A stretch of DNA of 64,000 nt, from the NCBI RefSeq assembly GCF_019649055.1, contig NW_026570246.1, positions 992,001-1,056,000 on the forward strand, in the 5' to 3' direction. Shown here one piece after another: positions 1 to 64,000 of the stretch (its first letter is position 1; each line of letters opens with the position of its first letter). The position numbers and the translations under genes were made by a program. The DNA is from Paramacrobiotus metropolitanus. Its lineage: Eukaryota > Tardigrada > Eutardigrada > Parachela > Macrobiotidae. The notes under the pieces were generated by a model, which made no database searches, had not been told where the DNA came from, and worked only from the letters and a program-made list of their open reading frames with translations.

Positions 1-1546
1 AGTTGCATCTATAAACTTTGAGAACTTCCGGCAGTAAAATGCAGTAACATCAGAGCATTAAATTTTGTTTGTTTATTTTTGTTTATTTAGTAAAACCGGT
101 CCAGTAAAGCAATCGTTTTTTATTTTAAAATGTTGCATGTGTGCAGAAGAAATTTTCTATGCCGAAATCTACTCTAGTGTGCTCGCACTGTGCTATGCGT
201 TTAAGAACTTACGTCAGTTATCATAATCTTGAAATATGCATAAGTAATTTCAAAATTTTTACAGCACCAGTACCTTGTGTGATCTCGAGGGTTTGCGTCG
301 TACCAGTCTGCCCGTGAGCACTGGGTTCTACAATAGTTTAAGGTATAAATTTCAATACTGGACAGCAGATGTGCCGACAGCGAGAAGTAAATGTAGTGAA
401 GTTAAATCAACCGTACTTACAGTTAAGTACACAAAAAATCGATATTAGTACTACTCGAAACGCACTTTAAATGTGTTCTGTAAGATACAGAGCCGGGAGT
501 TCTGTATAAGTGAATCTACCAATGGTACAGCGCTGAATCTTATAGAGCGTTACAGAGCAACGAGACCACGGTTTCTAAAAGCGCCCAGTTACCGTAGTTG
601 AATTGGTCAACGATTTATTCATTTTTCACAACAATTTTGTGCTAGTTTCCTTTCTGTTTTTCTGCGATCTGAAGTTTTGTTAAGTTAAGAAATCAAACGA
701 CTGGTGAAAAAGCGAAAGGCCATATTGCATGTAAAGTACGCTGAGGTATTCCTCGCGCTGACGGCTATGGCGAAGTTGCTTGTTGCCACGATACAAATTG
801 AAACATGCACAGTCGGAGGCAGCTAAAATCAGTGAACAAAGCAGAACTGGAATGTTGATTCGATAGAAAAAATTAAACTCCCGTTAATTACATCCTCAAA
901 ACTTGAAAATTAAAAATAGGACTTACTCCGACTTAGACGTACAGCGGACTGTGCATCCACATCAAAAATAAGTTTGGCCTAGCAAGAATGCGAGTTCTGT
1001 ATCGTAACGGAGCCAGGAGAGTTCCTTTTAGATACAGAACACTTTAACTCGGCCGTCCAATCAGAGGTAGGGGGGTGTGATCGAAAAATTACAGAACTTC
1101 CGGCTCTGTATCGTACAGAACGCATTTAAAGTGCCTTTCGAGTCTAGCTATTACAAATGAATTTAAATAGTCGAGAATCGAACGGGTCAGATGAACATCA
1201 GCTAATTCACTATTGCAGTAGTTATTTATTAGCCCTGAGACGCTACCCTAGCTGTTGAATATTATCTTGCGCGGAAGTTCGGAACATTGCTGTGCTTTAC
1301 ATTGGGTTGCTCACAAGTCACAGTCTCGGAATTTAAAATTCTGCTGTCTTTTATGTGCGAAAACCATTAGAACAAAAACATGGAATCGTACATGGAAACT
1401 CGTACATTTCATCTCGCAGTAAACATATTATGGCAAATCATTGATACAATGTCATGGACATACAGGTAATCAGAAATCAAAACCACCCAAAACAACACAA
1501 TGTCAGCAACAGTAAATAGGAATGTGGAAAGGCTGGCAAGTTTGCT
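1..1546. other. Intergenic, no gene recognised
   Basis: No convincing coding exon was found on either strand. The main content is an inverted-repeat element at 453-1143, listed separately. The rest is AT-rich and unremarkable. The 3' untranslated region of the clarin-like gene, which ends at 1547 on the minus strand, probably lies here. Confidence 0.5.
453..1143. mobile_element. MITE-like element with 54-bp terminal inverted repeats
   Basis: Bases 453-506 and 1090-1143 are near-perfect reverse complements: 54 bp with only a few mismatches, the outer part reading ACTCGAAA-GCACTTTAAATG. About 580 bp of non-coding DNA lies between, and a related sub-motif (GATACAGAACACTTTAA) recurs near 1031. 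No transposase reading frame is present, so this looks like a non-autonomous DNA transposon. A clear target-site duplication was not identified, so the superfamily is open. Confidence 0.65.
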
Positions 1547-3563
1547 TCAGTAGTATGTGGTATCGTGCCCGTCTTTTGCATGCCCTTTAACGTATATCGC
1601 TCTTCCAGGATGACGTACAGAACTAACTCCTCTCCGACACCGGATGACAGCAATATTCAAGATGAATATCAGAAGCGCTGCAAGGATTATCCAGACTGCA
1701 TTCCCATGATATGCCAGGCCGCATGTTGTCCCTCCCCAGCCGATAACAATGACTGGAAGTATGTTGTACCGCAGGTGGCTGTAGTACATGCCAGCCCAGA
1801 TGCAAAGCGTGGTCAAGGTACTCAAACCTAGTAAAAAACAAAATTGTACAGATTATACAAAAAAATTATACCATGCGGCTGCATCTTACTTTGTTTGCTT
1901 TTTAGCTACAGCTCTAATTACCCCTTGTGCATGCACAATTAACGATAAATTACTATACCTACATCTTACAGTTATCATAAAGTACAACCAAACGAAGCAT
2001 TAATATATACAGCAAAGCAAAACAAAGCTTCCACTGAATACTCATAGAAAAAGTGTACGATTACTCCCAATATTTTGTTGTAAACATGGTAAGAACATTT
2101 TTAAGTATCAAACATGCCACAGGTCCAACCATTTCACAATAAATCTGTAGAGGGCTTACTTGCAATTGCGTTCCACACATATACGCCCTGGATTCCCGCA
2201 ATGTCGGAGATCGGGACATATATCACTAAAGCAAATTATCAGCCATGAAAATGAAATCTGGTTCAAAACATCGATTGCTAATATATACCCGAGCGCTTGA
2301 ATTAATAGTTTGCATACTGTACGTATTAACGACTGCAATGAGTCAACTGGAGATATAAACTAACGCTTTTTAACAGGCACACAAGTAGATTCCAAGAGGT
2401 AAAAAAGCATGTCTAATTCGGCAGTTTAACAATGCATGCACCAAATGCGTTCACTACTTAATTAAAGTAATTTAAAGAAGAAACGACGGTGTTGTTAAGA
2501 AAAACTACAACAGGCCCCTGTTCCACGTTATAAATTACAAATGTCTGATATCTCGCTATTTTCGCTATCGTTTCAAAAGGTAAATCTAAAATTTTTGCAG
2601 TTACCATTTACTAGCGTTGCGATCGCTGCGAAGAGGGCGAACAGTATAGCCAAGGAGAGAAATATGACTGTGGAGATCCAAAGCCAAAAACTGGGTTCAC
2701 CTGGATGTTCTAAAATTCCTGGAAGGAAAAGAGCAAGATTGTCATCTGCATGGTCTGCTTTGTACGATATCTTACTAGGATCGCTTGGATCCAGGAAGCT
2801 TTTTCATAATTAAACAATCAGCAACATTCATTCTACGGAACGGTAAAGCTCAACAACACACACTGTTCACTGCATCAACTAACAAGTAAGTGTACCAGTA
2901 GCTTGAGATGTTTTTTCACAAAACTCCGCCAGGTTTATGCTGGCGTACGAGTTCGACTCCACATAATATAGATGGCCATCCCTTGGGTCAAAAGCGTCAT
3001 AGCGGCAGATTCGTGTCGAGGCGTTACAGGTTACTATAAAAGATAAACGGTACAAAGTAGCCAAAATGTGCGTGCACAGATACGATGGCGGTGATATATA
3101 ATTATCGTAACGGATGTTGTGCAGTCAGGCAAAACGCGCACACAACTTTTTACTTTACGAAAAAAATGGAAACATGATAATATGAACACCCACACAACGT
3201 TTACTAACACACTTACAATCTACAGAATGTTGCACCCGCAAGATATTTCCCGGTGGAACAAATTTCCCCTTGAAGAGTCCATGGCTGGCGTAGCCTGGTT
3301 CATCAGCACCGGCTCGGCTGGATTCAGGTGACGGGCTAGGCGACCTGTTCAGCTGCTGTATTTCCGCATAAACCCATTCGTCCGAGCTCATGGCACCTAA
3401 TCAAGGCAGCGCCCGGACAACAGGAGATTTAGCAACAGCCAATTAATCGTTATAAGATGATGGGATTGTTGTTTCGATTACCGGCCAATAATCCGATGGC
3501 AGTTAGCGTTAGGAAAAACGCCAAAAGCAGAATAAGTCGGGATTTCCTTTCTTGTTTCTCCAT
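1547..3563 (-). CDS. CLRN: Clarin-like four-pass membrane protein
   Basis: Six exons join in frame with consensus splice sites: 3563-3482, 3396-3217, 3033-2896, 2754-2605, 2225-2160 and 1827-1547. They give 298 residues; the first five introns are all phase 1. Seen in order: a short basic start and TM1 (about residues 8-28); an extracellular loop with the WVYAEIQ and GLFKG motifs and several Cys; TM2 (about 155-182) running into N-x-I-Y-V-P-I; the segment GVYVWNAIA entering TM3; and a last TM after NAVWIILAALL. This matches the clarin layout, where a W-x-K-A motif, GLF-x-G, a GP-x-GLY motif and a final SFW-type TM occur. Vertebrate clarins work in hair-cell and photoreceptor membranes; the role here is unknown. 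The assignment rests on motif order and topology rather than a search; a related claudin-like tetraspan is the main alternative. Confidence 0.75.
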
Positions 3564-5102
3564 TCTGACGATAATGAAGATTATTTATTCCCTCGCACAG
3601 CCGTGGAAAAGCAACCAGTATTAGGGATGCAGAAATGGGGAGTACTAAGCGTTACACAATTTTACACGCCAAACAGATTTAGGACAGCGCCAGCAGCTAC
3701 GGTGTGCAACCGTAGCTACAGTGTCGAATTATTAAAAAGCCATAATAATCCGTCTCCGTGTGACTGGTCATCATCAGGTATGAGTCGCTGCCGCGATGAT
3801 AGCATGCGTGAGATGCATCAAAATATGTGTTCGTATCGTATTATGCGTGTGTTACTTTGATCGCTGTAGAGGAAGTTTAGAAAGCTCGACCTCCTGTCCA
3901 TTGTTGATGTGAGACACGTAATGCTGGCTGTGATGTGTAATGTAAAAACAGCTTGGTGGAGTATGACTGTGCCATCGAGAAGTAAATCATGAGGAAACGT
4001 TTAAACAGTACAAGTGGAAATATTTCGTGCGTTTACATTTCAGATATAAAGATAAACTATTCGTGAAGGAGGCGTTGACAGACTGCGAACTGGTCGGAGC
4101 GCGCTGAATGCAATCTTGTTCAGGAGATTAGATTATGATTTCTGCTGGCGTTTCAGCCACAGCTACTTCACCTGATGACAGCCTGCATTTTGCAGTTTGC
4201 ATTTTACACACATAATAATTTCTTGATCACAGCACGTTGATGCCTGTCAGTTACATCATATCTGAAAATTAATTTTTTACGATTTGTAGTCGGTTTGACG
4301 AAGCTGAGTATGAGAACCACTAGAAAAAAGAAAATAAATCAGAGCACCGTCGTGGGATACGGATGAGGTTTTCACAGAATAAATAGAAAAAGCGGTGGTG
4401 CTGTTTGGGCTCGCGTGTCAGTCTCATGCCGGTTCGCAATTAAAACAGGCATCGGCTCTTAATAAGCCAGAATTTAGCTGCCTGTAGGATCGATGCTAAT
4501 ATTTACAATTAAAATTGAGAGCAGCGAGTCGCTGAATCCGGCTACATCTATTTGCGCCGTACTATGGAGTACAGGATATGCAAGCAGCCCGAACTCTGAA
4601 ATATGGGTCTAAATTTCGAAAACAGCCAGTCACCGGCGCACCACAGGAGGACGAAAAAACAAGGAAAGCAAAAAGCCAAGCTTATTCCCAAAGTAGCGCG
4701 CGAAAACGGAACTGACATCAGATTTACAGAGCTGTAGCGAAGCCCTAACAATAGGTATTCAAAATACTTACAAAGCGCGTAGTTTGCAGCTTCAAATGCT
4801 CAGAAGCATAATTATAGTAATAGCTGACCTCTTCGCCCACAGCCATGGAGAAATTCTTCTCCCGATCCCCTTTAGGCTTTAGCCATATTTATGGAACTCT
4901 CCCCTCTCCCAAAAATTAAAGATCAATGATACGCCGTTCACAACAACAGCGCTCGCTTGACCGGCAGTACCGTAGGTCCGTAGTAGCCTATAAAACAACC
5001 ATGTACAGTTTAATTGTTAGTAAAACATCACACTGCAGGTTCATACTCATACCTCATACTCACAGAATACGCTATATCACAGTCCGAAGCACAAATGCAA
5101 GA
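3564..5102. other. Intergenic, no gene recognised
   Basis: Only short chance reading frames without recognisable domains or supporting splice structure. The part next to 3563 should hold the promoter of the clarin-like gene on the minus strand, but no specific element was recognised. Confidence 0.5.
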
Positions 5103-6415
5103 TACGAGGGTACCTAATCAAGTCATGTCGTATATTTTTTATTTATTTACTGGTTCGCACAATTCACTTTATTTTCTCGAAATACTCTCCCTTGGCCTTA
5201 ATACATTTTCTACATCTATCCCTCCACTCATCGAACATCGAAACAAAAAAACGGCGACCCAGAGAAGAGATGGCACTATCAAGATTTCCTTCGAGTTCTT
5301 CATCACTTCCAAACTTTTTTCCGCGAAGTTTATCTTTCAAAGTGGGGAATATTTTGAAATCGTGGGGGGCCAAATCAGGGCTGTAGGCAGGATGCGGGAG
5401 AATTTTCATACCAGACGCAGCTAAATAATTTTTTGTGTATTTTGAGGTGTGTGGACGGGCGTTATCGTGATGCCAAATCACATGGGTCGTTCCACTTTGG
5501 GGTCGTTTTTCTCGCATTTTCGCAAAGAAAGGTTCAAGTACATTTTCACAGTACCACGCAGAATTCACTGTAGTTTTAGGAGGTAGAGCTCGTTTGTGAA
5601 TGATTCCGTTCCTGCCCGATACAAAGGCGTACATAACTTTCCAAGTACTTCGGGATCGCTTGACAATTGTCGGTCTTCCGCTTCCTTTGGTGATCCAAGT
5701 TTTATTTTGCTGCTTCCGTTTTGGTTCGTAGTATGCAAACCAACTTTCATCTTCAGTGTAGATTTCATACTGACGCTTGGATGATAAATCTTCTAGAATT
5801 AACTCGGCCAAATTCACACGCGAACGCTTCTGGGCAGAAGTCAGCAAATGAGGTACCCAACGCGACACTACTTTGCGCAAATTCAGATCAACACGCAAAA
5901 TGCAGTCCACACTTGCCTCGTTAATCCCGGTTTCGTCCACTATCTCTCTAATAGATATATGGGGATCCTTCTCAACCAGGCGCTTAACGGTGGCAATCTT
6001 TTCCGGAGTCCTCGCTGAAACTGGTCTTCCCGATCGCCGATCATCGTCGAGATCAAATTTGTCCGCACGGAACCGCCAGAACCATCGCTCCACTGTGCGC
6101 AATGAAGGACACTGACTTTCAAACAGTAATTGCATTTCCGAATGGCATTCGGTTGCATTGAGTTTTTTTAAAAAATTTGCGTACATGATAGCGCGAAACC
6201 CATGTTTCGTCATGCGCGCCATTTTTAATAATGAATTAAGTTTTCACCCGAGTGAATGGCACGCTGACTCATGCTGACTGCCACCGAGAGTGGGCATTGA
6301 CTCGGCCATCAGCCTACTGATACAGTTATGAATGCCCTATTTTTTAAAAATGATTTCATATTTTTATTTTCGTAAGTTATATGCGAACGACATTACTTGA
6401 TTAGGTACCCTCGTA
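5103..6415 (-). mobile_element. Complete mariner (Tc1/mariner) transposon
   Basis: A 1,309-bp element (5105-6413) is bounded by TA dinucleotides at 5103-5104 and 6414-6415, the duplicated target site of this superfamily. The 27-bp terminal inverted repeats at 5105-5131 and 6387-6413 begin CGAGGGTACCTAATCAAGT and differ at one position. The single intact transposase gene runs on the minus strand. Near-identical ends and an unbroken gene suggest recent insertion. Confidence 0.96.
5164..6222 (-). CDS. Mariner transposase, DD34D type, intact
   Basis: A single-exon frame of 352 residues, the usual mariner length (about 345-355). The N-terminal third carries the helix-turn-helix DNA-binding region, including the SLRTVERWFWRF and SGRP segments. 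The signature WVPHLL stands where mariners have WVPHEL. The catalytic triad is visible: the first Asp in YTEDESWF, the second in HHDNARPHT, and the third exactly 34 residues later in YSPDLAPHDF. The enzyme excises and reinserts the element at TA sites. No stop or frameshift breaks the frame, so the protein could be active. Transcription would start inside the element; no host promoter is evident. Confidence 0.96.
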   Translation of the reverse strand: MARMTKHGFRAIMYANFLKKLNATECHSEMQLLFESQCPSLRTVERWFWRFRADKFDLDDDRRSGRPVSARTPEKIATVKRLVEKDPHISIREIVDETGINEASVDCILRVDLNLRKVVSRWVPHLLTSAQKRSRVNLAELILEDLSSKRQYEIYTEDESWFAYYEPKRKQQNKTWITKGSGRPTIVKRSRSTWKVMYAFVSGRNGIIHKRALPPKTTVNSAWYCENVLEPFFAKMREKRPQSGTTHVIWHHDNARPHTSKYTKNYLAASGMKILPHPAYSPDLAPHDFKIFPTLKDKLRGKKFGSDEELEGNLDSAISSLGRRFFVSMFDEWRDRCRKCIKAKGEYFEKIK

Positions 6416-7367
6416 CTCTAGAATCAATGTGAAATATCTCATATGGATTCTTGTAATATGTATGTTGTGGTTACTGACTTACTGCCATCCCATAATCCAT
6501 GCTATAAACATTTAAAAGCTTACCTGAAGAAAATGTTGGACTCTTAGAGCGTAGTGCCGGAGTATTAGATAGGTCGCTCGGTACGCAAATTTCTCAGTAC
6601 GAAATCACAGGAGTGAAGCAGTTCCAGTTTCAAACATCATCTTGATTCTACATGTTAATCTGGTAAAACTTTTAAAAGAGCAAAAGATTCAGTCTTAGAG
6701 ATCAGCTAGCTAGAGTTGATAAAATACTAGCAAGGCTGCATGGGATTTGTGCTGCGATTCGTAATAATAATAGGAATACTAGTACGGTATTAGTATTGTA
6801 TGTAACCTCAGAATAACCTTAGAATACAGGAGCAAACCGACTACAGTTAGGAGGCAGTCAGATGCCCTTGTGGGGGTCTTTCACCGTTTTGCGTACGCCT
6901 TTTTATTGCAAATGCACAACTTGCATAGTATACACACAGAGGCGTCGGCCAAGAGGCCCAGAGGCCGCGGCAGGCCTTTCAAGCTGACATGATATTTTTT
7001 TCGAATTACCAATTGACCCCTACCCGAGACAGAATGGAATTTTATAAAGTAGCTGCTTTCAAAGGCTGAGGCAACACTCCCTGCACTTGATGCCTTCACC
7101 CGGCTGGTGTTTTACATATTTATGGCTAAACATGTTTCTTGATGTTCTAAAGTACTGCGCCATATGTATGTATTGCCGCAACGTCATACTCCAGTGGTTG
7201 AGAGAAGGGACTACAAGAATTCCTTGCCTCAGACTTTAATTGCCCCCTATATCCATACGCTTGCTGTATGTACGACGCCGCCGCCGCTATAATATTATGT
7301 ATCCTGGTAGATGTAATTTTTTAAACTGTAATAACAAAATTAATGAATTCGATTGTAACGTGACAGT

Positions 7368-7437
7368 GTAGCTGACTGTCCGCCATCCTGGTTACACTGT
7401 GACCATGCAGTGACCAGGATATGGGACAGTCAGCTAC
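7368..7437. repeat. Long imperfect hairpin with 8-nt loop
   Basis: Arms 7368-7399 and 7408-7437 pair through about 30 positions. The outer 14 bases (GTAGCTGACTGTCC) are a perfect inverted repeat, followed by an internal mismatch, then ATCCTGG, then a bulge before CACTG. The loop is about 8 nt. It could be a palindromic transposon remnant or a microRNA-type precursor; the sequence alone does not decide. Confidence 0.6.
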
Positions 7438-8217
7438 AAAGCGCCACAGACTCGAAGTCGCAAGTCACAACTTTTGTTGCAGAACGGCAGGTAGTTCCGT
7501 ATTACGAGTACGAGAACATAATATAGATACGTGCCTCGTCCAACCCTCAAGGTAACATGCGGGTGCTGCTGCCTTTGCTGATAAAGAACCAAAGAACGGA
7601 GGTGTATTGTACTGCAGACACTCGCGCGCACCGGTGGGATCCCGTGTTGAGCTAGACGTGGGGTAAAATTAGTGCGAATTATAGCTGTTTCAGGTTTTTC
7701 AAGGGGAATACACATCAATAAAACTTAAGGAGTTTTGCCTGTTTGGATTTTATGGTCTAGACTTGGGCGCCTATTACGTGGTGACCTTAAAGCAGTTCCA
7801 TTTACTAAATTGCAAGTCAAACAAATATTTGTCAAAACTCTGCACACTGAAAGCAAAACACGCATTAGGGGAAGCAAAACCAGCAAAACTTCACGGTGCA
7901 CTAAGTCCGTATGTATATCGGTTGCAGGCGGTCTGAGAACAGAAAAACTATCTAAATTTGCTCCTAGTGGAGCTGTTCCCTGAACGGAGGCCGCGTTAAC
8001 ACATTGGATTTATATGCTGATCCGCTGGCATATGTAGATATTCCTATTCCGTAGATATACCTCGCCGGTTTCTTGCCGTAACGTCCTACCAATATTTGTT
8101 ATATATACAACTAATCAGTCTGTTGTACCGCTACGCGGTTATTATGTGTGGTTCACAGAGGGAGAGGGGGAGTTTGCTTATACGTAAACAAATCCTCGTT
8201 AATCCAAGGAAAACCCT

Positions 8218-8652
8218 GTAAATCACAATTTTTGCCGATATTCCGTTGCCGTATTAACGATGTAAGTACAGTACTCTGCCGTGTCCACGCCACTAACCAT
8301 AAGACATTAACAACATACGCAGCAAAAAAACCAAACAGAAAAACTTCGACGCATTTCATTAAAGAAAACAGTAATGCAAGGATGGTATGTGGACATGTGG
8401 TGTAAGGAAAACAATCCTGTCAGGCTGTCATCTGAACCTCTATGGATTGTTTACCCGTACAGACTGTAGGTACCACAGGTCCATAAAAATCAGATTGTTT
8501 TGAGCTTAAGAGTTGCCAGCTTGCCTGGACTGCGGCAAAGCTTTTTATTTTTTTTTCTGTTTATCAGTTGATATTGCTAATGCCTTATGGGACACTGCTG
8601 ATTGGTGAGTACATAATATGGCAACGGAATATCGCCAAGAATTATGATTTAC
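8218..8652. mobile_element. MITE-like element with about 39-bp terminal inverted repeats
   Basis: Bases 8218-8256 and 8614-8652 are reverse complements with about five mismatches; the best-conserved core is GATATTCCGTTGCC. About 435 bp in total with no transposase. No target-site duplication could be assigned with confidence. It is different in sequence from the element at 453-1143. Confidence 0.55.
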
Positions 8653-9479
8653 ACTCACTTTACGCGTGCTCATTATAATAATTTATTGTGCAGTTGTATT
8701 GGTTGTATTGTCCTGTACACTTTCACTCACGAACAGTACGGCTTACGAAAACTGATTGTTTGGTTTCCACTTTCCACTCCCCACAATAACCATAACACGG
8801 CATTAAGCACTTTAAAGTATTTACATGCAGTAATCACAGTATCCAAGAAATACATACTGCATTGGCATGTATTCGACGTGCGGTATAAGATAAAGAGCGG
8901 CACAAAAAAGTGAGTACAAATTAAGCTGTGAAAATGTCTTAAAGGTATCAATAATTAAGTTTCGCCCTTGGCGCGCAGATGCTGGCCGCTGCTACAAGTA
9001 TGGACCGGACCGTGCATCTCGTTCTATTGCTCCTCCGCCATTGTACTGACTTGAGAGATCAACGTCCCCGGAAACCGGCTACGTTGATCTCATGCACCTT
9101 CTGTAAATTCTTCTTTCCATCATCGTTTAGTTCAAAACACGTATTGAGTCGTTCTTTTTGTCGCTCATTCTAAAGAATTAACAGTTGCTGTATACGAAAC
9201 TGCAAGTCCATGTAATTAGGAGGTGATCATCCATCCGTACACCAGCTATACAATATTCTTATTCTTCAATGATTATTGCGTGGAGAGATGGTACACAAAC
9301 CCTGACATATTTTTAACCGGATTTGCGCAAAAGTAAGTTTTCTAACAATAACACATTGTAATACATGTGTTAATTAAATACATTTCCGTAATATTAATTT
9401 TGTGCAGGTTGTAAACGAGCGGTGCCACCGGTCAATACCGGCATTTAGCACTCGGTGCTTCTAGTCCGTGACAATCATA

Positions 9480-12400
9480 ATGGACCTCGATCGACTTCTG
9501 TCCAGATTTTCCTTTTTAATTTTTTCTGTATCATTTTTCCCTTTGTTGCCGGAGTGGATTTGACGCGTTCAAATACTGCCGGATATGGCAAGACCAGGTC
9601 AAAAGAGATGTCGGGTATGGCTGCACCCCCAGTGGGGCCGCCAGTCCCGCCTATACCTCCTATTCCGCTAATGGAAGATCCTGGAGCCAGGATGGCCCGG
9701 CCGCCAATGGAGCCCCCTTTCGGGCCGCCTGGTCCACCAAATTATATGGGAATGGGAGTGGATTTCGGACTCAACCCCCAGATGCCATCTGCATCCGGAC
9801 TAGAAGGATTTCCGTCAGCTCAACTCCAACAGGATTCTCCGCCTAATCGTAAGTTAGGATAACATAATATTGGCAGACGTTTACTGTTCAGTAAATTTAT
9901 TACAAACGCTTGAACTAGAAGTACAGTATAGCATTTTTTAACTCTTTAACAATTCAGATTTTTTATTTATTTGTGGACCATGGCAGATTCTGCACATCTG
10001 AAATTTTCATGTATTATATTTCAACAACAAAGTAGCAGTATGGGTTATGTAAAAATTTTTGTTGGAGGTTGTGTAATTACTTTCACTTGAATTGCTTTTC
10101 TCAGTGTTTCGAGTTCGATGTCTAGTGGTCAGTAGAAAGTAAGAATAATTGATACGGCGGGCAAGATAATAACACACCGGCCGCATAGCCTCCAGACACG
10201 TTACAAGGTCAATGGTCGAGAAGATGGTACGTTTTCATTTCCGTACCCCGGGCTGCGATCTTGAGATTTTCAAAATGGCGGCGTTAATCTTTGCATAAAT
10301 GGAACGAAGTTTTGAAGGTTATTTGAATTAATGATCTTAATGATTGGTAATCATAAGTGATTGCCCATATGTGTTTTAGAAGCACTGGATGAATATTCTT
10401 ATTCTTGTACAATACTATGGAAAAATCAGCACTGTAAAGTGTACAGACGTAGTCACAAAACATAAGTAACAAAAAAATTGATATGCAGTCTTTTTTAGGC
10501 GTACACGTTAAAACTTAACGAAACACTCTTGAGGAAATGAAACGCTCCTAAGATTTTTGAATACGCTCCCTCTGCTCAGTTCAATCTACATTTATCTACT
10601 CTAGTGCTTGATTTGAACAGAAGTCAGAAAGGCACAGAACGATTCACTTTATCTTCACCTTTGTTGCACAGTATTTTGTAATACTGTAGTTTGCCCGTAA
10701 TTTCCGATATCTCCATCTGAATGCTTAATTGTTTTTTATATTCAGAATACAGTTATCCCCAAAACTCGGGAATACCTCCAACTCGTAACGACGATCCGTA
10801 TGCGTACCCATACAACATGCCAAAACCGGCTGGACTGTACAGTCAAGGACCGGCCGAAAATCCAAATCCGCAACAGCTGACTTTGGGTGGATTTCCATAC
10901 GAAAAACCAGCCGACCACAATTCATACGATAGGTGAATTCATGAACCATAAATTACCTTCTGTATTAGCAATTCGCACTGATTTTTCTTACAATTATAAC
11001 TGTTGTGTACCTCGCTAACGAGGTCGCTCTGGCTAAATTCTTTTATTTTATCAGTTTCAGCCCTGTCACCCCACCGCCAGCAAATAACAACGGAGAATAC
11101 AGTTACGACTGGAGCTTTAATTCCAACGGCAACCAGCCAATATCCAACGGTTTGACAGCCGCAAATGCGGGCACCAACGACGATGTTTTAACCGTCCGAG
11201 ACCTGATGGCGTCACCGCCCCCTAAGGTCATGCCGCGGCAGTCGAAACCCGTGACCAAGCGCTGTGTTCCGGATGACATTGCTGGCTCAAGCGGGATTTG
11301 CGCGGCAAGATCCGCTCGGCGAGCAAAGTGCGGCGGACTGGTATCGTCCATGTCTAAAGACTGCGATAAAGACGAACTCTGCTGTTTCGCCATTAGACGG
11401 AATGGAACAATCATTTCAGTTTCTGTCAAGCAGTCACAGCGGCAGTGTGTTTCGGCAGTTGCTCCGAAAAACCCTGGGTTTTGTTCCGCTCAAGCAGACA
11501 GGCAAAAGAACTGTGCTGGCCTTGTTGCCAGCGGATCACCCGACTGCCCGGCTGGGCAGCTCTGTTGCTTTTCCGCTACACCAAGTTTGATTGAGATCCA
11601 GATCGTGGGTTCGACACCAAGACCGGCATTGACTGCCGAGACTGAAGAAACGGCATGCTTTCCCTCAATTAAACCGGAAGTTCAGGGAATCTGCGCCAAA
11701 CGGACGGTCCGACCTCAACGATGTCGCGGAATGCTCTCCGCGACATCGAATAACTGTCATCAAGATGAATTGTGCTGCTTCTTCCTGAATGGAACGAGTG
11801 CGTTCAAGCAGCAAATTTCGTCCATGCAGGCCAGCCAGTACGGTCAGGGCGGCGGCGGAACGTATTATCAAATACCGACAGCACCGACCACGACAACCAC
11901 AACGACGACAACGACATCGAGACAAACTGTGACCACGCCAACGACAACCACAACATATGGCGTAACATACGCGCCTAGTTGGAACCAGGGTGCGACCACG
12001 CCGTACTATTTCCCGTACAAGCCGGATCGACTGTGCATTCCGGCTACCAACTCGGCGATTTACGATGGCACTTGTGTCGCCGCGAGTATGATTCAGTATT
12101 TATGTTCCGGATTACAAGCGAGCTCATCACTTAATTGCGGCTTAAATGAGTACTGCTGTTACAGTAACAAGCAGACGCCAGCCCCATCAACACCATACGG
12201 CAACGGGTGTGTACCGGACAACAACCCGAATGTCGTCGATGGTTTCTGTACCGACGCCAATGACCTCTCAGCGAAATGCACTGGCATTTCGATCTCGACG
12301 TCTCGAGGCTGTGGTGTGACGCAGTTCTGCTGTTATAGCGGCAAGAATGTAATCGTACCCACACCCGGCTCGTACGGCCAACAACAACAAAGTTACGGTA

Positions 12401-15400
12401 TGTCGAATAACTATGGATACGGCACTCCGCCACCACCGCCAGGACCTCCTCAAAAGTGCGTTCCGGATGCTAACAAGGATATTGGCAATGGCAGTTGTGT
12501 AGCCTTCAGTCAAATTTCTCAGCAATGCAAAGGCATACAGATATCGACATCTCTGGACTGTGGCTACTCACAATACTGTTGCTACGTCCATCAGCCGGTA
12601 CAGCCACCACCATCTCGTTTAGGATGCATTCCCGAAAACAATCCAACTATCACGAATGGAACATGCATAGAGTCCACTGATCTGGCCACGTACTGCAAAG
12701 GCATGCAGATTTCAGTTTCACTGAACTGTCCCATAATGAGTTTGTGTTGTTATCCTCTTGCAATAAACACGTCACCACCGCCCACAATTACGCCATCTCC
12801 ACCCACCACAACGCCGTATTACGTAACGGGTTACCAAACGCCGTCGCCGCCTCCTGTTACCTACTCACCTCCGGCTGGTGGTTGTGTTCCGGATAACAAT
12901 CCCTCGGTGACAGGTGGTTCATGTGTCGCTCCTAGCCAGCTGACATCTTCGTGCAAAGGAATACAAATTGCGCCCTCTCGAGGGTGCCCACCTACGTATT
13001 TCTGTTGTTATACTTCCGGAACCACGGGTATCGTGTACACACCGAGCACGCCTTACTATACTCCGGTAACGCCTCCCTACACTCCGGCAACGCCTCCATA
13101 TGTCACTCAAACAACGTCCACCACCACCACGAGCACTACATCAGGGCTTCCCAGTCGTTGCTCACCGGACACGGCGCCTTCTGCTAACAATGGAAAATGC
13201 ATCGACACAGACCAGCTGTCTACTCAGTGCAAGGGTATCAATATTGCGACCTCGCGAGACTGTCCGATAACGTCGCTGTGTTGCTTTAACGCTAGTGACC
13301 TTGGAGTGGTCACTGGTACTACTGCATCTTACACGTACCCCACCCCAATGGCGACTACGACAACAATGCGACCAACTACCACATCAGCATATTACACACC
13401 GGCCCCGTCGCCGCCGCCGACAGTGACCCCGTCACCTCCACCGGTAACGGATTCTTATTACAACAACTACAAACCTACTGGCTCGCCCTATGTTGCCACA
13501 CCGGCGCCGGTGGCCAACCGTTCGTGCAGTCCGCAAAGTAATCGTCAGATTAAGAACGGATTTTGTGTTTCCAACACCGACATCAGTCAAAAATGCCGCG
13601 GAATCCAAATCTCCCCCTCCCTGGATTGCTTGGGCGAAGAATATTGCTGCTACCAGTCGCCGGACGTCCTGGATGTGCGACCTGGTGGAGCCTGTATCCC
13701 ACAGTCGAATCCCAAAATTCTCAACGGCGTTTGCGTTGATTCCGACCAGATTGGCGTGTCCTGCAAGGGCGTTCAGATGTCCACTTCGCGGAACTGCAAA
13801 CCAACGCAGTTCTGCTGTTTTAATACAAACGACGCTTATGCATGGGGATACGGGTACCAGACTCCGTCGCAGTACTCTAGCAATCGCCAGCGGTTACCGG
13901 CGGGTTCCTGCAAACCTAACGGCCGCGACAGCGATAGCATCAACGGTATCTGTGTCGAGACCAGTGATATTATGGTGGCATGCAAACAGTGGCAAGTAGC
14001 CAGATCAAACGACTGCCAGTCATCGCAGTACTGCTGCTTTTCCGAAGACAAAGATGTCTCCGTGAGAGTACAGCGTCCTCAGCAGTTGCCCAACAGAGAT
14101 GCGGTTCTACTGGCTCTGGCATCGAATTCACAAAATGGCAATTATTATGCTCCACCAGCCATAACCCAGGCGCCTCCGAGTTACTATCCGGCATATTCAG
14201 ACAGCACACCGGCACCACCAACATCACCAACCACGAGCTATACCCCTGCACCCACCACAGCGTCCACAACCACTCGTCCTACGTCCACTCCTGCCTACAC
14301 TCCTCCATCTATCACCACACCAACAACCGCCCCACAAACACCAGCGCCAAGTCGCAGCTGTCGTCCGATGAGCTACCCATCGATAAGCAATGGTATTTGC
14401 GTGGCGAGTTCCCAGATAGGTCAAGCTTGTTCAGGTAAGCAGCACGCGCCGCCGTTAACAATATTTGTCGGCATGAAGATCATATTATGTCACTTCTGTA
14501 GGCATTCAAGTCTCCCCGTCTTTGAATTGCTATGGATCAGAACTGTGCTGTTTTACAAGCCCGACGCTGCCTCCTCCAACGGCCGCCCCGAGTGCCTGCT
14601 CGCCGGAAACTAACCCAGAAATTACCAATGGTCAGTGCGTAAACTCTGATGCCCTTTCCAGCACCTGCGCCGGTCGACAGATGGGTAATTCGAGAAACTG
14701 CCAGATTGGTCAGTTATGTTGTTTTGGCACAAATGGACAGCCAACAGGATCCACAGGTTCAACAAACCCATACACTCCACCTACCGTTACACCAACAGTC
14801 ACGGTGACACCAATGACAACATATGGATACACGACGGCTCCAGCTACCACGACTACGCCCACGACAACCACCACTAAAACTACCACTACAACTACACCGT
14901 CCTATACGCCTGCACCAACTCCACCTCCGCCACCACCAACCACCGCACCATACTACAGCTACAATAATAACGACAATACCGGCACGCCTCCAACCGGTAG
15001 TACTATGTGCATTCCCGACTCGACGCCCATAGTCAACAACGGTTTCTGTGTGGATCAAAGTAACTTAGCGGACTCCTGCCGCGGCATTCAGATCTCCACG
15101 TCCCGTCAGTGCGGAATCGGCCGATTCTGCTGCTTCACCTTAAAAGACAGTACCGTCACCGTGACACCTACTGTGACACCAAATACACCTGTCTATACTC
15201 CCACTCCAAGTACCACTGTCTACACTCCCCCTCCGACCTCACCAACCTCGTCAACCACAACTCCGACGACCACATCCACTACAACGACCACGACGTCCAC
15301 GACTACCACGACACCAAGCACTGTCACGACCGCAGCCTACACATATCCAACTAACACGCCGACGACATCTCCCCGAACGCAAGTCTGCAACCCGCAGAGC

Positions 15401-16497
15401 GACACCAGTCCCAGCGCTCAGCAAGGTCTGTGTGTGGCGGCGGCTATGATATCTGTCGCCTGCAACGGCCTCCAGTTGTCCACTTCCTGCAGTGTGGATT
15501 TAATGAATATTGCTGTTACAAACCCACGGCGGTTGTCACGCCCTCCACCCCGTCAGCCGGATACTGTGTACCCGAAAATGACCTTTCCGTTAATAACGGC
15601 TTTTGCGTCAATACAAACCAGCTAGCCCAACGCTGCGCTGGAATCGAAATGTCCACATCACTCAACTGTGCTCTGGACCGAATGTGCTGTTATAACAAGA
15701 GCGCTGCAAGTGTGTCACCTAACAAATTCGCCGATGTAGTGCCAAAATCTGTGGACGTAATGAGCAAGGTTACAGCTCCCTGCACGCCAATTTCCGACAG
15801 TTCCCAGAGGGGCAGCTGTGTGCATAGATCGACACTGCCCGGTTCCTGCAAGAATAAACAGATGTCTATCTCGGGTGACTGTAACTCTGGAGAATTCTGT
15901 TGTTTTGACCGGTCGGCACCTCGCCTGAAGACCGAGTGCACACCCTTCTCGGATCCCTCGCAAAAAGGTTCATGTATCCAGTCGTCCCAAATCACAAGCA
16001 CATGCAAAAATATGCAAATGTCCAAATCCAGCGACTGCGGTGCTAGGGAATTCTGCTGCTTTGCACGAAATTTTGCCTCCAAAGCGGAATGTGTTCCGGA
16101 TTCGGATAAAGCGCAAAAAGGCACCTGTGCACTGAAGTCCAACCTACCCACCGTGTGCAAGAATATGCAGATGTCCATGTCGGGTGACTGTGCCGCGGAA
16201 GAATTCTGCTGCTTCTCCAGACTGGATTCCCGTAGTGATGTGAGCAGTCAGAGCTTCTGTTCGCCGGACACCAGCCCGGAAATCAGTAACGGATTCTGCA
16301 CGGATCCCGCGACAGTGGCCACCAGCTGCCAAGGAGGAGAAGCAGCGACGTCGCGGAATTGTGCCGATGATCAGCTGTGTTGTTTCAGAAGGGACGCTGT
16401 TGTGCCCGCTGGTCGGGATGATGCGGGAAACGCGGAATCCGCTCCAGCAGTGGATGACGTAGCAGCCGAACCGGTCAGCTGGCCTAGGTCTTTGTAA
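9480..16497 (+). CDS. Cys-rich gene A: secreted protein with 21 six-Cys modules
   Basis: Exons 9480-9848, 10746-10932, 11055-14434 and 14502-16497 join in frame except for two single-base breaks, giving about 1,977 residues. The N-terminus is hydrophobic like a signal peptide, but the ATG at 9480 is one base out of frame with the hydrophobic tail and exon remainder. A second break is at 15486-15487, inside module 16, where one missing C restores the module. After a Pro-rich region come 21 modules of the form C-x12-C-x9-C-x10-C-x5-CC. They are separated by Pro/Thr/Tyr-rich linkers, including Thr runs typical of mucin O-glycosylation. Modules 18-20 are closely related and have short linkers. 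No transmembrane segment is seen and the end is acidic. Function unknown; an extracellular structural or matrix role is inferred. It lies upstream of, and parallel to, its larger paralogue gene B. A true pseudogene is the alternative to sequence error for the breaks. Confidence 0.85.
14827..15375 (+). repeat. Thr/Pro-rich linker tracts in gene A
   Basis: Two stretches (about 14827-14935 and 15160-15375) encode nearly uninterrupted Thr, Pro and Ser, from ACN and CCN codon runs with slippage-prone ACC/ACA/ACG repeats. They flank module 15 and resemble mucin domains. A similar shorter tract lies at about 11880-11960. Confidence 0.8.
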
Positions 16498-16661
16498 AAA
16501 CTTCTACCCTCCGCATGCACAAAACGTCGAACGATATTCGTAAATTCTTTCGTGATGATCATGTTCTGCTGATTTGTTAGCCTGTTTGTTTTCGTTTCCC
16601 ATTTCCCAAAGATTTTTCCGGTTTGTTGTATGATCTTAAATTGTCGTTGTTTTTACTCGTA

Positions 16662-16667
16662 AATAAA
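16662..16667 (+). promoter_or_regulatory. Polyadenylation signal AATAAA for gene A
   Basis: A canonical AATAAA lies 165 bases after the gene A stop, followed by a T-rich stretch, consistent with the 3' end of its transcript. Confidence 0.7.
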
Positions 16668-19600
16668 GAACCGTATTTTTAGCTGGCATAGAAGTTCTGG
16701 TTTCAAATAGTACGGTAACCTGTTCTTATCTAGGTAGTACTAGGCCTAGAAAATTTGACGAAGAATTAGTTTTCATGGCTGAAGCATCATTTAAAGTATT
16801 CTATAGAATTTACTCTATACTCAGTCCAACAATTGCCGTTAATACGTGAAATAGCTTGTTTGCATCACGTCGGTTATATCGAGATGAAGCAGTAAATTAA
16901 TTTACGGACTACAGTTGAGGATGACTACTGAACAAGACTTCATCTAGTGTATTTACCGCTGTGCTAGGAATGCTGAACTTTTAACGTATTTGTGTTAAAA
17001 ATTTTTGAAAAGCACTCGAGTAAAAGGAAGCCTGGTGGCGCAGTATGTTGTGCAACAATTAAAACCCCCTAGATCCCAGCACTTAATTAGTCCCTGTTCG
17101 TGCTGACCTTTAAATTAACAGCACTGAATTAATGAAATCAAACGCTAGTTAAGCTGCAAGACAAATAACCAATAAAGCCAATAATTACTGTACGAGTATT
17201 TGCCTAATTATAATCTCTACACCTTTCTGATCCTAGTCTCAAAAACGGGCAAACAACTACTCTACTGTCTCTACGTACATATCAACTGCCATTCATATTT
17301 TAAAATGGTTATCGTAATCACATTCATAAAATTTAGAGTTATCAATAACATCAACACAAGGTCAACAAATCGACAAGTTGTAAATTAATAAGCAGTTCTA
17401 TATGCACTTTTGCATTTATTTTTCATTTTTTGCTGCATAAACTGATCTGTTGCAACAGTTAAGAATTATGTACTGTGTTTGAAATGCGTACACAAAATGC
17501 CGATTCGGCTTGATGGGTCAATAACCTACGACCAAAGTGATGAACAACCAACATCTTTTCCTGATTACTCTTCATTATTAATTACTATTGAACAATCTCG
17601 GAGCAATCACTAGCATCGCACCGCAGGTATATCCTTTCCCAGCCGTTAAATTGACCCTAATTACACTGCCGGAAAATGGCAGCAATTTTGTCGATTAGGC
17701 GATGTCATTCGAAACCAACGGATTGTAAGTTTTGATAATTCAACCAGCAACTTGCCGCGGTATATACTCTGCATCTTGTATTGTCCACGCTTGAAACATC
17801 GTATTTCATTTTGGTCTGATGGACGTTTTCGGAAAATGGTCGTTTTGATAGGCAAATGGCAAGATTACGAGAAGCGTAAATCTTTTAATCTTGCGCAAAA
17901 AACTCTATATTCGTTTTTTACGAAGATCAAATAGTTATGCCGCAAAATGCAAAGCATAAGCGTTGATTTATTTTTATTTATTATTACTATTAGCATATTA
18001 TCGTTCAAAAATCTTGATACAGTAACGTCAATAAACACAATTGGATACAGTTGGATGACGTAGAAATTTGTTGTCATGACTTATTTCGGAAATTCAGATT
18101 GCTTATTGTTAGCTGAAGCGCGATACATGTCCACCTTGATTTGGAGTTTGCTTTTATGGTGTACTTTTAATTAATTAAGGAATGAGTGATTACGCAGCCG
18201 ATAAAAATTACATACTGTGGACAAGTTCACAATTCGGCAGCGCTCAATAACAGAGGAGCCGTACGTGCTTAGACTGCACTGACTGTACAACACGCTTCAA
18301 TTTATTAAGAAAGCGAAAGTGTTTGCAACGGACACGATGACCATAAGAATATAATTCTTAATGCAGCCAGGTGCTCTCGGTAAAAGAATCGCAAACGAAA
18401 AACATTTCTGATTAAAGCAGTACCGCGTCGGTAATGAACCAAAACTACATTATTCAGTCATGTTTGTCTCTGAGATCGTAGACATTTTCCATTTGGTAAC
18501 TGCTCCGCACGTGGCTGAATAGGAATTACCAGATCACTTTCTAAATCCATTATATTTATAGTCGTGTACTCTGTACCATTAATGACAATTCCATTTATTT
18601 TTTTCGATACTTCGCAACTTTCCTCCAGTTGCTTACTGACCGTTTAGCGGCCTATCATTTTATACAAGTAAAATACATTTACGTTGATCATGTTTGTAAA
18701 TTAACTAGCCGTATTTTTATAAATTACGACTAAAATATTAACACACTGCAATAATAAGCTTTCTGAAAATTCATGGAAATTGCTCATTGGCATTGCTGTT
18801 TAACCTAACGATCTGTTTAACGAAAGCAGTTTATTTGGCATATAGAGCGACACTGGTGTGCATATTTGAGTAATATGCTCTTGGACATAATTTATTACAA
18901 ACTACAATTACAGTACACGATAAAAATCCACTTATTTTAAAAAACACCTAAGCTCTAACCCATCAACACTTACACACAGACCTATAGTCCATACATACTA
19001 TATCACTGCTTTTGTACTGTAGTTCACTTTGTAAATTTTTAGAATTTATAGGACAGATACAAGTTACAGTTGCACTCTTTTCCGCAAAGGCATGCCATAT
19101 ATGCCATAGTTCATCTGCACCAGCAATATGCTTATTAGCTTGTAACGATGTGTGCCTACCGAGGACAGAAAACAATGTCACGTTTTGAGGTGTGAAATTA
19201 TTACGTACATGTGCAAGAAAATTTCACGACGTCGCATCTTTTCGTAAATGACGCCCTAGTTCGCGTTGGGTGATGAACATATAATTATAATTTCATCTAA
19301 CAACCAATCGCGTCGATCTAATATGTGCTACGAGTATTAATGAAGAGTTTTGTCATCGTGCCACTGCTTGTGGATGGTATCCGGTTATGGCGGTTCGCTG
19401 TGACTATAATTAAAGGTTACCATGGATTGCATCAAGGGTTTATGTAACTGATAACGACAGCGTAACGGACAAATCAGTGTATGCAATGATGAGCATGACA
19501 CTCCGAAAGCAAAGCAAGTTCAAGGGTTGCTACCGTTTTACGCATTACAAAGTGGATCCGAGCGTGACTGACATGCAACCGTTTATGCAAACCAATCCAG

Positions 19601-20815
19601 CCGCCTCTTGACCTACATGTTCCAGTCAGGTTTGATGGTGTAATCTATAAACAAAAACCACAAATGCATAACAAAAACGTGTGCCGGAACGCGAAATAGC
19701 CGAGCGGCAGTGGAAAAAGCTTCAAGGTCGAACGCCAATCATGAGTCAATTATGCATAAATTAACGTCATATTAAAATTTCATCAAAAGGTTATGGTGTA
19801 ATACGCCGCTCTACAGAGTAGTACCGTGACTACTGAACCAGCTCAAGCAAGTTGTGAATCGCATCGATATGGTCCACACGTACAATACGTACTGGTTTTG
19901 ACCTAATGCACAATAACGCATTTCATTAAGACCAATTAAAAATGTGCATTCACAGAAAGCAAAATAATTGTAATTATTTTGTTAAAATACACTGAATCGA
20001 CATGTGATCACAGTTTCGCCGATATGTGGATACGGAGACGATCGTTAGCTACTATTAGGTGGACGTCCGCGCCATACTTAACGATAATTCATTCCTTTAG
20101 TAATCAAAGCGATAAGGAAGGGATGCTGCAGATAGTAGGATCATTAACATTATTATCGCTGAAATAGGGTTTAACAAAACAGCAGCGTAACAGAAACGAA
20201 ATCTGGGTACTGAATGACTGTTGATCTACCTATTATATGGATCGAGAAGTTATAAATCCGTACATACTTTAACTTCTTTCAGTGCACTTTTTTGATTTGC
20301 CCACTTAAAACACCTTTAAGAAATCCTCGGTGTCTGCATCACGGCGAAGATGCCAGCAAAGAAGTGACATATATCTATGTAGCAAAAGTTGTTATTTTTT
20401 GCCGCTCGTACATGAACTTTAGATCATCGTCCTCGGGCGTGAAACATGATTCGTTCAATACACAAGTGTCATTTACTTCCTTTTCGGACTGACTACGTCG
20501 TGGTGGCTCGTTAGTCTCTTCGCATTCATCGCTACCATCAATACACTAGCCGGTAGCCAGTATTCTCATGATCATCCATTTTGTTATTATTACCATCAAT
20601 ATGTCTTTTTCACGAAATTTTTACGTTTTCTAATTTTCTCGTAGAAGGTCTCGTTTCTTGACAACTGATCTCTCGCATCGGAGCCGCCGCGTGCATTCGG
20701 CACTCTTAAGTGCTTCTGTCGACCTTGATTACCGCTTGGACACTTAAGGTTACACCGGTAACATCAGTCCAATTTCGTCCGGATAATACGGCTGCCGCGG
20801 GACCGCGTCCTCATA
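16668..20815. other. Intergenic between Cys-rich genes A and B
   Basis: About 4.1 kb, AT-rich, with no recognisable exon, RNA gene or transposon on either strand. The few short reading frames have no domain or splice support. The promoter of gene B should lie at its 3' side; no specific element was identified. Confidence 0.5.
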
Positions 20816-23800
20816 ATGGCCGGTCGGACAGGGTCACTGACAATACTGTCTGCTATCCTTATCCAATGGTATGGGAGGGCAGCAGGGCAACTTGGTTTTC
20901 AGATTGGGAATAATGGCGGTCCGATGCGGAGTGACCGCTCATACGGTGATCCCGGCATATCCACAGGATATAAGAGCTCAGTGGCAGCAAATCCCTTTAT
21001 GAATTATCCTAATACGGATCAAATGAATTTTAGTAAGTCCTACTTGCGATTAAACATTCAATTAGTTTGTTTGTTTACCCCATAGTGATCAGTTTAAATC
21101 AATTAATGCCCGTGTATTAATAATCGTATTTCATGGTAATTATTTTATCGCACATATGCTACACTGAGTAAACTCTTTCCGCGAATTTTTTTGCGCTACA
21201 GTTTTAACCAAATTTCTACACCAGATGGCTTCAAATACAAAAAGACATTTCCACTAACATTTTCACAAAATAGTTCTGAACAATTAGAACGTACGCTTTT
21301 CGGTTTTAATGTAGGGTAACCGGTAAGAGATCTCGAAATTTGAGTTTTTTCTCGACAGAAGCTTTGGTACATTAAATTATATTAAGTAATGGCTTGGATA
21401 GAAATCTATTCAAAATAAGTACAAACGTAGAAGAAGCATCTACGATTTTACAAATATCAAGAGTCCAAACTATCTGTCTATTCTATCTTCAACTCTTTCT
21501 ACAGTCTATTAACAGGAGATGAGAAATACATTATGATAGCTTTCAAAAACGTAATTCTGAGAGAATAAAAAGTAGGTGAACCAGTCGGCAGAAGCCTAAC
21601 TGCTTTGAAAATGATTGGCAGACCACACGGTTGTTGAACTTGAACTTCGTAGGTTGTCCTGCAAAATATGCAATTTTGACTTCCGATGTAGCAGACGTCC
21701 ACTACTGCTAATAAAATACATACAGAATATGAATATGCGAATATGGCCTGTTATTTACTTACAAAAGAATATTAAATTAGACAAGTACTATATTATAATT
21801 TTGTTGGCGTTTTGTTAAGCGAACCTCTAATTGACAAATGATAACGATGACGTTCCGCTAAATATGGTAAGTACAATGAAAATCATCGGTGACTCAAGTA
21901 TCATGCTACTAAACACTGCAATGCATACAGTGCAATAAATAATTGCACTGAAAATATTTAACGATAACTAATAACGATACATTAGTAAACGACAAAAAGT
22001 ATGTTCTAATGAATGTATTTCATAAACCGGTGAATTTGGTTTAGTTTTGAATAAGCTACTATCTGCAGTAGTTATCACGGTTTAAGGCCTACTAGTACAC
22101 GACAGCGCGTTATGCTACAAATTACGTGTTAATTAATGGGCATTTTACAAAATAGCAGTACTCGTATACAGTATTACAATTTTATAAATCATCAACGTTC
22201 GGAGTCTGTATCAAGTTAAACCCGTGTAAAGTCAAAACAAATCCTGAGTACTGTTAAAGAAGTTCTCCTCCGGCTTGTATCTGAATATAGTTTATAAATA
22301 TTACCACTACAAACTGACTAAGCCAGCATTTGACGCTCGAATCCGTCGCAACACAAATTCATAATATTGTGATATCAACCAGACCGTTTGATTCATTTGA
22401 TTCGACACTAAGCACAAATTATTAAAAATTTATAAAAAACATGCAAGATATACTTTAAGAAATCGATCGGACTACAGCGCAGAATGTCTAAAGTTGTACA
22501 TCTTGGAATTCTTTTTGCAGATCTTCCTGGAGCGCCTCTGCCTCCCGAACCTCCCGCGTTGGGCGGTGGAGGCAGCTACATGCCCTCCGTATTCGGATCA
22601 AATCCCATGAGCGGATACGGTGGCTACGGAGGTGGCGATTCGTACAACAGCGGAGGTTACGGCAACAACGGTATGAACGGATGGGGCAATAGCGGCGGAA
22701 ATAATTATGCCCAAGGCAACCAAGCCAACAGCTATCAATCGCAAAATCAAGGCTCATCGACATCGTACGGCACTGGATCCAACGGTGCCAACACGAAGCA
22801 GAACAACAAGCAGCCACCAGCGCCCAGCAACACCGCCAACAAAGAGGCCGCCAAACCGAATCCCGTGCCGGCCGCCATCTCAGCGAAACCGAAAGACTGC
22901 AACCCGGAAAACCTGCCCAATGTACAGGGCGTGTGCGTGCTGCGGAATCAGATTCAACGAAAGTGTAAAAATTTGCAACAGGGTATTTCTCTGGATTGTT
23001 CCGGTAAAGAGCTGTGCTGTTACAACCCGGACAATGTGGTTACCACCAGCGCCCCGCCCACGGCGGCCGTTACCACTCCGCCCATTTCACGCTTGTCGGC
23101 GCTGGGCCAGACAGCGGAGAACGGCGATCTGGTTGACCGATTCTGTATTCCGGATGCCAATACGAATATTCCCGACGGAATTTGCGTGGCGGCGTCGGAA
23201 GTGTCCAATCGGTGCAGTGCGAAAATGTCCACATCCACCAATTGTAATCCCGGTGAAAGCTGCTGTTACAGTGATACCACATCTAAGCAGGCTGTCGGTT
23301 CCAGTAGCTATAATAATTACTACACCGTTATGACAATGGGCACCACGACCAGTAGTTCCACATCCACGGCCAGTAATACGCGCCTGTGCAGTCCGGGCAG
23401 CTATCCGACCATCACCAACGGCGTCTGCACACCATCCTCCCAGATCGCCCAGAGCTGTAAGGGCAAACAGATTTCCCCGTCGATTGACTGCCAGAATAAT
23501 CAGTACTGCTGTTTTGTCGCCGATTCACCGAACGGTGGGCTCAATTTACCGGCCGGCTCATGTTCACCGGCTAGTAATCCGGTTATCGCCAATGGTGCTT
23601 GCGTGGAATCGAATAGCATCGCCAGACAATGCCCAGGAATGCTGGTGTCCACATCGCTGAATTGCCAGGCCACCCAATTGTGCTGTTTCATTATGCCGGC
23701 AACAGTGCCGACAACGAGCACCACCACGACCACTCGTGCTCCAACGACGACAACGACCACCACACCTGCCGTGGTAACGGGACCGGCATCAACAACCACA

Positions 23801-26800
23801 CCACGACCGGGGGTGACAACAACAACAACAGCCGGAAGTGGAAGCGGCTCGACGGGTGCCGGAGGTGCAACGGGAACGAGTGGTCCGATTGGTGGGCAGA
23901 CTACCCCGACTACCGGTCCGATCGGAGGCCAGACTACTACGCCGTCAGGAATAGCCACCACTTCGTCCAGCGGGCAGGGTGGAAGCACAGCGGCTCCTGT
24001 GGTCATTTGCCGACCGGGACGACCGCCTTCGGGTACGCATTTAACGAGAAAATGTCGTTAAAAATCTGAAATCCTGAAATATATGCTAGATTGCAGTTAT
24101 AGTTTTTTCAAAAAATTTTGTTCTGTGAGAACTATGAAGCATGAAAAGTGAAACTGTTGCAGGTCTGCCGAACGGAACTTGTGTGCATCGCACTCAGATT
24201 GCATCACAATGCAAGGGAATCCAAATCGATTATTCCCTGGACTGCGGTTTTAGCCAGTATTGTTGTTATTCGCATGGCAATGGCCCTGTTGATATGGGCC
24301 AGATCCCGGCAACCATCGCGCCTGGCTCTTGCACTCCGGATTCGAATCGGGCCGTCAACAACGGGTTCTGTGTAGACAATAATCAGTTATCATCGCGATG
24401 CGCAGGTATCGAAGCCTCGACGTCACCCAACTGTGCAACGACACAGTATTGTTGTTACTCGGGCACCGGTCTACCGGATTTAACTACTGTGGCGACGCCG
24501 ACAACCATGACCTTAGGTAAATTGTTATTACAGTCTTTCGGATATTATGTCAGCGAACGCTTACAATTAGTATGATAATGCAGGATCTACATCTTACACT
24601 ATTTACACGACACCGTCGTCGGGAACTACGGGAGCAACGGGAACAGTGGCCACAAACACACCGAGCACGGTGACTCCGTATACCGTTACGCCAACGGGAA
24701 CGTCATCAACAGGTAATTTAAAATAAATAAAAATGCGCGAGAGCGAGAGTAAGTAGTTAAAAAAATCTACCGTTCGAAATCTTAATCGGCTGTCAGTCTG
24801 CTTTTTCTAAAGGTCATTGTCTGCTGACTGTCCATCTACCGGCACATGCATGAGTGTACTGTACGCACGGTATCAGCGGTTAGCGAGTACAGTACGAAAG
24901 CAGATTTTTTATCGCTGCCGGTCACAATCGCATGCTAAAGACCTGCTTCTTCAGTGCATTGTTGTGGCAGACCTATCTCGGCGGTAGCGCACTTCTGCTA
25001 TATCCACGTGGCCAGAGTTACAATAGACCGCAACCATACGAACGCAATTAGTATTAAGAGGGCTTGATCGTTCTCAGCATGCATGTGCCGCTACGTGAGG
25101 AAAGTCTGCCGCATCCGTGCTATTGTTAACACTTCCGCTGATGCTGACACGGGCATCCGGTTAAATTCATTTTCTATGAGACAAAACAAAATAAATGGGA
25201 TTTTTATGTCTGCCTAATCAGACATGCAGACAGTCGGCTTTCTGATTAAGGAAATGTGTAATACGAAGTATGAATACCTTAAGTCTGCGTGCTAGTCATA
25301 AAATATTTTTACTGTACGGTTATTGCCATCAGAAATAACTCAGTGCGTAATTAAATATGCGGTTAAAATAATAGCCTCGGATAGTTATGTGGCAGTAATT
25401 GTACAAATGTGCAGTTGCTTATTACAGGAAATTCATAACAATTTTGCAAGAGAAAATTCGTTTTCGAACCATGTGTTGTTGTAGGAAGCACCACCACCAG
25501 TTCAACTACGGGACAGGCCTGCGCTCCGCAGATGTACCGCAACTTGCCAGTTACCGGCAAATGTGTGTCGATTTGGAATCTGAACCCGCAATGCGCCGGC
25601 ATGCAAGCCTCCCCGTCTCTGAACTGCAGTAACGGAGAATACTGTTGCTTCTCCAATCCAGTAGCGCCACCATTAACATACGTGTCGGGTGGCGGCGGTA
25701 CGTGCACGCCAGAACTAATGCCCACGATCACAAACGGCATGTGCACAGAAACCTCGCTGCTGCCGACGGAATGTGCCGCCCACGAAGTCGGCACGTCCCT
25801 GCAGTGCGATAGTGGTCAACTGTGCTGCTACCTGATCGAAACTCAAGGAAACACCGTTATACCTGGTAGCACCACGTCACCGTCAACACCTGGTGGCGGA
25901 GGATCGACGCCCACTTCGACCGGAGTTACGACACCATCATCAGGGTCAACAAATACACCATCTACCGGCACAACACCGAGCAGCGGTACAGCTTCATCTC
26001 CCAATTTTTGCAATATATTCTGCTTGCTACCAAACTACCAATGCCTTTTGTTATTTTTTTAGGAACGGTGCCTAATTCGGGTACCACCACAGCTGCTTAC
26101 CAGCCTACCCAAGCTACGGGTGTAACTGTTACTAGCGTTACGGGAGTAACCGATGTAACTGGCGTAACAGGAGTGACCAGCGTAACAGGAGTGACCGGCG
26201 TAACAGGGGTGACCGGCATAACTGGAGTCACAGGGGTAACCAGCGTAACCGTTACCCCTACCCCAACACCCGGATTCTGTTCACCCCAGGGTTACCCTAA
26301 CGTTACCAACGGAAACTGTCTGTCCGTGTTCAATTTAGCCAGTGGATGTGCAGGGAAACAAGCCGCACCGTCACTCAACTGTGGTTTGTATGAGTACTGC
26401 TGTTTCAGTAATCCCGTTGTACCACCAACTCGACCAACACCTCCCACCGGCACCTGCACCCCGGACATCAATCCCACTATGAATGGTCTGTGCGTGGAGA
26501 GCTCCGACATCTCCGTGCAGTGCGATGGGAACGATATCTCGTGGTCATTGGACTGTTCGCTGAGTCAACTGTGTTGCTTCAATCCCAGCGGAGAAACCTT
26601 TAGCACCCAGTCTACCGTATCCACCATCAGCACTGGACCCACAAGTCCATATACCACCCAAACGTCCGTAACACCTTTGATCACTTCGACGGGCACGGCT
26701 TCAACCGGCACCACTACCACCCAGTCGACATCATCGTCGACCGTCGCCAGTGGTAACGGAAGCGGAAACACTTGCGTACCCGATGGAAATCCCGGCGCTC

Positions 26801-29800
26801 AAGGTACTTGTTGGAGCAGCTCGGCAATGTCGCAGTACTGCAGCAACCAGCAAATGTCAGCGTCCAGTGACTGTCTCAGCGGTGAATTCTGCTGCTTCAT
26901 GCCGGGCACTAGCACGACCAGCACTAGCACCACAACGCCCACTACAACGACCACCAGACCTACAACGACGACTAGCACGACCACGCCCACTACCACCACC
27001 ACAACAACAACGCCCACAACTACAACCACCACTAGCACAACAACAACCCGGACAACCACACCAACAACAACTACATCCACGACGACCACGTCCACTACAA
27101 CGCCGACGACGACGCGAACGACCACCACACCCACAACTACCACCTCTACCACCACAACGCCTACGACCACCACCTACACAACGCCGACCACAACCCGAAC
27201 AACGACACCAGCAACGGTGTTGACAACCACCCCGTATAGCAGTGGTAAGGCGTGCAAACCGCAAGGTTCCACGAGTGTGATTGTGGGTAAATGTGTCAAT
27301 AACGCCCTTGTGTCCCAACAATGCTTCACTAACCAACTCGCGCTATCCCTTGATTGCGGTTACAATGAATACTGCTGTTTCCCGTCGACAGGCTACCCGG
27401 TTTATAGCAACATGACCAACAAGGTGCTGCTAACCAGTCTGAACAGCGTGGGCGGTTGTAGTCCACAAACCGCGCCCTGGGTGTCAAATGGACGCTGCGT
27501 CAACGTTAAACGGCTGACCTCTGACTGCAGAGGTCAGCGCATTGCCAAATCACTGAACTGTCCGTCCAGCGAACATTTCTGCTGCTTTGTCGATGCTCAG
27601 TCTGTTGACGGATCAAACCCTCCACCACAACGGGAATCCTTACCACAGACTGGAGGTTGTACACCGGTGACCGAACCATCGGTGACGAATGGCGCTTGTG
27701 TGCACACTTCACTGCTCGCCAGCCGGTGTCGTGCACAGCGCATCTCCCGGTCCGACTCTTGCCAGAAGTCCGAGCTGTGCTGTTTCGTTACACCAAGCGA
27801 AGGGTCACCAGATCAAGCGAAGGTCACATCACCCAAAGAAACATTCGTGAATCAGCCAGATCAAAATAACGTCATCGTGGCTCCGCCGAAGGAGACTCCA
27901 TTCGGTGTGAAACTCTGCTCGCCTTCAACGTCACCGTCGGTAACCAACGGCATCTGCACTGTAGCTAACCGATTGCAAACCCATTGTGTCGGAATGGTGT
28001 TTGCCAAATCAAGCGCATGCAGCGTCAATGAGTTCTGCTGCTTTAACCGTCCGACTGAAAAGGAAGTTCCAGCAGCCTCGTGTACACCAAACACCCAACC
28101 CCTAATTAACAACGGCGCGTGTATCGCCTTTGACCAACTGACTAGTCGATGCCGCGGCATGACCTTTTCAAAATCTGCCGACTGTGCTGCTCAGCAGTTT
28201 TGCTGCTTCAACTCGGACACCAACAAACAAGCCAACGACCAAAACCGGCTCGGTTCTTCGGAATCCTGTAGTCCCAAGAGTGCCCCCGAAATTACCAACG
28301 GCCGCTGTGTTGCGACCAACTTATTAACATCCCAGTGTCGCGGAATGCGATTGTCCAAATCCGATAATTGTCCTCAGAACCAGTTCTGCTGCTTTTCCAC
28401 TCAACCTCAAATTATTACAGCGCCGAAACAGGAAATTTCGGTTACGTCATGCACGCCCAATACCCAGCCGGACATTCATGACGGTTTCTGTGCCGAGCTG
28501 AATCAGCTTAGCACCCGCTGTCGTTCCAAGACGTTTGCAAAATCTTCCAGTTGCCCATCTAACCAATTCTGCTGTTTCAACGCAGTATCAACGGCTGATG
28601 TAGGGAACAAAGCAGGTGAAAATGGGCAATGCACACCGCGCAGCCAACCACAGCTTGTTAACGGCGGTGTCTGCGTGGACCAATCGATGGTGGTTAACCA
28701 GTGCCGAGGTCAACGGTTGTCGCAGTCTGCCGACTGCGGTCAAAGCCAGTTTTGTTGTTTCAATCCGAACGCTATCCAACAGCCACCATCACCACCAACA
28801 AAACAAGTTATCCAGAGCGCCACCTGCACACCTTTAACGGAGCCCAGCATCCACGATGGAAAGTGCACCGATCGCAGCATGCTTATCGCCTCCTGCACTG
28901 GGCAGAGGTTTGCCAAGTCAAACGACTGTCCTGGCACTCAATTCTGCTGTTTCTCTTTGCCATCACCCGATGAAGCAGAAAAGATATCTTCCGGTGGCAA
29001 GTGTACTCCGGCCAGTGAACCAAGCGTGAAAGATGGCACTTGTCTCACTCTCAACCAACTGACCACTTCGTGTCAAGGCGGACGACTGTCCAAATCGGCC
29101 GACTGTGGAATGAATCAGTTCTGTTGTTTCCAGGTAAGTAATTTGTGCAGTAATTTATGACTTTATCCGCAATTTGCGCAATAATTCATAACTTTACTCC
29201 GTGTTGCGGTCATACTGTAGTCATTGTTTTATTTAGGCCAGCGCGGCCCAGGTGACACAACCGCAAGAAGTTAAAAAAATAAAGCCGGACAGCGGCTCCG
29301 CCTGTCGACCGGCAACCAATCCTGACGTAAGCAACGGATTCTGCTTGAATGCCAACCAGTTTTCTTCCAACTGTTCGGGAGGATTCTTGTCGAAATCCAG
29401 CGACTGTGACAACGGACAATTCTGCTGCTTCAATCGTCCACAAGAGGCTCAGGTTAGTTGAAAATGCATGTTTTTTTAATCTACGGCGTGACGCAGAAGC
29501 GCGCATGTCTAAATATACTACTGCTATTGTAGCCGACAGCTGCGCCAGTAATTCAAGAGGTCAAGAAGGTCTCCGTTGACGTCCATAATTGCCGACCTTC
29601 TTCGAATCCAGAAGTAATAAACGGCGTGTGTTTGGCGCCCAACCAACTGACTGCTGAGTGTGCTGGTGGCGCTTTCTCCAAATCTGGCGACTGTGAACGA
29701 GGACAGTTTTGCTGCTTCCGACGACCTAACAAGCTCATAGTCGAAGTTATGAATCGTCCTCGTGAACTCTGCGTACCAGACTCCGATCCCACCGGTTCCG

Positions 29801-32800
29801 GCGAATGTGTGGACAAAGGTCAACTGGTGGACCGCTGCCAAGCCCGTCGCATGGCCCGCTCGAAACAGTGTGGTCCCAACCAGTTCTGTTGCTTCGATTT
29901 GGACGCGAACGAATCAAAGGTCAAACAGATGCCGTCGGGAAGCTGCACACCCATGACCGATCCCACTGTGACGAATGGAGTATGCCTCAACCGCGTCCAA
30001 CTGACCACTGCATGCGGTGGTAACCGGTTTGCCAAATCCGTTCAGTGCCGTGGTGACCAGTACTGCTGCTTCCCGCAAGCTAGCAATATCACCGTCCAGG
30101 AGACCTCTCTGAGCCAGGTGAACAGTCGCTGCAGCCCAAATTCCGATCCATCGGTCACCAACGGCGCTTGCGTAGAACTGACTCAGCTCAGTCAGCAATG
30201 CGGAAACCGCCGTCTGTCCAAGTCGAACGACTGCGGCGCGAATCAGTTCTGCTGCTTTGACCTGCCCAATCAGGATGTGAAAGAGCAACCGAGCCCCGCA
30301 GCAACACCATGCACGCCGAACAGTGACCCGTCAATTAATAACGGCGTTTGTCTAGCTCGCAGTCAACTGATGACCCAGTGTCAAGGTCAGCTGGCCTCCA
30401 AATCGGTGCAGTGTGCATCCGATCAGTTCTGCTGTTTCTCACGCGATTCAACGGCATCCAAGAAGTCCGTTCTAGCCGGCTTGGCGTCGTGCAGTCCATT
30501 AAGCGATCCAGCCATTACGAACGGTGTCTGCCTAAATATCCGCGAAGTTTCACAGCAATGCGTCAATAAATTCACGGCAAAATCAAACGATTGTGGTACA
30601 GACCAGTGGTGCTGCTTTGACCGAACAACTGACAAGCAGTCGGCAGGAAATCCCGCACCTGCAACGTGTACTCCTTCCACCGATCCGACGGTTACGAATG
30701 GTGTCTGCCTGAATCTGCGTGACATATCGCTGCAGTGCGTTAACAAACTTACCGCAAAATCCAGTAACTGTGCTGCAGATCAGTTCTGCTGTTTTGACCA
30801 GCCAAGTGGTACCGGTAACCAGGCGTCCGGAATTACATTTACGCCCAACACACCTTTGCCCCCCAACACGCCTTCACCTCAGTCACCAACCAGTACTACG
30901 CAACCTCCAAATACTGCCACAAACACTCCAGTGCCTCCCACACAATCACCAACATCACCGCCGATTTCCGCTCTGCAGTCATGCAGTCCATCAACCGACC
31001 CCACCATCACAAACGGTGCCTGCATGACCCTCCGACAAATCGCCCAGAACTGCGCCAATATGCTGACCACGTCGTCGAAAGACTGCGCATCCGGTCAATT
31101 TTGCTGTTTCGCCCCATCTGGAACCAAGAGTGCGCTGAACCTCAACAAACTGGGAATGGATACCGGCTGTAGTCCGGCCAATGATCCAACCGTTAACGGG
31201 TCATGCATGACCGTCCGCGAGATGGCTACCCAGTGCGTGAACAAACCAGCAGCAAAATCGAGCGATTGCGCGCAAGGCCAGTTCTGCTGCTTCGATCAAC
31301 GCGATATGAGCGCAGTGCCTCCGTCAGGAACGAAATCCTGCAGTCCGTCAACCGATCCCACAATAACCAACGGCACTTGCTTAATCCTCAAAGATATTGC
31401 AAAGAAGTGCCAAAACATGCTGACGACATCGTCCACAGATTGCCCGACCAGCCAGTTTTGCTGTTTCGCTCCAACCACAGCCGGAAAGAGCGCCCAAAAA
31501 CCAGACAAAGTTGCAGTTACTAAAGGCTGCACCCCGCTGAGTGAGCCAGACATCCACAACGGTGTGTGCCTGAATCTCAAGGAGCTCTCGCAACAGTGCA
31601 AAAATCACTTGGCGTCCAAGTCGAACGACTGCGCAGACAACGAATTCTGTTGCTTTACACGAGATGCCGAAAAGACCCAAGTAGGATTGCCCCAGTTGGC
31701 GTCATCACAGAATGCCTGCTCACCGAAAACTGACCCCTCCGTTACCAACGGATTCTGCCTCGAGGCCGGTCAGTTGGCGATGAACTGTCAAGGCCAGAGT
31801 TTCGCCAAATCCGACCAGTGTGGTCAATCACAGTTTTGCTGTTTCCACCGTACCGAGAACAGCGAAAAAGAAGCCGCACTGCAAAGCGTCCAGTGCACAC
31901 CAAACAGTGAACCACAGGCGACCGGCACGTGCGTTGAACGAAATCAGTTGACCGAAAAGTGCGCAAATTCGAAATTATCCAAATCAAGCAACTGCACAGC
32001 CAGTCAGTTTTGTTGCTTCAGCAATCAACCAGTCAACATCAAGATTTCCACCGGTGGATGCAAACCGTTGACTGACCCCAGCATCAATGATGGCACCTGC
32101 GTGGATGTTTTCCAGCTGTCCGCCCAATGTGCTGATAAACGATTCTCAAAATCAAATGACTGCCAAGATGGGGAATTTTGCTGTTTTGCTCAAGAACCCG
32201 CAGTTGTCGTTAACCGCAACAAGGACGCCACAAAATGCTCGCCTGTCATGGATCCGAGCAATAAAAATGGCTGGTGTGCGGATCAAGACCAGCTGTCAGA
32301 TTCCTGCAAAGGAAGCCGAGTGTCCACTTCCAGTGACTGCGCACCAGGTAAGAAAGCAACTAACAGAATCTGATAATAGCAGAAGCTAACTTTCCTCAAA
32401 AGTATAATTCAGTTATTAATCGCTATTATTATTTTGTGTTTTATTTTTTTTATGGTTTAGCTAGAGTCAGATAAAATAGAACTAAAATAAATGTGCGATG
32501 AAACCACAAATTAGCGTAATGACGAATTGAGCTACAACTGTCAAAATACGAGTACAACTTATATGTATGCATTACTGACGTTTTACGTTGTACATTTCAG
32601 ACCAGTTTTGCTGCTTTTCTAACGGACGACCACTGCAAATCCTGCTGCCACCACTTGCAGCCCATCCACTGAGCCGGGAATTACCAATGGAAACTGCGTC
32701 AACAAAGACTTGCTACCCACTCAGTGCAACGGCATGACCTTTGCTCGATCTTTCAACTGCCCGACGGATTCCATGTGCTGCTTCCAGAGTCATCAGTCGT

Positions 32801-35800
32801 TGACGTCGATCAAGCAGTCGGTCACTAATACTGGAGGCTGCACGCCTGTTACCGAGCCCGACATTCACAATGGGCAGTGCCGCAACAAGAACGAACTAGT
32901 AACGCAGTGTGAGTCGCAGCGCTTCGCCAAATCCAGCAACTGCGCCGCCGACCAGTTCTGCTGTTTTGCGCCGCCGTCTGTACAATGCACACCGTCTACC
33001 GCACCGAGCGTTAACAATGGCGTCTGCGTCAACAAAGGCGACCTTTCAAAACAGTGCAAAAATCAAGCCTTCTCCAAATCGTCTAACTGCAGTTCTAGTG
33101 CCGATCAGTTCTGCTGTTTTGACCGCACCAGTGTTAAAAATATGGCGGTTTCCGGTGGTAATTGCGTGCCTAATACCGACAAATCGGTCATCGATGGCGT
33201 TTGCCTGAACCCGGATCAACTGACAGGACAGTGTATTAACGGAAGGTTCTCGAAATCCGACAACTGCGACGACAACCAGTTCTGTTGTTTTGACAACGGA
33301 GCGTCCGATAAGGGAACAGCGTCTGCAGGTTGCAGTCCAGCAACAGAACCGGATGTCACGAATGGTGTCTGCGTCAACAGGAATCAACTAACATCGCAGT
33401 GTGGTACCAAGCGATTCGCAAAGTCTACCGGGTGCTCACCTGACCAGTTCTGTTGCTTTGATACGCCCACCGCTGCTAAGTCTACTGGGCAGTGCACACC
33501 TAACTCGCAGCCAACGATCAACACCGGTACTTGCATAAACCGAGGCGATCTCACAACGCAGTGCAAGAACAACAAAGCCTTCTCAAAATCAGTTAACTGC
33601 AGCGACGATCAGTTCTGCTGCTTCGATGCGTCAAACATTGCCAACAAACTGGAAACCGGCACGGCGATGTGTTCGCCCAACACGGCACCGGATGTCAAAA
33701 ATGGAATGTGCGTCGATAAATCACAGTTGCATTCCCAATGCAACGATTTACGCATTTCCAAATCCTCCCAATGTTCCAGTGAACAGTTCTGCTGCTTCGA
33801 AGGAGACCGACTGCTGCCGGATGTCGTTATTGCGCCCAAGACTCGTGTGTGTCGTCCATCGAGCGACCCGGCTTCCAGCGGCAAATGCGTGGCTCGCAGT
33901 AACCTCATGGACAAATGTGGATCGATGACCTTTTCAAAATCGGGAGACTGTTCGCCTGATGAATTCTGCTGTTTTGAAAACAACGTGAAACAGATTGCCT
34001 TACAGACGTGCTCGCCTAGCAGCGACACCTCGGTTCACGATGGCTGGTGTGTGGCGAAAGGCGATCTCCAGACTGACTGTGAAAATGCCAGGGTGTCTAA
34101 ATCAGGCGACTGCCGGCAAGGTATTGACATAATTTACAATTAACCTGCGCGTAACATTGCGTCATTACTTATCAGTGGCATATTAATAAATTTATTTGAA
34201 CCACAAACTTTACAAATAATTTACGATTGTTTATTTATTTACTGGTATTTTTACTACGTAATCATTTAACGCAGACTGTCTGAGAATGAATGTTACATAA
34301 ATATGAATTTTGAACAAAATTCGTTCTTATTTACACAGATCACTGGTGCTGCTTCAAAGGCCACCTCGAATCATCCTCTCCCAAGATCGAAGTACCACAT
34401 TCATGCACTCCTATTGTGGAGCCGACTCTCAACAATGGCACATGCGTTGAGAAGGAACGCCTGCGTGAGCAATGCTCTGACCGTTCATTCTCCCGGTCCA
34501 CCGACTGCAAGATTGGTCAAATGTGCTGTTTCAATCGTCTGGGTCTGGACGGACAGAAGGAAACCGTGCAGAGCACTTGCACACCGGCCAGCGCCCCTGA
34601 TGTGCACAACGGCTTGTGCTTGAACCCCGACCAACTGTCCACTCAGTGTATGGGGCAGCGCTTCTCCAAATCCAACGACTGTGGCCGCCAACAGTTCTGC
34701 TGCTTCGCCAATCCTGAACCAGACGTTGCGTGCACACCGATCACGGAACCAACGGTCACCAACGGCACGTGTGCCAGTTCGGCCGAGCTCGCCACGAAAT
34801 GCGCCGATCTGGTTTTTGCCAAATCGGACAACTGTGACAAGCAGGATTTCTGCTGCTTTACCAACCCAGTCAGCCGCTTGAAGGTGCCGACTCTGATCGC
34901 CGGCAGCTGCAGTCCCAATTCGGAGCCGCAGGTCACCAACGGAGTGTGCACCAATATTCGGGATCTGAAGGAGAAATGCGGGACGCAACGGCTGTCAAAG
35001 TCCATCAACTGCGCCGACAATCAATTCTGCTGTTTTGCCAGTCAAGACGACAAAACGACCGTTAAAATGCAGCAGTCTGGTAGCGCTTGCATACCCACCA
35101 GCAGTCCCAACACGAAGGAGGGCACATGCCTGAACCTGGACCAGATCACCACGCAGTGCCAGAATAAACGATTGTCCAAATCACCAAACTGTAATTCCCA
35201 GCAATTCTGCTGCTTCACAGCTGAGACAAAAGAGAGCACCAACCAAAGGTCACCGTGCGTACCGAACAGCGATACTACCATCAACAATGGTCAGTGTATG
35301 CCGTTGGAACTCCTTGAAAGCCAGTGTCAGGGAATGTCCTTGTCGAAATCAGAAAACTGCCCGATCGAAGAATTCTGCTGTTTCAACCGCAATATGCAGA
35401 ATAAGCAGTCGCCGCCGGATTTCGTGCCAACCGGCTCACCAACCCTGGGCTCGCCCACACCGCCTCCACCGCAAGAGAACACCACGGTAACCTTGGTGGG
35501 TTCCCTGTCCGGTGCCGGATGCAGTCCCAACAATCATCCGGATGTGACCAGTGGTACGTGCATTCCGGCCAACAGTGTCGCAGCACGCTGTGCCGGCAAA
35601 CAGTTTGATCGGTCTAAAGGTTGCGCCGACGACAATGTCTGCTGCTATACTCCGACCAGCAACACTGAGTCCATTCAGACTGCCAACCAGTGTGCGCCGG
35701 AAACCGACCCAACGATTACCAATGGAGTCTGCTTGGATGAATCACAGCTGGCAGCACAATGTGCGGGCCGCTCTTTCGCCAGATCTTTCAACTGCGCAAC

Positions 35801-38800
35801 TGGTCAGAAATGTTGTTTTGATCGCAACAACAAGAAGGACAAAATCTCAACTGACCCTGATACTTCCGGCTTGCAGGTAATTATAATGTTGTGACCTTGC
35901 TACTATGGGGCGAATGCGCACTTATCATTCCAACTTAACACTACAGTGAAATACATACTGCATTTATATCCGTACTAGGTACAATAAGAATATTGTATTT
36001 TATTGAAATTCTATTATATCGTACATTTGGTGCCATGTGGTTTACGAATGCGCTAATTACAGGTCGCTCCGGCAGTTTCCGGTATACGCTGCAGTCCTAA
36101 CAGCCAGCCCGAAGTAACAAACGGCACATGCATGAAGGTTCGCGATCTCCGAATGAACTGCCTGGAAAAGCGTGCATCGCCATCCGAAGACTGTCCGCGC
36201 TTTAGTTGGTGCTGTTTCGACGCGCCATCCTCCACGAACGAAATCGTTGCACTGGCGACAACAACAACAACAGCGCAGCCAGCATTGACAGTCAGTCCGA
36301 ACCGCGAACAAGTGGCCAGCTCCGCACCGCTGTGCATCCCGATGAGCAGTCCATTCTCCAACGGATTCTGCTTGAACATGGACAAGGTCAACACCCAATG
36401 TCAGGGTCAGCGTCTCTCAAAATCAGTTAACTGTGCCAAGGAGCAGTTCTGCTGCTTCCAGACCGAACCGGACAAGGAACAGCAGCTGCAAGTAGAACAG
36501 CGGGCCATGTGCATCCCCAGCAGTGACCCCACGGTGGTCGGAGGGCGATGTACCAACGCGAAAGATCTGGCTAACGCATGTGCCAATCAAGCTCTGTCGA
36601 AATCGGAGAACTGCGAGGCCGATCAGTTCTGCTGCTTTACCCGAGCAGAAACGGTAGCACAGAACAAGGTCACCACCGCCGGGTGTAGTCCGAGCACCGA
36701 GTCATCCGTGATCAACGGCACGTGCTTGGATGCCAATCAGCTAGTCCAGCAATGCTCCACGAAACGCTTTGCCAAATCGCAGAACTGTGCCACCAATCAG
36801 TTCTGTTGTTTTGATATGCCGACATCCGTGGGCGGACAGTGCGTACCAGAAACCGACGCCAGCGTGACCAATGGTCAGTGCGTGGGGACAAATCAGCTGT
36901 CAGCGCAGTGCGCATCGAAATCGTTTGCCCGATCGGCTAATTGTGCTATCAACGAGAAGTGCTGTTTCGACCGCAGCAGTACTTCTAACAAGATTCTCCT
37001 GCTCCCAGCCGGCACATGCAGTCCATCAACGGATCCATCGGTCACAAGTGGCGTGTGCTTGAACGTCGATCAGTTGACGGCTCAATGTGGCACCAGTGAT
37101 AAGCGCTTCTCCAAATCCGAGAACTGCAACAACGACCAGTTCTGTTGTTTCGGCAATGAAGACAACAAGATAGCCGGACGCGGGTGCAGTCCCAAATCCG
37201 AACCGCAAATCAATAACGGCAGTTGTCTGGATGTCAACCAGCTAGTGGGTCAGTGCCGCGGAAAAGCCTTCTCCAAGTCACAAGACTGCGATGCCGGTCA
37301 GTTCTGCTGTTTTGACCTTTCACAGGCCATGAGCGGGACGCAGTGCTCACCGCAAACCGAACCTGCTTCAAAGGGCATGTGTGTCAGCGAGACCCAGCTG
37401 AACAGTCAATGCGGTTCAAAATTCTTCTCCCGCTCATCCCAGTGCGGCGACAGAGAGATGTGTTGTTTTGATCGGGTAGCTGATAAGCAGAACGTCGCGG
37501 GATGTAGTCCAGTTACGAATCCTGCCGTCACAAATGGCGCTTGTTTGACACGCAACCAACTAACACCGATGTGTTCCAACAAGCGCTTCGCGAAGTCTCA
37601 GAATTGCCCGAGTGATCAGTTCTGCTGTTTTGATGCTGCGGCTTCAACCTCGTCTGGAGGGCAATGCATTCCGGAAACCAACCCGACGGCCAGTGGTCAG
37701 TGCATCGCAACTGCTCAGCTCTCCGCCCAGTGCGCATCCAAGACATTCTCGCGCTCTTCAAATTGCGGCAGCAACGAGAAATGCTGCTTTGACCGTACAG
37801 CAACGAAAGTGGACGCCACATCAGCTGCCCAGTGTTCACCGGAAACAGATCCCAGCATCACCGACGGTGCCTGTCTGGATAAGAGCCAACTGGTCACTCA
37901 GTGCAGCGGTAAATCGTTTGCTCGATCCTTCAACTGCGGTAGCAGTCAGGTCTGCTGCTTCGATCGTAATACCCAACCGGTAAAGGTGAAGCTGGTAGTC
38001 GGCACATGCCGCCCGTCCACCGATCCGACCGTCATGAACGGTGCGTGCCTCAATGTCGACCAACTGACCACTCAGTGCGGCAGCAGCGACAAACGCTTCT
38101 CCAAATCCGATGACTGCGGTAGCGACCAGTTCTGCTGTTTTGGCAACGAGAACGCCGATAAGGCCACTGGAAGCTGCAGTCCCGTCACCGAGCCGGCAAT
38201 CACCAACGGTACCTGCCTGAACGCTAACCAACTGACGGCGCAGTGCAGTGCCAAACGCTTCTCCAAGTCTAAAGACTGCGATACCAACCAGTTCTGCTGT
38301 TTCGATGGGGTTAACCAGGCTTCGTCCAGTCAGTGCTCTCCGCAAACCGCCCCAACGGTCACCAATGGAGTCTGTGTCAACAAGGATCAACTGTCCAGTC
38401 AATGCGGATCGCGCTTCTTCTCCCAATCGTCCAATTGCGGCAGCGGCCAAATGTGCTGCTTTGACCGCGAGGCAACCAAGATCGCCGTCGGAGGATGCAG
38501 TCCCAGTGTCAACCCTTCGGTGACCAATGGTACCTGTTTAAACAAAGACCAACTAGCGCCACAGTGCGGTGCTAAACGCTTTGCCAAATCAACCGGATGT
38601 GCGGATGACCAATTCTGCTGTTACGATTTCGGCAACGTCGAGTCGATACCGGCGGCGTCGCAGTGCGTGCCGGAAACCGACGCGAGCGTTATGGACGGAA
38701 CCTGCGTACCGAATAACCAATTAAACCAACAATGTGGCTCGAAATCCTTCGCCCGGTCTTTCAACTGCGCATCGAACGAAAAGTGCTGCTTCAACCGCAA

Positions 38801-40235
38801 CAAGGTCGCGGATGGCGTTACCGGCAGCGGATGCAGTCCGATGACAAATCCTTCCGTCACCAACGGCACCTGTCTGAACAAGGACCAATTGCCCTCACAG
38901 TGTGCCGCCAAGCGATTCGCTAAATCCACCGGATGTGCGGACGATCAGTTCTGCTGTTTCGATTTCGGAAGTGTCCAGTCCGTGCAGTCCGCATCGCAAT
39001 GTGTACCGGAAACCGACCCGTCAGTAACAGATGGAAAGTGCGTGGCCAGTGATCAGCTGACGGCGCAGTGCGGCACCAAGTCATTCGCCCGGTCGTTCAA
39101 CTGTGCCCAAAACGAGAAGTGCTGTTTCGATCGCAATAAAGTCTCAACCGGGGTTAAAATCGACTTTGTCAACGGTAGCAACATCAACCTGCAAGTTGCT
39201 CACTGCACACCGAACAGCGAGCCGACCATCAACAATGGAATCTGTCTCAACGTCCGGGAACTTTCCGTGCACTGCGTCGACAAGTTCGCATCGCCGTCAC
39301 CAGATTGTCCGCGCCTCAGCTGGTGCTGCTTTGAAAATCCTAATGCAAAGGGCACCGAGAACACCGACACTCCCAATACTGATGGCAACCGCCAACAGAC
39401 CACGAAATCCTGCACGCCGAACAGTGACCCTACCGTTCACGATGGTATGTGTGTTCAGCGAGGTCAATTGAACACGGTGTGCCGTGGGGGACGATCGGGC
39501 AAGTCACCGGACTGCGCCAGCTCCGAGTTCTGCTGCTTCAACATCACTGTCGCCACCGACGCAGTCAAACTACCGCCGCTCCCGTCCTGCACACCCAATA
39601 CCGACTCCTCCGTCCACGATGGTCAGTGTATGAAGATGCGCGAGTTAAGCGTCAACTGTATCGATCGACGCGCCGCACCCTCGCTGGACTGCGCCTTCGG
39701 GCAGTGGTGCTGCTTTGGTGAATCAACAAGCGACAACACCTCTCCCGCTCCGGTTACCGACACCGTGGTCGTGGAACCCACCGTGGAGACTCCCGACTCG
39801 TGCGCTCCTAACAAGAACAAAGCGCTGCGCGGGCAGTGCATGACCTTACGGGACATCAACGCCAACTGTACTGACCGGCAAGCCGGTCCCTCGGAAGACT
39901 GCGAATTTGGTACCTGGTGCTGTTATGTGGAACCCGGTAAGAAATTCGTCACGGAGAAGGAGAGTATGCAGGCGGCGCCGGTGGTGGAGACACCGCAGGT
40001 GGTCGCTCAGGTCACAGCCGGACAGGCCTGTGTCCCTAACGCCGATCCCAATGCCACAGACGGAACATGTATGCCAACCAAAGATCTCAGGATAAAGTGC
40101 CGGAACCGTCGGGTGTCTAAGTCACCGCAGTGTAAATTAGGCCACTGGTGCTGCTTTGCTTCAGCGGAGCCGCTGGATTTTGCCGGCAATGTGTCACCGG
40201 TCGGGCGGAGTCTCAAGGGCCTCGGCACCCTGTAA
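20816..40235 (+). CDS. Cys-rich gene B: giant secreted protein with about 77 six-Cys modules
   Basis: Eleven exons: 20816-21032, 22521-24032, 24163-24516, 24584-24712, 25485-25985, 26063-29133, 29237-29452, 29533-32347, 32601-34120, 34339-35876 and 36063-40235. All junctions keep frame except one single-base break near 32624, so the product is about 5,348 residues. The ATG at 20816 opens a signal-peptide-like stretch (TILSAILIQW). A Gly/Asn/Ser-rich region follows, then about 77 modules of C-x12-C-x9-C-x10-C-x5-CC, about 460 Cys. Modules 1-12 have long Thr/Pro linkers and end mostly CCY or CCF. Later ones have short linkers, the motif (R/K)F(A/S)KS before Cys4, and end QFCCF. Modules 55, 73 and 75-77 have Trp just before CC. 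No transmembrane segment or catalytic motif is seen. Clip-like spacing is only a resemblance. A matrix, cuticle or secreted gel protein is the inferred role. Confidence 0.88.
26119..26258 (+). repeat. Coding minisatellite of Val-Thr-Gly units in gene B
   Basis: Nine-base units encode V-T-G, V-T-S and V-T-D about a dozen times in a row before module 9. The DNA repeats (for example GGAGTGACC alternating with GGCGTAACA) are imperfect, so the tract has aged or is held by selection on the amino-acid pattern. Confidence 0.85.
26906..27229 (+). repeat. Long Thr-rich mucin-like tract in gene B
   Basis: About 108 codons, mostly Thr with Pro, Ser and a few Arg, between modules 11 and 12. The DNA is a mixture of ACA, ACC and ACG codons. 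It is the longest linker in either gene and a likely dense O-glycosylation region. Confidence 0.88.
36838..39130 (+). repeat. Higher-order repeats of modules in last exon of gene B
   Basis: Modules beginning C-(V/I)-PET and ending NEKCCF start at 36840, 37665, 38664 and 39000, giving blocks of 825 bp (5 modules), 999 bp (6) and 336 bp (2). Members at matching block positions share subtype marks: SDKRFSKS, SKSQDCD or SKSKDCD, and EMCCFDR or QMCCFDR. Modules 69-70 and 71-72 are the closest pair. This points to stepwise multi-module duplication. Confidence 0.8.
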
Positions 40236-41318
40236 AGCGCAAAACGTACAAAGAGATGATCTACGCTCAAAATGATTTTCTGTGAATCTGTGGTATAACT
40301 GAAGTGTCTTGCATCCTTCGACGGCGAAAATGGAATGTTGGACAGGTTTTTTATGCGAATTGTTGGCTGCATTTCAGATTGTTATATGTGTGTCCAGTTC
40401 TCCTCGGGGTGCTGTGCATCTCAGTCTGCGGTTATTGTTATGTTCGTCCTATTGCCCGTTATTTCCTTATTATTTTTATTAATTTTGTTTATTCTGCTTT
40501 TATCGATTAAATATAAAAATAACGTCGTACGATGCCTGGTCCGTTTCAGTACGCACTCCTTAACGTAACTTGCGAACACAACGCAGACTTCAGGCTGCAA
40601 GCATAGAACTTATAAGATTAATTCACAGAAGTACAAATAAAAATCAGTAGAAGTACAGTTAGTAGTTACACTGCACCATTATCAGTTTTAATACAAACAT
40701 CGTAATAAGTACGCTTTTCGCTTCTAATTTAGCAATCTACTGATACTCAGCACTGAACAAAAGCGAGAAAAGCAAACGTAAATGGAATTAACACAAACAA
40801 TTTCCAGCCGAGATCCAGCTGGGAAATAACGTAGCTTGCCAACACATTTCTGACTTTAGGCTGCAAGTAACGTATTTAAAGAAGTAGAAATACAAATCAG
40901 TATAATTATACTGCACCATCATCAAATTTTAATACATTTTTTTTCACACCGTAATAAGTACGCTTTAATTTAGATACTGCACACCGTAATAAGGACGGAT
41001 TTAGATCCAGTAGGGAAATGGGATAGAATATTACGATTTACGAAATCTTGTGCCCGTACATTATTATAACAACAGCTTATTTTATAACAAACAGCAGCTT
41101 CAAATAAGTAGGTACTTTAATTTGTACCATATTTTCGCCAGTACATGGTTAACAGCTGCTTTTCGAAGTTGAATTCAGAACCCACAACTTTATTCGTCCG
41201 AACTAACTAACAAGTAATTCTAAGTTCGAATGACTGAAGAAAAGAAAGGCTAACAAAACAAATCCCAGACCTCGCGTTAAAAAACAGTGTAAGTATGTAT
41301 GATGTCCAGACAACTTAT
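40236..41318. other. Intergenic between gene B and PSMD8 (convergent 3' ends)
   Basis: No gene seen. AATAAA at 40636-40641 is a possible polyadenylation signal for gene B, and a variant ATTAAA lies at 40506-40511. An imperfect tandem duplication occupies 40570-40990. Confidence 0.5.
40570..40990. repeat. Imperfect tandem duplication
   Basis: A segment beginning near 40577 recurs near 40847. Shared pieces in the same order include AGGCTGCAAG, ATACAAATCAGTA-like text, ACTGCACCAT and CGTAATAAGTACGCTTT. The copies differ by indels, and the spacing is about 265 bp. Non-coding. Confidence 0.6.
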
Positions 41319-43396
41319 CTATACAATCTTTTCCAACTCCTTTGCATAGCTGAGCATCGTTTCGGCAACGTCCGAATATGAAAGGGCAGTATGATCAGCA
41401 ACATTGATTTCTCTATCGGTATCCATAGCATCCACATTCAGTTCATCCATAACCAAATTTCGTTCGGTGTCAAATACAAACGAAGTGCCTTGTTTCTTCC
41501 ATTTATTCTGTTTACAATGCAGTGCTCGTTATTTCGCATCGATTGATACCAATCACCTCACTGCAGAACAAATGTTTACCTCATCCGCAAATTTCTTCAG
41601 ATCCGCTTCCGAGTCCAGAAATAACATCTTTCTGGCGGTTTCCGCACTGATGACCGGACAGGCACGGCCTAGGCATTTAGCAATTTCTGCCCTAATGGAA
41701 AAGAAAGAATTTTCAGCAACAAATAACTACAAACGTCCCAAAAACTAATTTTTCGATGACCTTAATTACCGTACAACACAAGCTGCAATACCGCGAGACG
41801 CCTACTTGTAAAGCGCCAGTTTAAGTAGTAATAATTATTAGTGACAAAGTATTATTATTACTTTGTACTGTTTGTAGTACGCTTCTATTACTTATTAGCA
41901 AATGTATTAGGACGAGGTAGTCATCGAACAACAAACGTGGCAGCGAAATACCGTATCAAAAAGACTAAAATGTGGTTAAATTAACCCATCAATTTGAAAC
42001 GCTTACGTTTCACGGCAAACTTAACTCTATCTGACAGCACATTAACCAATCGAATGAATGGATCGCCCAAAATTCTAATTAAGTTTACCTGGTTGTCTTG
42101 GCAAGCAACTCCATAAAATACCCATAACTGGGCGCTGGGACGTTCTTGTGCGCCACGAAGATCTTGCTGAAGCTGCCCTCCATGAGACAGCGTTCCAGCT
42201 GCACGGGAAAGCGCAGATAGGGATCCTTCTCAATCGTATCCAACGACATGAGCTCCACTTCACTGTGGAAGTCACCCAGACGATTCTCCGCCAACAGTGA
42301 CAGCAGATACAAGCCCAGGAACTGATTCATCATGGCGGAATCCGCAATCCCGCCTCTGTAATACAGAAACATAATACATGGTTGATTTGAGCAAAATACT
42401 GTATCCGCATTGGAAACGCTGTACATATCAGTTTAATCGCACAACCCAGTAATGCCGATATTATTTTCTTTGAGAGCGTGAAATGCTTCCACATGTACCA
42501 ATGCAATGTGAAAACCCGATCTCTCATTACATTATTTTCATATAAAAATAGAAAACTCAAAGCACTGCAACTGCAGACTCACTTGACATCGTAGTAGTAA
42601 ACTTTCAACTGGTCAATGTGCCGCTGGAAGCCTTTGAGATCCTTGTCGAAAATAGCGAACTGAGCGCCCATTTCCAGTACGTCTCCTGTAGGCAAAATAT
42701 ACTATAAGTAGCAAATATACATATAAGGAAAATAATGCAGTGCATCTCCAAAATGAGCAAAATTTTTGAAATTCCGCTACCCCACATAAGCATTACATAT
42801 AGCAGGACAAAGCTATTATAATTACAGTACCATAATTATTCTGCGCGGGATAGTTCATTACAATCCACGATTGCAAACGACGGCGCAAGTGGAAATACGG
42901 CCCTAGTTTGTATTTGAATTTTGAGGAAAAATAATGTATCAGCACTGGAAACGCTGTACACATCACAGATTAATCGCACAGCCCAGTAATGCCGAGATTA
43001 TTTTCTCTGAGAGCGTGAAATGCTTCCACATGTACCAATGCAACGTGGAAGCCCGATCTCTCATTATATCTTCTAAACACTAAACACTAAACAGCCCTGC
43101 TAATATTGCATTGTGGAGACTCACTGGCCAAGATAATTTCTTGCTTGGACGCTTCGCCCTCTGTTGTCGGGATAAAATGGTGTTCCGTTAAGGCTACCTG
43201 TTAATATACCAACTTTATTTACTACGCCCAATACTGAAGAAACAACATTTAAGAAAGAACAGCATGCCATCAAGCCATAGCGAACCTTCAGGTTGTTAAG
43301 CAGTGTTTCGCATTTCTTCTTCTCCATAGGACGCTTGTTCCATTCTTCAGTGAGCTGGCGATACAGTCCCATCACGTTCTGCAGGCCGATCGCCAT
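41319..43396 (-). CDS. PSMD8: 26S proteasome regulatory subunit Rpn12 / PSMD8
   Basis: Six exons: 43396-43286, 43197-43125, 42685-42583, 42355-42089, 41691-41580 and 41507-41319. They join in frame to 284 residues, close to the classical length of this subunit. Rpn12 is a PCI-domain lid component of the 19S regulatory particle, acting in ubiquitin-dependent proteolysis. Diagnostic segments are DVLEMGAQFAI, DQLKVYYYDV, NQFLGLYLLSLLAENR with FHSEVE, the PCI-region LERCLMEGSFSKIF, and the conserved end YAKELEKIV. The start at 43396 (MAIGLQNV) is the best methionine before the conserved helix; an upstream in-frame methionine exists. The donor of exon 1 (GTTCGC) is weak. Two introns hold copies of one repeat. 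The gene is divergent from XPO7, so the two may share a promoter region. Confidence 0.93.
42392..42541. repeat. Dispersed repeat, copy in PSMD8 intron 3
   Basis: About 150 bp closely similar, in the same orientation, to 42921-43073 in intron 2. The best-conserved part is GAGAGCGTGAAATGCTTCC and the flanking ACATGTACCAATGCAA. No inverted ends were recognised. Confidence 0.85.
42921..43073. repeat. Dispersed repeat, copy in PSMD8 intron 2
   Basis: Second copy of the 150-bp repeat at 42392-42541, with scattered substitutions and small indels. Each copy lies a few tens of bases from the donor site of its intron, on the downstream side in gene orientation. Confidence 0.85.
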
Positions 43397-44479
43397 CTTT
43401 GCACACGTAATTATTAACTGCTGGATCCGATTAATCACAAGATATTGCTAGACGAGAAACCGAGAAAAGCTGTAAAAGGCGGCCAATGAAGAGTACCGCT
43501 AAAGTTTTGTAATTGCAAAATGAAAAACTGTGATTCCGTGAAAGCGCCGAGAATTCGGACTTCTGGACTCGTTTCCGCAGTACAATGTGAACAGCAATCA
43601 AAGACACGAACTCAGAACGTCAGCCCTCTTCGGTGAATATTCAAACTAATCCTAAATCAAATACTCCAAAATCGACTATCGAAAGAGTTTCATGAAAGTT
43701 GCGGACAAGATTTATTTTCTGATTTGGTATTTATTTCAAAGTGAAACCGAAACGAAAGAGAAATCTCAGAAAACGAGAGAAGTACAAAAATGTTTGGTCA
43801 TCATGGGGGAACGCGATTGGCCATAAGTCACGTAACCATGCCTCGTTATACTGCCGTCTGCCGAACCGCTGATAGATCTTTAGGCAATTAGGCTTAAAAG
43901 TTAAAACGTTTACATCAAGGCTTTTACTTAAAATTAAATCAAGTTATTAAAAATTCAGTTTCCAAGATTTTCAATTTCCAGTTTTCGAATGTGGAACAAT
44001 TAAAATTCCTCCGTGCATTTGTATCAAGTACTACTATCAACCAACAGCGCTTGCAGAAGTTGTTCGGCTCGCTACTGTTAGCGCTCAGGCCCGCGTGCCA
44101 AATCTTTGGTAACACGGTATTTTCAACATCCCAAAAATATACAGAAATAAAAAATACCACAACGTACGCGGTGCATATGAAATGATCACTTAATTTTCAC
44201 GAGTTCTCTTCATCGATCAAAAGAGGATTTGCTTTCAGCTGGCTTTCTTTGTTTTTGACGGTTATGACAATTTTCCGTTTTTATTTTTCATTCTTTTACA
44301 CATACTGACAAAATTTTCCGCATTATTGTGGGTAGTACGGTGAAGTAAGATCACACAGCGAGCGGCTCTACCGACTGTAAAGCTGCGCTGACAGTGAATG
44401 TTTACGTGATCTTGTCGAGTAGATCGTGGACTCGTGGTCGCGATATTGTCACAGCCGTTTACCATTTGGATTAATAAAA
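43397..44479. promoter_or_regulatory. Divergent promoter region between PSMD8 and XPO7
   Basis: About 1.1 kb separates the two start codons, and both housekeeping genes must be transcribed outward from here. No TATA box or other specific element could be assigned. The short reading frames in it have no support. Confidence 0.5.
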
Positions 44480-47400
44480 ATGAATAGTCTGGAGCAGGTG
44501 CGATTCCCCAACTGATCTCCGTGAAATTCTCTATGGTAAACCGAGTTGTGCTTGCAGGAGGTGCTTCAGATCGAAGCCTTTTGCCGACAGTTGTACGAAG
44601 CGGCGAATCCCGTGGTGCAGAAAGAGGCCGAGCGGGCTCTGCTGGGGTTCGCGGAGAGCCCGGATTGCCTGCAGAAATGTCAGATGCTGCTGGAACGGGG
44701 CCAGGTGGGTAGAGAAAATTATCCCGTTAACGGTACTGTCGTTTGACTGGTGTATTGGCCGTTTTCAGTCGCCCTACTCCATCGTGCTGGGCCTGAACAC
44801 CCTCGTCAAACTCTGCTCCAAGCAGCCCATGCTTCCACTTCTCCAACGCATCGAAATCAGTACGCACCAGATATCTTTGAAGTTTCAGTATCGGCAAACG
44901 ATGTATATTTTTGCAGAAAATTTTGTACTGAATTTCCTCTATTCCAATCCCAAGTCCCTGCCGTACATTATGCAGGCGGCCACCAAAGTAGGCTTTGTTT
45001 TGGTTTGCTGTCGTATCAAGTGACGCACTACGAAGAGCGAATGCGTGTTGTTTTTGTAGTTGTTTGCAACAATCGTAAAATACGGATGGTATGATCGCGA
45101 AAAGGACGACTTTGTCTTTCGCAACGTCATCGATGATGTGTCTAAATTTATCCAGGTGGGACTGATTGTCCGACGTTGATTTGTATTCACTTCCAATTAC
45201 GCTGGGAATTTCGTTTTCAGGGAAGCATGGAGCAAAGTGTCGTTGGCGTGCAATTGTTGACTGCGCTGACCGTGGAAATGTGTCATGCTGGCGGGGTAAA
45301 CTGATTTCACTATTTATCTGCAAATTTTCTTTTAAAAAAGTTGCCTCTTCTCTATTATTGGTGTGTGCTGAATCGCATTTTGATGTTTATATCGCATAAA
45401 TTAAACGTTTTGCGTTAAGTACTGCGTTGTGGGGGAGATATCCGTTATTTAACTGGCCGCTGAGGGATTTGTTGCGTTATTCACAGGGCGAATCTTCGCG
45501 GTCATTGACGACACATATCAAAACCTCATCGGCTTATCGTGATAATCAGCTGTATGATATCTACAAACTGTCCTGCACATTACTGGATGGAGCGCTGAAA
45601 AAATTGCAGAGTCAAAATCTTGATGAAACGCAGGTAATTTGTCTAATTGATAATAACTAATCTATCGTACGAATTTTGGTGTTTTGCTTTCTGTTGCGTC
45701 ATTATTTTGCTTTCGTCATTCGCAGAGATCGCTCTTCTCCAGTCTGCTCAGTTTGTCGCTATCATGCCTCTCCTTTGATTTCATCGGGACTGCCTTGGAC
45801 GAGTCAGATGATTCCAATACGATCCAGATTCCGGCTTCGTGGCGCACAAGTGAGCTCAACAATAGTTTCTTCTGATGCGTCATTTTGGTGTCAGTTTGTA
45901 TTGGCGATTCGTGATATTCTTTACTTCCGCAGCTTTTTTGGATCTGGAGCATTTGAAGCTGTTTTTTACGCTATACGCCACCATTCCGCCTGCAATTGCG
46001 CATTTGGTAAGGTTTTGTAAAATATGAGACTTGATTTGTTTTCGGATGTGGCAGCGTTTGTTTGGTTTAGGCTCTTGGAGTTCTAATCCAGTTGGCTTCG
46101 GTTCGTCGTTCCATATTCAGCAACACAGAGCGTTCAAAATATTTGAATACGCTAATCTTCGGTGTTCGGGATATCCTGGAAAGCCATGCCGATGTAAGGA
46201 TGGGAGATCATTAGTGAAATTAATAATTTTTCGCTTTTAATTAAAGCTTTACTGTGTTTTCACAGACCCTGGTTGATCCGAGTTGTTACCATGAATTTTG
46301 CCGTCTTCTCTCTCGACTGAAAGCCAACTTCCAGCTGAGCGAACTTATGGAGTCAGACAATTATAGTAGCTTTATTCAAGAGGTTGCCAAATTTACTGTG
46401 ATGAGTATTCAGGTAAGATTAGCACTCAGTTAAATTCACAGCACTTTATTTCGCAAACTCATGCTAGCCGCAGTAATTTCGTTATCACTTTTGATAAAAT
46501 TATTAACGATTGTTGTTTGCATTGCAGCATCTTCAATTCTCCCACAATAGTCTGCACTATATTCTCAGTTTATGGCAACGTTTGGTGGCATCTATGCCGT
46601 ACGTGAAATCCAGTCAGCCCTCACATTTGGACACCTATGCACCGGAAGTATCGCGAGCTATGATTGTTGCTCATCTGGATATGGTTACTCATGTCATCAA
46701 TGATGGCTTTGAGGATCCGATTGAGGATATCGGACTGTTGCAGCAACAGCTGGATCAGTTTGCTATTATCGTGCGGTGTGAATACGAAAAGAACTGCTCC
46801 TTTATGGTCCAGCTGTTTGATCGCTCTGCACGTCTTTATGATGATCTGCTCCGTAAGCAAGGAGGAGCCGAAAATGAACTGTTGGTAGAAGAAGGTGAGC
46901 ATTTGTTGTTGGCTCATATTTTTGTATTTGGGAAGAATTAGTAATTGCATTCGCTCAGTAAGGCACAAAACTTCATGCTTTCGTTGTGATATTCATTTCC
47001 ATACATAAAGCATCCATTTTAATCTTATCTGCTACGATATTCATGAGGTTTGTTTTGTGTAGAGCGTTTGGCATGGCTGGTGTACTTTATTGGAGCCGCT
47101 GTCAGTGGACGGATTGCTTATGCGGCATCCGAGGAAAGTGACGCCATTGATGCACAGTTGATATGCCGGTGTGTTGCAACATAGCTCAGTTAATTTACTC
47201 ATGCTTTGGTTTATCAGTACTTTTTGTTGAAATAATTTGTAGAGTGATGCGGTTGATGAGCTACACCGATAGTCGACTGAACCGTCGGAAGAGCGAAAAA
47301 TTGGAGTTGTCACTGTTACAATTTTTTGAAAGTTTCCGTAAAGTATACATCGGTGACCAGTCTCCCAAAGGGGTACGGAATGCTTGATCTCGTGTATATG

Positions 47401-50191
47401 AAAGCTCTGTTGAACGATTGTAATGGGATGCCGTTGTTTGCAGGTGTATCGCGTAATGAAGAATGAACTGGGTATCGATGACGAACTGATGGTGATGAGT
47501 ATTATGATCCGCAAAATGTACGGTGGCCTCTGGATAACAGATGATAGATTTTAAAGATGTGTTTACGTTTCAGTGTGACCAACCTAAAATTTTGGGGGAA
47601 CAGCGACAGCGTCGTATCCCGTAGTCTGCAGCTTCTCAACGATCTTTCTATGGGATACAGCAGTATTCGACGTATGGTCAAGCTGGATGAAGTTCAGTTT
47701 TTGCTGAAAAATCATACGGTTAGCGACTGGTTTATCAAAACGCAAATCCGTATACTTGGCCTGTTATTTTGTATTGAACTTGCATGTGCCTACTCCTAGA
47801 GTGGGTGCTGCTAACGTGCTACCTAGTTGCTGCTAACTAGTTTTCCGATTTCAGAGTGAACATTTCTCGTTTTTGGGCGCTAATTCTACATTGGGTGATT
47901 TGAAATGCCGTACTGCATTCTACGCCTCCTTAACGCGGCTGTTAATCATTGAACTGGCAGAGGATGAGGATAAACTGGATGAGTTCATGCGGCCAATCGG
48001 AGGTACGGTGTATTTCTCTGCGCTCCTTTTGGCAAATGATATTGGTAGGGCACTGACAGTACTTCTAATGTCTTCTATACATAAAGGATAGCTGGATCAG
48101 AGAATATCAGAACATCGAACTTCAGGGATTTGCTTAATTTCTAATTTTGCAGTGGAATTTGAGGAACTGGGTAGACTTATGACCCACGCCGGTACTGCCA
48201 TGTTTAACGAGCGCGAAGCAAAACTGGCGGCAATCGGCATCGCGAGAGACCTCCGAGGAATTTCATCCGCTTTGCTGAACCGTACATCATATATTTTATT
48301 CTTTGACTGGATGTAAGTGATATTTCTTTAATTTATCGATTTGTCGGATGAAACGATATGTCGCTTTCGATTAACTGAGAAAATTTAGATTGTTTTGTAT
48401 TTAATAGAATAATGATGAAATTTTTACCATTCTACAGTGTTGTTCGGTATTTTGCAGATATCCCAAGTACCTTAACGTGTGCCAGCGCGTTGTTGAATAT
48501 TGGTATTCGGACCCCGCTGTGACGACACCTATGTTGAAATTCATGGCAGAATTGGCACAAAATCGCTCGCAGCGGATACAGTTTGATATCTCGTCTCCAA
48601 ACGGGATCTTGCTCTTTAAAGAAATTAGCAAGATGTTCACCGTCTACGGTATGAGGTTGTCTGCTCATATTTAACCTGACCACGAATTCTGATTGATTCT
48701 ATCGCAGGTACGCGCATGCTGACCATTAGTGACATTCCAAAACAGGATTTATATCCCCGCAAGTTGAAGGGCGTCGCCGTGGCACTCACCATGTTCAAAT
48801 ACGCTCTCATGGGCAATTACTGCAATTTTGGTGTTTTTCTGCTCTACGGTGATCGCACGCTGGACGAGGCGCTACAAGTTCTCATTAAACTGATCACTTC
48901 AGTTTCCCACTCTGATCTCCTGGTACGACGTGGTTTTTCCTGCCCGTTGCACTAGTTGGGTATTCATTCAATATGTCTGTGATGTTTGGTAGGAATATCC
49001 AAAACTCGGTCAGGCGTATTACTCCTTACTCGACGTTGTCTCTCTGAACCACATTGACTTCCTGATCAATGTGGATCCTCCAGTGTTTTTATACATTCTT
49101 ACCAGTATTTCCGAAGGGATAAATTCTCTCGGTAGGTTAATTGTGCATGTAATTTTTAATATTGTTACCGATGCCAGACAGTTTCAAGCTATTAGGTTCA
49201 AAAGAACCGTGAAAATACACATGTGTGCTGTTGTAGAAACTGTTGTGAATTCAGCCAGCTGCTCCTCGTTGGACAACATCATCACCGCTTTATATAGGGA
49301 AATTCAGCGTCGCCACAAGCATCCTGAATTGGCTGCCACCGAAAATCGTTCCTCTGTGTTGCGCATCTACGAAGTGCAGCCGCAGCTTTTCCAGCAGCTG
49401 ATGACAACAATCTTACGCATTGCTATGTTCGAAGAAGGACGCAATCACTGGAGTCTTTCACGGCCGTTATTGGGTCTGGTCCTTCTCTGCGATCAGGTAT
49501 AACTGACAGATTTGCAAGCTTATGATTTTAACGCATCTGCAGTGTTTTTTTTATTATAGTGAAAGTACTCACAGATATTGATAAAGTTTTCATTTAGCAT
49601 TTTCAAGAATTGCAACCGCGCATTATACAATCATTTCCCGAAGACAAACGGGGTCAGGTTGCCAACTGCTTTACCATCTTGATGGATGGAGTGGAGCGGA
49701 ATTTATCAAATAAGACTCGCGACAGGTACAGTTATCTTGAATAGAACAAGTATAATCCTCAGTTTGTAATTCGTAAAGATTTATTTTTGATTATTTTACG
49801 TAGTAACCATAGGTTTACACATTACCGTTTGGGTAATGATGTGAACACTTGCTTACAGATTTACACAGAATTTATCTTTATTCCGTCGTGAATTAAACGA
49901 GACGCAGAAAGGGCTGGACAATAGTAATCCCATGCTGGACTGGATTGCTATGCGTGAAGAGCTGGATAAATTTTGGCTGCGTCTGAACTCTGAGTTCACC
50001 GGCAGTGGAGGTGCGTTCGTCGATTTTGAATGAAAAAACAATGGATTGAATGGCGCATGCAATGTTAGTGCGATGTTGGCTTCTTTTTGCTTGATGCTTA
50101 ACGGAAATATATTTGATGTGCTGCTTGCGCAGGTGAAATGGTCCTGATCTACGAACCACCATCCAGCAAGACTGTGAGTTTTCTCATGTGA
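44480..50191 (+). CDS. XPO7: Exportin-7 (RanBP16), nuclear transport receptor
   Basis: Twenty-five exons can be joined in frame to about 1,128 residues (human about 1,087): 44480-44497, 44558-44704, 44769-44859, 44917-44987, 45060-45155, 45221-45295, 45487-45633, 45726-45849, 45933-46006, 46071-46193, 46266-46412, 46528-46894, 47063-47168, 47243-47372, 47444-47517, 47574-47718, 47855-48002, 48153-48312, 48458-48648, 48708-48922, 48993-49131, 49237-49496, 49598-49725, 49859-50010 and 50133-50191. It is an importin-beta family export receptor that binds RanGTP and cargo through stacked HEAT repeats. Orthologous landmarks include [73 protein letters not shown] and [10 protein letters not shown]. 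The last exon, ending in a short unconserved tail, is the least certain. Exon 2 may begin three bases later. Confidence 0.95.
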
Positions 50192-50661
50192 CGTGCTGTG
50201 GCACTGGACACGGCTAGCCCCAGTTTATATTGATTGTTTGTCGTTTTTTGGCGGGGTTATTTTGTGGACTGCAGAATTTTCCTTCGTTTTTACGCTTTAT
50301 TTGTCATCTGTTGCAATGGCCTGCGGTTCAGGCCTTTCGGTTTTTTGTATAGGATCAACCCGCTCAGTGCAGCTCTCGGAAACGAACAGACTATTGAATT
50401 TTTATGTTCGGTGTACAGAGAGAAGCGGGGCTGGTTATTTCGAGTTTCATCTGTGAATCTACTATAAAGACGATGCGTACGTTGCTTCATACACTGCTTT
50501 CATATCGGTTCTGACACATCAGTTCAGTTTATCTCGTTTAATTTATTTGTAAGTGATAACTATCACGACTGCGGCTATGCTCTGATGCTATTTCGGATTC
50601 TGATTAGTTACTGACGCGCTGAGCAATTGTGGCATGGTGGGTACTGAGTCTACTGACATAA

Positions 50662-50890
50662 GGGGGGATCCATAAATTACGTACGCAGCGAACCAGGGAG
50701 GGAGGGGTCCAAAAAACGTGACAAGCTGTGACGGCCTCGGCGAACCCAGGGGGGAGGGGTGGTCAGCTCCATGTATTACGATTGAGCGAACCAAGGGTAG
50801 GGGTCAAGCAAACGTGACGGACCGCTACGAAGGGGGAGGGAGGGGTGAAAAAATCGTGGTTTTCTGCGTACGTAATTTATGGATGCTTCC
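50662..50890. mobile_element. 229-bp MITE with TAA target-site duplication
   Basis: Identical 21-bp inverted repeats at 50668-50688 and 50864-50884 (ATCCATAAATTACGTACGCA plus G) lie inside G-rich ends. Flanking TAA triplets at 50659-50661 and 50891-50893 fit the three-base duplications of PIF/Harbinger elements. The interior is G-rich with repeated GGGAGGGG. No coding capacity. Confidence 0.82.
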
Positions 50891-51712
50891 TAATTGGGAT
50901 TATGTTGTATGAGTTTACGGTGCGCATGTACGTGTGTTCCCTGTTGTACTAGCGATGACGTAGTACATCCGTGTTCTTATCGGTAGCCTCCGATCAGAAC
51001 TGCGCTTCGTCGTCGGCTAGCATTCAGTAGTTACGGTGTGACTGAGTTGGAGTGAACATCAATAAGATTAAAACGAGTAACATCATCTTAGTCCTGTTGG
51101 TGTTTGTGCTGTGAGTGACCTTCGTTTAGGGAAAGCAGTAGTGTGTACCTAGGCGGAAGTTACTGTGTGGTATTCCTGTAGTGTGGTAGTGTGTGTGGTG
51201 AGAGTGTGGTTTGTGGTACCTGTTGTCTGCGGAAGTAGGCAACAGAACCAACACCAATCTCCAGAGTTCCTTCTCTGCTGACTGCGGTCAGGTTGGTAGT
51301 ACTACACGCGGTGCGTGTAGTATGTCAGTACTACTCTAGAAAATGTAGTGTGTTTGTGGTACATATTACGTGAAACAGCGGCAGCAGTTTGTGCTTTTGT
51401 ATTCTGAATTCATGGGATGTTTAGGAACCAAAATTTTCGGATCACAGTTTACATTATCCGTCACCTCTTGCGTACTAATTACTAACAGTTATTTGCTGAC
51501 AATTAAGGTATGACTACGATCCTTATGTGAGCAGCTCATGGACTGAGCACGATTGATATTCTGTGGATGATACCACTCCACACCGTGGGCTCAAAGGTCA
51601 CTGCAACCTTGCACAATCATTCATATTTCGCAGGCCACAGCGAGTACGATTAATAACAATGTGCGGTATTTTACAGTAATAAAGGTCTTGAGTGCAAACT
51701 CTTAATTAATGC

Positions 51713-52483
51713 AATGCAATGTTTGGGTTTTTATAATTAACCGTCGGGGCGCTGCATGATCATCATTTGTTAACTGCACCACGCTGATAGTTTTATTCTT
51801 ATCTGTAAATTGTCCACTGTAAATTACAATGTAGTAAACAGAGTAAATTGAAGTGCAGTCAGTCGTGCTCCGTTGTCGACTTGATTGTGAGACCCTGGAA
51901 ACGGCTGGAATTAATAGAAACTCGATTACAACTTCTGCTGTTGGCATAGTACAATAAATATGCAGTACGAGGCATTGTACGAAAACTAGGTACACCAAAC
52001 CTTCAAAATCTATGAAGCTTGTTGCTTACTAAACTCTCTCTGTAAGGAAATTTGATAAAGCGAGTACATACATAAAACAATATCGTCGGGAAGTGATAGC
52101 AGTTATTACCGATGTCGTTATTGTTGTTCCCTATCTTGTGGCTACAATACATGCGGAACATATTGTACAATACAGTAAGTACCTTTCTACCGAAGGTCCA
52201 AGCGTGGCCAGGTACATGAAAACACCACCACATGAACAGCATGCGTCAGAAAATTGTTCGAGATTTAAGTGAATACTTTTGTCCTTATGGTTAGCTTTTG
52301 AATACTATATTGTACATCACCGATGCCTTCAAACCATGTACTTTTTTTTTATAATTTTGCCTTTCCGCTTGTTTGTGAACAGCTCTAGATTTGGTATTAT
52401 TATCCCCAACAAACGAGACTGCTACTGCTATACTTCTATACAGTCACACCGGCAACGTTAAACCGCGAAACTTGACCGGTCAG
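51713..52483. mobile_element. 771-bp insertion flanked by 7-bp direct repeats
   Basis: TAATGCA occurs at 51706-51712 and again at 52484-52490, and copy B of the segmental duplication has a single TAATGCA at the same place (near 58397). This is a paralogous empty site. No terminal inverted repeats or reading frame were recognised, so the element class is unknown. Confidence 0.65.
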
Positions 52484-52528
52484 TAATGCAGTACTTACCA
52501 AAAGGTTTTTGTCGTAAGCCACATTCTA

Positions 52529-53165
52529 ATGTTCTATCTGGTTTGTCTACCGATCCAGCTTGTTGCATTTTTAACAGCATCTCCTTGTAAATACTGCAAA
52601 ATCTTAGTTTTAATAAAAAAAAAACAGGAACGAATCCCAGTCATCATGGCGCAGAGGAAACTATTACCAACATTACAGTGGACACTCCGGGATCGGTCAT
52701 GCATGCCGGCTTTTGACTTGGGCGCTGGGAAATGCTGTGGCCTTTATTTATTAAGTATAAGGTCCAAGGGCGCCATTTTTCATTCAGGGATTATCGCAGG
52801 TGCGAAAGCTGTAGAAATTACTTAATCTAGAAAAAGTAGTTAATACACTATAAATTATATGCCCACGTGAGCTGCAGAGAACCAGAGACGGTGACCGGAC
52901 CGGAAAGACTTACTGCCTCTGTTTTGGTGCGGCATTATATTCCCGTTGGCTTATCACACCTGGTTTGCAATGCGGATTTGGTTTTTCGCTCAAATACATT
53001 CACCCATCCGTTACCATCGCCATCTTCACCAGCACTGTGGCATTTTCATGCCTGTCGATTATTTTTATGAAAAACAAAATTTATCTGTGTTTGTATTCTA
53101 CCATCGGCATCCGATCCGGTCCTCGAAGCTACTCTGCCGGGTCGCATTAATAACATTGTAATTGT
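52529..53165 (+). pseudogene. Decayed SLC35F-type transporter copy
   Basis: Matches the first two conserved exons of the transporter at 58532-60546. The first exon has lost about 190 bp of internal sequence (just after the GGGATCGGTCA shared by both copies), which removes the first membrane segments. The second, from about 52877, has a one-base loss near 52970 that shifts the frame within the YIHPSV region. The remaining exons are absent. It cannot make a transporter. Confidence 0.88.
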
Positions 53166-53414
53166 TTGTTATTATGAAAATGGGAATTCTGTTATAAACC
53201 ATTTGCTTTTAAGTGTCTAGTTGCGTGAATCTTCCACAGAGCTTAGACAACGACGTTCTAAATTTCCGGCTCTTATCAGAACAGAAAATTCTTCGCATCA
53301 GACATGGATTTACGGCGCTTCCAAATAAGCTAAAAAAGGCTTCACGCTTAATTAAGCGTCAGTCATCGTAACGTAACGACATAACTCGTGCTTATTACAA
53401 TTGTGTATGAAGAA

Positions 53415-53690
53415 TCAATAGTGGGACCCAGCTGGGTGTATTAAATTCAGCCAGCTCGGGTGGTACGCTTTTAGATCAAACTGCTTTTGTATATGCGCCG
53501 CCAGCTTGTAGTCTCTAGCGTCAATAGCCTTCTGCTTCCGTTTGGACAACAAAGTTTTCAGTTCCGGGATGTCTAGGTACGCTACGATTTCTTGGCCGGT
53601 GCCTTTCTCTTTCGAAACATCATCCAACAAAACATTCTTCGCATCGGACATGGATTTACGGCGTCCAATTCGCTTCCGAATAAGCTCTCG
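53415..53690 (-). pseudogene. Truncated second copy of unrecognised KRKQKA gene
   Basis: Encodes LLDDVSKEKGTG, IPELKTLLSKRKQKA and DYKLAAHIQKQ, clearly related to 53991-54458. About 50 codons are missing between AYL and IPEL, and the frame is lost after HIQKQF. A further fragment of the same unit lies at 53290-53400, so this was a small tandem array that is decaying. Confidence 0.75.
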
Positions 53691-53990
53691 ACTCTAAAAA
53701 ACAAAACAAGCTTAACGTTAACTTTGCACTTGTGACAATAACACCAGCTCGAAATATACTACTGTAACATACTCGTAGTACCCGCAACACAACAGTCATA
53801 ATTTCCAGATGCCATAATTATGAACAGAAAACGAATTTCGAGATGCAGCGATGTCACTGTATTATATCTGTGAAACTGGGCTATTTAAAACAGAATATCG
53901 GCCATAGTTAAAACACAATAAAAGACCACAAGCATTGTACCCAGCTTGAACTGTTATTTTAACCGATTATTAAAAAAAACGGCTTCAGAC

Positions 53991-54458
53991 TTAATCAGTC
54001 TTCGTTACATAACGACTCTCACTCATGCTACTTACAGCTTTTTTGTCAAGAATCCCTGGTGGGACCCAGTTGGCTGCATTAAATTCGTCCAGAGCCGGTT
54101 GGTACGCTTTTAAATCGTTCAGCTGCTCTTGTATGTGCGCCGCTAACTTGTAGTCTCCAGCGTCAACAGCTTTCTGCTTCCGCTTGGGCAATAAATTTTT
54201 CAGTTCCGGGATGGACAATCTCCAAGGATGCGGAAGGCATTTGCGTTTATTCGTCACAAATTCCCGAAAATCTTCCCTGGTTGTCGGACGAGAGATCTTA
54301 TCCAAATCACACAACTTGCTTTTCAGTTTCTGATTGTCAGCGATAACAGACCAGTGTCTTTCCATTGACTCAAGGTAAGCGGCGACTTCTTCGCCGGTGC
54401 CTTTATTCTTTGAAACATCATCCAACAGAGCGTCATGCTGTTGATCACCTACTCTAAA
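53991..54458 (-). CDS. Unrecognised gene, 3' exon with UVR-like helix pair
   Basis: An exon begins after a good acceptor (TATTTTAG) at 54458 and runs to a stop at 53991, about 155 codons. Visible parts are LLDDVSKNKGTGEEVAAYLE, a Lys-rich middle, and IPELKNLLPKRKQKAVDAG followed by DYKLAAHIQEQLNDLKAY. The last part resembles the spacing of UVR-type helical hairpins (charged helix, DYKLA, A-x-x-I-x-x-L), but this is a similarity of pattern only. No function is proposed. Upstream exons on the minus strand were not found, so the gene may be incomplete or dead. Confidence 0.5.
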   Translation of the reverse strand, partial: FRVGDQQHDALLDDVSKNKGTGEEVAAYLESMERHWSVIADNQKLKSKLCDLDKISRPTTREDFREFVTNKRKCLPHPWRLSIPELKNLLPKRKQKAVDAGDYKLAAHIQEQLNDLKAYQPALDEFNAANWVPPGILDKKAVSSMSESRYVTKTD

Positions 54459-55093
54459 ATAAAACAAATATTCTCAACTGTCACGTCTTGGCACAGGTAT
54501 TTGTGGTGCCACTCTGGCCGGATAGATACCGAGTAATGATAACAATGAAAGAGAACAGGTTACATATATGTAAATACACAGGTTAACATATGTCTACAGG
54601 TCAACGCAACCATGCGGGTTGCCACGCGCTAATATGGCGCGAAGCCACTACACTACATCAACTATATGCAAAACTGCAAAAACAGATTTAGCAAGGTTAT
54701 GCCGGTTCCTCCATAATATGTTCATTCGCAATTTAAGTACTTACTTACATAATCGCTTACCGGACAAGAAGCTTCCATTTCGTCCTACTGTCCGATGGCG
54801 GTCCACCCGTCCGAATGCTGGCATTTACCCAATAGGGAGACTCCATTTCGGTTATGCCCACAATTTCGCCAATCTGTAATTGACAATTTGGGCAAAATGC
54901 AGCGGTAGCAATACCAACGGCCATAGCTAGAATATAACCGTACGCGGCGTACCGTGGTCTACGAGACGACTATGGTTATAGCCAATGGGATTGCTCCAAT
55001 GGGATTGCTACTGCCGCATTTTGCCTTACAAGTTAACAAATTATTTACAATATGCTTATATGCACAATAGCGAGCACCACTCAGTAAATACAA
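54459..55093. other. No gene recognised
   Basis: Upstream exons of the 53991-54458 gene would be expected here, but none could be defined. Short plus-strand frames have no support. Confidence 0.4.
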
Positions 55094-55405
55094 TCAAATA
55101 AAGAATTTGCCCCAATCAACTTGCAAGTCAGCATTGCATTGCTCATCCATTACGCCAGTTACAGTGTAACTGCTGTAAAACAGCTGCATCATGCATGACA
55201 GCATGTACAATACAGGACGTTGAACATGCAAAGAGCTAACTATCGTTCGGCTGCTTACTTGATAAATGGGCTGAAGTGACTCGTAATCCTTGCCGTACGT
55301 CTGCATATCAATTTTTACAAAACAGCCAATAACAAGTTTCGCGAAGAAGTTGTGGTAACACCAAGTGACAAGTGTAGCTCTATCCAGGGAAATCTTTTGC
55401 AGGGC
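55094..55405 (-). other. Possible exons of unknown origin, partly duplicated at 57.6 kb
   Basis: An exon-like stretch at 55405-55259 (ALQKISLDRATLVTW to YESLQPIYQ, then donor GTAAGC) may splice to another ending DWGKFFI at 55094. The YESLQPIYQ end and its following intron recur at 57540-57627. It follows the ABCF2-like exons on the same strand, but the protein does not resemble ABCF2's second half. Identity unknown. Confidence 0.35.
55201..55286. repeat. 86-bp direct repeat, left copy
   Basis: Differs from 57540-57625 at one base, in the same orientation. The two copies flank the ABCF2-like pseudogene. Confidence 0.92.
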
Positions 55406-55469
55406 CTGCAAGTTGACTACTTAACACGGATGCAAGTAAAAGCTTTTATCGCAATGATAATGTACAAAC

Positions 55470-57453
55470 CTTCACTTGATCAAATGGGTCTTCCTCCCAT
55501 TGGTACTACGAAGAACATATAGTTAGATTGGGAATCAGCTGCAGATCGAATGAGTGTGCGGTGTGCTCAACCTGCTCAAGTTGGTTTTCCATTTGCTCTG
55601 TCCGTGTCTTCACGAAAAAATCATAATTACCACCGTAGTATTTGAGGTGCCTTTGATTCAAATGGATAGTGTGGGTGCACACTTCGTTGAGGAAGTCTTG
55701 TGAGTGCGAAATCAAAACGAGAATTCTCCTGTACCTGTAATATAAATATGATCACCATAAAACGGCCAATGTATTATACTGACAGCCAGGTTGCTTACGA
55801 TTTCAGTTCCTCTCTCAGCCACACGCAGGCATCCAGATCCAAATACTTTGTCTAAAAATAAAAAAAGCGGAAATCAGTAATCAACAGTTATTAATTTCGT
55901 CAATTACCGGCAACATCTTGTTCTCACAAGGAAACAAGTACAGTTTAGCAGCAAACAACGGATGCCAAATTCAAAATTGTCATTCAGCCAAACGAAAACC
56001 GAATACAAAGCCATCATTCTCATCAAAAATCAACGGTAATACAGAAGTACGGCGCAGAAATACGAATACTTTTCACGTATTAGCAGTGTAGCACTCACAA
56101 TACAGTACTGATCACCATAGAAAAGACTAGGAAACCATTAATTAACGTTTTCATGAAAATTAGTAAAGAAGAAAATGCAAGTATACCGGATCGTCCAAGA
56201 GAAGCACAGAAGGTTTGAGATAGAGGGCGCGGGCCAGGGAAATGCGCATACGCCAGCCTTTGGAGAAATCCTTTACTTTCGTCTGTTGCATCTTTTCAGT
56301 GAATCCTAAACCATGCAAAATATGCGCTGCACGCGTTTCTGCAGTCTCCGCTCCTAGTTCGTCCAGTCGCTCATAAATATCCATCAATTTATCGTGCGAG
56401 ACTATAAAAGTTCAAATTTTAAGCACGATCACCGCTATACGATAAAAAGAACTAAGAAATACTAAAAATGCGCATTTCATAGCATGAAATCGTCACAGTG
56501 AAGCCGAAGAACACACTTAGTGGCGAGTTTTGTTAAATACCTTAGTACACAGATATTCGGAATGTACTTCCAGTCAGTTTCGATTAATCGTAAATAAAAT
56601 GCCGAAAAGAAATGCAATATGCCATAGCGCATAATCATTTTGTATCAACTAAAGATAACAACGAAGGAAATTCAAGAACAACAAATCCTTTTACAATTCG
56701 CACTACTAATTACTTAATTAAAAAAGGGAAACGAGAAATTAGTCCTGGATAAAATCGCCATCTTTTACGGCAGGCAAAAAACACACCTGACGGCAAAGCG
56801 GTGTGATCGAAAGCGAGAACTAGGCCTATGAATACTGCAGTAACAGCACCTTCTAGAGCAGCGTGACTGAGCTCCTTCGCCTCTTTCTCCAGTCTCATCC
56901 TCTCCTCACCGACCTCTATCACACACTGCAACGTGGGCTTATCCTCCGGGGCCATCTCGCGATGCACGTGGGAAATATCCAAGTCCGCGGGAACTGGAAT
57001 CTCGCGGCGGGCGATAAGTCCCAACAGCACACTCTTTCCGCCACCGTGTAATCCGATCAAACCATAGCGGTTGCCCGCCTTCAACTCCAGCTGTGTGTCG
57101 CGCAAAAGCTCAGACCCTCGCACACTCACGGACAGATTGTGGATTTTCAGATCGCGCGACTGCGGATGACTGGCCAGGAGACCGGAGCCAGTGCAAAACT
57201 GACTGCTCATGTCGCATTCATTTAATTCCACCTCCAAGTCCGCCACTATACAACGCAGCCCATGTCTGACTATGTCCTTGGCTAATGGGATGGAGTTTTC
57301 TTACCTTGGTTGCTACTGATGGCTGTTGCAGTTTCACTGGCAGAAAGAAGCACGACCATTAGTCAATCCATTCGATTCCGTAGTCTGCTGAAGCGCAGCA
57401 ACAGCTGCACCGGCCTTCTTGGCCTTACGTTTCTGCTTGGAAACACTAGACAT
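55470..57453 (-). pseudogene. ABCF2-like: ABCF2-like gene, first ABC domain only, broken
   Basis: Exons 57453-57305, 57245-56850, 56401-56187, 55851-55799, 55734-55572 and 55505-55470 match the N-terminal half of ABCF2, a soluble twin-ABC ATPase. Visible: a Lys-rich start (SKQKRKAKKAG); LLASHPQSRD; Walker A GLHGGGKS; EKLMELYE-like [12 protein letters not shown]; signature FSKGWRMR where ABCF2 has FSGGWRMR; Walker B LLLDDP with Asp replacing the catalytic Glu; TKYLDLDACVWL for [24 protein letters not shown]; and YQWEED. Exon 1 reads into a stop and is out of frame with exon 2. The whole second ABC domain is absent downstream. Altered key residues, a frame break and loss of half the protein argue for a pseudogene; a truncated expressed paralogue is less likely. 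Confidence 0.82.
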
Positions 57454-57539
57454 GGTTGGTGTGATAAGGACGGCAAAGCAGATGCCCAAAGTTATTTCTC
57501 GGTTATCTTCGCGATAATTCTGAGAAATCAATTTTGAGA

Positions 57540-57625
57540 GCATGTACAATACAGGACGTTGAACATGCAAAGAGCTAACTACCGTTCGGCTGCTTACTTG
57601 ATAAATGGGCTGAAGTGACTCGTAA
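57540..57625. repeat. 86-bp direct repeat, right copy
   Basis: Partner of 55201-55286, one mismatch. It sits just upstream of the first exon of the ABCF2-like pseudogene on the minus strand. Confidence 0.92.
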
Positions 57626-57796
57626 GATACTGTAAGCAAAAACACGACAAATTCAGAGTCATTTACTTTTCGAAGTCAGGGTGAGCAGGGATTTATTGAG
57701 ATCTGCCTTGGCTAGAGCTAAAATAATTTTGTACTAAAATAATAATATACGGTAGTACTACGGAGAACGAACACAAATTGTAGTAGTAATAATTTG

Positions 57797-59185
57797 TAGG
57801 CTGGTTATTTCGAGTTTCATCTGTGAATCTATGTACTATAAAGACGATGCGTACGTTGCTTCATACATTGCTTTCATATCGATTCTGACACATCAGTTCA
57901 GTTTATCTCGTTTAATTTATTGTAAGTGATAACTATCACGACTGCGGCTATGCTCTGATGCTATTTCGGATTCTGATTAGTTACTGACGCGCTGAGCAAT
58001 TGTGGCATGGTAGGCTAGGTACTACTCTAGAAAATGTAGTGTGTTTGTGGTACATATTACGTGAAACAGCGGCAGCAATTTGTGCTTTTGTATCCTGAAT
58101 TCATGGGATGTCTAGGGAACCAAAATCACAGTTTACATTATCCGTCACCTCTTGCGTACTAATTACTAACAGTTATTTGCTGACAATTAAGGTATGACTA
58201 CGATCCTTATGTGAGCAGCTCATGGACTGAGCACGATTGATATTCTGTGGATGATACCACTCCACACCGTGGGCTCAAAAGTCACTGCAACCTTGCACAA
58301 TCATTCATATTTCAGCAGTGAACAGCGATTACGATTACATAACAATGAGCTGGTATTGTATACAGTAATAAAGGTCGTTGAACCGCAAACATCTAAGTAA
58401 TGCAGTGCCAAAAGGGTTTTTTCGTGAACCACATTCTAATTTTTTTTCTTGTTTGTCGGTCCAGCTTGTTGTGCTTTTAACAGGATCTCCTTGTAAATAT
58501 TGCAAATTCTATTGTTTTATTAAAAAAACAGGCACGAATCCCAGTCATCATGACGCAGAGGAAATCATTACCAACATTGCAGTGGACACTCCGGGATCGG
58601 TCAGTTTTGCCGAGAAAACTTCGACTGAAAACCCACAGAAATCGAAGAATACTTGGACGCGATTTCTCATCGGCATTATCCCCCTTCTCGGATATGTTGC
58701 ATCCAGTGTGACGGAATCTCAGATGAATAATTTACTGTATGCCACAAAAGCCGACGGAACTCCCAGCGCTTTCAATGCACCTTTCACATACGTCGGTCTG
58801 AAATCAGCATGCCGGCTTCTGACTTGGGTGCTAGGAATTGCTGTGGCCTTTATTTATTACAAGGTCAAAGGGCGTCATTTTTCATTCCGGGATTATCGCA
58901 GGTGCGAAAGCTGATCATGGAGAAATTACTTTAATCTTGAAAAATTAGTTAATATCCCGATTCACGATGCCTACCTTGATTGCAGAGAATCAGAGACGGT
59001 GACCGGACCGGAAGGCCTTACTGCCTTTGTTTTGGTGCGGCATTATATTCCCGTTGGATTATCACTCCTGGTTATGCAATGTGGATTTAGCTTCTCGCTC
59101 AAATACATTCACCCGTCCGTTTCCATCGCCATCTTCACCAGCACTGTGGCATTTTCTTACCTGCTGTCGATTATTTTTATGAAGC
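57797..59185. repeat. Segmental duplication, copy B
   Basis: Contains the upstream region and first two recognised exons of the transporter gene. It aligns with copy A (50433-53165) with many identical runs. Copy B lacks both insertions found in copy A and keeps the coding frame. Confidence 0.88.
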
Positions 59186-60546
59186 ACAAAATTTATCTGA
59201 TCAAGGTATGCTTTCCAAGTGTATATAGTAGCTACCTGCAACATATACAAATTCGAATGTATGATGACACGCAAAAGTATATTATAGTACAAGTACAAGC
59301 CGCATTTACAGGTTTACTGTACATGCGATAAACTAAATAATGTATTCCCGGTTTAACAATTAAGTTGCAAATTAGGCAGATAAATATCCAGTATGATAGA
59401 TAAATGGTATATTTTGTTGAAAATAATTTTATAAATAGCAGTTTATAAATATCGTTTGTGATGCAGCTGATCTTCGTTGTTGCAAGCTTCACCGGTGTCA
59501 CTCTGATCGCGTACGATAGTATTACGAAAGTTGCAACCGAGAAACCGGCACCAGAAAATGCAACAGATACGCTGACCACTACACTCGCCTCACAAACATC
59601 CACGGCAGCGTCCGGCTCTGGATCCATTCAGACCGACGAGTCGTACATCGGAATAATAGCCATCTTGCTCTCCGCCGTCGGGCTTTCGATTCATCAAGTG
59701 AGTATTTATTTGTACATACAGAAATTAAAAGGATAAATTAATTATTCTACCATCGACATTGGGTTTTATGTAACCATAAAATCGTAAGAACTGCTAATTA
59801 TACAGCACTTTTACAGATATTATACGCTCAGGCTTTCCCAAGCAGCAACCTGACTCAAGCTTCGTTTATAATGATGATCCTGGGCGTGACCAACACAATT
59901 CTTTTTTTTCCTGTGCCACTGGTACTGCTGCTGAACGGCAACGAAACAGTTGACCTCGATCGTTTGGAGTACGGAATACTGGCAGCTTCTTTGATCTGTT
60001 CATTCTGTAAGCGGCGACATTGTGATCGATTGTGTTCTACAATTTCGACTGCTTCGTGTTTATGCTTTGCAGTGGTTGGTTTCTTATATGGCTATGGCCT
60101 CGGCATAACATCGCCCTTTTTCATGTCATTGGGAGAATTGCTAAGTTTAGGAACAAATACAGGTAAGTAGCAAGGATTATATGATCAGTCGGTGTTATAT
60201 ACATACACCGTGCAGCAATAATGGTCACCGCAGCACACACACATGACTGGCATAAGTACAATACAATTGCCGGCATGTAACAAAACGCAAGATCATTTCG
60301 AAATTGACCAATGTGACGTCATTTTATAAATTACCTTTAACTGGGGCTTTATTTGCAGTAATCGACATACAAACCAAATCCGATTTACAAGTCACCGCTT
60401 ACCAGATCGCAGGACTTGTGGTTGTGGCGGTGTCGTTTTTTGTGCTTATCATACCTGATGAAAAGGTCTCCGTTCCACTGCGTTCCAAACGTAAAACATC
60501 AGTGGAACTTCAAATGCAGGATGTACAACTGGAAAAGAGGAATTAA
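58532..60546 (+). CDS. SLC35F3/F4-like solute transporter (DMT superfamily)
   Basis: Exons 58532-58901, 58986-59205, 59467-59697, 59817-60006, 60073-60162 and 60359-60546 join in frame to about 429 residues. The first listed exon follows an acceptor (AAAAACAG) in phase 1, so a short 5' exon with the start codon is missing from this model. Membrane segments include FLIGIIPLLGYVASS, LVLLLN-type and VVVAVSFFVLIIP. Family marks are ESETVTG, SLKYIHPSVSIAIFTSTVAF, ILGVTNTILFFPVPLVLLL, and GLGITSPFFMSLGELLSLGTNTVID followed by LIIPDEK. They correspond to the ends of SLC35F3/F4-type proteins, members of the drug/metabolite transporter superfamily for which thiamine transport has been proposed. The substrate here is unknown. 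A Ser/Thr-rich loop (about 59540-59640) is an unusual insert. A decayed partial copy lies at 52529-53165. Confidence 0.68.
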
Positions 60547-61327
60547 CTGCTTTAGCATAGCATTTCCTATGTCTTTTGGTTATTGACCAGATTTGTGATA
60601 CGAGTATAGTGGCACAATGAAGTTGCTGCTTTAGCATTTAATGTTACTACCGTGTACTTATTTACTAATTATTATTTATTATATATAATTATCAGATTTA
60701 GATATACATATATTCTGTAGTCTGTACTTGTATAAATTATATTCTTCGTCTCATCGTACTTTCTTTGATTTTATTTTAATACGATGTTATTTTGAGATTT
60801 TTGTTCAATTGCTGCTGTGGTGCGGTGACCTGCGGCATTCGCCGATTTCGTCTTTCGCGGTAGTATTTAATAAAAGTTTGTAGATAGATCATTGAAACGA
60901 ATAAAATGAAAGTTAAGAAAACAGCAAAAGCAGCCGAGTGAAGATTTACAACTCATACGAAATGTATCGCATTTTTGTATGCGGGGATATGAACGGCGAA
61001 CGACACACGCCGCATTCCCTTTTCCCGCTTCCTCCATCCGGTTCGGTCCACAAGCCCGACTCGGTGCCGGACCGTCACCACTCATATTGTGGCAGTGTGC
61101 CGTTGTTATAAAAATCGCTGGAACGGCTTTTGAATGCCTCTTTCTTGCCTTAATTTTTACTGGTTAGTTTTTGAATTTTTGTTGTTTGTTTGAGTTATTT
61201 TTTTAATTTAAGTTTCTGCTGGCGCTTTTTCCCTATATTTTCTAAAACCTCACAAATTTCGCTGACACAGTCTTTAGTTCCAGCCATCCAGTTGTGAAGC
61301 TGTGCATGCAGATACAGATAGTGTAAA
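60547..61327. other. Intergenic
   Basis: AATAAA at 60870-60875 could end the transporter transcript. The part near 61327 should hold the promoter of the single-exon gene that follows. No other element was recognised. Confidence 0.5.
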
Positions 61328-61891
61328 ATGAGCCAGATTACTGAGAATGTGCAGGAGACGGGAAACCGCCGCCTTGACAATAAGAGCGCATTGTCCGCCA
61401 ACACAACTGCTTCTCACTTCTGGGATGACGTGGTGGAATGGGAGAAGTGGTCCAAGGAGAAGCAACTGAACGAGCGTATAACACAGTTGTTAGCGCAGGC
61501 GGCTGTTAAGCCGCCGAAAGAGGCTGTCTTCTCCGCGGAACATATACAGATCCGCCAGTGGCTGGCCGGGATACGAGCCCGCCGTGAGGAAATGACGGAG
61601 GATATCATTCGCGGTGTCTCCCAGCTCCGTGCGGCACAGCGCAAAGTGGACACTGTCGCTGCGGTTGCCGATAAGCGGCTGAGTGAGTTTTCCGAGATAT
61701 TGGCCCAGATGGCCATACGGGACGAACAGGCGCACACGACGACGGAGCGAAGTCGACTGCTGGACGATGAATCCATCGACGAGTGCGGCAGTCGCGTGGG
61801 GCCACGGGATCCGAAACGCCGCTATCCAGATTCCCCTGAATTTGTGCCGAATAAGGCGCCGAAGCTGCAGACCGCGGAATCAGGCGAATAA
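61328..61891 (+). CDS. Single-exon orphan gene, helical charged protein
   Basis: An intronless frame of 187 residues starting at an ATG with A at -3. The protein is rich in Glu, Arg and Ala. Residues about 38-125 look helical with coiled-coil-like heptads (HFWDDVVEWEKWSKEKQ, then RREEMTEDIIRGVSQLRAAQRK). The tail is polar, with Thr, Asp and Pro, and KRRYPDSPEFVPNKAPK could act as a nuclear localisation signal. No signal peptide, membrane segment or known domain was recognised. Lack of introns is unusual beside its intron-rich neighbours and could reflect retroposition. AATAAA follows 10 bases after the stop. Confidence 0.7.
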   Translation: MSQITENVQETGNRRLDNKSALSANTTASHFWDDVVEWEKWSKEKQLNERITQLLAQAAVKPPKEAVFSAEHIQIRQWLAGIRARREEMTEDIIRGVSQLRAAQRKVDTVAAVADKRLSEFSEILAQMAIRDEQAHTTTERSRLLDDESIDECGSRVGPRDPKRRYPDSPEFVPNKAPKLQTAESGE

Positions 61892-61901
61892 CAAGTTGGG
61901 A

Positions 61902-61907
61902 AATAAA
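61902..61907 (+). promoter_or_regulatory. Polyadenylation signal AATAAA
   Basis: Lies 10 bases past the stop codon of the single-exon gene and is followed by a T-rich region, implying a very short 3' untranslated region. Confidence 0.7.
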
Positions 61908-62724
61908 TTGCCTTTCCAGTTAGCCGCGGTGGAGCTTTTTTTCTTATACGATCATATCGTTTTACTTTTTTATCTTTACAGTTTTTTTTGCTTGCTTTTG
62001 TTTGAAATTTTGCTGTAAACGCAGTCACAAACTCTTTATGCCAATACGAAAATTGGAAATCGGTTAACCTGAAATTTTTGGTGCTGCTGCGGGAAATTTT
62101 TTGAATGCCTGGCGTGATTGCTTAAATTGGTTTTTTTTTGTGGTTTTGTTTGAAAGGTTTTGATTCCCACGAATGTGGCCTTCATATTAGCTGTTTTGCT
62201 ATCAGCCGACTGCATGGCGAAAGTTTGAAAATGTGCACGAGAATTAAGTGAAGTAAATGATTGAAGTTTAATACTGCAACCATGTCGAATGCGCACTTTT
62301 ACTCCGACAAGATAAAACTGAAATATGCAAAAAATCCCAGACTGGCACAATAAAACCTGCCAAAAAAGACATGTCCACCGACACTGCCCATATGAATACA
62401 ATATAGCTTGTGGTTAAATGGTCAAACAAACGCCCTGAAGTAATTAATCAATAATCCACACAAAAGAAAAGAGATCCCGGTAGTTATCGAATCCCAGTGC
62501 AGCGTAGACATGAATTTAAAACAGAGAGACAACAACAGGTTAAAATAAACACGGACACACGATTCGCTCTACTTCGCCGTCAATACATAGATGGATTTTT
62601 GTCGTATTTCCCCGATTCTTGTAACGACGGCACCAACACGTGCACATTCCCGCCCGCCGAATGCGCACACACATCTCTATACACGGGAAAGCGGCGTCAC
62701 AGCGTGCTGCTGCAAAGATCGCTC
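61908..62724. other. Intergenic between convergent genes
   Basis: Holds the 3' untranslated region of the beta-TrCP gene (minus strand). Short frames at 62497-62793 (+) overlap its last exon in antisense and have no support. Confidence 0.55.
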
Positions 62725-64000
62725 TCATTTCAGAGGAATGCTCCGTTCGGCATCACCGCGACTGTGGCTGCGGGAACCGTGCGGATGAGGTAGTGTGATG
62801 GCCGCATTGTTGAAGAAATCCCACACCAGGATCGTGTCGTCGTGGCTGCTGCTTACTATCTGGAATTCATCGAACTGAAGGCGAAATACACGACCGGTGT
62901 GCTCCTAAACATCAGAGTTGTATTAAAAATAACCACCACAAATAAATTTTGCATCGCATCACACTCTGTAATTTTCAACTCTCAGTATTTTCTTGTGCAT
63001 TACACCACACCGCACCACACAACACAAATAAATTTTCTGAAAATTAATCTTTTTCGTGATGCAAGCAGATATCAATCAGTTAATTATTTACCACCAAGGT
63101 CTTGACACAAAGCGATGACGCCATGGTTCGGGGGTCTAAAGCGGCTTGGAGATCCCAAATCTTGATTTTTCTGAAACGCAACAAAGTAACTTTACTAAAT
63201 GGTTCAAAGCAGGAGATCTGTAGCATACACCGTACCCATCATACGCTCCGCTCACAATCCGTTTGCTATCAAATCTTATACAACGCACCAACTCCTCGTG
63301 ACCTTCCAAAACACGCAAACACGCGCCGCATTCGATGTCCCACAATCTACAAGGTAATTTTCATCTCGTTATTTGTAAAATTAATTTGCAAAGAAAAATG
63401 TAAGCGCATACCTGATTGTGTTATCGGAACTGCCACTGGCAATTAAGCGCTCCTTATACTGTAGACAGGCAATGCCTCGTTTGTGGCCTTGCAAAGTTCT
63501 GACAAATTCACACGTCGATGTGTTCCAAACCTAAAACATAAAAAGGGGTTGAGCAATTTTTCAAATAGTCTGATCAAATCACAATTAGGTAAATGAATTT
63601 CGTTAAACAAAGCCGGAAGGAAACAGCTACAAAACAGATTTGTGGCGATGTCGATTCGCCGACAAGCATCTCGTCGGCCTTTAAAGATGCAGACCGCACT
63701 TTTAATGACCATGGGAAACTACGTAAACACAGTGAAATGCAAAGTAGTCCGACTACACCACACACACTATGCATAATACGCTAAAGCCAACAGAGAGCAA
63801 GCTGCACTTGTACTCTCGACCAGAGACAAACATACCTTAATGGTTCGATCACCGGAGGCGGACACAATATATTTATCATCAAAATCCACGACATTCACCG
63901 CAGCTCGATGACCGACGAGGACACGGCGTAGTCCGATATCTTTGGGAGAATTCATGTCCCACACGGCGATGGAACGGTCTTTGGAACAAGTGACCATCAT
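62725..64000 (-). CDS. BTRC/FBXW11: Beta-TrCP / FBXW11 (slimb) F-box WD40 protein, 3' part
   Basis: Five exons are in the window: from beyond 64000 to 63836, 63530-63412, 63346-63236, 63170-63092 and 62904-62725. The product is the substrate receptor of the SCF ubiquitin ligase; its WD40 propeller binds phosphorylated DSG-type degrons (beta-catenin, IkB, Ci/Gli families). Seen here are the last propeller blades, nearly identical to the animal orthologues: [92 protein letters not shown] and [13 protein letters not shown]. The final 30 residues (from [11 protein letters not shown]) are less conserved. The F-box and N-terminus lie outside the window. Confidence 0.96.

Follow-up and report, generated by a model that had tools for sequence, protein, structure and literature searches.

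Two adjoining six-cysteine repeat genes

Two adjoining genes lie on the plus strand of the 64,000-nucleotide stretch of DNA that was analysed (hereafter, the window), gene A at about 9480-16497 and gene B at about 22521-40235. Both are predicted models, joined by hand at GT-AG sites of the DNA sequence. Together they encode 98 copies of a module of about 44 residues with six cysteines, 21 in gene A and 77 in gene B, as the original prediction of two tandem genes with 21 and about 77 modules (about 98) had it. A loose six-cysteine pattern search of the window recovered 93 intact modules on this strand; four of the remaining five are split by introns and one is broken by a frame break. A chance origin of the pattern was rejected, with a mean of 0.05 matches in residue-shuffled plus-strand frames (20 shuffles). 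The single match on the minus strand was a Cys-rich frame with 13 Cys and no module.

Gene A begins with an exon (9480-9848) that carries the start codon and a hydrophobic N-terminus, read in two frames, followed by a Pro-rich stretch. Exon 2 (10746-10932) is rich in Pro, Asn and Tyr and has no Cys. Exon 3 (11055-14434; a second candidate acceptor places its first base at 11061) holds 12 intact modules with Thr/Pro-rich linkers and the 5' part of the 13th, and the last exon (14502-16497) runs from the remainder of module 13 through module 21 to the stop codon.

The first modelled exon of gene B (22521-24032) encodes 125 N-terminal residues rich in Gly, Tyr and Asn, then modules 1-4 and the first part of module 5, which is completed, with module 6, in the next exon (24163-24516). 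A Thr-rich linker exon (24584-24712) and a two-module exon (25485-25985) follow, then 13 modules at 26063-29133, where long Thr-rich linkers stand at the exon start, and one module at 29237-29452. The exon at 29533-32347 has 14 intact modules and most of a 15th, with the intron after Cys4, and that at 32601-34120 has eight intact modules and most of a ninth; the introns that end these two exons cut their modules at the same place. The end of the split module and eight intact modules are at 34339-35876, and the last exon (36063-40235) contains 23 modules and the stop codon. The product, counted without a signal exon, has 5,274 residues (one X at the frame break) and 462 Cys, close to the predicted 5,300 and 460. 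The linkers near the N-terminus are mucin-like (rich in Thr, Ser, Pro and Gly), and those further on are short (median 17 residues).

Three frame breaks interrupt the models, at about 9510-9540 in the N-terminus of gene A, at about 15490 in gene A, where a single base disrupts the module at about 15395-15525, and at about 32618-32623 in gene B. They are likely assembly indels, because the matching public assembly combines nanopore and Illumina reads. The secreted N-termini predicted for both genes were recovered in part: that of gene A is hydrophobic but readable only across its break, and a search of 17000-22520 gave no separate signal exon of gene B that passed the filter. An ATG at 22484 could supply gene B with a short hydrophobic N-terminus, while the good acceptor at 22520 suggests an exon further upstream. 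Secretion is best supported by relatives of the module on contigs C1 and C14 of the same genome, whose frames have a signal-like peptide (judged by eye) immediately before the module, and the gene B product is presumably secreted.

Pattern, predicted fold and database comparison of the module

The usual pattern, C-x11/12-C-x9-C-x10-C-x5-CC, varies little from the predicted C-x12-C-x9-C-x10-C-x5-CC. Among the 93 intact window modules, Cys1-Cys2 spans 11 to 13 residues, Cys2-Cys3 is 9 in all, Cys3-Cys4 is 9 to 12 and Cys4-Cys5 is 5 to 7. P3, G12, S32 and the six Cys are invariant in the 67 modules of regular length, and position 43 of these modules is F or Y.

All 462 Cys of gene B are inside modules, with none in the 2,041 residues outside them, and the same is true of 126 of 126 Cys in the module region of gene A; each bead is therefore probably self-contained, with no spare Cys for cross-linking. 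Since gene B has no Cys outside its modules, the disulfides most likely close single beads rather than link chains, with a pairing that we infer. The disulfide-rich matrix originally proposed needs correcting on this point, and a matrix, cuticle or gel role is inferred.

AlphaFold2 gave one module a confidently predicted fold (pLDDT 92.2, pTM 0.66) from an alignment of 92 of the 93 intact window modules, which left out the module at 38832, a near copy of that at 38496. For two linked modules (46 pairs aligned) the same elements were predicted twice, with pLDDT 86.1 and pTM 0.67. Foldseek, insensitive at this size, matched the predicted module to no PDB structure, clip domains included, and a repeat inspection of the results for the first model gave none either. 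A second alignment comprised 77 modules (46 from the window and 31 from other places) picked by eye for diversity.

The absence of a known family, also predicted, was upheld by the sequence searches. Nine of the ten long module frames (34314-35894 left out) had only chance-level Pfam matches (E 0.12 to 0.34), and a Pfam scan of 77 single modules supported no family. Ten Pfam families matched one to three of these 77 modules each, for example DIKK1-2-4, which matched 3 modules with a best E of 0.066, EB at E 0.022 and gamma-thionin at E 0.014; these scattered matches were set aside. No NCBIfam family was matched by three module frames. A PDB sequence search yielded no accepted match; 2k2z, a carboxypeptidase inhibitor (E 4.1 and 0.56), and 7ad7 (E 1.7) covered the C-terminal part only and were judged chance. 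Pfam matched neither a chitin-binding domain nor any other known matrix domain in genes A and B, and no catalytic domain in the window frames. The peritrophin domain CBM_14 (PF01607), which matched at least 126 times genome-wide with 150 of 177 candidates scored, had none in the window among the matches listed and was absent from the nine window frames in the Pfam scan. One two-module query, sensitive to close relatives only, found no prokaryotic or viral relatives, and no description of this module was among the literature matches listed. On the best reading, the module appears to be undescribed in the families searched (Pfam, NCBIfam and PDB).

Relatives elsewhere in the genome and likeness to clip domains

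Relatives of the module were detected on eight further contigs of the same genome. The expanded extracellular module of the original prediction is supported, both in its expansion in this genome and in its extracellular type. The largest open frame on C1 has seven modules, with 42 of 42 Cys inside them. On C36, part of gene B recurs as a clearly decayed copy. On C102 are short single-module frames, whose exons end in a candidate splice donor; because these exons have phase-1 ends and adjoin dioxygenase-like exons, the module may move between genes.

Two relatives on contig C6 are linked to S1 proteases or protease homologues. At C6:1602 kb a single module shares its open frame with a trypsin domain downstream of it (PF00089 at E 4.4e-7, then at 2.9e-10 in the next exon and at 0.023 in a third piece), with an Arg-Ile site, a linker Cys, CALCLPE, and the catalytic Ser replaced by Gly in DGGSPL. 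At C6:2121 kb a single module lies upstream of a protease exon across an intron (PF00089, E 1.8e-10 for one exon), with Arg-Ile, a linker Cys, TAGH and RICMPE. In clip proteases the linker Cys pairs with a Cys of PICLP that follows the active Asp; by sequence, both loci have the Arg-Ile activation site, a linker Cys and a putative partner Cys in CLP or CMP. The Cys2-Cys3 spacing is 11 in both modules, and the C6:1602 kb module as sole query retrieved C1 modules (best E 0.0013) and the C6:2121 kb module (E 0.0115). A genome-wide trypsin search (150 of 449 candidates scored) had neither locus among the matches listed.

The module had been considered separate from clip domains, a claim that these two genes, with their clip-protease linker features, do not support. 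Clip disulfides pair 1-5, 2-4 and 3-6, and the clip helix is positioned after Cys2, right after which a helix is also predicted in the module. Both have six Cys ending in CC, an adjacency built into our search pattern for the module, and share a Pro at the second or third residue past Cys1 and G-x-C at Cys2, so that C1, P, G-x-C2, C4 and CC align. The usual spacing, in contrast, is 11/12-9-10-5-0 in the module and 9-5-23 to 29-8/9-0 in clips, with Cys3-Cys4 about 10 against 23 to 29 in the PDB clips 2ikd, 2ike and 2xxl. PMC1761132 uses as its working definition six Cys, Cys5 adjacent to Cys6, on the N-terminal side of an S1 catalytic or catalytic-like domain, and this would be the layout of both protease-linked relatives, with their linker Cys and CLP/CMP partner Cys. 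Five residues separate Cys2 and Cys3 in all but one of the bee clips described there, and at most five clips are reported for a single bee protein. For Cys3-Cys4, clip domains form a group 1 with fewer than 16 residues and a group 2 with about 23. The module falls within group 1 for Cys3-Cys4 (9 to 12 in 93 of 93) but departs from the Cys2-Cys3 spacing (9, or 11 when protease-linked), and the window genes have no matched protease, with up to 77 copies in gene B.

Neither PF12032 (CLIP) nor PF18322 (CLIP_1) was among the matches listed at E up to 10 for nine window frames or 77 modules. Genome-wide, PF12032 matched two places: one, at E 0.20, exceeded the 20-bit cut-off and contains a stop, and the other had E 0.34. 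Both were rejected as canonical clips because no protease-like frame was seen by eye on the matched strand. PF18322 matched one place, at E 3.9; these searches found no convincing canonical clip in this genome. In hhalign the module profile matched three clip domains weakly, at a probability of 3.4% and a score of 13.3; for 200 Cys-fixed decoys the 95th percentile was 12.8 and the maximum 17.0, and the global-mode score lay inside the decoys. Homology to clip domains is a possibility, with neither the Cys spacing nor the Pfam CLIP models matching. The chances are nearly balanced that the module is instead an independent domain that merely resembles a clip and reached its place before proteases by separate exon shuffling, as the spacings, the profile searches and the mobility suggested by the C102 exons would allow. 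The clip position with its linker Cys, Arg-Ile site and partner Cys, the aligned residues and the lack of a convincing canonical clip argue against it. That alternative concerns where the module came from, and a matrix role would fit it too.

Candidate roles and age of the arrays

We consider it about an even chance that giant secreted scaffold proteins, probably those of an apical matrix, arose by amplification of an undescribed clip-like extracellular module. Genes A and B would encode scaffolds of beads that each fold alone, closed by three internal disulfides, strung on mucin-like linkers near the N-terminus and on short ones further on. In single copy the bead would serve S1 proteases and protease homologues as an accessory domain at the N-terminus, and its tandem amplification would have made structural proteins. 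The products would most likely build or coat apical extracellular matrix (cuticle, egg envelope, or gut or stylet lining), acting as long strings with many binding sites that withstand chemical and proteolytic attack; this tissue and function are proposed from sequence.

Mucin-like linkers, a Gly/Tyr-rich N-terminus and a module repeated 77 times are, in general, commoner among matrix proteins. This, with no catalytic domain matched in the window frames, argues against an immune or clotting scaffold, in which clip-like multivalent strings would work in body fluid, recruiting protease cascades or binding microbes. We regard such a scaffold as unlikely, though the same kind of module accompanies an S1 protease-like gene and a Ser-to-Gly homologue, and clip proteins act in such cascades according to PMC1761132. 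A precursor of many small inhibitor or antimicrobial peptides freed by cleavage is improbable: dibasic pairs occur in 6 of 76 gene B linkers against 6.7 expected by shuffling, a furin site occurs in none of the 76, and the single-module frames on C102, which would fit such peptides, end in a candidate splice donor. More improbable still is an assembly artefact or a decaying repeat array. The three frame breaks and the decayed copy on C36 point that way, but gene B stays open for 2,871 residues before one break and for 2,402 after it, with no internal stop in either part, and module pairs are near-saturated synonymously while conserved in protein.

To our knowledge, little is known of the proteins that make up the cuticle, the egg shell and the remaining body surfaces of tardigrades. 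This family offers concrete candidates of extreme size, with the unusual rule that Cys occur inside beads only. A possible analogue is CREMP, the cysteine-rich eggshell membrane protein of birds and lizards, in which long runs of one small disulfide-rich module (C-x4-C-x5-C-x8-C-x6) serve an extracellular structure and a four-module fragment loses its structure on reduction (PMC3068167); the module is a different one, and the likeness is an analogy with no sequence relation claimed. The nematode apical matrix cysteine-cradle proteins (PF23626; PMC11925461) are likewise secreted proteins of the cuticle, in part of low complexity, that carry a lineage-specific Cys domain, and one of them connects damage to the matrix with immunity; their domain differs in being helical with four Cys. 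PF23626 was not among the matches listed in the Pfam scans of nine window frames and 77 modules.

There may be a small chance, about as low as for the immune scaffold, that a tardigrade-lineage module replaced the clip as the regulatory domain of an extracellular serine-protease pathway and, multiplied to as many as 77 copies, also became the main bead of a cysteine-sealed giant matrix protein. Immune signalling and body-surface (or egg) material would then share one domain, and a matrix without free thiols could be tuned for survival of drying. The family may also be a lead on clip domain origin, as a clip-like domain that may both accompany proteases and make matrix.

The array is old and under purifying selection, as synonymous sites are near-saturated yet the proteins are 68-86% identical: in the 12 most similar equal-length module pairs, each at least 68% identical in protein, pS was 0.66-1.00 and pN 0.08-0.22. 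Similarity among gene B modules is raised at offsets 1-3, 5 and 6, most of all at 2 (z 6.3), with a slight rise at offset 18 (z 2.4); with no single long period, a higher-order repeat unit was rejected. The last three modules of gene B are each closest to a module on C1.

The six-cysteine arrays of genes A and B

A pattern search retrieved 93 intact six-Cys modules, all on the + strand between window positions 11263 and 40154, against a chance level of 0.05 (mean of 20 shuffles of the frames). GT-AG exon joining restored four further modules and one more was interrupted by a frame break, bringing the total to 98, with 21 in gene A (~9480-16497) and 77 in gene B (~22521-40235), and confirming the original prediction of two large arrays. 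The six Cys, P3, G12 and S32 (module positions) were invariant in the 67 modules of regular length, and residue 43 was F or Y. Two gene B introns cut the module at the identical point after Cys4, as expected from the duplication of an intron-bearing unit.

All 462 Cys of gene B were within modules, with none among its 2,041 non-module residues. The same confinement was found across gene A's modular part (126 of 126, with one extra Cys in the hydrophobic N-terminus) and in a 1,077-residue open frame with seven modules on another contig, C1 (42 of 42). The Cys-only-in-modules rule is claimed for these three; in several of the other C1 and C14 frames, the Cys count exceeds six for each module recognised, owing to signal-like peptides and to modules interrupted at frame breaks or at the ends of exons.

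For 12 equal-length module pairs with at least 68% identity, pS was 0.66-1.00 and pN 0.08-0.22, the individual values being rough at ~28 synonymous sites per pair. The module copies are old and constrained, and these values are not those expected of a recent or decaying array.

Relatives elsewhere in the genome

Single-protein queries and a module profile were searched against the genome (169.8 Mb, 533 contigs), in which the window is C26:992001-1056000, and modules were detected outside the window contig on C1, C6, C14, C36, C62, C68, C102 and C107; counts from the single-protein queries are lower bounds. At C1:750-783 kb, tandem frames (some broken) carry up to seven modules each in a recurring order, and in two copies a signal-like peptide immediately precedes module 1. 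The nearest neighbour of each of the last three gene B modules was a C1 module, and for the final one the normalised score was 0.79 to the module that ends a C1 gene, with no window module exceeding 0.51; gene B thus looks like an expanded member of the C1-type genes. C14 has eight modules across two adjoining open frames, the second of which has a signal-like peptide of its own. C36:150500-157500 is a decayed partial copy of gene B, with stops and pieces matching window positions 35709-39678 at 66-87% DNA identity.

Single modules were also found. C68 and C107 have one each, downstream of Thr-rich sequence. At C102:106000-123000, three tandem sets each have a single-module exon (phase-1 ends in all three, read by eye) preceding dioxygenase-like exons on the same strand. 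PF00775 (intradiol dioxygenase) matched three pieces from copies one and two (E 1.2e-8, 0.024 and 0.11) and had no match in the single piece scanned of the third; the module and dioxygenase-like exons are candidate parts of one gene. Close to single-module exons on C62 is an 848-residue repetitive open frame rich in Pro/Gln/Gly/Met (stretch L011:3534-6077, - strand), whose match to Keratin_B2_2 in Pfam (E 2.4e-16) probably reflects its composition.

Comparison with clip domains

Two relatives precede protease sequence. At C6:1602 kb, a 468-residue open frame combines a Gly-rich region, a single module and a linker Cys with the beginning of a trypsin domain (PF00089 E 4.4e-7); its best PDB match is TMPRSS2 (E 1.8e-8, within the catalytic part). 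The next frames contain CALCLPE (PF00089 E 2.9e-10) and DGGSPL (PF00089 E 0.023, below cut-off), the latter with Gly instead of the catalytic Ser. At C6:2121 kb, a module, linker Cys and Arg-Ile site are followed by an intron, then by AAILVDGKYVCGG...TAGH and RICMPE (PF00089 E 1.8e-10, one exon); the catalytic-Ser exon was not identified within the surrounding DNA examined. Both modules diverge from the window profile, scoring 16.9 and 34.3 bits. As a lone query, the C6:1602 kb module retrieved modules on C1 (E 0.0013) as well as the C6:2121 kb module (E 0.0115). Genome-wide, at least 158 trypsin matches were obtained (150 of 449 candidates scored), and neither locus was among the best matches listed, so the two found so far are few among many.

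In PMC1761132, clip proteins are designated by six Cys, with Cys5 and Cys6 adjacent, N-terminal to an S1 domain, a rule under which both C6 relatives qualify. However, the Cys2-Cys3 spacing is 9 in the modules and 11 in both protease-linked modules, compared to 5 in clip domains, and the Pfam CLIP models did not match the modules. Across the genome, PF12032 matched weakly at two places (E 0.20, over cut-off and with a stop inside, and E 0.34), both without a protease-like frame on inspection by eye, and PF18322 one (E 3.9). Profile similarity to three PDB clips is borderline, the local score of 13.3 lying between the 95th (12.8) and 99th (15.3) percentiles of 200 decoys (maximum 17.0) and the global score falling inside the decoys. 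In the alignment with these clips, C1, P, G-x-C2, C4 and CC coincide and the module Cys3 is offset by four residues, which would correspond to roughly one helical turn in the predicted fold.

From an alignment of 92 window modules, AlphaFold2 predicted a strand (13-16), a helix (17-23) and two strands (28-30 and 39-43) at pLDDT 92.2 and pTM 0.66; for a stretch of two modules, this set of elements was predicted in each (pLDDT 86.1, with lower values in the linker; pTM 0.67). Neither model had a Foldseek match in the PDB at E up to 0.001, and closer comparison of the single-module model with its five matches gave none at Z 2 or more; at 44 residues, these negatives are weak evidence for a new fold. 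Given the spacing of 9 rather than 5, the absence of a Pfam CLIP match and the borderline profile, we call the module clip-like, since it is placed like a clip domain and probably works like one, without assigning it to the clip domains. The predicted separate module building a giant matrix protein is supported in part and refined to a clip-like module and a putative giant modular matrix protein.

Possible function and genomic neighbourhood

The products are most likely secreted strings in which self-sealed beads are joined by mucin-like and by short linkers, without spare thiols. Such a string would be stable, extended and multivalent, properties that would suit an apical matrix. Processing sites were not enriched in the gene B linkers, with a dibasic pair in 6 of 76 (6.7 expected) and a furin site in none of the 76, which speaks against a peptide precursor. 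The six-Cys module was not described among the matches listed from open-access literature on tardigrade clip domains, cysteine repeats, cuticle and egg proteins, and a term search of the main text of a tardigrade genome comparison (PMC5531438) returned neither "clip" nor "cuticle".

The module arrays adjoin ordinary housekeeping genes (window 42088-49502), namely a CSN8/PSMD8/EIF3K-family exon on the - strand (E 2.9e-15) and an exportin-7-like exon (46507-46938, + strand; E 2.6e-17), beyond which CRM1_C matched weakly (E 0.0025). A Mariner/Mos1-type transposase open frame lies at 5164-6243 on the - strand (HTH_48 E 3.6e-10, Transposase_1 E 3.1e-6). At 55097-57300 (- strand), a Plus-3 domain exon (E 1.4e-8) is near an ABC-transporter piece (E 7.6e-5), and 57334-57675 repeats a short peptide from the Plus-3 frame, hinting at a local duplication.
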